From a virus, in the IMG/VR virus record IMGVR_UViG_3300010885_078619, positions 1-31,817 of that record: a DNA stretch of 31,817 nucleotides; one strand, written 5' to 3'. Below are positions 1-31,817 of this stretch, in pieces. The number at the start of each line of letters is the position of its first letter. The first letter of the stretch is position 1. The notes beneath the pieces are model-generated. The model was given only the letters and a program-made list of their open reading frames with translations. It ran no database searches and was not told the origin of the DNA. Made by a program: the position numbers and the translations under genes.

Positions 1-102
1 AAGGAAACGAACCATATCTCCAATTTTCCAATCAACCTCATCGAGTAGTTTTCCATCGAGGGTGAGGAGGGAGGAGATGAATACCGTGTTTATTTCACTC
101 AT
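1..102 (-). CDS. PGD-family small protein, truncated at window edge
   Basis: Only the first 34 codons are visible. They begin MSEINTVFISSLLTLDGK and run into IGDMVRFL, the signature that opens most small genes of this window. The N-terminal extension before the GD motif aligns by eye with the gene at 3893-4210 (MSDIRIMDIRTLVTIEGK, then PGDMVRF), so the two are close paralogues. The ATG overlaps the stop of the upstream gene by four bases, implying translational coupling. Function is unknown; an SH3/KOW-like barrel is inferred from the family pattern. Confidence 0.7.
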   Translation of the reverse strand, partial: MSEINTVFISSLLTLDGKLLDEVDWKIGDMVRFL

Positions 103-284
103 GATTCTTTCTCCAGTTCCCCTGGGGCGATGATTTGTTCCGGACGGAAATAAATCTGTTTCCCATCGGGTAGCAGGGTGAGGTAGGATTGAATCCCATA
201 GGAATTCCACCTTATATCCAGGATTATCCCGGTTCTTGTTGGCTCACCAAAAAAGTTTGTAAAACACAGATCACCAACATCCAT
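99..284 (-). CDS. PGD-family SH3-like small protein (MDVGDL variant)
   Basis: A 61-residue protein. It opens MDVGDLCF in place of MKPGDLVR, then has the family's second block (TGIILDIRW), a short strand-rich middle and an acidic tail (PGELEKES). It is the first gene after a TGCAAA/TAGGAT promoter element and its ATG lies six bases past the -10-like hexamer, so it is probably translated from a leaderless transcript. Its stop overlaps the ATG of the next gene. Function unknown; family membership rests on the GD(L/M) block and the GI(I/V)L block. Confidence 0.7.
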   Translation of the reverse strand: MDVGDLCFTNFFGEPTRTGIILDIRWNSYGIQSYLTLLPDGKQIYFRPEQIIAPGELEKES

Positions 285-319
285 AACCCTATCCTATCAT
301 GGTTCCTCAGGGTTTTGCA
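285..319 (-). promoter_or_regulatory. Leaderless-type promoter element
   Basis: Read on the minus strand: TGCAAA, 17 bases, TAGGAT, six bases, ATG of the gene ending at 284. It overlaps the last codons of the upstream gene at 297-566. The same spacing recurs at many other gene starts in this window. Confidence 0.6.
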
Positions 320-566
320 CCGTTCCTAGAACAATATAGGTTCCATCGGTTACGTAAGAATAGTTCTCACACCTTCTCATGGGAACTTCGTGTTTAAAAA
401 CCGTTCCAGGCCGGGAAGAATGAATCAATAGGATCTTTGAAACACCATCACCAGGAATTCCAGGAAGTTCACCAACGATTGTATAAATTGTGTTTCTGGA
501 TTGGGATAGGATAACATCACCAACCTGTAATTCACTCTCCAGGGCAACGGAACCGATCTCCCTCAC
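297..566 (-). CDS. PGD-family-like small protein (LQVGDVILS)
   Basis: An 89-residue protein from a GTG start that lies two bases after the stop of the gene at 569-751. An N-terminal stretch of about 13 residues precedes LQVGDVILSQ, a distant form of the PGDLVR motif, followed by IYTIVGELPG and a beta-rich middle ending LGTVQNPEEP. The 3' end contains a promoter element for the following gene. No function recognised. Confidence 0.65.
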   Translation of the reverse strand: MREIGSVALESELQVGDVILSQSRNTIYTIVGELPGIPGDGVSKILLIHSSRPGTVFKHEVPMRRCENYSYVTDGTYIVLGTVQNPEEP

Positions 567-568
567 CG

Positions 569-751
569 TTACCCCACAAGGTGTTTATCGTGGCGGAATT
601 CTGTTAGGATCTCCCACAGGAGGGCCGGAAGTGAATCATGGATGTGAAGGTAACCTGGTATACCATCATACATGCAACACCAGGCCGGGCCAGGTGAAAT
701 AACTCCGGGCTTTTCTCTCCAAATCCTGAATGATTTCATTAGGTTAAACAT
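569..751 (-). CDS. Hypothetical 60-residue protein
   Basis: The ATG directly abuts the stop codon of the leader-bearing gene at 752-964 (TGAATG) and its stop sits two bases before the next GTG, so the gene fits a coupled three-gene operon. An internal Met at residue 5 (MKSF) is another possible start. The sequence is rich in Trp, Pro and His (PAWCCMYDGIPGYLHIHDS) and contains no recognisable domain. The call rests on operon fit and absence of a competing frame, so confidence is moderate. Confidence 0.45.
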   Translation of the reverse strand: MFNLMKSFRIWREKPGVISPGPAWCCMYDGIPGYLHIHDSLPALLWEILTEFRHDKHLVG

Positions 752-964
752 TCAACTACGAATTTCTAGTTCAGCTTCGAGTTCGGTGATTTGCCTTTTT
801 AATTCAGCAATTTGTAATCTAATCTGAGCGGTGGAAAGATTACTAAAATCTTTTGGTTTAGGTAAACCAATCATTCTACTTTTTTCTTTCTTATCTTCGG
901 TTAGTTGGGCTCGCTTAATTTCTTCTGTAATAATCTGCTTAAGTTGTGCTGCGGTGATTTTCAT
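752..964 (-). CDS. Leader-bearing coiled-coil small protein
   Basis: A 70-residue protein. Residues 1-15 (MKITAAQLKQIITEE) form an amphipathic leader of the (Q/E)LRxIIxEE type that also starts the unrelated proteins at 17530-18185, 24586-24777 and 24940-25317. Residues about 28-36 are basic and proline-rich (GLPKPKDF); residues about 40-70 (LSTAQIRLQIAELKRQITELEAELEIRS) have the heptad pattern of a short coiled coil. The I-T-E within the leader fits the T4 prohead-protease consensus (I/L)xE. A good Shine-Dalgarno (taggaga) precedes the ATG. It heads a three-gene operon. Possible internal head or scaffold component (inference). Confidence 0.7.
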   Translation of the reverse strand: MKITAAQLKQIITEEIKRAQLTEDKKEKSRMIGLPKPKDFSNLSTAQIRLQIAELKRQITELEAELEIRS

Positions 965-1080
965 GGTGATAAATATATCTCCTAATTAAAAATGTCAGTG
1001 AAGTTGAAAATATCATATACTGATGATTAGCAACGCGAGGTGTATCATAGGGATATTTATTTATTGTGAGTTAGAGAAAA
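965..1080. other. Intergenic region left of IS200/IS605 element
   Basis: AT-rich stretch between the start of the leader-bearing gene and the left-end hairpin of the insertion sequence. It holds the ribosome binding site of the 752-964 gene near 974-979 and, presumably, the outer tip of the insertion sequence. No convincing gene is present. Confidence 0.5.
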
Positions 1081-1101
1081 GATACGGCCTTGTGCCGTAT
1101 C
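1081..1101 (+). repeat. IS left-end hairpin
   Basis: Eight-base-pair perfect stem gatacggc/gccgtatc around the five-base loop cttgt. It is the kind of subterminal structure recognised by Y1 HUH transposases. The same hairpin, with one bulged base, occurs at 13598-13619. Confidence 0.75.
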
Positions 1102-1109
1102 ATGAATCG

Positions 1110-1514
1110 TCATATTCTATCATGCTGAGTTTCAATGTATTTTTTCACACTTTCTTCGTTGGTTTCTCCAACAGATCCGTAGAAGGTTCCTCTACTCCAC
1201 AAACCTGATCCCCAAAATTTTCTACCTTTTAGTTTTGGAAACTTAGTGAAGATATACACAGCTGATATTGATTTCAACGTTTTTGCTATTTCTATCGGAG
1301 CTGTTTGATGATCCGCCTGAACAAAAATGTGAACATGATCTGGCATCACTTCAATGGTATGTAATAGCCAACCATATTCTCCACAAGTTTCTGCAATGAT
1401 ATGTTTTGTCTCGACAGCAATATCATCTTTTAACACTGCATGTCGATATTTTGGGCACCAAACGATGTGATAACCGAGTGAATGAACGCAATTATTTTCT
1501 GATATTTTTTGCAT
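1110..1514 (-). CDS. tnpA: IS200-type Y1 HUH transposase
   Basis: A 134-residue protein, the normal size of IS200/IS605 TnpA. It catalyses single-strand excision and insertion of the element at the end hairpins. Visible motifs: GYHIVWCPKYRHAVL near residues 14-28; the metal-binding HUH pair H60-V-H62 in MPDHVHIFV; and the nucleophile Tyr126 in SVKKYIETQ near the C-terminus. The chosen start (MQKISENN) leaves tnpA and tnpB divergent with little or no overlap; an upstream in-frame start at 1550 would add 12 residues but overlap tnpB. All catalytic residues are intact, so the enzyme is probably active and may also act on the tnpB-only relative at 12.5-13.6 kb. Confidence 0.92.
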   Translation of the reverse strand: MQKISENNCVHSLGYHIVWCPKYRHAVLKDDIAVETKHIIAETCGEYGWLLHTIEVMPDHVHIFVQADHQTAPIEIAKTLKSISAVYIFTKFPKLKGRKFWGSGLWSRGTFYGSVGETNEESVKKYIETQHDRI

Positions 1515-1533
1515 ATTGGTTATACTTATAAAC

Positions 1534-2697
1534 GTGAACAGGACGATCAAGGTAAAATTACAACTTTCTGATGCAGATGTTCTCTCGCTTAGAGAAACTC
1601 AGAAGATTGTTTCGTCCTGCTTCAACGATCACGTAGCTTGGTCATTTAAGAAGAAGTCTTGGTCGAAGTTAACTGCCCATAAAGATCTCTATTTCTCACA
1701 GAGAGAAAAATTCCCTCAACTTCCGTCTGCAATGTTGCAATCCACAAGAGATACAGCTCTTGAATCTGTAAAAGCGTTAAAATTCAAGTTTCAGCCTAAG
1801 AAATCTGAAAACAGCGGGATTAGGTACGATAAGAGATTGTTCTCACTAAGAGGAGAACAACTTACTTTGAGCTCTATAAACGGTAGAATTAAGACAATAG
1901 TTCAATTCCCTGAATGGTGTAAGGAAGTTGTAAAAAAGGGAAAGGTTCAAGGAATTCAACTTTGCTGGGACAAGAAAAAGAAACAGTTTAATGCGAGTAT
2001 AGTCTTTAGCTTGTTCGATATTAAGCCTAAATCAGACGGAACAGTCATAGGCTTAGATAGAGGTTTGATCAACTTAGTGACGAGTTCAGAAGGTGAAATT
2101 TTTGGTGGGAAATCAGTCAGAAAGAATCAGAGGAAGTTCCTCTACTTGAGGAAGAAGTTGTCGACAAAAGGTACTCATTCCGCTAAAAGGCTTCTTAGGA
2201 AGATTAGTGGAAAAGAGCAGCGGTTCAGTCGAGAAATTAATCACATCATTGCGAAAGAATTGTCTGAAAGAAGTGAAGTCAAAACGTATGTCATAGAGGA
2301 TTTAAGCGGAATTAGAAACAAATCAAGAGGAAGAAAGATGAACAAGATTCTCTCCTCTTGGGCTTTTAAACAGTTTGAATCTTTCTTGACTTATAAGTGC
2401 ACAGCAAAAGGAATATCTGTCGAAAAAGTTGATGCAAGATATACGTCACAAAGATGTTCTTGTTGCGGAACAATTAGAAAAGAAAATCGTTTGAGAGGAA
2501 GATACTCCTGTAATCGATGTAGTTTCACAAAACACGCAGACATTAATGCAGCAATTAATATCAGAGATCGTTGGATCTCTAAATCATCTCGCAGCTTGAA
2601 CTGTGAGCAGGATGCAGTCAATCATCCACACGGAAACAGTGTTGTTCTTGACGTTGGATCAAGCGCTGAGTTCCAAGGTCACGGCCTCGTGCCGTGA
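1534..2697 (+). CDS. tnpB: TnpB, RNA-guided RuvC-like nuclease of IS605
   Basis: About 387 residues from a GTG start (NRTIKVKLQLSD); a TTG at 1516 is an alternative. TnpB is the RNA-guided nuclease ancestral to Cas12 and promotes retention of the element. RuvC-I is in IGLDRGLINLV, RuvC-II in YVIEDLSGIRNK, and RuvC-III in HADINAAINI. A four-cysteine zinc ribbon (CSCCG, then CNRC) sits just before RuvC-III. All three acidic residues are present. The last codons (GHGLVP) are encoded by the right-end hairpin, as in the second TnpB of this window. The guide RNA expected from the 3' end of tnpB and the right end would take its guide from bases just past about 2699. Confidence 0.93.
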   Translation: MNRTIKVKLQLSDADVLSLRETQKIVSSCFNDHVAWSFKKKSWSKLTAHKDLYFSQREKFPQLPSAMLQSTRDTALESVKALKFKFQPKKSENSGIRYDKRLFSLRGEQLTLSSINGRIKTIVQFPEWCKEVVKKGKVQGIQLCWDKKKKQFNASIVFSLFDIKPKSDGTVIGLDRGLINLVTSSEGEIFGGKSVRKNQRKFLYLRKKLSTKGTHSAKRLLRKISGKEQRFSREINHIIAKELSERSEVKTYVIEDLSGIRNKSRGRKMNKILSSWAFKQFESFLTYKCTAKGISVEKVDARYTSQRCSCCGTIRKENRLRGRYSCNRCSFTKHADINAAINIRDRWISKSSRSLNCEQDAVNHPHGNSVVLDVGSSAEFQGHGLVP

Positions 2698-2974
2698 CTA
2701 TTTGACCCTCCGCATTACATTTCGGGAAACTCCGTTCATCCGTTAATCCCTCGTGTTGGAAGAAGATCTCTTCCGATTCCTTGAATAAGGAACGTAGATC
2801 CTCGTAGCCCAGCTCAATGGAATTGGTTCCACTTCCCCAAGGATCGGTGATTCCAATACTAAACCTCTTGTAGGTTGGATTCCAATGAATGCTTAGATGA
2901 TTTCCTTCCATATCATGAAAACCAGCCGAGGTGTTCTTCTTCTTTTTTGCCGTGGTGTTCAACCCCTTCTTCAT
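2618..2974 (-). pseudogene. Small phage gene truncated by the IS right end
   Basis: Native coding sequence runs from 2974 to about 2699: a lysine-rich start (MKKGLNTTAKKKK), then HLSIHWNPTYKRFSIGI and an acidic region (GYEDLRSLFKESEEIFF). After about residue 92 the frame continues into the insertion sequence and ends with 26 residues antisense to tnpB, so the natural C-terminus is probably lost. A leaderless-type promoter sits directly upstream. The 116 bases on the far side of the element do not show a clear in-frame remainder, so how much was lost is unknown. No function recognised. Confidence 0.55.
2678..2698 (+). repeat. IS right-end hairpin, also the tnpB 3' end
   Basis: Perfect eight-base-pair stem gtcacggc/gccgtgac with loop ctcgt. 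It overlaps the tnpB stop codon and encodes the terminal GLVP. In this family the right end also forms the scaffold of the TnpB guide RNA. Confidence 0.7.
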
Positions 2975-3009
2975 GATTCTATTCTATCATCCTCCTGCGA
3001 AACTTTGCA
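2975..3009 (-). promoter_or_regulatory. Leaderless-type promoter element
   Basis: Minus strand: TGCAAA, 17 bases, TAGAAT, six bases (AGAATC), ATG at 2974. The best match of the series to a consensus -10. It overlaps the stop region of the preceding gene. Confidence 0.65.
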
Positions 3010-3277
3010 CCGGATCAACATCACTCATGAAAAGGTAGAATTCCTTAACACCTTCGTAATCCCACACACCAACTCGAATTCCAAACTGTTGAACCGCACT
3101 GATCCAGGAACCGTGAGGAGATCTTGAGTTCTGTGGGGAATCATAGGTAAATCCCCCGGCCGAGATCCATTTTCCACCCTTTTCCACCCCACGAAATCCT
3201 CGGTTCTTACCGGATTTTATTGGTGGTTGAGATGAAATATTTCCGTGTGGATCACAGCCAAGTTCCTCAAGGTTCAT
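2987..3277 (-). CDS. Hypothetical protein
   Basis: A 96-residue protein starting MNLEELGCDPHG, one base after the TAA of the upstream gene. A longer in-frame start at 3373 would overlap that gene by 95 bases and is rejected. The sequence is Gly/Lys-rich in the middle (KSGKNRGFRGVEKGGKW) and ends with a strand-rich segment (FGIRVGVWDYEGVKEFYLFMSDVD). No known domain recognised. It is the second gene of an operon led by 3279-3680. Confidence 0.65.
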   Translation of the reverse strand: MNLEELGCDPHGNISSQPPIKSGKNRGFRGVEKGGKWISAGGFTYDSPQNSRSPHGSWISAVQQFGIRVGVWDYEGVKEFYLFMSDVDPVQSFAGG

Positions 3278-3278
3278 G

Positions 3279-3680
3279 TTACGCGTTTTCCCATCCTCCA
3301 ACCGGCCGATATCCGGAAGGATACTGGCAAACATAACCACGCCAACCATCGGCCTCGCATCCTTCCAAGGCATCCGAAAGATTGTTCCAGGTGGTTGGAT
3401 TCCACGAGGCTATTTTTCCTGTTGGAGAACCATCAACAGTGTAGGCAATTCCGTACAACATTCGCCCATCCAATTCCTTGGTGTGCCTAACCCATTCCTG
3501 AAGTGCCCCAATTAGATTTTCTGCCTCCTTCCAACCTTCGGAGGAGGGAGGAAGAGAAAAAGAAGTACTTTCGTGATAATCAACAGTAACAATTCTCAGT
3601 GTTCCATCTACAATCATCTCCAGGAACAAATCACCGTGTTTTTCGGAATCAATTTCGCTTGTGTATAGATCTGCACTCAT
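3279..3680 (-). CDS. Hypothetical protein
   Basis: A 133-residue protein with a strong promoter element directly before the ATG. The N-terminal half is strand-rich (LFLEMIVDGTLRIVTVDY). The middle has an amphipathic helix (SEGWKEAENLIGALQEWVRHTK) and the C-terminal part a second region around WNPTTWNNLSDALEGCEADGW. No family is recognised. It is the first gene of a two-gene operon with the gene at 2987-3277. Confidence 0.7.
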   Translation of the reverse strand: MSADLYTSEIDSEKHGDLFLEMIVDGTLRIVTVDYHESTSFSLPPSSEGWKEAENLIGALQEWVRHTKELDGRMLYGIAYTVDGSPTGKIASWNPTTWNNLSDALEGCEADGWRGYVCQYPSGYRPVGGWENA

Positions 3681-3715
3681 GTTTCTATTCTACCTCACTC
3701 AGGTATGGGTTTGCA
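3681..3715 (-). promoter_or_regulatory. Leaderless-type promoter element
   Basis: Minus strand: TGCAAA, 17 bases, TAGAAT, AGAAAC, ATG at 3680. The -35-like box begins two bases after the TGA of the upstream gene, so a terminating operon and a new start are directly juxtaposed. Confidence 0.65.
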
Positions 3716-3716
3716 C

Positions 3717-3896
3717 TCACCTGATCACCTCGTAACAACTTCGAAACCCATTGAATTCCCAACGAACAATCTCTCCGTTTCCCAAAAGAACCTCAACATT
3801 TCTCCAGGATACCTTGAGAATCAATCCAATCTCAGGTGTGTAACGGTGAACCACCAATTTTCCAGGTTGAATATCGTTAACACTTGAAGGAATCAC
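3717..3896 (-). CDS. PGD-family small protein (IQPGKLVV)
   Basis: A 59-residue protein from GTG at 3896, overlapping the stop of the gene at 3893-4210 by four bases (GTGA). Residues 1-20 read MIPSSVNDIQPGKLVVHRYT; the family second block is EIGLILKVSW, followed by NVEVLLGNGEIVRWEF. This supplies the three-block architecture (PGxLV, GxILxV, G-x-I/V-x-W). It is the last gene of the operon that begins at 4464. Confidence 0.65.
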   Translation of the reverse strand: MIPSSVNDIQPGKLVVHRYTPEIGLILKVSWRNVEVLLGNGEIVRWEFNGFRSCYEVIR

Positions 3897-4210
3897 GGAT
3901 CATCCTTTTCATCCTTACACATGTGATCCAAATAGAATGGAAGGGCACCTGGTGGCATGGGTTGAACCTGAAACATTTGTTGGGAAATTTGAGTATAATT
4001 CCGTGTGATGGGCCTCACGATATTATCAAAGGGATTCTTAAAATTGCTCCATAACACCTTGGCATTGTTTTCATCGATTTTTTCCACCACCGTTCCAAGT
4101 GAATGTGGGGCCAAATAAAACCGTACCATATCACCTGGTTTTGGTTCATTACAAAACTTGCCTTCGATGGTTACCAGGGTTCTAATATCCATGATTCTAA
4201 TATCACTCAT
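3893..4210 (-). CDS. PGD-family small protein with N-terminal extension
   Basis: A 105-residue protein. About 22 residues (MSDIRIMDIRTLVTIEGKF) precede PKPGDMVRFYLAP; then come GTVVEKIDENNAKVLW and a longer C-terminal part ending in a charged tail (DHMCKDEKDDP). The N-terminal extension matches the partial gene at 1-102. Overlaps both neighbours by four bases. Role unknown. Confidence 0.7.
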   Translation of the reverse strand: MSDIRIMDIRTLVTIEGKFCNEPKPGDMVRFYLAPHSLGTVVEKIDENNAKVLWSNFKNPFDNIVRPITRNYTQISQQMFQVQPMPPGALPFYLDHMCKDEKDDP

Positions 4211-4464
4211 GATTCACCTTCCACCTGTTGAGGAATTGCCCGATTTAACCAACCAATAATACCCCTTGAGGTGATAACCCGGCAACCATTTCCACCTCGT
4301 TCAAAGGAATCCTCCAATACCATTGCGAGTTCTCCTGTTTCAAAGAATCCACTAAAACCATTGGGATTTTCTTCGATCTTTCCCCACCTGGCACGGAGAA
4401 CATTACCGAACATCTTATCAATCTCAGGAATTCCTCCTAAACGAACGAGTTCACCAGGTTTCAC
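4207..4464 (-). CDS. PGD-family small protein
   Basis: An 85-residue protein from a GTG start (MKPGELVRLGG) with a recognisable Shine-Dalgarno (agaggtg) about seven bases upstream, unlike the leaderless genes. Family blocks: KPGELVRL, GELAMVLEDSFE, then RVITSRGIIGWLNRAI. The third block, G-x-x-GW(I/L), recurs in many paralogues. Confidence 0.7.
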   Translation of the reverse strand: MKPGELVRLGGIPEIDKMFGNVLRARWGKIEENPNGFSGFFETGELAMVLEDSFERGGNGCRVITSRGIIGWLNRAIPQQVEGES

Positions 4465-4481
4465 TTGAGCACCTCTATGCT

Positions 4482-4510
4482 AGAGTACCACACTGATCGG
4501 GTGTTTTACA
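4482..4510 (-). promoter_or_regulatory. Variant promoter element with a leader
   Basis: Minus strand: TGTAAA, 17 bases, TACTCT. The hexamers deviate from the other elements, and the -10-like box lies 17 bases from the GTG at 4464, leaving room for a Shine-Dalgarno. The TGTAAA box coincides with the stop of the gene at 4506-4700. Confidence 0.4.
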
Positions 4511-4700
4511 CGCACGAGATCATCTCAAGACTGACCGGTTGGAGGCTCAAGGTTCTCCCGTCTTGAAGCACGATCTTCCAAACATCCAGTGTTCCACGTT
4601 TCCCAGGGCTCAACACGATACCCAACATCCCGTTGTACTCTTTGGTCCAGGACTTGTCACCCGCCCTCACTTTCACTCGAACCAGATCACCAGGTTTCAT
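4506..4700 (-). CDS. PGD-family small protein
   Basis: A 64-residue protein, close to the minimal form of the family: MKPGDLVRVKVRAGDKSW, then NGMLGIVLSPGKRGTLDVWKIVL and DGRTLSLQPVSLEMI. Its ATG overlaps the stop of the gene at 4697-4912. Compact size and alternating hydrophobics support a five-stranded SH3-like barrel (inference). Confidence 0.75.
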   Translation of the reverse strand: MKPGDLVRVKVRAGDKSWTKEYNGMLGIVLSPGKRGTLDVWKIVLQDGRTLSLQPVSLEMISCV

Positions 4701-4912
4701 ACGATCACCTCAGTTTTAAGGTGTGTTACCTGAGATGATTCGGATAAATCCGGCCATAAAATACGTACCCTATTTTTATCAAATATTTCTAGTACAATTC
4801 CAAGCCTCATGTGGCCATTGTAGAAGTTACCTACCATATCACCTGGTTGTGGATTGTGTACCGGGCCACCGGTGGGGGCAGAAAGTGAAAGTGTGTAGTG
4901 ATTAGAGATCAC
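4697..4912 (-). CDS. PGD-family small protein with N-terminal extension
   Basis: A 71-residue protein from GTG. About 20 residues (MISNHYTLSLSAPTGGPVHN) precede PQPGDMVGNFYNG; the second and third blocks are RLGIVLEIFDKNRVRILWPD. The stop overlaps the next ATG. Three bases separate its start from the stop of the upstream gene. Confidence 0.7.
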   Translation of the reverse strand: MISNHYTLSLSAPTGGPVHNPQPGDMVGNFYNGHMRLGIVLEIFDKNRVRILWPDLSESSQVTHLKTEVIV

Positions 4913-4915
4913 AAT

Positions 4916-5134
4916 TCACTTTACCTCATCTGTGTAACCTGAGAAAATATTGATTACTCCACGATCGGTAATCACATGGTAAAATACCCGAGGATTATCA
5001 CCGCTTTCCACAGATTCCTCCAGAAAAATTCCGATGGTATCCGAAGAAAATCGAATCACAGGTTCCCCTGGTTTATAATCAAGAGGATATCCATGGGAAT
5101 GTGCATAGATTCGAATCAAATCACCCGGTTTCAT
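4916..5134 (-). CDS. PGD-family small protein
   Basis: A 72-residue protein: MKPGDLIRIYAHSHGYPLDY, then DTIGIFLEESVESGDNPRVF and YHVITDRGVINIFSGYTDEVK. Shares the HVITDRG/RVITSRG block with the gene at 4207-4464. Starts inside the stop of the preceding gene (ATGA). Confidence 0.72.
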   Translation of the reverse strand: MKPGDLIRIYAHSHGYPLDYKPGEPVIRFSSDTIGIFLEESVESGDNPRVFYHVITDRGVINIFSGYTDEVK

Positions 5135-5298
5135 GTGGGAAACTCCGTTAGGTTGTGTTCCTGATATGCCAACTTCTGACCCGTGGATGGGTCAAGAACA
5201 ACACAATAATCCTTTCCAAAAGTTTCAATGATAATCAATGGGGTTCGAGAATCAATGAGTCTGGATCCCTTAAGAAAAACCATATCACCTGGTTTCAC
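5131..5298 (-). CDS. PGD-family small protein (55 aa)
   Basis: A 55-residue gene from GTG at 5298: MKPGDMVFLKGSRLIDSRT, then PLIIIETFGKDYCVVLDPS and TGQKLAYQEHNLTEF. It overlaps both neighbours by four bases (GTGA upstream, ATGA downstream), which supports it despite its small size. Confidence 0.7.
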   Translation of the reverse strand: MKPGDMVFLKGSRLIDSRTPLIIIETFGKDYCVVLDPSTGQKLAYQEHNLTEFPT

Positions 5299-5471
5299 GA
5301 GATCACCTGGTAATAGTTAAGGAAGTATGCTTGTGCACCATGATTCACCTTGCCATTTGTGAATAAAACAACAAACCCGTATTCAGTTTCCTCAAGAATC
5401 ACACCCATCTCCTCATCATGAAAAACCGAGGCATTTGTATAGATGGTATGAATCATATCACCGGTTTTCAT
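5295..5471 (-). CDS. PGD-family small protein (58 aa)
   Basis: A 58-residue gene from ATG at 5471: MKTGDMIHTIYTNASVFHDE, then EMGVILEETEYGFVVLF and a short tail (AQAYFLNYYQVIS). It is the first gene of an operon that runs through 5131, 4916, 4697 and 4506, and is preceded by a leaderless-type promoter. Confidence 0.7.
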   Translation of the reverse strand: MKTGDMIHTIYTNASVFHDEEMGVILEETEYGFVVLFTNGKVNHGAQAYFLNYYQVIS

Positions 5472-5505
5472 GATTCACTCTACCATCCCTTTACGGAACT
5501 TTGCA
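5472..5505 (-). promoter_or_regulatory. Leaderless-type promoter element
   Basis: Minus strand: TGCAAA, 17 bases, TAGAGT, five bases (GAATC), ATG at 5471. One base shorter between -10 and ATG than the other members. Confidence 0.6.
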
Positions 5506-5507
5506 CC

Positions 5508-5702
5508 TCAAAGTGATTCTATTTCATCATAGAAAACTGGGAATATCTTTGCAGTTGCTGGATGAAGAACCTGAGATGGTTCGGATTGATCCACACCCAT
5601 ATCCTCCAGGAGTATGAAAAAATCATCTCGAATTTCACGAATCACCAAGGAACCATAGATATCGGAATCCACAGTCAATCGTACGAGATCACCACGAATC
5701 AT
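5508..5702 (-). CDS. PGD-family small protein (MIRGDLVRL)
   Basis: A 64-residue protein: MIRGDLVRLTVDSDIYGSLV, then EIRDDFFILLEDMGVDQSEP and a C-terminal region without the GWI block. Overlaps the stop of the upstream gene by four bases (ATGA). Last gene of the operon that begins at 6373. Confidence 0.7.
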   Translation of the reverse strand: MIRGDLVRLTVDSDIYGSLVIREIRDDFFILLEDMGVDQSEPSQVLHPATAKIFPVFYDEIESL

Positions 5703-5893
5703 ACAGGTTTAATCCTTTCCAGGCCAATTCTTTTCACACCGGTGCTGGTGATGATTTCACAGGTTGGAAATGATGGTGAATAATCTGGATGATTCCACAG
5801 AATTTGCTGAACATAAATTCCAAGATAAGGAATGGCATAAGTGTAGGAGTTAACCATCATTCCTTCAACTTTTACGAGATCACCGGGTTTCAT
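5699..5893 (-). CDS. PGD-family small protein
   Basis: A 64-residue protein: MKPGDLVKVEGMMVNSYTYA, then YLGIYVQQILWN and EIITSTGVKRIGLERIKPV. The third block TSTGVKRIGLERI replaces the usual GxGWIxxxDLE. The start lies 14 bases inside the end of the upstream gene. Confidence 0.72.
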   Translation of the reverse strand: MKPGDLVKVEGMMVNSYTYAIPYLGIYVQQILWNHPDYSPSFPTCEIITSTGVKRIGLERIKPV

Positions 5894-6113
5894 TGAGAAT
5901 CTCCATATCCATTCTATAAACCCAACGTACTCCTCGAGGAAATAAAACCTTCAAAACATCCTGACCCCATTGATTCTGATGTTCTTCAAGAAGGCAAACA
6001 ATCTCATTTTTTTCCATGTGAATTTCCCAGGAATCACACTGATCATCAGTGTATACACGTACCACACCAACCTGAATTTTATTGCTGACACGAAGAAGAT
6101 CACCAGGTTTCAT
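5880..6113 (-). CDS. PGD-family small protein
   Basis: A 77-residue protein: MKPGDLLRVSNKIQVGVVRV, a polar middle (WEIHMEKNEIVCLLEEHQNQWG), then VLKVLFPRGVRWVYRMDMEILN. The third block RGVRWVYRMDMEIL is a clear variant of GIGWIxxxDLExI. Four-base overlap with the upstream gene. Confidence 0.75.
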   Translation of the reverse strand: MKPGDLLRVSNKIQVGVVRVYTDDQCDSWEIHMEKNEIVCLLEEHQNQWGQDVLKVLFPRGVRWVYRMDMEILNETR

Positions 6114-6373
6114 ACCAATTCCAGATCACATCTTTTTATCCAACCACAACCACCTAATGTAGGTAAAACCTTTACCCAAAATGTTTGGATGTGTTTTCCA
6201 TCACCAGGAATTTCCTTTTGTTCCAATACAATTCCAACATCAATGTAACTGAATTTTCCTACGTGGCACTTCCTATAGATCGATTCAAAACTCGGCGGAT
6301 CATCCCACAGCACCTTAAATGGTTCCTCACCCTCCAATTCAGGAATGATTCGTACCATATCACCGGGTTTCAT
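6110..6373 (-). CDS. PGD-family small protein
   Basis: An 87-residue protein with the full architecture: MKPGDMVRIIPELEGEEP, FSYIDVGIVLEQKEIPGDG, then FWVKVLPTLGGCGWIKRCDLELV. It is preceded by a leaderless-type promoter and leads an operon through 5880, 5699 and 5508. Confidence 0.78.
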   Translation of the reverse strand: MKPGDMVRIIPELEGEEPFKVLWDDPPSFESIYRKCHVGKFSYIDVGIVLEQKEIPGDGKHIQTFWVKVLPTLGGCGWIKRCDLELV

Positions 6374-6408
6374 GATTCCAATCTACCACATCCATTCCAC
6401 GGTTTGCA
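6374..6408 (-). promoter_or_regulatory. Leaderless-type promoter element
   Basis: Minus strand: TGCAAA, 17 bases, TAGATT, GGAATC, ATG at 6373. The upstream box lies inside the 3' end of the gene at 6383-6652. Confidence 0.65.
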
Positions 6409-6652
6409 CATCTTCTTCTCGAATCCAACCAATTCCGGTGGGACAAGAAATCTTCAACCACCTCTCGTAGATCTCATCATCTTCATCCACGTAAACATCA
6501 CATTCCAATACCAATCCAACATCCAAGTAGTGAAAATGGGTTGCAGGTGGAATAAGAATTCCAGCCTTTGTGTACAACACCAAGGTGGCAACATCAGGAA
6601 AGTTTGGATCCAAACTTTCCGCACGAATTCGTACGAGATATCCAGGGATCAC
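6383..6652 (-). CDS. PGD-family small protein (MIPGYLVRI)
   Basis: An 89-residue protein from GTG, overlapping the upstream stop by four bases. Blocks: MIPGYLVRIRAESL, FHYLDVGLVLECDVYVDED, and RWLKISCPTGIGWIREEDVQTVEW. The middle and C-terminal halves resemble the genes at 6110-6373 and 8159-8428, suggesting recent duplication. Confidence 0.75.
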   Translation of the reverse strand: MIPGYLVRIRAESLDPNFPDVATLVLYTKAGILIPPATHFHYLDVGLVLECDVYVDEDDEIYERWLKISCPTGIGWIREEDVQTVEWMW

Positions 6653-6864
6653 GAGATAACCTCGAGGATGGAATCTGTGAGTTCCGCAATTCTTCCTTTA
6701 CCCATCCAATTAGGGAGAGTTTCGTTCATGAGAATCGTACACAGGTGAACCTGATCATATCCACCCGAATCACGGAAACAACCTTCCATCGGGCGAATGT
6801 GTAGGATGATTCCAATCATTTCCCTTCCTTGATCATGGGTTCGTACCAGATCACCAGGTTTCAC
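6649..6864 (-). CDS. PGD-family small protein
   Basis: A 71-residue protein from GTG: MKPGDLVRTHDQGREMIGII, then a His/Gly-rich middle (GGYDQVHLCTILMNETLP) and a tail (GRIAELTDSILEVI). The GWI block is replaced by GKGRIAELTDSI. Coupled to both neighbours by four-base overlaps. Confidence 0.73.
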   Translation of the reverse strand: MKPGDLVRTHDQGREMIGIILHIRPMEGCFRDSGGYDQVHLCTILMNETLPNWMGKGRIAELTDSILEVIS

Positions 6865-7097
6865 GTGAGAACCTCTATATCATCCTCAATCTCTTCATCC
6901 TTCAACCAGGTTCTTCCAACCATTCTAACAGGGGAGGTGAGAAAAACATGGATCTCGTTGTACTTGGATCCTGGCTTCTTTGGGATGAAATCAATCACCA
7001 TTCCAAACCAATCACCATAAACGTTATCAAAAACTTGATGACGATGGTAAAAATCAGGCGGAACAGGTTTGTTTCTAACCATATCACCAGGTTTCAT
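6861..7097 (-). CDS. PGD-family small protein
   Basis: A 78-residue protein: MKPGDMVRNKPVPPDFYHRH, DWFGMVIDFIPKKPGSKYN, then IHVFLTSPVRMVGRTWLKDEEIEDDIEVL. Preceded by a leaderless-type promoter and first gene of the run through 6649 and 6383. Confidence 0.75.
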   Translation of the reverse strand: MKPGDMVRNKPVPPDFYHRHQVFDNVYGDWFGMVIDFIPKKPGSKYNEIHVFLTSPVRMVGRTWLKDEEIEDDIEVLT

Positions 7098-7132
7098 GGT
7101 TCTACCTTACCACACTCACATGTGGGTTTGCA
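7098..7132 (-). promoter_or_regulatory. Leaderless-type promoter with dyad spacer
   Basis: Minus strand: TGCAAA, 17-base spacer containing CCACAT-GTGA-GTGTGG, TAAGGT, AGAACC, ATG at 7097. The spacer is a near-perfect dyad (one mismatch) and could be an operator. It overlaps the end of the gene at 7116-7352. Confidence 0.65.
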
Positions 7133-7352
7133 TGGTTTGCCGGGTTGATTCCATACGATAAGCGGTTTGAGGTTCAACCACGATTAGGTCTGATTCCCTA
7201 CAATGAACGATTCCTTGGGAAGGAAACAACACAGACCACCATGGAAACGGATCATAGGTTTTCGGTGTGTGACTCTCAAGCAAGAATCCATATTCAATGT
7301 CCAGATTCATTTCCCATCGAAACTTCCAACAGACAAGATCACCGGGGCTCAT
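7116..7352 (-). CDS. PGD-family small protein (MSPGDLVCW)
   Basis: A 78-residue protein: MSPGDLVCWKFRWEMNLDIE, YGFLLESHTPKTYDP, then WWSVLFPSQGIVHCRESDLIVVE and an extra tail of about 17 residues (TAYRMESTRQTMQTHM). The last codons are also the upstream box of the next promoter, so the tail may be a consequence of that overlap. Starts 14 bases inside the end of the 7339-7611 gene. Confidence 0.72.
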   Translation of the reverse strand: MSPGDLVCWKFRWEMNLDIEYGFLLESHTPKTYDPFPWWSVLFPSQGIVHCRESDLIVVEPQTAYRMESTRQTMQTHM

Positions 7353-7611
7353 TTCGCTTCACTCTCTTCAAAAATGAATCCTCACCATGATCACCTGAAT
7401 ACAGATAATCGATATCCCTCATCACCTGTGACAGGTTTCTAAGAATAGGAATCTGTTCACGTAGGTAACTCAAAACCTCTTCACCGTAACCTCGATAATA
7501 TCCCCACTCATCTTTTAGATCGTTATTCTCAATCTCGTGCTCAAGCTCATCAGCAAACTGGTGAACCTGATAATAGATGTAACCGTTGTTATTGAAACTT
7601 CCTCCGCTCAT
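7339..7611 (-). CDS. MSGGSFN-type conserved phage protein, copy 1
   Basis: A 90-residue protein opening MSGGSFNNNGYIYYQVHQFA, of a type I have seen in many phages with the MSGGSFNY start; function unknown. It is mostly helical and acidic (DELEHEIENNDLKDEW), with VLSYLREQIPILRNLSQVMRD in the second half and YLYSGDHGEDSF near the end. Strong Shine-Dalgarno (aaggagg). With the gene at 7608-7859 it forms a two-gene cassette that occurs again at 9801-10354, where this gene carries an in-frame amber codon. Confidence 0.8.
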   Translation of the reverse strand: MSGGSFNNNGYIYYQVHQFADELEHEIENNDLKDEWGYYRGYGEEVLSYLREQIPILRNLSQVMRDIDYLYSGDHGEDSFLKRVKRNEPR

Positions 7612-7859
7612 TTGCTTCCTCCTTTCAAGATTTCTTCTACGAGTAACTCAGGCTCACCCCATCTTTCGATCGAACGCCAAGGTAAAGAACCGAGCTCATT
7701 TCGCCGTAGCTGGCTCAAATCGTTGAGCTCAGTGATTCCGTAGATTTCAGCGTTCTCAATCTCTTCGTGGGCATATTTGAATCCAATTTTGCCAGCCTCG
7801 GACTCATCCTTCGCCTCTACGAGAATTTCTGTTTGAAATGTCACGCGATAAAGTTTCAT
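7608..7859 (-). CDS. Cassette protein, copy 1
   Basis: An 83-residue protein: MKLYRVTFQTEILVEAKDES, EAGKIGFKYAHEEIENAEIY, then GSLPWRSIERWGEPELLVEEIL. The start resembles small phage proteins in which a beta strand (YRVTFQTEILVEA) is followed by a helix with DESEA, as in ferredoxin-like folds. A close paralogue lies at 10088-10354. A leaderless-type promoter precedes it and it overlaps the next ATG by four bases. Confidence 0.75.
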   Translation of the reverse strand: MKLYRVTFQTEILVEAKDESEAGKIGFKYAHEEIENAEIYGITELNDLSQLRRNELGSLPWRSIERWGEPELLVEEILKGGSK

Positions 7860-8116
7860 GGTAGCACTTTATCATAGTTTGGACTGGGTTTGCACTCAAT
7901 GGCTACATTTGCGATCCATAATGGTTGTCCATGCACCAGGATTCTCGTGAATTCTTCACGAATCTCTAGGATGACCCCTACGTCCTCGGAATAAACAATG
8001 ACAGCCTTGTGATACCCATATTCCCCTGGATAGCTAGCGTATGCTTTTCTTCCAAGATCAAGGCCATGCATCACGGCCCACCGTGGGATCGTAGAGACCA
8101 TATCACCAGGTTTCAT
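7856..8116 (-). CDS. PGD-family small protein
   Basis: An 86-residue protein: MKPGDMVSTIPRWAVMHGLD, VIVYSEDVGVILEIREEFTR, then ILVHGQPLWIANVAIECKPSPNY. PLWIANVAIE stands in for the GWIxxxDLE block. Its own promoter lies directly upstream, and the promoter of the cassette lies within its 3' end. Confidence 0.73.
   Translation of the reverse strand: MKPGDMVSTIPRWAVMHGLDLGRKAYASYPGEYGYHKAVIVYSEDVGVILEIREEFTRILVHGQPLWIANVAIECKPSPNYDKVLP
7860..7894 (-). promoter_or_regulatory. Leaderless-type promoter element
   Basis: Minus strand: TGCAAA, 17 bases, TAAAGT, GCTACC, ATG at 7859. Drives cassette copy 1. Confidence 0.6.
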
Positions 8117-8151
8117 GGTTTTATCTTACCACACTCACGTGTGGGTTTGCA
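8117..8151 (-). promoter_or_regulatory. Leaderless-type promoter with perfect dyad spacer
   Basis: Minus strand: TGCAAA, 17-base spacer with the perfect dyad CCACAC-GTGA-GTGTGG, TAAGAT, AAAACC, ATG at 8116. The dyad sits between the two boxes, where a repressor or activator would act. Confidence 0.65.
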
Positions 8152-8158
8152 CCGGGTT

Positions 8159-8428
8159 TCATGATAACTTCTTGATATACACGAGTGGCAACCAACCGAT
8201 TCCGGTGGGACAAACTATCCTTGCCCAAACACCATCGAGTTCTGGTGGGTCATACTTGTTGACATTCATAATTTCCACAATGGTTCCAATGTGATCATAG
8301 TGGAATCGAGCAGTAGACTCAAGCCGAGTGGACCAGATACCGGGGGAAGAGTAGAACAAAACATCAGGCTCAGGATGGTTACGATTCTGGATTCGTTTGT
8401 TGAGGATGACAAGATCACCGGGTTTCAT
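8159..8428 (-). CDS. PGD-family small protein
   Basis: An 89-residue protein: MKPGDLVILNKRIQNRNHPE, FHYDHIGTIVEIMNVNKYDP, then VWARIVCPTGIGWLPLVYIKKLS. The CPTGIGW block is identical to that of the gene at 6383-6652. It overlaps the stop of the AAA ATPase gene by four bases, so the two are probably co-translated. Confidence 0.75.
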   Translation of the reverse strand: MKPGDLVILNKRIQNRNHPEPDVLFYSSPGIWSTRLESTARFHYDHIGTIVEIMNVNKYDPPELDGVWARIVCPTGIGWLPLVYIKKLS

Positions 8429-9423
8429 GGCACCCGAGAGAACACCTTATCGAGTGACATCCCATCCGTTTCATCAACCAACCGTGTGTCACCTAGGATC
8501 TTCATTCGGGTATCCCGGGAAGGTGGACCAAACTCACGAACGAACTTGAACCTGGAAGGGCGGTTCTTGATGGAGTCATCGATTCGACTGATGTTGTTTG
8601 CTGTCATGATGAAAACATTCCCCCTGTAATCATTGTGCACCCCATCGAGGGCATTGATGATTGCATCAAATGTGAACTTCACCTGATCGTTCTTCATGGA
8701 ACACTCCCTCCCGTCAAAGTAGTTATCAAAGTCCTCGAGGAGAACGATTGAGCGAGGAGGAACGGAGGCGAACATCATTGCAACATCCAGGTTGTTGTAC
8801 TCCGGATTGAGGTAGACAACATTGATGGGCAAGGAATACTTTCGCGAGAGATACTTTACGAACTGTGTCTTTCCGTTTCCTGGTGGGCCATAGAGGAGGC
8901 AGCCTGTCTTGTTTGACTCTCCCGAGAGCACCTTTACAACATCCCGCTCAATGTCATTGTAGAGTTCCTTGTCAAGGACGGGTTCTGTATGAGGATCACA
9001 CTTGAGTTCCCCCAGCCTGTCACAACCGTGAGGCGTGAGGGCCATCACGGGAGCATAATCTGAATCGGTCTCACGGGTGAGGAGTTTGTTGATATTCTCA
9101 CGGTTCCACCTCATGAACGTGAGGACCGTCATCTCCTCCTTTCCTTGCCATCCGGCAGTGAGCAACCTCTCTCCACGAGAGAAATACATGTAAACTCCCC
9201 GAAGTTTCACGATTGCATCATAGGTGTTCGGAAACTTTGGCTCGGAAACGTGCTCACCAGCCAGGACCCACTTGAACTGTGCCTCCTTTTCAATCAAACT
9301 GATTACCCTCTTGGAGGTGTCGTTGTCCAGCCGATACGAACCAGTCAACAAGTACTTGAAGATTGCCCAGATCGATACAAATGTAGAACCAAGAATTCCA
9401 ATCAATCCAAAGAATGTGTTCAT
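8425..9423 (-). CDS. BCS1-like membrane-anchored AAA ATPase
   Basis: A 332-residue protein. Residues about 3-27 form one transmembrane segment. The AAA core shows Walker A GPPGNGKT (179-186), Walker B SIVLLED (225-231), sensor 1 in FIMTANN (271-277) and a candidate arginine-finger region NRPSRF (287-292). The pattern of an N-terminal membrane anchor, a beta-rich domain and a single AAA module resembles the BCS1 family, in which the ATPase remodels or translocates folded protein. The start ATG is preceded by the stop of a small membrane-protein gene five bases upstream, and it is coupled to the PGD gene downstream. The phage role is unknown. Confidence 0.82.
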   Translation of the reverse strand: MNTFFGLIGILGSTFVSIWAIFKYLLTGSYRLDNDTSKRVISLIEKEAQFKWVLAGEHVSEPKFPNTYDAIVKLRGVYMYFSRGERLLTAGWQGKEEMTVLTFMRWNRENINKLLTRETDSDYAPVMALTPHGCDRLGELKCDPHTEPVLDKELYNDIERDVVKVLSGESNKTGCLLYGPPGNGKTQFVKYLSRKYSLPINVVYLNPEYNNLDVAMMFASVPPRSIVLLEDFDNYFDGRECSMKNDQVKFTFDAIINALDGVHNDYRGNVFIMTANNISRIDDSIKNRPSRFKFVREFGPPSRDTRMKILGDTRLVDETDGMSLDKVFSRVP

Positions 9424-9427
9424 TTAT

Positions 9428-9670
9428 TTAACCACCAGAATCTTTCGCCATCCAAAGGCCAAAAGGTAGACCCGAAAGAGCCGAGATCCAGAACCAGTTC
9501 CACCAACCCATGAAAGCGTAACCCGTGAAGAGATTAACACCTACCCAAACGAATGATCCCATGGCAAGGAAAGCTCCTGGGAACACAACACACCATGCCA
9601 AAATCCTGATGAAACCCGGAAATACTGTGGCAATTGCCGCCAGAATTGCTGTCATTACAATGAATTGCAT
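9428..9670 (-). CDS. Small integral membrane protein
   Basis: An 80-residue protein from ATG at 9670 (MQFIVMTAILAAIATVFPGF) with two or three hydrophobic segments, the last including WWNWFWISALSGLPFGLW. A longer reading of the frame from 9775 has no comparable start and overlaps another small gene. It lies directly before the BCS1-like gene and may be its membrane partner (inference). Confidence 0.65.
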   Translation of the reverse strand: MQFIVMTAILAAIATVFPGFIRILAWCVVFPGAFLAMGSFVWVGVNLFTGYAFMGWWNWFWISALSGLPFGLWMAKDSGG

Positions 9671-9672
9671 TT

Positions 9673-9804
9673 TTACCTCGTGAAGATCTTGATGAGAACA
9701 ATCACAATGAAACACGGGATCACAATTGAGGCTACTGTACCCCACATCAACCAGGTCGCCATCTTCAGGAACCACGTAACTGCGTCAACCAAAACATTAA
9801 TCAT
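9673..9804 (-). CDS. Single-pass membrane micro-protein
   Basis: A 43-residue gene whose ATG overlaps the stop of the amber-containing gene upstream (ATGA) and whose stop lies two bases before the next ATG. Sequence begins MINVLVDAVTWFLKMATW and continues with a strongly hydrophobic helix (TVASIVIPCFIVIVLIK). Supported by spacing and membrane character only. Confidence 0.6.
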   Translation of the reverse strand: MINVLVDAVTWFLKMATWLMWGTVASIVIPCFIVIVLIKIFTR

Positions 9805-10067
9805 AAATTCTTCTTCACCCTCTCTAGGAACGAATCCTCATCGTGATCACCAGAATACAGGTAATCAATGTCCCTCATCACCTGCGACATCTTTCTAAGA
9901 ATAGGAATCTGTTCACGCAGGTAACTCAACACATCTTCACTGTAACCTGGGCAATATCCCTACTCATCTTTTCGATCATTATTCTCAATCGCATGCTCAA
10001 GTTCATCAACAAACTGACTCACCTGATAATAAATGTACCCATTCGAATTGAAGTGTCCGCCTGACAT
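9801..10067 (-). pseudogene. MSGGSFN-type protein, copy 2, with in-frame amber codon
   Basis: Reading from ATG at 10067 (good Shine-Dalgarno taggagga) gives MSGGHFNSNGYIYYQVSQFV, aligned throughout with the protein at 7339-7611. After KDE the codon TAG replaces the Trp codon TGG of copy 1. The frame beyond remains intact and closely similar to the natural end (VMRDIDYLYSGDH). A single G-to-A change explains it. Intactness after the stop suggests a recent mutation, or readthrough. No amber-suppressor tRNA is seen in this window. Confidence 0.75.
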
Positions 10068-10087
10068 AATTTCCTCCTACAGCTCTT

Positions 10088-10354
10088 TCACGCAGAGTTT
10101 CTTTCTCTCAGGATTTCTTCAACAGTTAGTTCAGGTTCCTTTGCCAAATCACGTTGGATGTTTCTCCACGGCAAAGAACCACGTTCACCTCGAAGGAGTT
10201 GATCCTCTGCTGTGATCTCCTTGATGGAATACACGTTCGTATTTCCATTACCAATCTCCTCTTCTAGATTATTGTACCCAATTCGTTCTGCCTCACGTTC
10301 ATCCGAGGCATCCACCAAGATCTCTGTTTGAAATGTCAGCCTATAAAGGGTCAT
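10088..10354 (-). CDS. Cassette protein, copy 2
   Basis: An 88-residue paralogue of 7608-7859: MTLYRLTFQTEILVDASDER, EAERIGYNNLEEEIGNGN, then GSLPWRNIQRDLAKEPELTVEEIL. Strongly conserved blocks are LYR(V/L)TFQTEILV, RGSLPWR and PEL(L/T)VEEIL. Own leaderless-type promoter upstream, as for copy 1. Confidence 0.75.
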   Translation of the reverse strand: MTLYRLTFQTEILVDASDEREAERIGYNNLEEEIGNGNTNVYSIKEITAEDQLLRGERGSLPWRNIQRDLAKEPELTVEEILRERNSA

Positions 10355-10389
10355 GTCACTACCTTAAACCACAAGGTATCAGATTTGCA
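10355..10389 (-). promoter_or_regulatory. Leaderless-type promoter element
   Basis: Minus strand: TGCAAA, 17 bases, TAAGGT, AGTGAC, ATG at 10354. The upstream box lies in the 3' end of the gene at 10379-10648. Confidence 0.6.
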
Positions 10390-10648
10390 CATCTACATTC
10401 ATTACTGTTCCAGGAGAAATCAACTTAATCTCATCCTCTTCCTCCACGAAAATTTCTTTCACAACACCTTCACACAAAAGTTTTAAGGTTGAATATGAAG
10501 TTTCCCAACGCCCAAATGGATCTTGATTTTGACCTTCATCGTGATTCAATACCACACCCACAATCACACCACATTCCATTCCTTCCCAAATCTTGGTAAT
10601 CTTAATCAAATTACCCCTCATCAAACCTAAACACTGTGATCTAGACAT
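10379..10648 (-). CDS. Divergent PGD-family small protein (LMRGNLIKI)
   Basis: An 89-residue protein from ATG at 10648 with MSRSQCLGLMRGNLIKITKI, then MECGVIVGVVLNHDEGQN and an acidic region (EGVVKEIFVEEEDEIKLIS). RGNLIKI corresponds to PGDLVRI, GVIVGVVLN to the second block, and the final EEEDEIKLI to the DLExI block. Confidence 0.65.
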   Translation of the reverse strand: MSRSQCLGLMRGNLIKITKIWEGMECGVIVGVVLNHDEGQNQDPFGRWETSYSTLKLLCEGVVKEIFVEEEDEIKLISPGTVMNVDVQI

Positions 10649-10748
10649 ACTTGAATCCCCCAAAGGTTAATCACGTAAGAAGAATGTCACCACCCACACT
10701 CGACAAATTCTCAACAAATTCCATCACTCATTTCCTTCCACATAAAAC

Positions 10749-10783
10749 TTCGGTCGGATCCCCACAAAGAAAATCCGACCGAA
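10749..10783 (-). terminator. Intrinsic terminator after LamG protein gene
   Basis: Eleven-base-pair perfect stem ttcggtcggat/atccgaccgaa with a 13-base loop, followed on the minus strand by gttttatg. Almost the same hairpin terminates the other LamG gene (19045-19077). Confidence 0.75.
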
Positions 10784-10811
10784 ATTGTTTTAATCGTGTT
10801 TAATCATTAAA

Positions 10812-11690
10812 TCAAACCAACCCACCACGAGTCATCAGATCCGTAGTCACAGCGGCACGCTGAGAATCGGTCAGAGAACCCTTCCAGATGTGAAGTTGTG
10901 AGATTGAAACGTTAAGATCTTTACCCACCAACATTTGGTTTACTGTGATTGCACTTCTTCCACCATTTCCATACTGCGCAAAAGAACCATCGTCTTGATA
11001 GACAGTTTTACTGACACCATTTTGCCAGAACTTGAACTGACCTGCTGCAGTAGATGCAGATGTACCAGTGTATTCCATCAACCACAATTGAGGCACTGCT
11101 GTAATATTTGCATCACACTTGAAATTTCCCAAATTATTAATGGTGGATCTTCTGGAGAAATAAACACCAGATCCGTAACCGTAAAGACCTGGTGCTCTAC
11201 AGAACATATTGCCATCAGTCGTGCTCATGAACGCAGCTAAACCGACAACACCACCAGCATGTGTAGCACCTTGACCCGAAGTGGGGATAATTAACGCAGC
11301 AACCGTGTATGCACCTGTATATCCAGAAATTTTTGACGCCCAATCATTTGCTTTTAAGTATAAATCTCCTCCCAAAACAGCAGTTGGTAGTGTTATGCCA
11401 TTTGAAGACCATCCAGAAGCTCTATATTCTGGTCCATAGTTCGAACCAACGGTCAAGTTTTGTACGGCACTGCTGTCTGGAATAGATGAAATTCTACTAG
11501 TTCCAGAAACACTGGCAAATGTAGCTGATGCTACATCCCAGTGACTTTGCTCCAAACCTGCAATCACGTAAGCGGGATCAGAGCTCCCACCCCCTGATGA
11601 TGAGACCCCAACTCCCATTGAGGTGCTTTTTGTCGTGTCACCGTTGATCACAACTTGTTTACTTGTATCTCCACTTATTGTTATCGGCAT
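10812..11690 (-). CDS. LamG-like (concanavalin-fold) tail or decoration protein
   Basis: A 292-residue protein. Residues 1-23 (MPITISGDTSKQVVINGDTT) form a short attachment-like segment with two GDxxK units, shared with the 1000-residue protein at 19104-22106. A Ser/Gly linker (GVGVSSSGGGSSD) follows, then a beta-rich domain with the ending ISQLHIWKGSLTDSQRAAV typical of phage LamG/ConA-like carbohydrate-binding modules. Such proteins decorate virions or tail fibres and bind host glycans. Good Shine-Dalgarno (taggag). The N-terminal similarity suggests both dock to the same virion site. Confidence 0.78.
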   Translation of the reverse strand: MPITISGDTSKQVVINGDTTKSTSMGVGVSSSGGGSSDPAYVIAGLEQSHWDVASATFASVSGTSRISSIPDSSAVQNLTVGSNYGPEYRASGWSSNGITLPTAVLGGDLYLKANDWASKISGYTGAYTVAALIIPTSGQGATHAGGVVGLAAFMSTTDGNMFCRAPGLYGYGSGVYFSRRSTINNLGNFKCDANITAVPQLWLMEYTGTSASTAAGQFKFWQNGVSKTVYQDDGSFAQYGNGGRSAITVNQMLVGKDLNVSISQLHIWKGSLTDSQRAAVTTDLMTRGGLV

Positions 11691-11886
11691 AATTTTTCTC
11701 CTATGGGTTAAGAATCCTTAATGAATTCTGTGCAAATAAGTATGGTGCAACTGCGGGAAACAAATTACGTGAATGTTTGTAACATGATCTGATGCCCACA
11801 TATACGAACAATTGGTTTGAGATCACAGGTGTAAAAAACTTTTTTCTATCTCTTCTCTCTTCATGCCAACACCATAAACTACCCCA
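11691..11886. other. Intergenic region upstream of LamG gene
   Basis: Contains the Shine-Dalgarno of the LamG gene at its left edge and AT-rich sequence. No TGCAAA element and no convincing gene are visible, so any promoter for the LamG gene is of another type. Confidence 0.4.
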
Positions 11887-12099
11887 CTAACTCTTTTCAC
11901 AAACCACCTCAAACTCCACCACATCAAAGAGATCACAGATATCTTTCATCCGACCTCGGTGGGTTATTCCATTACTCAACAGGTACTTGTAGGACAATCC
12001 CCAGGTGTCTTCAGTCACCGACAGGATAACTCCGGTCAAGTTTGAATGTCCATTTCTCTGCAGGTACTCGTTTGGAAGTAATAGATCACCAGGTTTCAT
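11887..12099 (-). CDS. PGD-family small protein
   Basis: A 70-residue protein: MKPGDLLLPNEYLQRNGHSN, LTGVILSVTEDTWGLSYKYL, then SNGITHRGRMKDICDLFDVVEFEV. Overlaps the upstream stop by four bases. Last gene before the LamG region. Confidence 0.72.
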   Translation of the reverse strand: MKPGDLLLPNEYLQRNGHSNLTGVILSVTEDTWGLSYKYLLSNGITHRGRMKDICDLFDVVEFEVVCEKS

Positions 12100-12296
12100 T
12101 CCACCAACTCCAGGTAATTTCGATGAAGTCTAACAATCATCTTGCCCGTGTCAGGGTGACCCACCCTCAACACCTGCAACATCTCCAGCTGGTATTTGGT
12201 GTACTTCTTCCCTTTGGTGGGTACGTACTCCGGACCAAGCACCACCCCAAGAATGTCGGGTGAAGTCTTGAATCGAACCAGGTTACCAGGCTTCAT
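12096..12296 (-). CDS. PGD-family small protein (MKPGNLVRF)
   Basis: A 66-residue protein: MKPGNLVRFKTSPDILGVVL, GPEYVPTKGKKYTKYQLEML, then VGHPDTGKMIVRLHRNYLELVE. Asn replaces the usual Asp. Leaderless-type promoter upstream; first gene of a pair. Confidence 0.73.
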   Translation of the reverse strand: MKPGNLVRFKTSPDILGVVLGPEYVPTKGKKYTKYQLEMLQVLRVGHPDTGKMIVRLHRNYLELVE

Positions 12297-12331
12297 GATT
12301 CAAACTTACCACACTGAAATGGGGGTTTGCA
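12297..12331 (-). promoter_or_regulatory. Leaderless-type promoter element
   Basis: Minus strand: TGCAAA, 17 bases ending AGTGTGG, TAAGTT, TGAATC, ATG at 12296. Keeps the right half of the dyad seen at 8117-8151. Confidence 0.6.
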
Positions 12332-12356
12332 CCCGTGCCTAGATCTCCACATCATC

Positions 12357-12461
12357 TTATCTTTTGCGCGCCAAGTGAACAACCCGTGGAACCTTCCGAT
12401 CTCCACGCACAACCTCTTGTTCCGACCCTCCATCGATCTCTTGGATGGGATGCTGAATAAC
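12357..12461 (-). pseudogene. 3' remnant of a gene split by the tnpB element
   Basis: Directly past the right-end hairpin the minus strand is open in one frame to a TAA at 12357: QHPIQEIDGGSEQEVVRGDR, then KVPRVVHLARKR. It has no start. It ends 25 bases before the next promoter box, as normal genes here do. It is probably the C-terminal part of the gene whose start survives at 13631-13750. Confidence 0.45.
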
Positions 12462-12482
12462 TTACGGCACAAGGCCGTAAGG
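12462..12482 (-). repeat. Right-end hairpin of tnpB-only element
   Basis: Stem cttacggc/gccgtaag with loop cttgt (minus strand). Encodes the end of TnpB (YGLVP) and its stop. Confidence 0.7.
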
Positions 12483-13553
12483 TTCGAGGGTAGTCTTGCC
12501 TTCATCGACTTTACCCTTTAGGGACTTCAGCTCGGACGGTTTTGCCGTCCTTCGGCCCTTCCTGCAAATCTCTTTCTTCACAGGATCGATCTTTAGGCGT
12601 AATGCGATGTTGAAAGCTGCATTCACGTCCGCATGATCAATGTGTTCACAGTGCAAACAGTGAAACACTTTTCCATTTCTGCTCTCTTTATCAACGACTC
12701 CGCAACGAGAACACGAGGTTGATGTCCAAGCAGGATCAACAACGTTCAACTCTACACCTTGCTCCTTGGCTTTGTAAGTGAGAAGCATTCTCACTTGATA
12801 GAACGGCCAAGAGTTCAAAGTATGATTTCCTTGTTTGCGGTACTTCTTCGTACAATCTTTTCTGATCCCTGAGAGATCTTCTAACTTAATTCCAACTCCA
12901 CTTTTCTTTGCTTCTTTGACTATTGTAGTTGTGATCTTGTGAATCGTATCGGTCGTCTTCCTTCTCTCACGATCCTTGATCTTCTTCAGCTGTGACCACT
13001 GCTTCTTCTCTTGCAGGTTCTGCCTAATATTCTTATACTTCTTCTTCAAGAAGGGAATCTGTTTTCCAAACTTCTTGATTTTTCCTGTCTGCGGATTTGC
13101 CACAACAATGGAGTGAGAAGTTGAGTTAAGATCGATGCCGATGAAACCTTTAGGTTCATCGACCTGTTGATCAGGGAAAGTCACAGAAACATAAGCCCAA
13201 GTTTTATCAATCTCAACTTGATTAAGCTTTGTCCAATCAGAAGGAAACCAACAGCGAAATTCTACCCTAAGACTTGGAATCCGTAGTTTCCTAGTTTCTG
13301 CATCAAACTTTAGATTTTGACCAGGAACCGTTAGTTTAACCTTTTTTGGGTTAACTGATTTGATCTTCTTATTCAGTCCATACTTTCTAACGATCTGATT
13401 AGCAATCTCAGATTTTAGGCCGATATGTTTAATAGCTTTTGTTGAGACGAGACCATTTTCAAGAGCGTACTGAGCAACTTTAATTGCCTTCTCAAAGAGA
13501 GAAGGCTCAAAGCTTACACCATGTTTCACCTTGAATGTCTTGATCATCTCCAT
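12462..13553 (-). CDS. tnpB: TnpB, RNA-guided RuvC-like nuclease (second copy)
   Basis: A 363-residue protein, well diverged from the first TnpB. RuvC-I in FIGIDLNSTSHSIVV, RuvC-II in GIKLEDLSGIRKD, RuvC-III in DHADVNAAFNI; zinc ribbon CSRCG with CLHC. A predicted helix-turn-helix region lies at residues about 20-60 (VAQYALENGLVSTKAIKHIG). All catalytic acids are present, so the nuclease should be active. As in the first copy, the final codons lie in the right-end hairpin and give GLVP. The guide RNA would read into sequence below 12462. A start six bases in (MIKTFK) is equally possible. Confidence 0.92.
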   Translation of the reverse strand: MEMIKTFKVKHGVSFEPSLFEKAIKVAQYALENGLVSTKAIKHIGLKSEIANQIVRKYGLNKKIKSVNPKKVKLTVPGQNLKFDAETRKLRIPSLRVEFRCWFPSDWTKLNQVEIDKTWAYVSVTFPDQQVDEPKGFIGIDLNSTSHSIVVANPQTGKIKKFGKQIPFLKKKYKNIRQNLQEKKQWSQLKKIKDRERRKTTDTIHKITTTIVKEAKKSGVGIKLEDLSGIRKDCTKKYRKQGNHTLNSWPFYQVRMLLTYKAKEQGVELNVVDPAWTSTSCSRCGVVDKESRNGKVFHCLHCEHIDHADVNAAFNIALRLKIDPVKKEICRKGRRTAKPSELKSLKGKVDEGKTTLEPYGLVP

Positions 13554-13597
13554 AATAAGTATTCTTTACTTAAGAAAAGTACTAAACAAAAATTCAT

Positions 13598-13619
13598 GAT
13601 ACGGCACAAGGCCGATATC
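13598..13619 (-). repeat. Left-end hairpin of tnpB-only element
   Basis: Imperfect stem gatatcggc/gccgtatc (one bulge), loop cttgt, on the minus strand. Nearly identical to the left hairpin at 1081-1101, suggesting recognition by the same TnpA. Confidence 0.7.
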
Positions 13620-13630
13620 CTTTCTTTTTG

Positions 13631-13750
13631 TTAGCGTGTAAAGTAGCACATGCGAATATTAAATCGATAGGAAATTACCCACTCAAATCCCGTGCGTTTG
13701 CTCTTGCCGGTCTTCGGATCGTAACGAACACCTGTCCAGGAAAAATTCAT
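13631..13750 (-). pseudogene. 5' remnant of a gene split by the tnpB element
   Basis: ATG at 13750 with a Shine-Dalgarno-like aaggtga; reads MNFSWTGVRYDPKTGKSKRT, then GFEWVISYRFNIRMCYFTR and stops beside the element. The first 28 or so residues look like normal coding sequence. The natural continuation is probably the open frame at 12357-12461. Function unknown. Confidence 0.45.
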
Positions 13751-13763
13751 AGGTTCACCTTCA

Positions 13764-14567
13764 TCATACAATAATAGTTTCCTCTGGTCTAACGGTTCCA
13801 AAGTAAGATGCCCGGGCCACCACACACTCGATAGAATTAGAAACACGTACCTTACAAGGTGTATGTGTGTGTCCTGCCAAAACAATCACACGTTTCTTCT
13901 TTCTACCTTCCATAACTCTCTCAATCATTTGGCCTAAAACAGTGTTTGCATTGTACGGCAACCAAAACTTTTCCATCTTGGTTCCAACCGCCCGGGTTGC
14001 CTCCTTCCACGGTGGGAAATGTGTAACAATGAAAATCGTCTTGTGACTCTCCAGGGAATCAACCAATTTCTTCTCCAGTTGATTCGCAGACATTTCCGCA
14101 AGATGCCTAAAGAACTTGATTCTCGATTCCATGTCAGGCAAAACCCTCAAGTCATGTGTCAACAACCAATCAGTTGTCCACTTCAAATACGATGGATCAC
14201 CTGACAATGCATCATACCAACCTTCGGCACCAATCAGGGCAACATCTTCGTTGAGAGAAACAACATCACTCTCGGTCAACCAATGAAGATTCGGATAAAA
14301 ATCACAGAGTCGACGAACATCATCATGAACCGAATCCATGTATCGCCCATGATAATCATGGTTGCCAAGCACGAAATAGATTGGACCTGGAAAGTTACGT
14401 GCAAGATACCGCAAATCGTTTTCAAGATTCTTCCCAGAGGAAATATCCCCAGAAAGAAACAAACCATCCGCATGAAGTCCTTCCAACCTTCGAACAAAGA
14501 ACCTCTTCATCCACGGCAAAACCGACATATTTAAATGCGGATCACTATACCAAACATATCGTTTCAT
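13764..14567 (-). CDS. Calcineurin-like metallophosphoesterase
   Basis: A 267-residue protein with all five conserved metal-site blocks of the superfamily (Pfam PF00149): SDPH at 8-11, GD at 40-41, GNHD at 68-71, a lone His in VTHFPPW (H183) and GHTH at 232-235. It would hydrolyse a phosphomono- or diester using two metal ions; the substrate cannot be told. Related phage enzymes act as nucleotide, 2',3'-cyclic phosphate or protein phosphatases. Its start overlaps the stop of the upstream gene by four bases. Confidence 0.9.
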   Translation of the reverse strand: MKRYVWYSDPHLNMSVLPWMKRFFVRRLEGLHADGLFLSGDISSGKNLENDLRYLARNFPGPIYFVLGNHDYHGRYMDSVHDDVRRLCDFYPNLHWLTESDVVSLNEDVALIGAEGWYDALSGDPSYLKWTTDWLLTHDLRVLPDMESRIKFFRHLAEMSANQLEKKLVDSLESHKTIFIVTHFPPWKEATRAVGTKMEKFWLPYNANTVLGQMIERVMEGRKKKRVIVLAGHTHTPCKVRVSNSIECVVARASYFGTVRPEETIIV

Positions 14568-14953
14568 ACATCCTCCAAATCAATCTCAAGTTCCCGCTTG
14601 CGTACCCAACTCCCGCCTTCCCTCGCCCAAAACTCCAACACCTTCAATGACTCCGAAGTCATGGTTGGTCCCACATTACAACATCCGGAATTTGGTGGAT
14701 CACCATAGTAGAGATCTGGAATCAACAGAGAAGGTGGTTCCTTTTGATCTGCGGAGAATTTATCCCGCGTTAGTGAAACCTTAAAGAGTGTTCCACACGC
14801 CTGACAGACAATCAGGTATAAAACTACTTCGTTTGCATAGGGATTCGGTGCCAGGTCCGGATGAAATGCACCATACCGTGGAACACCATTGTCATCCCAC
14901 CACTCAGGCTTCTCAGTGATGCGTGAGAGAATGTCAGAATAACGTGTCTTCAT
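14564..14953 (-). CDS. Conserved phage protein with CxxC motif
   Basis: A 129-residue protein: MKTRYSDILSRITEKPEWWD, then NGVPRYGAFHPDLAPNPYA and LYLIVCQACGTLFKVSLTRD. I recognise this as a family of phage hypotheticals beginning MKTRYSDIL with WWDxxGVPRY. The VCQACG pair and a later CC (PNSGCCNVGP) could hold a metal. Coupled to the metallophosphoesterase downstream, so they may work together. Confidence 0.75.
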   Translation of the reverse strand: MKTRYSDILSRITEKPEWWDDNGVPRYGAFHPDLAPNPYANEVVLYLIVCQACGTLFKVSLTRDKFSADQKEPPSLLIPDLYYGDPPNSGCCNVGPTMTSESLKVLEFWAREGGSWVRKRELEIDLEDV

Positions 14954-14992
14954 AAATAACCAGTTGATCCATAATACTTAGTTAGTATTAAG

Positions 14993-16051
14993 ATGAATAA
15001 TGAGCAATTATTAAGAGAAGTAATTAGATTATCGTTAGTTGAACAATCGTTTCAACAACCTCAATCAAAGATGCGCAAAATTAAACTAACAGTGCCTCAA
15101 GAAAGTGGTCTAATAAAGACAATAGAACTTTCTGAGAGTTATATTGTCGGTGTTCTTGGTATACCAAGAAATCTTCTATTAGAAAGTGTTTACGATTCCA
15201 AACTAAATAAAGTCATATTGAAAGAACATCTTCTATTTGAAGGTTGGTGGAGTGAAGCAAAACAACTTCTTGGAAAAGGTATTGATAAAATCAAAGAAAC
15301 AAGCAATGACATTGTTGATGTCATTGAAAACTTTGGATCAAATGCTAAAGGTGTGGTTGCAGGTCTTTGGGCGGCAGCATCTGACAGTAACATTCTAGGA
15401 AAAGTAACAGGCGCTGCATCACAACTTGCAAGTAGAAGAGCAACTGACATTTTTGAGCCACTTACCAAGATTACAAACTTATTAAAAAGTACAGAAATTG
15501 GCAAAAAAGCAGCTGGTGTATTTTCAAATATCATTGAAAAAATTAAAACTTTACTGAAGTCTTTCACTTCGTTAGATGGATGGAAAGGAATGTTGTCTTC
15601 TGCTGCTGTTTATCTTGGCATAAAGTTTCTCAGATCTAAAATCGGAACTACAATTCAAGACATAGCAGATAAATGTAAATCAGGAGATTGGAAAAGCATT
15701 GCAAATGAAATTACAAAAGGTGTTTTTGCAAAAAGTTTAGATGCAATATCTGCTCCCGAAACTGAGCAAGAAAATGAAGAAAATGAAGAAGATGAAGAAG
15801 ATGAAGAAACTTCATCCGAAGGTTCGTATATACGAATAGTCATCAACTTCATTAACAGCAAAGTTATTAATGCGATTAAAAACTTTATTTTTGAAAAAAT
15901 CAAATCAATCGCCGGCGATGCCATCGCAGCGCTCGCAGGCCCGGTAGCATGGATAAAAACCGCAGTAACAATATTCAAAACAACAGATTTCGTTGTTGAA
16001 ACTTTAATGGACATAATTTCACGCGCAAAAGGTCCATTTAACAAATTGTAA
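14993..16051 (+). CDS. Large helical, partly hydrophobic protein of unknown function
   Basis: A 352-residue protein, the only long plus-strand gene here that is not mobile. Residues 1-18 (MNNEQLLREVIRLSLVEQ) resemble the leader seen on other proteins of this window. The middle is made of Ala/Gly-rich amphipathic helices (GVVAGLWAAASDSNILGKV, AAVYLGIKFLRSKIG). A very acidic segment (EQENEENEEDEEDEE) near residues 260-276 separates it from a hydrophobic C-terminal part (IAALAGPVAWIKTAVTIF). It is AT-richer than its neighbours and divergent from 14564-14953. Possibly a head-internal or membrane-active protein; no family recognised. Confidence 0.7.
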   Translation: MNNEQLLREVIRLSLVEQSFQQPQSKMRKIKLTVPQESGLIKTIELSESYIVGVLGIPRNLLLESVYDSKLNKVILKEHLLFEGWWSEAKQLLGKGIDKIKETSNDIVDVIENFGSNAKGVVAGLWAAASDSNILGKVTGAASQLASRRATDIFEPLTKITNLLKSTEIGKKAAGVFSNIIEKIKTLLKSFTSLDGWKGMLSSAAVYLGIKFLRSKIGTTIQDIADKCKSGDWKSIANEITKGVFAKSLDAISAPETEQENEENEEDEEDEETSSEGSYIRIVINFINSKVINAIKNFIFEKIKSIAGDAIAALAGPVAWIKTAVTIFKTTDFVVETLMDIISRAKGPFNKL

Positions 16052-16208
16052 CCTTACATCGGTGTAACAACAATTAACTTACGCGAGAAATATAGAAAAA
16101 TACCTATATATCAAAATACGAAATCAGCAAAAACAAAAAGTAAAAACAAACGATTAAAGTACCTACAACCTTCCCTTGTGATTCATCGGACCTGTCGCTG
16201 TAATCGTC
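16052..16208. other. Convergent intergenic region
   Basis: AT-rich region between converging genes. A weak five-base-pair hairpin (ttaca-tcgg-tgtaa) near 16055-16068 could help terminate the plus-strand gene. No gene seen. Confidence 0.35.
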
Positions 16209-16478
16209 CTAAAACTCACTCCCGGCGTCGTCGACAAGTGTCCCCCCCAACTGACACCTGCTTCCCATCTCCATTAGCCTAACCCAAGAATGCATCACCC
16301 AACCAATTTCGGTACCAAACATAACCTTCAACCAATCTTCACCCCACCAATTTTCGATGTCCAATACGAGTCCGGGAATTCCATAAACATTCATTAACCT
16401 CTGTCCACCAAAATTTCCAATTTGGACACAAGGCGAAATGTTCTCTGTAGCCGTACACACCAAATCGCCGGGTTTCAT
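16209..16478 (-). CDS. PGD-family small protein
   Basis: An 89-residue protein: MKPGDLVCTATENISPCVQI, IPGLVLDIENWWGEDWLKV, then MFGTEIGWVMHSWVRLMEMG and a tail of about 17 residues. EDWLKVMFGTEIGWV fits the third block closely. Overlaps the upstream stop by four bases. Confidence 0.75.
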   Translation of the reverse strand: MKPGDLVCTATENISPCVQIGNFGGQRLMNVYGIPGLVLDIENWWGEDWLKVMFGTEIGWVMHSWVRLMEMGSRCQLGGTLVDDAGSEF

Positions 16479-16807
16479 GGGCTCACTGGATGTCTTTCAT
16501 CTACGCAACGAAGTGGATCCTCACAAGAACACACAACAAGGGTGCTTCCATCGTCTTTCTCCTGAATTTCAATAAATCCCTTTACACACTCAATCCTTGT
16601 ATCCATCTTCGCTAAAACAACGAAAGGAGTGCACGTTGTGGGAACTGTGGGAGTTGAAACAGTTGTTGCCTGAGACAATGAATCATCAATGTTTTTCGAA
16701 ATAAAAAGTGTAATAACAATTAAAGTTGCAACTGCAAATACACCTACGAAAATTCTTCTCTTACTCATGTCATTCTTCTCCATAAACATAATTTGCTTCA
16801 GTTTCAT
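16475..16807 (-). CDS. Single-pass membrane protein with Cys-rich outer domain
   Basis: A 110-residue protein from ATG at 16807, which overlaps the upstream stop (ATGA). After a basic segment (MEKNDMSKRR) comes a hydrophobic helix (VGVFAVATLIVITLFI, about residues 23-38), then a Thr/Pro-rich linker (TVSTPTVPTTCTP) and a domain with several Cys (IECVKGFIEI, VCSCEDPLRCVDE). This suggests a signal anchor with the C-terminus outside the cytoplasm. Function unknown. Confidence 0.65.
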   Translation of the reverse strand: MKLKQIMFMEKNDMSKRRIFVGVFAVATLIVITLFISKNIDDSLSQATTVSTPTVPTTCTPFVVLAKMDTRIECVKGFIEIQEKDDGSTLVVCSCEDPLRCVDERHPVSP

Positions 16808-17019
16808 GTCCATTCGGCCCAATTGTAATCAATCAAATAGATGGCTTGTCCATGTAACACCTCTAGTCCATGTTTCGTAAGGGTACGTGTGTTTGCCGTG
16901 ATTGCAATACCTTTTCCCGCGTGTTCACTAACATCATCCAGCAACATTCCAAAGCATACTCGCCATCGGGATTTTTCACTCTCCCACTTTCTCCACTTCA
17001 CCATATCACCTGGCTTCAC
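16804..17019 (-). CDS. PGD-family small protein
   Basis: A 71-residue protein from GTG at 17019: MKPGDMVKWRKWESEKSRWR, VCFGMLLDDVSEHAGKG, then HGLEVLHGQAIYLIDYNWAEW. An in-frame upstream extension to 17085 is unlikely because it would lie inside the preceding gene. The start lies 14 bases inside that gene's end. Confidence 0.7.
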   Translation of the reverse strand: MKPGDMVKWRKWESEKSRWRVCFGMLLDDVSEHAGKGIAITANTRTLTKHGLEVLHGQAIYLIDYNWAEWT

Positions 17020-17236
17020 TGACAACCTCAAATTCCAGCTCATCATTTGGCATCTGAAAGAAATCCCAAACATCAACCACACCATCGTTCTTTAGAACAC
17101 GAAACACGTGGGTAGGATAGACACCAAGTCCTCGTGACCAATAATCGAGCGGATTAAGAACCTCTAGGATCAATCCAGATTCACCATCCTCAAAGAACGT
17201 GGTCTTGATGTAGTCACCCGACTTTGGAGAAATCAC
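17006..17236 (-). CDS. PGD-family small protein (KSGDYIKT)
   Basis: A 76-residue protein from GTG overlapping the upstream stop (GTGA): MISPKSGDYIKTTFFEDGES, GLILEVLNPLDYWSRG, then THVFRVLKNDGVVDVWDFFQMPNDELEF. SGDYIK corresponds to PGDLVR; GLILEV is a clear second block. Confidence 0.68.
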   Translation of the reverse strand: MISPKSGDYIKTTFFEDGESGLILEVLNPLDYWSRGLGVYPTHVFRVLKNDGVVDVWDFFQMPNDELEFEVVSEAR

Positions 17237-17463
17237 TTTACCTCCGTAAAATAACTAGAGTTACTCCAACCAACGTATCCATTCGCCAACCACCGAACCC
17301 ACAATTCACGATTCTTGGCAGTCTCAAGAATGATTCCGGTTGTATTGCGGGGTGCATCTGGAATGAGAGGATTTACCCAATCGTTCTTGAAATTTTCAGC
17401 CCCAGGAATCGACGTAAACATCGGGAGATTACAGAGACACTTGACGAGGCTTCCTGACTGCAT
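17233..17463 (-). CDS. PGD-family small protein (MQSGSLVKC)
   Basis: A 76-residue protein: MQSGSLVKCLCNLPMFTSIP, NTTGIILETAKNRELWVRWL, then ANGYVGWSNSSYFTEVK. Leaderless-type promoter upstream with an 18-base spacer. First gene of the operon through 17006, 16804, 16475 and 16209. Confidence 0.7.
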   Translation of the reverse strand: MQSGSLVKCLCNLPMFTSIPGAENFKNDWVNPLIPDAPRNTTGIILETAKNRELWVRWLANGYVGWSNSSYFTEVK

Positions 17464-17499
17464 ATAACTACCATATCACGTCTCAATCACAAATTTGCA
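17464..17499 (-). promoter_or_regulatory. Leaderless-type promoter element (18-base spacer)
   Basis: Minus strand: TGCAAA, 18 bases, TATGGT, AGTTAT, ATG at 17463. A second TGCAAA lies three bases further upstream (17503-17508). Confidence 0.55.
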
Positions 17500-17529
17500 A
17501 AATTTGCACAAGTTTTTTCTATCTTGAAA

Positions 17530-18185
17530 TCAACCTGAGGAAAGGAAGTTTTGCATTTTCGGACTAGACTTCGCAAGAGTCGACCACACAACACGACCGA
17601 TTCTCACCGGTCCCAATGCCAAAACTTCATTCTCGTCAGACTTACTCCTCAACGAGAGCAAATTATAAAACCCATCAGGTCCACTCAAAAACGTTCCGCT
17701 GTTTTCGGCCACGTCTGCCGCCAAGATCACAATCATTCTCTTTCCAGGTGGCACAGAAGCTGTTGCAAATCGATACGCAATCGCCGGTTCATTCGTCCAC
17801 GAATCAGCATTTTTTTGTGGGCTATATGTTCCACCCACAACCGCGTCACCTTCCAGCTCGTCAGCGAAGTCAGGAGATACTCCAAGTCCCCGGAGAAGCC
17901 CCACAGCCTCCTCCTTTGACAGTAACATTCCTCTATAAACTGTTTGAACAGCAGGCGGTTTCAACACGTCATCGTACGATCCATCCGCCAAACCAGCACG
18001 TAGCACGGCAACAGATTCAGGCGACATGTTGGTGCTCCACAAGATCTGCTTCGAAAGTTGTCGAAAAGTATCCTTTTCTATTTCGGTATCAGGTTCAGGC
18101 AAACGTTGAACTCTCGAATCACCAAAGGCATATGCACTATTTCTTCCCTAATGAGAGAACGAAGCTCAGATAAACGTATCTTCAT
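17530..18185 (-). CDS. ADP-ribosyltransferase-like protein with leader, frameshifted
   Basis: ATG at 18185 starts MKIRLSELRSLIREE, a leader of the LRxIIxEE type. This frame then closes, but a -1 shift at the AAA run near 18140-18146 joins it to NSAYAFGDSRVQRLPEPDTE and the long downstream frame (190 residues from TTG at 18102). The catalytic domain shows the ART pattern: Arg in TVYRGML, a Ser/Thr region in QKNADSWTNEPAIAYRFA, and the E-x-E region ENEVLALGPVRIGRVVW. Such enzymes transfer ADP-ribose from NAD to host proteins, as T4 Alt does after injection. The shift may be programmed, a mutation or a sequence error. Confidence 0.72.
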
Positions 18186-18206
18186 GACGTTAAATATGGT
18201 CCCATC

Positions 18207-18476
18207 TTATTCAAGATTGTCGACGTTGTCTACGAGAGTCTTGAGAATCCAGCCCATTTTTCCTCGAGAAGTCAATGCCCACACATAATTTTCACATTCT
18301 GACGTCCTAATAACTACTCCTATTTCTTCGTACTTAAAGGTGCCGATTGTGTCGATTATCTCTTCATTCCATATGCGTGCAGAAATGGAAGGAGTGATGA
18401 GATCGCCAGGAAATATTTTTTTTGATTTTTCTCCGCCGATCTTCTTGGGAGCGTTGCCCACATATCGATGTTTCAT
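18207..18476 (-). CDS. PGD-family small protein with basic N-terminus
   Basis: An 89-residue protein. A basic 20-residue extension (NAPKKIGGEKSKK) precedes IFPGDLITPS; then YEEIGVVIRTSECENYVW and ALTSRGKMGWILKTLVDNV. SRGKMGWILK fits the third block. One base separates its ATG from the upstream stop. Confidence 0.72.
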   Translation of the reverse strand: MKHRYVGNAPKKIGGEKSKKIFPGDLITPSISARIWNEEIIDTIGTFKYEEIGVVIRTSECENYVWALTSRGKMGWILKTLVDNVDNLE

Positions 18477-18477
18477 G

Positions 18478-18708
18478 TTATGATATTTTTTCTATTGAAA
18501 ATATAAGATTTGAATTTAAAGAAGAATAGTCATCACCTATCAAAAAGCGAAGCCACGTAAATTCGCCCCATTTCCCAGAGCCTGATCTTGAATTTTGTTG
18601 TGTTTCAATAAAAATGCCGACGTACACGGAACCCATGATGCTCCGAATTTTAACCAGATCACCCGGGTCCAATTCAATTTCTTTGGAGCTATTATATTTC
18701 ACCAACAT
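18478..18708 (-). CDS. PGD-family small protein
   Basis: A 76-residue protein: MLVKYNSSKEIELDPGDLVK, IRSIMGSVYVGIFIETQQNS, then GEFTWLRFLIGDDYSSLNSN. Clear first two blocks. AT-rich compared with the array at 4-8 kb. Start lies 17 bases inside the end of the upstream gene. Confidence 0.7.
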   Translation of the reverse strand: MLVKYNSSKEIELDPGDLVKIRSIMGSVYVGIFIETQQNSRSGSGKWGEFTWLRFLIGDDYSSLNSNLIFSIEKIS

Positions 18709-18949
18709 GGCTCAAAACTCTCACCAAAAAATTATTTTCCAATTCCTTGCTGGTTATCCAAACACTCTTAACACAACCATCCACCAATAGCTTCATTGCA
18801 AAAACCCCGACCATCTCCAAATCACAAATCTTATTATCAAATCCCAAAAAAATTGCCAAAAAATGATTGTTCTCTATCGAGTGACTATACACCCCTCTGA
18901 TCTCGAGAAGATCACCGATAGTGATTTTTTCATTTTTATTTTTCGACAT
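18692..18949 (-). CDS. PGD-family small protein
   Basis: An 85-residue protein: MSKNKNEKITIGDLLEIRGV, HFLAIFLGFDNKICDLE, then MKLLVDGCVKSVWITSKELENNFLV. IGDLLEI matches PGDLVRI, and GCVKSVWITSKELE resembles GxGWIxxxDLE. First gene of an AT-rich trio; no TGCAAA element is visible upstream. Confidence 0.68.
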   Translation of the reverse strand: MSKNKNEKITIGDLLEIRGVYSHSIENNHFLAIFLGFDNKICDLEMVGVFAMKLLVDGCVKSVWITSKELENNFLVRVLSHVGEI

Positions 18950-19044
18950 CGAAAATAATTATATTTGATTTGTTGAAAGTGAAATCATTGGCTTGGCCAA
19001 CTCCCAATAATTCAATTCCTGATAAAATGAGTTTCATAAGAAAA
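18950..19044. other. Intergenic region
   Basis: AT-rich sequence between the terminator of the large LamG gene and the PGD trio. No gene or known signal seen. Confidence 0.35.
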
Positions 19045-19077
19045 TCGGTCGGACTCCCACAAAGAGAATCCGACCGA
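19045..19077 (-). terminator. Intrinsic terminator after the large LamG gene
   Basis: Perfect nine-base-pair stem tcggtcgga/tccgaccga, loop similar to that at 10760-10772, followed on the minus strand by ttttcttatg. On the plus strand it is followed by gttgtttttt, so it could act both ways. Confidence 0.78.
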
Positions 19078-19103
19078 AGTTGTTTTTTGTGTTACCTAAC
19101 GAA

Positions 19104-22100
19104 TCAACCAATTAGGGTGAATGGTGCAGTGGGTGGCGTGAAGTCTCCACTGTACAACGCAGTTCCCTTGGTGAATCGCACTTCGTCAATGTAGCCATTG
19201 AACTCAATTCCCAAAACAGTGGAATAGTCAAACACGTTGCCCAAAATCAAACCATTTTGAGCCAAGTTAAACGAAAATGTTGTTGAGCCATCGCACACAC
19301 CGTTCAAGTAAACGTATACTGTGTTTCCTTTTCTAGAAACTGCAACGTGATACCAGGTGTTTAATTGGATCGCAGTATTGCAAGTCAGATAGGTACCACC
19401 TGCTGTATAGAGCTTCAACTTATTCGCAGAGTTCGTACAGATGAGGAGACCATCCTGTGAACTAACTCTGGTGTCAACCATACTATTGTAGTAGTCTCCA
19501 GGGAAACCCGTGCTCATGGCACTCATATTGAACCAATACTCTATTGTAAAGTCACCTGTTCCAAGCGCAAAGTCAGAAGAAGTCGCCGCAACCCTTGCGC
19601 CCGACCCTCTACCTCCTGGTAGATAGAGCGAAGAACTTCCAAATTTCGACTTGGTCGTTGAGATAGCAGTCCCGGTCCCATACGCTGTAAATGTCTTTGG
19701 TGAAGTTGAACTGTCCGTGAACGTTGTGCTTCCATTTGATCCCTCAAAGTGAAGCAAACAATTATTCCCATCGGTAAATGGTGCAGTGGGTGGCGTGAAG
19801 CTGTTGTTGTAGGCACACTTTCCAACCAATATGCGGAATTCATCAAAGTAACCATTGGTTGTTCTGGCACCGCCGGCGGCTGTCGGACAATTTCCGATAT
19901 AAATTGTATCAGTGTATAAGGTTCCTGTAGCCCCTGACGTTCCAACAAGATTTCCATCGTAATAGATCTTTATTGGACCCGAGCTGGTTTCTCTTGTTAC
20001 TGCGAAATGGTGCCAAGCATTTGCAGTGACTGTACCAGTCGCCGCCAATGAACCACCCCAGCTAGTACCGTTATATGACCAATACGAATACAATTGATTT
20101 GCACCAGTCACCATCAAAAGCAATCCTTTAAATTCATCACCTGTTATTATAAATTGCTCACCTGCGCTTAAAGCATTCAGGTAGAACCAACCCTCAATGG
20201 TGAAGGGACGGTCGAGGAGAGCAATGGGTCTAGCTTCGGTGCGATCCATTTTGACATAATTTGCAACATTTCCATTTAGTTTTAGAGAAGAACCTCCAAA
20301 TTTTGACTGCAATGTTGAAATTTGAGCGGCACCGATAAATGAAACTCTACAAGGCGCAATATTCGTTGTTTCGTCTATCGTTGAAGTTTGACCATTGATG
20401 CCATCAAAATTTAACAAAACTGCAGTCTTTGAATTGCCGGTAACTGGTGTGGTTGGAGCAGTGAAATTTCCAGTATAAACTGCCTCACCTAATTGAACCC
20501 TTATGTTGTCCATGTAACCATCAAAAGGTGATATTGACTGGGCATGCGCAGCCAAACCTACGTAGAAATAACGGTAGGAACCAAATGTTGTATTGCAAGC
20601 TTGTGACAACACAGATGTACCATTAACATAAATGTTAAATGTGGATCCATTACGAACTGCTGCTATGTGGTACCACTGATTAATCTGTGGAACAAACGAA
20701 GTGACCCCCGCATAACCGGTCGCATCATCAACAAATCTCAGTACATTTGTTGAACTTTGAATAAACAATTGAGGACCAGCAACACCCGCAGAACCATTCC
20801 AGAACTCTATGAGATTTTGGAAACCAATGTTGTTGGAATTAAAGTAGAACCAACCTTCCATCGTGAAGTCTTGTGTTCCAAAGGAATAAGTGTTTGCACT
20901 TGGGTTTGCGAACTGGAGCTTGTTGGTGTTGGTGCCATTGAGGTAAAGGGATTTGCCACCGAACTTTGATTGGGCGGTGGAGGTGGCAACGGTGCCGATG
21001 CGATGCTGGGTTAGGGGAGATTGGGCAGAGTCTAAAAGGGGAGAAACGTCTTTTACGGTAACAGTACTGTTGCCATTATTTGAAACAAATAATTTTGAAT
21101 TTGCAGCAACAACACCATAAGGATTAGTAAATCCTGCAAAAGTTGTCGTAACTGAATTTGTTGAAATGTCTATAACAGAAACTGTGTTTCCACTATAATT
21201 AGCAACATATAGTTTTTTGCCATCTGGACTCACAGATGATCCATATGGTGCTGCACCGACAGTGATATCGGTTCCTTTTGTTGAGCTTGAAAAATAAACT
21301 GGTGACACGGTCCCGCTAGCATTAGTGTAATTTGAATAGTAAGCAGCGTTAGTTGCTTTTGTTGCAACATAAGCTCCGGAAAAACCGGTTAAAGTTGACA
21401 ACAGAGATATAGCACCAGTATCTTGGTTTAAAGAATAAACCTTTACGCTAGATCCTAAGCTTACATATAATTTAGTGCCATCAGACGATACTACTGGGGC
21501 ATATACACCCCATGTCGTGTCTCCCAATAGTGTAGCCGAAGGTGTTGCGGCAGTTAAATCAATCCTATATAAACCTGCGTTTTGACATGCGACGAATAAA
21601 AATTTATCATTTGTAGTTATTGCCGACGAATGAACGCCAGTTCCTGTTGTCACAGAGCTAAAAGAGCCATTTGTTGTGTCTACAATATAAACTTTATTTT
21701 GACTGTAGTTAGTTCCATAAATTTTCGTACCCGTTGAATTTATTGTCAACTGGTGAATTTTATTACCCTCTGTTTCGAGAGTTTGTGTTTTCGTTCCTGA
21801 GGCAACGTCAATTACATGAATTCCACTTCCCGAAGCGAGAGACCATGAACCAATATAAGCTTTTGCACCATCAGGCGAAAGAATACCTTGCATTGGTGTT
21901 GTGGCGCTTATTGTTGAGTCTGCCACCGAAGCAGCGTCATCGAAGTGCAGCAACATCTTCGTATAAGGATCAGTAGTGATCGTGGCGGTTCCATTGATAA
22001 TCTGCTGGATGATAGAAGATGTCCTCTTACGAAGAGCGGTCTTCGACATGTCACCCTTGTTCTTGGCGACGACCTTGGTCATGTCGCCCTTAAATTTTAT

Positions 22101-22106
22101 AGGCAT
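19104..22106 (-). CDS. Large adhesin: beta-propeller nested in three LamG domains
   Basis: Exactly 1000 residues from ATG at 22106 (Shine-Dalgarno ggaaagga); earlier starts would enter another gene. Residues 1-25 (MPIKFKGDMTKVVAKNKGDM) share the GDxxK attachment segment of the protein at 10812-11690. LamG 1 starts at 51 (MLLHFDD), is interrupted at about 68-355 by seven YVTN-like blades (for example VSPDGKKLYVANYSGNTVSV), and resumes at 357 (LLDSAQSP) to about 553. LamG 2 spans about 562-775 and LamG 3 about 783-995, each with LL(H/N)F, SKFG(G/S)SL, FT(I/M)E and WYH or WHH motifs. Probably a tail fibre or virion decoration protein binding host glycans. Confidence 0.85.
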   Translation of the reverse strand: MPIKFKGDMTKVVAKNKGDMSKTALRKRTSSIIQQIINGTATITTDPYTKMLLHFDDAASVADSTISATTPMQGILSPDGAKAYIGSWSLASGSGIHVIDVASGTKTQTLETEGNKIHQLTINSTGTKIYGTNYSQNKVYIVDTTNGSFSSVTTGTGVHSSAITTNDKFLFVACQNAGLYRIDLTAATPSATLLGDTTWGVYAPVVSSDGTKLYVSLGSSVKVYSLNQDTGAISLLSTLTGFSGAYVATKATNAAYYSNYTNASGTVSPVYFSSSTKGTDITVGAAPYGSSVSPDGKKLYVANYSGNTVSVIDISTNSVTTTFAGFTNPYGVVAANSKLFVSNNGNSTVTVKDVSPLLDSAQSPLTQHRIGTVATSTAQSKFGGKSLYLNGTNTNKLQFANPSANTYSFGTQDFTMEGWFYFNSNNIGFQNLIEFWNGSAGVAGPQLFIQSSTNVLRFVDDATGYAGVTSFVPQINQWYHIAAVRNGSTFNIYVNGTSVLSQACNTTFGSYRYFYVGLAAHAQSISPFDGYMDNIRVQLGEAVYTGNFTAPTTPVTGNSKTAVLLNFDGINGQTSTIDETTNIAPCRVSFIGAAQISTLQSKFGGSSLKLNGNVANYVKMDRTEARPIALLDRPFTIEGWFYLNALSAGEQFIITGDEFKGLLLMVTGANQLYSYWSYNGTSWGGSLAATGTVTANAWHHFAVTRETSSGPIKIYYDGNLVGTSGATGTLYTDTIYIGNCPTAAGGARTTNGYFDEFRILVGKCAYNNSFTPPTAPFTDGNNCLLHFEGSNGSTTFTDSSTSPKTFTAYGTGTAISTTKSKFGSSSLYLPGGRGSGARVAATSSDFALGTGDFTIEYWFNMSAMSTGFPGDYYNSMVDTRVSSQDGLLICTNSANKLKLYTAGGTYLTCNTAIQLNTWYHVAVSRKGNTVYVYLNGVCDGSTTFSFNLAQNGLILGNVFDYSTVLGIEFNGYIDEVRFTKGTALYSGDFTPPTAPFTLIG

Positions 22107-22179
22107 AATAGTACTAATTTCCTTTCCGGAACTCCGCGAAAGTTCCGTCGACGTATAAATATAATTCAATGTCGAATAT
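22107..22179. other. Short 5' region of the large LamG gene
   Basis: Holds the Shine-Dalgarno ggaaagga and an AT-rich patch (tataaatata at about 22156). No TGCAAA element; a distinct, perhaps late, promoter class is likely but not demonstrable. Confidence 0.35.
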
Positions 22180-22425
22180 TTAAAATTTAAAAGCGCTGTC
22201 CTTCGGCGCGTCCAGGACCAGGTGCATGTCTCCTTCCCACACATCGAAAGACTTGATGAATCCATCGATTAAAATGGTGGCTGTGACCATCGGTGGGAAA
22301 ACCAATTGTCCTTCTTCTGGCAGCTCGAGCGCCAACAACAGGCCCGTATAGCGCCGGCCGCCGGAATATACGTCGACAAAATCGCCGGGCTTGAAATCTT
22401 TCCAATTCGAATTTTTCACGGCCAT
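22180..22425 (-). CDS. PGD-family small protein (FKPGDFVDV)
   Basis: An 81-residue protein from ATG at 22425: MAVKNSNWKDFKPGDFVDVY, RRYTGLLLALELPEEGQL, then TATILIDGFIKSFDVWEGDMHLVL. All three blocks are present (PGDFVDV, TGLLLALE, GFIKSFDVWEGDMHLV), so a family member lies within the metabolic-gene region. Its start is one base after the stop of the EamA-like gene. GC content is higher than in most family members. Confidence 0.72.
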   Translation of the reverse strand: MAVKNSNWKDFKPGDFVDVYSGGRRYTGLLLALELPEEGQLVFPPMVTATILIDGFIKSFDVWEGDMHLVLDAPKDSAFKF

Positions 22426-22426
22426 C

Positions 22427-22849
22427 TCACTTGACATTGAACAGGAAAAATCCAAACAACATCACGGCCGTCGCAACAACTTTCCTCACCGTCAACTGCT
22501 CACCTAAAAATATCACGGTCAAAGCAGTCGTCACCACCGGGCTCGTCGACACCATCGTCGACAACATCCCAGGGTCAGAACTCCCCTTCAACAAGGTGCC
22601 AAACATGACGGCCGCAAACACGTTCATCAAGAGGCTTATGACGGCAAATAAAACGCCCAAAGAACTGTACCCAACAATCCCATTCCTATTTATCAAATAA
22701 AGGAAAACTGGAATCTCCAACGCGTATACGGCGCCGGCGACGATCTGCATCTGATACGGATGAATGCGATCCACCGCCATCTTTCTGAAAAATGCCGACA
22801 CACCAAACAACAGGATCGTCGGAATCAATAAACCCAGGTGCTTCAACAT
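22427..22849 (-). CDS. EamA/DMT-type small membrane transporter
   Basis: A 140-residue protein, the length of a single EamA repeat unit (full transporters have two). Hydrophobic segments at about 4-20, 36-54, 62-84, 95-113 and 120-138. The end, SPVVTTALTVIFLGEQLTVR then KVVATAVMLFGFFLF, is the characteristic EamA ending, with the conserved (L/G)GE motif. Such half-size members dimerise to export small metabolites. Unusual in a phage; the substrate is unknown. Confidence 0.82.
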   Translation of the reverse strand: MLKHLGLLIPTILLFGVSAFFRKMAVDRIHPYQMQIVAGAVYALEIPVFLYLINRNGIVGYSSLGVLFAVISLLMNVFAAVMFGTLLKGSSDPGMLSTMVSTSPVVTTALTVIFLGEQLTVRKVVATAVMLFGFFLFNVK

Positions 22850-22913
22850 AAATTTCGAAAACTATATATTGTCGTTCCCCAGCGTTTTAGCAATTTTTAA
22901 TTTTATTTTTAGA

Positions 22914-23474
22914 TCAACATCCGTCGTCGTCCAACACCTTTTCCCTCATGCGACCCAAAAGGCCACCCAGGCCTTCCTTTTTAATGATCCTGTCGAACTG
23001 TCTCCGATAATTCTCTGATAAACTCATCCCCTCGAATTCTATGTCAACCACCTTATATCCGCCATCCTCATTCCTCAGCCTATAACCAACCTCAACAGGC
23101 TCGGCACGAGAACTCCTTGGCGGAACAGCAACTCCCCTAACAAAATCACCCTCGGAAGTCCACGCAACCTTCCAACCAACGACACCCTTGATGTTTCTCT
23201 GATAACTCCTCCTCACCAGAATTCCCATCATCATACGAAACTCAAGGCGCTCAACATCTGTCATCCCAGACCAGTGGTCATGCATTGCAGACTGCGCCAT
23301 CGCCTCGTAATCAACCACCTCGTCAAGCACAAGCAACAAAGCAGTCGGATTCTTTGCACTCCTCAGAATCTCGGAATGCTTGGCAACCACGTACTCCTGG
23401 GGAGTCAGGGCAAAAACATCACAAGCAGATAGTCCAACAAAACAAAAAACAAAGGCACACAAGGACTTCTTCAT
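22914..23474 (-). CDS. MlaC/Ttg2D-like phospholipid-binding protein
   Basis: A 186-residue protein with a signal peptide (MKKSLCAFVFCFVGLSACDV). The mature part follows the MlaC/Ttg2D family (Pfam PF05494): VDYEAMAQSAMHDHWSGMTD, then ILVRRSYQRNIKG, YRLRNEDGGYKVVDIEFEGM, and SENYRRQFDRIIKKEGLGGL. MlaC carries phospholipids across the periplasm between MlaA and the MlaFEDB transporter. LSAC at 15-18 is a plausible lipobox, so this copy may be membrane-anchored, unlike the soluble family norm. In a phage it might alter envelope lipid asymmetry during infection or lysis (inference). Good Shine-Dalgarno (gaagga). Confidence 0.85.
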   Translation of the reverse strand: MKKSLCAFVFCFVGLSACDVFALTPQEYVVAKHSEILRSAKNPTALLLVLDEVVDYEAMAQSAMHDHWSGMTDVERLEFRMMMGILVRRSYQRNIKGVVGWKVAWTSEGDFVRGVAVPPRSSRAEPVEVGYRLRNEDGGYKVVDIEFEGMSLSENYRRQFDRIIKKEGLGGLLGRMREKVLDDDGC

Positions 23475-23702
23475 GGCACAAATCTATGTTCCTTCAATAA
23501 GCATGTATAAAACATTTCATGACATTTTGATCACGAAATAATCACGCAGTCACAGCACCCTTGAGGCTCGTGCCAAATCCTTCAACAAATTTGATTCGAT
23601 ACGTGAATAACTTTCCTCCCACCGAGCTCACACAAAGCCACCCCTATTTTTTCTCAAATATATTCACACACAAAAACTTTAATCTACATATATAGCTTCG
23701 TC
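23475..23702. other. Divergent intergenic region
   Basis: Separates the MlaC-like gene from the plus-strand HNH gene. It carries Shine-Dalgarno sequence for the former and AT-rich sequence before the latter. No gene, and no TGCAAA element, is seen. Confidence 0.4.
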
Positions 23703-24074
23703 ATGAAGCTACTCAATAAACTCGTTGCCAAAATACACGAAATAAAGAAGTCACACCTCAGGTCACCACAATGGGACGAAGTCAGGGACGCGTTCGTCAA
23801 AAAATACCCGACATGTGCAGCATGCGGCGGCACGGAATCCCTACAAGTCCACCACATAAAACCATTCCACCTACATCCGGAATTGGAACTCGACGAGGGT
23901 AACCTCATCAGCCTATGCATGGGCGAACACAACTGTCACCTCAACATCGGCCACGGCGACTCATTCAAATGCTACAACCCGGACGTCGACATCGACTCCG
24001 CCCACTTCAGGCTCGGCTCCCCCAACGAGAGAAAATTTATCATAGAAAACGCAAAAAAGAAGCGGCGCTCCTGA
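23703..24074 (+). CDS. HNH endonuclease
   Basis: A 123-residue protein. Residues about 19-34 (SHLRSPQWDEVRDAFVKK) lead into CAACGG (zinc Cys pair), SLQVHHIKPFHLHPEL (first His of HNH) and LISLCMGEHNCHLNIGH (Asn/His and further zinc ligands). This is the compact HNH fold found in phage genomes as free-standing nucleases. It is on the opposite strand from its neighbours, as mobile nucleases often are. Could be a homing endonuclease or have a DNA-processing role. Confidence 0.87.
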   Translation: MKLLNKLVAKIHEIKKSHLRSPQWDEVRDAFVKKYPTCAACGGTESLQVHHIKPFHLHPELELDEGNLISLCMGEHNCHLNIGHGDSFKCYNPDVDIDSAHFRLGSPNERKFIIENAKKKRRS

Positions 24075-24080
24075 GAATAT

Positions 24081-24491
24081 TCACCGCGACCTGAACGCCG
24101 GCTTATACCGCTCAACAACCTGAACGTTCTCGCTCTCAACGCCCATCACCTCACGAATAACTCCCAAGGCACGATCCACGTCAAACGTCTTGCAGCTGAA
24201 CGCGTCCAAACTAAAGAACCGCTGCAACGGCCACGCATGCACACTCAAATGCGAAGTCGATATAACCTGTACCCCGGTTATCCCTCCCTCGTCCTCAAAA
24301 CACCCCGTCTCACGCACACGCTCGAGCACTTCAGGATCCACAGGAACCTCGTATATCATCGGTCGATCCAATGGCTTCATCTCCAGCACATCGGTCAAAG
24401 CAGCAAACAATCTCCCTAAACCCGCGCGCGTGAACACAGCAACATCCCGCACACGAGCGTCAACAATAATATGCAATCCAGCGTCTTCCAT
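24081..24491 (-). CDS. speD: S-adenosylmethionine decarboxylase proenzyme
   Basis: A 136-residue protein of the short prokaryotic SpeD class. It decarboxylates S-adenosylmethionine to supply aminopropyl groups for spermidine. ISTSHLSVHAWPL carries the self-cleavage serine Ser80, which becomes the pyruvoyl group; His85 and Cys100 (DAFSCKTF) have the same spacing from it (5 and 15) as Ser63/His68/Cys83 of the Thermotoga enzyme. So autoprocessing should work. speD is a known auxiliary gene of cyanophages. Polyamines neutralise DNA charge during packaging and replication. Strong Shine-Dalgarno (aaaggag). Confidence 0.9.
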   Translation of the reverse strand: MEDAGLHIIVDARVRDVAVFTRAGLGRLFAALTDVLEMKPLDRPMIYEVPVDPEVLERVRETGCFEDEGGITGVQVISTSHLSVHAWPLQRFFSLDAFSCKTFDVDRALGVIREVMGVESENVQVVERYKPAFRSR

Positions 24492-24537
24492 CAGAAACTC
24501 CTTTCAGCGAACACGCATAACTATTCAACAAAAAAGA

Positions 24538-24561
24538 AAGGGCACCACACATGATGCCCTT
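24538..24561 (-). terminator. Intrinsic terminator
   Basis: Seven-base-pair stem aagggca/tgccctt with a ten-base loop, followed on the minus strand by tcttttttg. Sits after the 24586-24777 gene and before speD. Confidence 0.8.
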
Positions 24562-24585
24562 CTAATCATCTTTTCTAACTTCTAG

Positions 24586-24777
24586 TCACATCATCATAGG
24601 ATCAATGTCGCCCATTTTCTTGTGAGCAGCCTGAGCCTCAGCCGGCTCATACTCGTGATCATATCCACAGGTACCACACGCCTCATAATCTGCCGGCACG
24701 TCAGCAGGAACTGCACCCATCACACGACTCACTTCTTCTTTAATAATTCTTCTTAATTGTGAAACTGTTAATCTCAT
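24586..24777 (-). CDS. Leader-bearing small protein with CxxC
   Basis: A 63-residue protein. Residues 1-20 (MRLTVSQLRRIIKEEVSRVM) are a clear member of the LRxIIxEE leader set. The rest is short and acidic with CGTCGYDHEYEPAEAQAAH, whose CxxC could bind metal. If the leader is cut after IKE, a peptide of about 49-50 residues would remain. Shine-Dalgarno agggag upstream. Confidence 0.72.
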   Translation of the reverse strand: MRLTVSQLRRIIKEEVSRVMGAVPADVPADYEACGTCGYDHEYEPAEAQAAHKKMGDIDPMMM

Positions 24778-24830
24778 CGTATATTTTCTCCCTGCTTGCT
24801 TATTGCTTAGTTATATATATTTCATAAAAC

Positions 24831-24859
24831 AAAATGGGGGTTTTTACGCCCCCATTTTT
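24831..24859 (-). terminator. Strong bidirectional terminator
   Basis: Stem aaaatggggg/cccccattttt with an eight-base loop, flanked by A- and T-runs on both sides. Downstream of the leader-bearing gene at 24940-25317. Confidence 0.85.
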
Positions 24860-24939
24860 ATTAACAATATTCCCGGGCTCCCCGGGCGCGCGATCGAGCA
24901 CCCTTTTACAACCAACATTTTCAAGCTCGATCAATAAGG

Positions 24940-25317
24940 TTAGGCTGACAGCTCTCTTGAACTGATCTCATCTGCCAAATTTCTTGAACTTGTTCCAATA
25001 TAACCAAGAACCTCGCCCAAGGCTCGGGCCGCAGGATTCTTGCCCTCACCGGTCATCTTAAACCCAGCTGAATCAAGAATGTACCCATAGAGGCCTCGAA
25101 GATCCAACTTCCTCGAAAGAGCTCCAACAGCCTTCGGCGTCGACATCAGCTCCTTCGCTGCCTCAAGAACACCAGGCACATCATGCATCTTCCGTATCAC
25201 AACAGCCCCTCCCACCGTATCCTCATGCTCACCACCAACATTCTTCATGTCCTCAGACAAACCAATCTCTTCCCGAATAATCCGCCTGAGCTGCAACGTC
25301 GTCAACTTCATGCCCAT
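24940..25317 (-). CDS. Leader-bearing protein
   Basis: A protein of 123-125 residues; MGMKLTTLQLRRIIREEIGL contains the leader (start at 25317, spaced well from gggagggg, or the second Met at 25311). After it come GGEHEDTVGGAVVIRKMHDV and amphipathic helices (VLEAAKELMSTPKAVGALS, ARALGEVLGYIGTSSRNLAD). No known domain. The leader contains I-R-E, matching the T4 prohead-protease consensus, so this could be a processed internal head protein. Confidence 0.7.
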   Translation of the reverse strand: MGMKLTTLQLRRIIREEIGLSEDMKNVGGEHEDTVGGAVVIRKMHDVPGVLEAAKELMSTPKAVGALSRKLDLRGLYGYILDSAGFKMTGEGKNPAARALGEVLGYIGTSSRNLADEISSRELSA

Positions 25318-25341
25318 AACTATGGACCCCTCCCACAAAAC

Positions 25342-25605
25342 CTAAAACTCTCTCGTCGTACGATAATCAAACTCAATCGCACCATCATCGTTCTTGTACG
25401 CTATCACTGACACACGCCACTTCTCCCGACCCTCCTCAGCAAACGTATCCGCCATCACCTCAACAGCATCCATCACATCATCCAACACCCCAGGATCTGT
25501 CGTCCACTGTTCCACAAATTCAGACAACGACTGCTCACTCCCCTCAAACATCCCATGCGTACAATCCTCACGATGCGAATCCCAAATGTATTGCAACCTC
25601 GACAT
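25342..25605 (-). CDS. Hypothetical acidic protein
   Basis: An 87-residue protein from ATG at 25605 (MSRLQYIWDSHREDCTHGMF), Shine-Dalgarno aaggaag. An upstream in-frame start at 25626 lacks spacing for it. Helical and acidic (SLSEFVEQWTTDPGVLDDVM) with a C-terminal beta hairpin (VSVIAYKNDDGAIEFDY). No family recognised. Confidence 0.65.
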   Translation of the reverse strand: MSRLQYIWDSHREDCTHGMFEGSEQSLSEFVEQWTTDPGVLDDVMDAVEVMADTFAEEGREKWRVSVIAYKNDDGAIEFDYRTTREF

Positions 25606-25889
25606 AATAAAATCTTCCTTTCTCAACTCAAATCACACATAAAACAAATTCCAAAAAAAATTTCCGGGAAATTTTCGAGAATACAACTGACACCAAAAAA
25701 ACCATCCCACGGAAAATAGCCCGCAAGGCAAAGCAAACGAATGGGAAAAAATCCCCGGGAATTTTCGAACACCCTTAGCCGCGGCGGTGCTGCAGAAAGC
25801 CCACATAGTTCGCATATGGCCGGGGGGCCCCGGGGCTAAAAGGGGCTGTTTTGGGGCTGTTTTTGGGGCCCACCTGGCTGCATTTAGGC
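25606..25889. other. Low-complexity intergenic region with inexact repeats
   Basis: Between two minus-strand genes. Contains a repeated (c/t)ccgggaa(a)ttttcga unit near 25660 and 25755, and a G-rich tract near 25817-25870 with repeated ggggctgtttt. The open frame here (25775-25981) is a shadow of the proline-rich gene. No RNA or gene is supported. Confidence 0.4.
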
Positions 25890-26141
25890 TTATTTTGGCG
25901 CCTTTTTGAGGGGGGCTGGTGGGTTGTTGTGGGGGCTGGAGGAGGCTGGGGGTGGCTGGGGTGTATACCATTCGATGTCATCTAGGTTATAGGTATCGAA
26001 GAGGGAGGGGGAGTGTGAGGGTAGGGGGATTGAGGATAGGTCGAGTTCGAAGTTGTCGTGCCAAATTGCCATAGTTTCGTGGATGTTGTGTGGGGGTGAG
26101 GGGAGTGATTCTGGGGGTTGGGTGATTTTGAAGGACTGCAT
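25890..26141 (-). CDS. Proline/serine-rich small protein
   Basis: An 83-residue protein from ATG at 26141: MQSFKITQPPESLPSPPHNI, a core with ETMAIWHDNFELDLSSIPLP, and a Pro/Ser-rich C-terminus (PPPASSSPHNNPPAPLKKAP). Likely disordered. The much longer reading of this frame has no good start. No function recognised. Confidence 0.55.
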   Translation of the reverse strand: MQSFKITQPPESLPSPPHNIHETMAIWHDNFELDLSSIPLPSHSPSLFDTYNLDDIEWYTPQPPPASSSPHNNPPAPLKKAPK

Positions 26142-26170
26142 TCTGATAAGTAGGTGGAGATTCCTTTGTT

Positions 26171-26347
26171 TCAGCCGAAGATTTTGAAGTAGAGCCAGAT
26201 GAAGGGTGAGGTGAAGAGGCCGAGGAGGATGATGGAGAGGATTGCGCAGCCTGGGGCTATGGATGTGGTGCCTTTGCCTTTGTTGGTGATGAGGTCTGTG
26301 GCTACGGCGGTTGCGAAGATCTTTCCTGTGTTGCTGGCTTTGAACAT
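26171..26347 (-). CDS. Small membrane protein
   Basis: A 58-residue gene with strong Shine-Dalgarno (aaggaga) before MFKASNTGKIFATAVATDLI. A hydrophobic helix, AILSIILLGLFTSPFIWLYF, ends the protein. Last coding gene before the tRNA cluster on the minus strand. Confidence 0.65.
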   Translation of the reverse strand: MFKASNTGKIFATAVATDLITNKGKGTTSIAPGCAILSIILLGLFTSPFIWLYFKIFG

Positions 26348-26379
26348 GGTGTTTCTCCTTTTTGTTTGGTTGTGTTTGG

Positions 26380-26451
26380 AGCGGGATGTCGGTAATGCTC
26401 CGACCTTTCGGGCTTGGAAAGCCCGCGCACATCTGTCTATACCAATCCCGC
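26380..26451 (-). tRNA. tRNA-Gly (TCC), atypical T-loop
   Basis: Acceptor gcgggat/atcccgc is perfect; anticodon stem cgggc/gcccg encloses ttTCCaa. The T-stem gtcgg/ccgac is perfect but its loop reads agcatta, not the usual ttcgaat. The D-arm needs G-T pairs. The length (72 with discriminator) is right for tRNA-Gly. Standard scanners may miss it. Confidence 0.65.
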
Positions 26452-26463
26452 GAATGTGTGGGT

Positions 26464-26535
26464 GGGGCCGAACGGAATTGAACCGTTAACCTACCGGTTA
26501 AAAGCCGGCTGCTCTACCTGTTGAGCTACGGTCCC
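26464..26535 (-). tRNA. tRNA-Lys (TTT)
   Basis: Cloverleaf with anticodon loop ctTTTaa in stem gccgg/ccggt (one weak pair), T-arm aacgg-ttcaatt-ccgtt. The acceptor gggaccg/cggcccc has one A-C mismatch at the fourth pair. Reads AAA and AAG. Confidence 0.85.
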
Positions 26536-26632
26536 GGGTGTGTTACTTGGGATCCCCCATATGGATCCTTTTCACTTATTCAATAATAAATACAATCTGC
26601 TGTTTCCTCGCACATGGGTTGAGGTAACATGG

Positions 26633-26704
26633 CGACCTCACGGAGACTTGAACTCCGATATCGACCTTGAAAGGGTCGAGTCCTGACCTTTAGACGATGA
26701 GGCC
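26633..26704 (-). tRNA. tRNA-Glu (TTC)
   Basis: Acceptor ggcctca/tgaggtc (one G-T), anticodon loop ctTTCaa in stem cgacc/ggtcg, T-arm cggag-ttcaagt-ctccg. Reads GAA and GAG. Confidence 0.9.
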
Positions 26705-26737
26705 GTTGTGATTAATTGTCAAGTTAAGTTAGATTGG

Positions 26738-26825
26738 CGGATTCTCAAGGATTCGAACCTTGGGTGGGCTATTAACCCACGGCGGTTTTCAAAACCGCTG
26801 CCTTAAACCTCTCGGCCAAGAATCC
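26738..26825 (-). tRNA. tRNA-Ser (TGA)
   Basis: Class II tRNA of 88 bases with a long variable arm (gtgggttaatagcccac). Anticodon loop ttTGAaa in stem gcggt/accgc; acceptor ggattct/agaatcc perfect. Reads UCA. Confidence 0.92.
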
Positions 26826-26965
26826 ATATGACTTACAGTGTTTCATTTGACTTTCTTAACTTAATCTACCGAGTCTTAGTTTTACACCACCAGATTCACA
26901 TTTTTTCATCCTCAAATCTTATTAGCTAAAAAAGTTAGACTAGCTGTCTAGGTCGTAATATATAT
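26826..26965. other. AT-rich gap before homing endonuclease
   Basis: No tRNA or gene is visible. It presumably holds the plus-strand signals of the endonuclease gene. Confidence 0.4.
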
Positions 26966-27748
26966 ATGATTATGGAACATAAAGATTTTCTGTGTGAGCA
27001 TTGTGAGCGTGTCTGCAAGAATGCCATGTCGCTATCTCAACATCGTTTAAGATGTGAGAAGAATCCTGGGAATATTAAAGATAATTTCTATCTACCTTCT
27101 AGGAAGGGAAAATACAAGAAAGACAATCCTTCAGAGTTGACGTTGAAGAGGCGAGCTGCTCGAGCTAGAAAAGTCTTATTTGAGGAGAATGGCTCACTAT
27201 CTTGCTTGTACTGTGAAAAACTCACCGAGGATTATTCATGTTTAACTGTACATGAATCAATGTGTCCAAAGAATCCCAACAGAGGAGACAGAAGCCTTAG
27301 TGAAGAGACTAAAAAGAAATTATCACTTATCACGAAGGGTAGAAAGATGTCAGATGAGTTTAAGACAAAGATTAGTGAGGCAATGAAGCGAGCTATTCTT
27401 GAGCATCCTGAATCTTATACGTCATCCAACAGAGGAAGGGTAAAACAGATTATTGTCGATGGAGTTAAGCTTCATGGTTCATGGGAGGCAACTTTTTATT
27501 CCTGGGCAAAAGAAAATAATCTGAATCCTGAAAGGTGTTTGACTGGATTTGATTACTTCTGGAATGGGAAGAACAGAAAGTATTTTCCGGATTTTTATCT
27601 TCCGAATCTTGATCTTTATGTCGAAGTGAAAGGATATGAGACCGAACAAGATAGAGAAAAATGGAGACAGTTTCCTGAGAAGATTATTGTTCTAAAAAAA
27701 GAAGAGATAAGAAGCATTCTGAAAGGATCTTATTCAATCCGATTTTAA
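26966..27748 (+). CDS. Homing endonuclease, NUMOD3 plus Vsr-like nuclease
   Basis: A 260-residue protein on the strand opposite the tRNAs. Two C2HC-like zinc modules: CEHCERVCKNAMSLSQHRLRC (about 9-29) and CLYCEKLTEDYSCLTVHESMC (about 77-98). Then NUMOD3-type DNA-binding repeats (SEETKKKLSLITKGRK, SDEFKTKISEAMKR). The C-terminal catalytic part has GSWEATFYSWAKENN and YFPDFYLPNLDLYVEVKGYE, the E/D/ExK pattern of Vsr-like nucleases such as I-Bth0305I. Probably a free-standing homing nuclease maintaining itself between phage tRNA genes. Confidence 0.85.
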   Translation: MIMEHKDFLCEHCERVCKNAMSLSQHRLRCEKNPGNIKDNFYLPSRKGKYKKDNPSELTLKRRAARARKVLFEENGSLSCLYCEKLTEDYSCLTVHESMCPKNPNRGDRSLSEETKKKLSLITKGRKMSDEFKTKISEAMKRAILEHPESYTSSNRGRVKQIIVDGVKLHGSWEATFYSWAKENNLNPERCLTGFDYFWNGKNRKYFPDFYLPNLDLYVEVKGYETEQDREKWRQFPEKIIVLKKEEIRSILKGSYSIRF

Positions 27749-27754
27749 AGAGTT

Positions 27755-27832
27755 TGGTGGAACGGGTGGGACTCGAACCCACACATGTCCGGTTATGAGC
27801 CGGGTAATCTGAACCAATTGATTTACCGTTCC
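27755..27832 (-). tRNA. tRNA with CAT anticodon (Met or Ile2), copy 1
   Basis: Acceptor ggaacgg/ccgttcc perfect, anticodon loop ctCATaa in stem cccgg/ccgga, T-arm gtggg-ttcgagt-cccac, encoded CCA. Lacks the C1-A72 mismatch of initiators. Could be elongator Met or lysidine-modified Ile (AUA). Confidence 0.9.
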
Positions 27833-27843
27833 ATTTAGAGATT

Positions 27844-27921
27844 TGGTGGGACAGGAGGGACTCGAACCCCCACATGTTCGCTTATGAGGCGACTAATCTG
27901 AACCTATTGATTTACTGTCCC
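27844..27921 (-). tRNA. tRNA with CAT anticodon (Met or Ile2), copy 2
   Basis: Acceptor gggacag/ctgtccc perfect, anticodon loop ctCATaa, T-arm ggggg-ttcgagt-ccctc, encoded CCA. Very similar D-arm to copy 1, so a tandem duplicate; one of the two may have been recruited for AUA decoding. Confidence 0.9.
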
Positions 27922-27932
27922 ATTTTAGTATT

Positions 27933-28009
27933 TGGCACCCCCAGATGGATTCGAACCACCGACCGGTCGGGTAGAAACCGACAGCTCTAATCCGCTGAGC
28001 TATGGGGGC
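27933..28009 (-). tRNA. tRNA-Arg (TCT)
   Basis: Acceptor gccccca/tgggggt (G-T at first pair), anticodon loop ttTCTac in stem gtcgg/ccgac, T-arm ggtgg-ttcgaat-ccatc, encoded CCA. Reads AGA. Confidence 0.92.
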
Positions 28010-28034
28010 GTGTTGTGTTTTCTTTTGTGATTTT

Positions 28035-28119
28035 TGGTGGAAGGTGATGGATTCGAACCATCGAAGGCGGTGCCGGCAGATTTACAGTCTGCTCCCTTTA
28101 GCCACTCGGGAAACCTTCC
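28035..28119 (-). tRNA. tRNA-Tyr (GTA)
   Basis: Class II shape with anticodon loop ctGTAaa in stem gcaga/tctgc, acceptor ggaaggt/accttcc, T-arm gatgg-ttcgaat-ccatc, encoded CCA. Reads UAU and UAC. Confidence 0.93.
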
Positions 28120-28150
28120 TTGGAGACGTTACGTTGATTATCAAAGAACG

Positions 28151-28236
28151 TGGTACCAGGGACGGGACTCGAACCCGTACGACTGTGAGGTCCGCGGATT
28201 TTAAGTCCGCTGCGTATACCATTCCGCCACCCTGGC
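28151..28236 (-). tRNA. tRNA-Leu (TAA)
   Basis: Class II shape with anticodon loop ctTAAaa in stem gcgga/tccgc, acceptor gccaggg/ccctggt, T-arm acggg-ttcgagt-cccgt, encoded CCA. Reads UUA. Confidence 0.93.
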
Positions 28237-28282
28237 AAGGTGAGGGACCTATTGTGACCGGGTCCCTGGGCGGTGTATTTAT

Positions 28283-28603
28283 TTACTTAGTTTTGGTCTT
28301 GGTCGCCGTTGGTGTCTTCTTGGTGGGTGTTGTCTTCTCGAGGAGGACTGGAACGACCTGTGCGTAGTAGGATGATGGGACGTCAGGTCGACGATGGTTG
28401 ATGTTGGAGGCGCATGAGGCAGCCTTGGATCGTGAGTAGAAGATCTGGGCTTCGGCCTTGACAGACCAGATTCCACGGAGTCGACCGGAGTATGCACGGC
28501 GGTTGAGGAACTTGCCTGCGTTTGCCTCCCGCACGATGTAGGCGGTGTAGTACTTGTCCATGTCGATGTCTGAGGCGAACTGCTGCGTCTTGGTGTTATT
28601 CAT
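28283..28603 (-). CDS. Hypothetical protein with basic Thr/Lys tail
   Basis: A 106-residue protein: MNNTKTQQFASDIDMDKYYT, AYIVREANAGKFLNRRAYSG, IWSVKAEAQIFYSRSKAASC, and a tail KKTPTATKTKTK that should be disordered and DNA- or RNA-binding. Shine-Dalgarno aaggaaag. Lies within the tRNA cluster. Confidence 0.7.
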   Translation of the reverse strand: MNNTKTQQFASDIDMDKYYTAYIVREANAGKFLNRRAYSGRLRGIWSVKAEAQIFYSRSKAASCASNINHRRPDVPSSYYAQVVPVLLEKTTPTKKTPTATKTKTK

Positions 28604-28663
28604 GTTGTTTATATTATTCTTTCCTTGGCTGGATTTACAAACTATTTTTTGGGGTGGAATCTG

Positions 28664-28879
28664 TTAGGCTGCGAGGATTGTGGCGGTGTTGGAGGCGATG
28701 TGTTTGGCGTTGTCGTTGGTGGTGATGATGGCTTCTTGTGAGTTTGAGAAGAAGATGTTGTTGCGTGGGTCGATGATGGGGTCGATGTGGATGATGGGGA
28801 GGAAGGATCCTGAGGGAGTGAGGATGACTTGACCGATTTGGAGGGAGCTGACCTTGGTGGTTGTTGTGTTGTTGCTCAT
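28664..28879 (-). CDS. Hypothetical small beta-rich protein
   Basis: A 71-residue protein: MSNNTTTTKVSSLQIGQVIL, TPSGSFLPIIHIDPIIDPRN, then SQEAIITTNDNAKHIASNTA. LQIGQVILT recalls the PGDLVR opening, so a distant relation to the PGD family is possible. No function recognised. Confidence 0.62.
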   Translation of the reverse strand: MSNNTTTTKVSSLQIGQVILTPSGSFLPIIHIDPIIDPRNNIFFSNSQEAIITTNDNAKHIASNTATILAA

Positions 28880-28905
28880 GGTGGGTATAAGTATGTTGAT
28901 TTTGA

Positions 28906-28977
28906 GCCACCTGTCGGAATCGAACCGACGACCTACGGGTTAAAAGCCCGCTGCTCTACCGACTGAGATACAGTCCC
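28906..28977 (-). tRNA. Chimeric tRNA-Lys (TTT) with mismatched acceptor
   Basis: Good D-, anticodon (gcggg-ctTTTaa-cccgt) and T-arms (gtcgg-ttcgatt-ccgac), but the acceptor strands gggactg and aggtggc cannot pair. The 3' strand aggtggc is the perfect complement of gccacct, the 5' strand of the orphan tRNA half at 29614-29645. Probably a recombinant, non-functional tRNA. Confidence 0.7.
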
Positions 28978-29013
28978 ATGACGTCAATCTAAGCGAGGCG
29001 ACCCCAGTGGGAA

Positions 29014-29097
29014 TGGAGCCTGAGGTCAGATTCGAACTGACGTGGGTTACCCGCCGCGTTACAAATGCGGTCCAATCGACCTCTATGGGACTCAGGC
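29014..29097 (-). tRNA. tRNA-Thr (TGT), atypical variable arm
   Basis: Acceptor gcctgag/ctcaggc perfect, T-arm gtcag-ttcgaat-ctgac perfect, encoded CCA. Anticodon loop ttTGTaa, with the last stem pair mismatched (A-C). The variable region cgggtaacccac is far longer than normal for threonine tRNA. Its 5' end overlaps the stop of the HNH gene. Confidence 0.75.
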
Positions 29098-29568
29098 TTG
29101 ATTCTTGAATTCTCTGTTACCTTTTCTTATTCGTGTTGATGTTTTTTCTTTTGATGATCTTCCCCAATTTCTAAAGTTAGGTGTTAGTGCGTGACAGTTA
29201 GGACATAATACTCTAAGATTTTCTTTTGTATTATTAGTATGATTACCGTCGATATGATCGATTTCTAGAATTGTCTGTCCATTATCTCGTGTCTTATTAT
29301 AACCGCATTGAGAACAAGTATTATTCGCTTCTTGCAATAATCGTTCTCGTCGTTTACCGTAACCCAGCTTTTCAAAAGGAACCGAAGACCAATCAGTATA
29401 AGAATGTTGATTCTTTGCTTCTTTACCTCTTCTCGACTTCATTGCTTCGTAAAAAGCTTCTGTCTTGGGAGGAACAGCAATCCTATCAGGGTTTTCCTTA
29501 CAGTGCCTTTCATGATATTTCAATCCTCTTTTTCCACATTCTCTTGAACAATATTTACATGTATCCAT
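29092..29568 (-). CDS. HNH homing endonuclease with zinc finger
   Basis: A 158-residue protein. N-terminal zinc module CKYCSRECGKRGLKYHERHC (about 4-23), a basic linker, then the HNH core: CSQCGYNKTRD, ILEIDHIDGNHTNN and LRVLCPNCHALTPNFRN. Of the type found in phage tRNA clusters. It lies directly between an orphan tRNA 5' half and a tRNA-Thr whose start it overlaps, as expected if its insertion rearranged the cluster. Confidence 0.9.
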   Translation of the reverse strand: MDTCKYCSRECGKRGLKYHERHCKENPDRIAVPPKTEAFYEAMKSRRGKEAKNQHSYTDWSSVPFEKLGYGKRRERLLQEANNTCSQCGYNKTRDNGQTILEIDHIDGNHTNNTKENLRVLCPNCHALTPNFRNWGRSSKEKTSTRIRKGNREFKNQA

Positions 29569-29591
29569 ATTACTAAGTATTAGTTACATGC

Positions 29592-29621
29592 AACCGTTGA
29601 CCAAAAAAAGTGAAACCGTTG
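29592..29621 (-). repeat. Short direct repeat at the tRNA break point
   Basis: The eight bases aaccgttg occur at 29592-29599 and 29614-29621, at the point where the tRNA half ends. They may mark the insertion or repair junction. Confidence 0.45.
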
Positions 29622-29645
29622 CTCTACCAGCTGAGCTAAGGTGGC
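29614..29645 (-). pseudogene. Orphan 5' half of a tRNA
   Basis: Begins gccacct, then a canonical D-arm (tagctcagctggtagagc), then the start of an anticodon stem (acggt) and loop. The sequence then loses all tRNA character. Its missing 3' acceptor strand, aggtggc, is found on the chimeric tRNA-Lys at 28906-28912. Confidence 0.75.
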
Positions 29646-29680
29646 GGGTTGTGGGCGGGTTGTTTCCGCCCGAGGTGTGT

Positions 29681-30379
29681 TTATCCGTTCATCGTCTTGG
29701 AGGGCTTGACGGTGTCGTCGCTCCTGGTGATGAGCTCAACATCGGAGGTGAAGAGGTAGATGGGCTTGCGGCCTTCGATCTCCACGTAGCATCTGATGCG
29801 CTGTGAGCTGTCGACGATGCCGGTGAGTCCGATGAAGCGAGGATCTCCGCCGATGATGCGGACGAGGTCGCCTTGTTCGATCCTGACGTTGCGAGATCGC
29901 TCGGTGGCGGCGACACGGTTGTGATGTTGGAGATGGAGTGAAATTGATGCGATGGTGGCTGCATCGAAGTTGGAGATGATGTCGCTGAAGATGACAGCGG
30001 CTTGGTCGTTGAGCTTCGGCAGCTTGGCGCCGGCCTTCTCGACCTTCTTCATGTGTGCCGGCTTCTTGTTGTCGTTGAGAGCCTGTAGCGCTGCCAGCTT
30101 CTCTGCCTTGGCTGCAGCTCGGGCGCCGCGCCGGTCGGCACGCTCTGCCTCGAGCTTGGAGAGCTTGTTGGCCTTGTTTGCCTCGCGGGTGGCCTTGCGC
30201 TCGGCCTTTGCCTCGTCGTCGGTGGATGGCGACTTCTTGCCCTTGGCAAGTTCGGCCTTGACAGGCTTTGCCATGGCAACGGCCGGCTCGGAGGAAGCGG
30301 ATGCGTCCTTGGCAGCCTTGCGAGCCTTGGCAGCAGCGAGAGCCTTATCGATTGCGGAGAGCTTGGTCGTGTCAGTCAT
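29681..30379 (-). CDS. Basic Ala/Lys-rich protein with C-terminal KOW-like domain
   Basis: A 232-residue protein; ATG at 30379 is chosen because aaggaat is spaced eight bases from it (the Met two codons upstream is too close). Residues 1-115 are Ala/Lys/Glu-rich (ALAAAKARKAAKD, ERKATREANKANKLSKLE), a long charged helix or disordered region. Residues 115-150 contain VIFSDIISNFDAATIASISL. The end is KOW/SH3-like: VRIEQGDLVRIIGGDPRFIG, LTGIVDSSQRIRCYVEI. This domain has the same GDLVRI opening as the PGD array. Probably nucleic-acid binding (inference). Confidence 0.78.
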   Translation of the reverse strand: MTDTTKLSAIDKALAAAKARKAAKDASASSEPAVAMAKPVKAELAKGKKSPSTDDEAKAERKATREANKANKLSKLEAERADRRGARAAAKAEKLAALQALNDNKKPAHMKKVEKAGAKLPKLNDQAAVIFSDIISNFDAATIASISLHLQHHNRVAATERSRNVRIEQGDLVRIIGGDPRFIGLTGIVDSSQRIRCYVEIEGRKPIYLFTSDVELITRSDDTVKPSKTMNG

Positions 30380-30417
30380 TTCCATATTCCTTGTTGTTTG
30401 GTTGCCGTTACTTTCTT

Positions 30418-30445
30418 AATTTACTCTGTGGTTGCCGACTTTGCA
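30418..30445 (-). promoter_or_regulatory. Promoter-like element with 5' leader
   Basis: Minus strand: TGCAAA, 16 bases, TAAATT. Unlike the leaderless set, about 38 bases lie between the -10-like box and the ATG at 30379, with a Shine-Dalgarno. Confidence 0.45.
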
Positions 30446-30449
30446 CCGA

Positions 30450-30725
30450 CTATTTTTCGTTTGCGATTTTAATTTCTTCCTCCGTTGGAGGGCGCAGTTT
30501 GAAGCTGGAGGAAGGAATGACGAAGATTCCGTCGTAGATGAGATCCCCTGCCATGTTGAGGCAACCCCCGATGGTGTCGATGATGGGGAAGGTCTCGCCG
30601 ATGTAGTGATTCACGTAGACTCGTTTATTGACGTCGAAGTATATCCAGTCTTTGGTGAGTACCGCCATCAGGCGAGGTGTCGTGTTGTTGAGTTTTGGAT
30701 AGAGAGGCTTTTGCTTTTCTTCCAT
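30450..30725 (-). CDS. Hypothetical phage protein
   Basis: A 91-residue protein from ATG at 30725, one base after the stop of the upstream gene. MEEKQKPLYPKLNNTTPRLM, AVLTKDWIYFDVNKRVYVNH, TFPIIDTIGGCLNMAGDLIY, ending PPTEEEIKIANEK. Strand-rich with an acidic tail. No family recognised. The longer frame (to 30908) lies within the upstream gene and is rejected. Confidence 0.7.
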   Translation of the reverse strand: MEEKQKPLYPKLNNTTPRLMAVLTKDWIYFDVNKRVYVNHYIGETFPIIDTIGGCLNMAGDLIYDGIFVIPSSSFKLRPPTEEEIKIANEK

Positions 30726-30726
30726 G

Positions 30727-31077
30727 TCAGTAGTGTCCTGGTCGAGTGGTGTGACCCGACCAGGCGGTACCGTCCCAGATGTATGCATGTTCTGTGCCAA
30801 AATCTGGCCAAGCTTCTCGAAGCATCTCGTCGAGGTTGTCGTAGAAGACGAATTCCTTGTCTTCCCCACGATCCCTGGCGTATGCCACGGTCTCGGCGAG
30901 GGTGTCACCCAAGGAGCTCAGGTTGCCGAGCTCCACGAGTTCTCGAGCTAGCTTGGATGAGTTGTAATGATTCGTGAGGGTTGCGCCTACTCCCTCAGGG
31001 CGGCCGTCGTAGTGACAGTAAACGCCCTCGATGGATCCGTTAGCGTGAATGATTCCGATGCATGAGCGAGTTGACAT
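30727..31077 (-). CDS. Conserved phage protein (MSTRS...CHYDGxPEGVG family)
   Basis: A 116-residue protein: MSTRSCIGIIHANGSIEGVY, CHYDGRPEGVGATLTNHYNS, ELVELGNLSSLGDTLAE. I recognise this as a widespread family of phage and bacterial proteins with MSTRSxIG and YCHYDGYPEGVG; function unestablished. The C-terminal part (YIWDGTAWSGHTTRPGHY) is normal for the family. Same operon as the gene downstream. Confidence 0.88.
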   Translation of the reverse strand: MSTRSCIGIIHANGSIEGVYCHYDGRPEGVGATLTNHYNSSKLARELVELGNLSSLGDTLAETVAYARDRGEDKEFVFYDNLDEMLREAWPDFGTEHAYIWDGTAWSGHTTRPGHY

Positions 31078-31086
31078 GTGTACCTT

Positions 31087-31317
31087 TCAGTGATTGGATG
31101 CGAGGGCGAGAGGTTGGACTTCGGTGCGTAGTCTCTGGACGGTGGAGAGGAAGCCGATGTAGGCTTCGTCGATGGCATCGATCTCCCTGAAGTCAGGGTC
31201 GGTGGCGTTCTCCTCCAGGACTTGCAGCTCTTTGATGCGATTCTTCATCTGTCTCAGCTCGAATTCGAGTGAGGTGAGGTGAGACATCTTCAGGGTGTAG
31301 AACAGCTGAGGAATCAT
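31087..31317 (-). CDS. Hypothetical coiled-coil protein
   Basis: A 76-residue protein from ATG at 31317, with Shine-Dalgarno aaagga. MSHLTSLEFELRQMKNRIKE forms a heptad-like helix, followed by FREIDAIDEAYIGFLSTVQR. Probably an all-helical dimer. No function recognised. Confidence 0.68.
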   Translation of the reverse strand: MIPQLFYTLKMSHLTSLEFELRQMKNRIKELQVLEENATDPDFREIDAIDEAYIGFLSTVQRLRTEVQPLALASNH

Positions 31318-31328
31318 TCTTTTTCCTT

Positions 31329-31586
31329 TCAGTAGGAAGCCTGGCGACAGATGACTGGCTTTTGGCTTGACGGCATTAGGAGCCTCTTCTTGTAGCCGTT
31401 TCCGACATTGATGCAGTTGAAGTAGAAGACTGCTTGAGCCAGATCACCACGGAACGAGTAGCGGGTTCGGTAGCTACCCTTGCTGTACCGGCCGACCTGC
31501 ACGAGGAACTCGGTGGCGGAGGAGTATGCAATGTGCTTGCCGTTGAGTGTTGCGGTCTTGAGGTTCGTCTGCATTCCGTTCATCAT
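31329..31586 (-). CDS. Hypothetical basic beta-rich protein
   Basis: An 85-residue protein (MMNGMQTNLKTATLNGKHIA, LVQVGRYSKGSYRTRYSFRG, DLAQAVFYFNCINVGNGYKK). A leaderless-type promoter precedes it. Double Met at the start; the second ATG is equally possible. Reads as a small RNA- or protein-binding fold; no family recognised. Confidence 0.68.
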   Translation of the reverse strand: MMNGMQTNLKTATLNGKHIAYSSATEFLVQVGRYSKGSYRTRYSFRGDLAQAVFYFNCINVGNGYKKRLLMPSSQKPVICRQASY

Positions 31587-31621
31587 GATCTTAATCTACC
31601 TTGAGGATTGTTGACTTTGCA
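31587..31621 (-). promoter_or_regulatory. Leaderless-type promoter element
   Basis: Minus strand: TGCAAA, 17 bases, TAGATT, AAGATC, ATG at 31586. The -35-like box starts one base after the upstream stop codon. Confidence 0.62.
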
Positions 31622-31622
31622 C

Positions 31623-31793
31623 TCAGTCGAGAGAGGCCTTCAGATTCGCGATGCCGATCTCGAACGCCCGGATGTCGAGAGGATCCGTGGCGGTACGCAG
31701 GGACTCCGTCATGCTGTCGAGCAGCGTTCGACGGTATTCCACCGGCAGATTGGTGAGGTCGAGCTTCTTAACTTCGGATCGGTTGGCTTCCAT
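31623..31793 (-). CDS. Hypothetical small helical protein
   Basis: A 56-residue gene from ATG at 31793: MEANRSEVKKLDLTNLPVEY, RRTLLDSMTESLRTATDPLD, then IRAFEIGIANLKASLD. Upstream, TAGAGT-AGAACC-ATG fits the leaderless promoter; its -35 box would lie beyond the window. GC-rich codons relative to the array. Confidence 0.65.
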   Translation of the reverse strand: MEANRSEVKKLDLTNLPVEYRRTLLDSMTESLRTATDPLDIRAFEIGIANLKASLD

Positions 31794-31817
31794 GGTTCTA
31801 CTCTATCAGGTTGAGGT

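Follow-up and report, generated by a model that had tools for sequence, protein, structure and literature searches.

The window, a stretch of 31,817 nucleotides, is identical to part of a T4-like phage contig of 298 kb, which has a terminal repeat of 123 bp. Several of its genes are paralogues whose products start MKPGD..., and it also holds genes for MlaC, EamA and AdoMet decarboxylase, which hint at a Gram-negative donor. Its minus strand carries 11 copies of TGCAAA-N17-TANNNT, all with an ATG 5-6 nt after the -10 hexamer. These copies and the related sites are as follows.

282-320, minus strand: predicted leaderless promoter with ATG, GTGCAAA-N17-TAGGAT-N6-ATG
2972-3010, minus strand: predicted leaderless promoter with ATG of gene 2618-2974, GTGCAAA-N17-TAGAAT-N6-ATG
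3678-3716, minus strand: predicted leaderless promoter with ATG of gene 3279-3680, GTGCAAA-N17-TAGAAT-N6-ATG
5469-5506, minus strand: predicted leaderless promoter with ATG and a discriminator of 5, GTGCAAA-N17-TAGAGT-N5-ATG
6371-6409, minus strand: predicted leaderless promoter with ATG, GTGCAAA-N17-TAGATT-N6-ATG
7095-7132, minus strand: predicted leaderless promoter with ATG, A not G before TGCAAA, TGCAAA-N17-TAAGGT-N6-ATG
7857-7895, minus strand: predicted leaderless promoter with ATG, GTGCAAA-N17-TAAAGT-N6-ATG
8114-8152, minus strand: predicted leaderless promoter with ATG, GTGCAAA-N17-TAAGAT-N6-ATG
10352-10390, minus strand: predicted leaderless promoter with ATG, lacking the -14 G, GTGCAAA-N17-TAAGGT-N6-ATG
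12294-12332, minus strand: predicted leaderless promoter with ATG, GTGCAAA-N17-TAAGTT-N6-ATG
17461-17499, minus strand: doubtful member, T for G before TGCAAA, TGCAAA-N18-TATGGT-N6-ATG
30418-30446, minus strand: leadered promoter serving as internal control, GTGCAAAGT, spacer 16, TAAATT; the gene downstream (29681-30385) starts after AAGGA
31584-31622, minus strand: predicted leaderless promoter with ATG, GTGCAAAGTC-TAGATT-N6-ATG
31791-31817, minus strand: -10 TAGAGT with ATG; the -35, GTGAAAA, lies beyond the window and ends at G001:93964

A sequence-only reading of this DNA had listed eleven gene starts with an exact 17-base spacer, and we recovered all 11, with the ATG 6 nt past the -10 at 10 of them and 5 nt past it at 5472. 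The forward strand of the window has no match to TGCAAA-N17-TANNNT, and a backwards control pattern has none in the window. Dinucleotide-preserving shuffles of the window (300) held a mean of 0.34 sites (maximum 3), or 0.02 (maximum 1) when the ATG was also required, and spacers of 12 to 23 other than 17 gave 0-3 matches each per strand. The same reading had added two starts. That at 17464 does have an 18-base spacer, and its membership of the class is doubtful because T, not the near-invariant G, precedes TGCAAA. That at 31794 has the -10 and ATG geometry, with its -35 beyond the window as proposed, although in the larger contig (G001:93926-93964) this -35 reads GTGAAAA and not TGCAAA.

A GTGNA promoter class in related phages

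Related metagenomic phages carry dense arrays of the same box. We detected 186 distinct sites of GTGCAAAGT with TANNNT in 12 contigs (212 undeduplicated); the spacer is 17 bp at 184 of the 186, and ATG lies exactly 6 nt past the -10 at 165, which would place +1 on the A of AUG. Versions of the -35 include GTGCAAA, GTGAAAC and GTGTAA, and the general form of the box is GTGNA-N17-GNTANNNT-N6-ATG. The motif had been given as TGCAAA and held not to be a sigma-70 -35; the -35 is indeed not TTGACA-like, being GTGNA(A), and TGCAAA is one version of it, too narrow to describe the whole. In the consensus, C-R-GTGNA(A) occupies -36 to -31 and TANNNT -12 to -7 across a 17-bp spacer, and a G at -14 extends the -10. 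The discriminator is 6 nt long, often RRACC, and an A-rich stretch lies further upstream, around -54 to -49, in the manner of an UP element. Fixing only GTGCAAAGT and the ATG position is enough for the -10, the -14 G and the discriminator to emerge. The G at -36 is conserved at 98%, and the -35 and -10 are kept while the bases between them vary. This is the geometry of sigma70-type leaderless promoters, with -35 and -10 separated by 16-18 bp and +1 about 7 nt past the -10 at the start codon. The core of the box is alike in phages of 40-59% G+C, which presumably have different hosts. The TANNNT-to-ATG spacing peaks at N6 in six phages of the group, modestly in those of lower G+C (G001: 82 at 6, 71 at 7), and the peak is absent in the related phage G005.

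Gene interiors and the other strand do not hold the box as often as gene starts do, in line with the earlier reading: 199 of the 212 undeduplicated sites in the 12 contigs have an ATG 4-8 nt past the -10. At 10 of the 13 exceptions the promoter is kept and a start preceded by a Shine-Dalgarno (SD) sequence lies 29-49 nt past the -10, whereas random points have such a start within 49 nt in 9% of cases and within 150 nt in 24%. These leadered sites keep the -35 and -10 away from the start codon, and the box is therefore a DNA promoter; because they also carry an SD before the start, we reject a translational signal. Of 193 exact sites, 32 do show an SD-like 4-mer 4-9 nt before the start, and in every one of them it comes from the -10 hexamer, TAGGAT. 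A genuine SD at leaderless genes is rejected, as TAGGAT would be missing from a transcript starting at ATG. We conclude that the GTGNA sites are promoters, which is strongly supported, and probably a dedicated phage class. The earlier proposal of promoter-like spacing with a start at the ATG is strengthened by the 186 distinct sites, the leadered variants and the extended -10, discriminator and A-rich features, from which we infer transcription start at the ATG and leaderless translation.

Promoters of the TTGACA/TATAAT type are at most weakly enriched upstream of genes (G001, 8/327 versus 4/537 in controls; G142, 7/302 versus 9/504; G057, 6/217 versus 12/393; G091, 0/372 versus 0/609; G126, 0/494 versus 1/678), and with no clear enrichment we rejected them as the promoter type of these phages. 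ATABTTA boxes are a separate, late-type class, apart from the GTGNA class; this -10-only late box and a gp55-like protein (PHROG 234) match the T4 late system. The gp55-like sigma is an unlikely reader of the GTGNA box because G005 carries such a late sigma but lacks the promoter. The nearest cultured or deposited phages by terminase, at 39-42% identity, are Microcystis phage Mel-JY01, Flavobacterium phage immuto and uncultured LR756508; Mel-JY01 has 1 GTGNA site and LR756508 has 0. For another group, the 'moraphages', the predicted hosts are mostly Bacteroidota (PMC12619734).

A truncated sigma factor and a region 4.2-like protein

Among contigs chosen by sigma sequence alone, GTGCAAA-N17-TANNNT-N6-ATG occurs in 24 of 38, compared with 1 of 11 others. 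At least three GTGNA-form sites are present in 10 of the 12 records above 100 kb with the truncated sigma described below; five of these 12 (G001, G057, G053, G043 and G039) were reached via the window or the motif, and among the large records chosen by protein alone the count is 5 of 7. Relatives chosen by an AAA protein were mostly negative as carriers of the box, and 0 of the 14 without the truncated sigma have at least three GTGNA-form sites. The reversed control of the GTGNA form matched once in all 38 records. A 92-aa protein shows a similar distribution: 10 of the 12 truncated-sigma records carry it, as against none of 18 others that lack the sigma, G005 included. There are exceptions, all of which may be fragments: the 211-kb contig of G052 holds 34 sites and encodes neither the sigma nor the 92-aa protein; with both proteins present, G122 has 1 site and G114 has 0; six records with the 92-aa protein and without the sigma have 0-2 sites; G043 and G039 have many sites and no 92-aa protein; and where the 92-aa protein was the basis for choosing contigs, only 6 of 49 show the GTGCAAA form. 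The promoter class thus appears to accompany the truncated sigma, and the link between factor and promoter is an association.

The truncated sigma matches Pfam regions 2 (2e-23) and 3 (9e-8), has no Pfam region 4 match and resembles RpoD/SigA in the PDB (7e-60); its structural model is of middling confidence (pLDDT 69). Of 87 aligned sigma homologues, 86 end before region 4.2, and the sole one reaching past that end is from G005, the phage without the promoter. The 92-aa protein has four cysteines and a 4.2-like helix-turn-helix. It matches Pfam Sigma70_r4 at 2e-8, above the curated cut-off, over profile positions 21-49 of 50, and SigA 4.2 in the PDB at 4e-7. On PHROG 351 the matches of the two proteins lie next to each other (477-690 for the sigma, 695-723 for the 92-aa protein); their genes are far apart. 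For the 92-aa protein, the AlphaFold model (pLDDT 85, helices 61-68 and 72-91) gave a SigA region 4 chimera as best Foldseek match at E 1.0, with none at E <= 0.001, and VIA gave nothing at Z >= 2. The core helix of this protein is invariant, whereas the -35 varies. A phage RNA polymerase beta subunit was not found in 8 records.

Candidate readers of the promoter

We consider it probable, from these sequence comparisons, that the leaderless promoters are read by the host RNA polymerase core carrying a phage split sigma. With +1 at the A of ATG, dozens of genes, most of them small, would be transcribed by the host core into leaderless mRNAs. The specificity of the core would most likely come from a phage-encoded two-part factor, in which a primary-type sigma with regions 2 and 3 and the start of region 4 would read the -10 and extended -10, and a second part would supply the missing 4.2-like helix-turn-helix for the -35. 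That part would most likely be the 92-aa four-cysteine protein and less likely a small conserved protein encoded downstream of the sigma. That the two parts physically join, and that the joined factor works at the GTGNA promoter, is our inference. The phage-encoded factor suggested by the sequence-only reading is thus plausible, given a truncated sigma and a 4.2-like protein, a promoter that accompanies the sigma and a box that is rare in bacteria. The group consists of uncultured giant lake phages, whose two-piece transcription factor may read the promoter. More tentatively, a jumbo-phage lineage could have split a primary-type sigma inside domain 4, leaving sigma2-sigma3 on one protein and region 4.2 on the four-cysteine one. 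The pair would turn the host enzyme towards a private promoter, GTGNA with an extended -10, whose fixed discriminator gives AUG starts. If so, the phage would have promoter recognition and leaderless translation under one control, separate from its SD-bearing late genes.

It is possible, though we think it rather unlikely, that these are ordinary T4-like early promoters read by the host housekeeping sigma, with GTGNA a phage-optimised -35 and the split sigma serving other promoters. The dense arrays before tiny unrelated genes and the A-rich upstream tract speak for this, since they resemble T4 early promoters. Both early and MotA-dependent middle promoters of T4 are dense, with an extended -10 and an upstream A-rich tract, as here; their transcripts have leaders, and their boxes and spacing differ from the GTGNA class. 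G005 uses TTTG-N18..20-TANNTTTG promoters (53/332 upstream regions versus 1/519 control stretches), which we take to be of the Bacteroidota type. Leaderless TANNNT promoters are normal in some bacteria according to the accessible text of one study (PMC12340547). The rarity of the box in bacteria speaks against a host sigma: the exact box, the form searched, occurs in only nine stretches of 257 Gb of bacterial genomes, near what we would expect by chance, and for five of the nine the MAG contig concerned has further matches, to several proteins of these phages. The shared core across 40-59% G+C and presumably different hosts, the conservation of the -36 G and the company of the truncated sigma also count against it.

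An activator that reads the -35 of a real promoter by MotA-like appropriation, with no split sigma, is distinctly improbable. The candidate is a 94-aa protein near the sigma, which is highly conserved, turns up at every one of the 80 sigma loci within the flanks fetched, and is helix-turn-helix-like to the eye; its NYREIAD stretch weakly matches the sigma factor SigR in the PDB (E 0.28). It has, however, no Pfam or PHROG match of weight, its best PDB match (0.026) is a spore germination protein, and it shows no profile similarity to the 92-aa protein; as a sigma4 it is likewise unsupported by Pfam, PHROG, PDB or profile comparison. That the sequence is a DNA repeat or a start box, multiplied as genes duplicated and with no promoter role, is scarcely credible, and we reject duplication as the cause, for although several window genes are paralogous, the 176 distinct downstream proteins form 96 families, the bases between the kept -35 and -10 are variable, and the 10 leadered sites hold the promoter away from the start codon.

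Relation to known split sigmas and leaderless genes

Our literature search, outside which most subscription papers and preprints lay, found no description of a GTGNA promoter or of this split sigma. In the accessible part of a review, T4 gp55 with gp33 is called a split sigma (PMC2988020); as here, T4-like phages there pair a sigma2-type protein with a separate small sigma4 stand-in. The present phages have the gp55-like protein and ATABTTA boxes as well, but what is split is a second, RpoD/SigA-like sigma with regions 2-3, a 4.2 helix-turn-helix can be recognised in the small protein and, unlike T4 late promoters, the promoter has a -35. Sigma4 and sigma2 also lie on separate proteins in Bacillus subtilis SigO-RsoA, as far as the available text describes it (PMC8103513). 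That system is bacterial, whereas the candidate here is phage-encoded and primary-sigma-like, retains region 3 and is cut inside domain 4. We know of no link between SigO-RsoA and leaderless genes.

Phages are already known to have leaderless genes, and some bacteria have them as a class. That leaders are often missing from phage transcripts is noted in the accessible text of the AR9 paper, and a leaderless phage gene is therefore no novelty in itself; the AR9 leaders given there are 26-491 nt, whereas here one box would fix +1 at the AUG for many genes (PMC5312081). In Deinococcus-Thermus, the part of the study available describes TANNNT a few bases before the ORF, giving leaderless mRNA as predicted here, with a -35 that only enhances (PMC12340547), in contrast to the fixed, highly conserved -35 at 17 bp in these phages. 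A whole promoter class in an uncultured phage lineage thus appears built for AUG starts, beside SD-led genes in the same genomes, together with a candidate sigma factor that is cut within the domain reading the -35. The class makes it possible to test directly why a virus should use leaderless mRNA, and the box is a strong gene-start signal for annotating these genomes.

Probable leaderless promoters in the window and in related phages

The sequence-only reading had listed 11 gene starts at which TGCAAA and TANNNT lie 17 bases apart, with an ATG 5–6 nt on. All are present, all on the minus strand, and a scan of the whole record returned exactly the same 11 sites, with none on the forward strand and none in a backwards control. 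Dinucleotide shuffles of the window (n = 300) gave a mean of 0.34 sites (maximum 3), or 0.02 with the ATG; the observation is real and far beyond chance. The window's 31,817 bases match, without mismatch, positions 62,136–93,952 of a larger contig, G001 (IMG/VR contig IMGVR_UViG_3300009181_000033; 297,894 bases), which has a terminal direct repeat of 123 bases. Among the matches listed, the terminase and tail sheath of G001 are at most about 42% identical to those of T4-like and other phages, and no matching record reached 60%.

A stricter form of the motif occurred in at least 118 stretches of 2.9 million viral contigs, many contigs carrying several. We counted the exact form, TGCAAA-N17-TANNNT-N6-ATG, in 41 records, 37 of them picked via the motif scan or the window. 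It was abundant in a subset (G052, 30; G051, 29; G045, 27; G048, 24; G001 and G058, 19 each; G057 and G062, 18 each), some records being near-duplicates, since G045 and G051 have sites in common; the reversed control matched none of the 41. In 11 contigs the 9-mer GTGCAAAGT was counted 201 times where 8.2 would be expected. With GTGCAAAGT alone fixed, 150 of 179 unique sites had an ATG at one constant offset, and in these the −10, a G at −14 and an RRACC discriminator arose unimposed. Requiring the 9-mer and the −10 in 12 contigs (the 11 plus G142) gave 212 sites, with the ATG at 6 nt in 191, at 4, 5 or 8 nt in 8, and absent there in 13. Removal of identical 60-mers left 186 sites; the ATG stands at 6 nt in 165 of them, and the spacer measures 17 bp in 184.

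Ten of the 13 exceptions had a start preceded by a Shine–Dalgarno (SD) sequence 29–49 nt past the −10, as against 9% of random points in the same contigs with such a start within 49 nt; thus the DNA element is kept where the start codon stands elsewhere, and an SD is then present. Of the other three, one has a GTG at +1, another has two ATGs, the first at 3 nt and the second at exactly 6, and the last has neither. One site that keeps the box away from the start codon lies in the window:

Window 30418–30446: leadered promoter

The sites further show TG at −35/−34, an extended −10 and an A-rich tract at about −54 to −49, a base composition that fits an RNA polymerase holoenzyme. We consider a predicted class of leaderless promoters very likely.

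The motif has a more general form with a variable −35 (GTGNA). The commonest TANNNT-to-ATG spacing was 6 in G001, G052, G057, G142, G091 and G126, most clearly in the G+C-rich G091 (77, versus 19–36 at other spacings) and G126 (65 versus 13–47) and modestly in the other phages (G001: 82 at 6, 71 at 7); in the related record G005 the peak was not at 6 (72, versus 83 at 7). With G at −14, counts at N6 versus the most at any other spacing were 32 and 22 in G001, 37 and 14 in G052, 29 and 18 in G057, 47 and 20 in G142, 38 and 12 in G091, and 37 and 21 in G126; G005 had 10 versus 31. The −35 reads GTGAAAC or GTGAATC in G126 and is a mixture in G091. Across 38 records longer than 100 kb, GTGNA-N17-GNTANNNT-N6-ATG occurred 43 times each in G142 and G132, 40 in G053, 37 in G039, 34 in G052, 26 each in G057 and G091, 24 in G043, 22 in G126, 20 in G001, 3 each in G103 and G004, 2 each in G128 and G047, once each in G122, G139, G026 and the Microcystis phage Mel-JY01, and never in the remaining 20. 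The reversed control matched once over all 38.

Candidate readers of the promoter

G001 encodes four proteins that bear on what reads these sites:

G001:41656–42468, minus strand: sigma70-family protein with regions 2 and 3, close to RpoD/SigA
About G001:286831–287109, plus strand: 92-aa protein carrying TLREIGKIYGLTRMRICQIEK, a helix-turn-helix like that of region 4.2, preceded by four invariant cysteines
G001:41119–41403, minus strand, outside the window: 94-aa protein whose core, NYREIADMMTEIGFKMNHSSARNYVLRVMRKF, is very conserved
G001:13302–14117: gp55-like late sigma, separate from the truncated one

In 86 of 87 aligned homologues (duplicates among them) the sigma runs to LRLRFGL plus a short tail and ends before region 4.2; the sole one with an intact 4.2 is that of G005, which is without the promoter. 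G005 also has a gp55-like sigma, without the 92-aa protein. The truncated sigma and the 92-aa protein match adjacent segments of a single sigma PHROG, and a search of 50,697 phage records with the 92-aa protein gave no match at E ≤ 0.01. In sigma70, recognition of the third −35 base involves a glutamate. The 92-aa protein carries methionine at that position, and in the phage −35 that base is free (C, A or T), which is no more than suggestive of this protein reading the −35. The flanking sequence fetched for the truncated-sigma loci encodes the 94-aa protein in 80 of 80 cases; in G001 one small ORF separates the two genes. Family searches with the 94-aa protein gave no match and it showed no similarity to sigma beyond E 0.28; it looks like a DNA-binding helix-turn-helix protein. 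In addition to its truncated sigma, G053 carries a second, shorter one (G053:133002–133580) with what by eye resembles a degenerate region 4.2.

The sigma was found at E < 1e-100 in 12 of the 38 records, of which 10 had the 92-aa protein and 10 had at least three GTGNA sites. Selection affects these counts: G001 contains the window itself, and the motif scan had led to G057, G053, G043 and G039; of the seven picked by sigma or 92-aa sequence alone, five had at least three sites (G142, G132, G091, G126, G103), G122 had one and G114 none. Six records with the 92-aa protein and no sigma had 0–2 sites. G052 has sites but encodes neither protein, and G004 has three sites and a more distant truncated sigma without the 92-aa protein; such absences count weakly because records may be fragments. 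The other 18 lacked the 92-aa protein and had at most two sites each: 14 relatives found by an AAA protein (one site in one record, none in 13), Mel-JY01 (1), the uncultured phage LR756508 (0) and two chance finds of the motif scan (2 and 0). GTGCAAA-N17-TANNNT-N6-ATG occurred in 24 of 38 contigs picked by sigma sequence (of 80 sigma loci) versus 1 of 11 others, and in 6 of 49 picked by the 92-aa protein, perhaps because that gene sits in the late region.

A host sigma could instead read the sites as early promoters. In favour of this, the arrays look like early regions, and in nine records examined the phage sigma gene itself has its nearest upstream GTGNA site 1.3 to 3.6 kb away in seven, whereas the 4 kb upstream of it in G001 and G058 showed none. 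However, 257 Gb of bacterial genomes held the exact box in just nine stretches, about the chance expectation from its length by our own arithmetic, and five of these, including all multi-site contigs, match several proteins of these phages. Freshwater MAG contigs assigned to Candidatus Aquidulcis, Gammaproteobacteria and Proteobacteria have both the promoter and matches to several proteins of these phages, and so probably represent phage DNA binned by mistake. We lean, on balance, towards a candidate phage split sigma as the promoter reader. Eight records searched for an RNA polymerase beta subunit yielded none, and we therefore assume the host core enzyme.

Downstream genes and neighbouring features

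Products behind the sites are short (median 74 aa; 96 families); the wider GTGNA set comprised 251 proteins in 158 families from ten contigs. A Pfam scan of ten of the longer GTGNA products identified DNA polymerase III alpha, DNA ligase, polynucleotide kinase, RtcB, chaperonin, Sir2 and a metallopeptidase, and gave no match for three of them. A PHROG scan of 70 further products matched 42 families, none by more than one product. Tail-fibre families appear among the 25 shown, together with exonuclease and nucleotide kinase; products of structural type are thus not entirely missing. In each of the six phages tested, ATABTTA boxes, a separate late-type class, were over-represented in front of genes (G001, 46/327 versus 5/537 controls; weakest in G005, 68/332 versus 30/519). 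They stand ahead of structural genes, the tail sheath among them, whose leaders carry an SD. On the G001 map, the stretch from 20 to 120 kb holds 25 of the 31 leaderless sites, and that from 120 to 280 kb holds 21 of the 30 genes with an upstream ATABTTA box.

Among the leaderless genes, window 1110–2697 and 12462–13553 hold IS200/IS605-type pieces: one transposase-like ORF and two TnpB (Cas12f1-like TNB) genes. Host-like genes at 22427–24491 encode MlaC (E 4e-24), an EamA-type ORF and S-adenosylmethionine decarboxylase, and 26377–29568 carries ten tRNA genes (ARAGORN) interspersed with HNH/NUMOD-type endonuclease genes. Two large proteins (window 19104–22265, with Laminin-G-like domains, and G001:113565–116633) have the N-terminus MPIKFKGDMTKVVAKNKGDM in common, suggesting tail fibres whose tips can be exchanged. 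In G005, 53 of 332 upstream regions contain promoters of the form TTTG-N18..20-TANNTTTG, and words enriched in this phage join into TACCTTTGTACTCTAAT.
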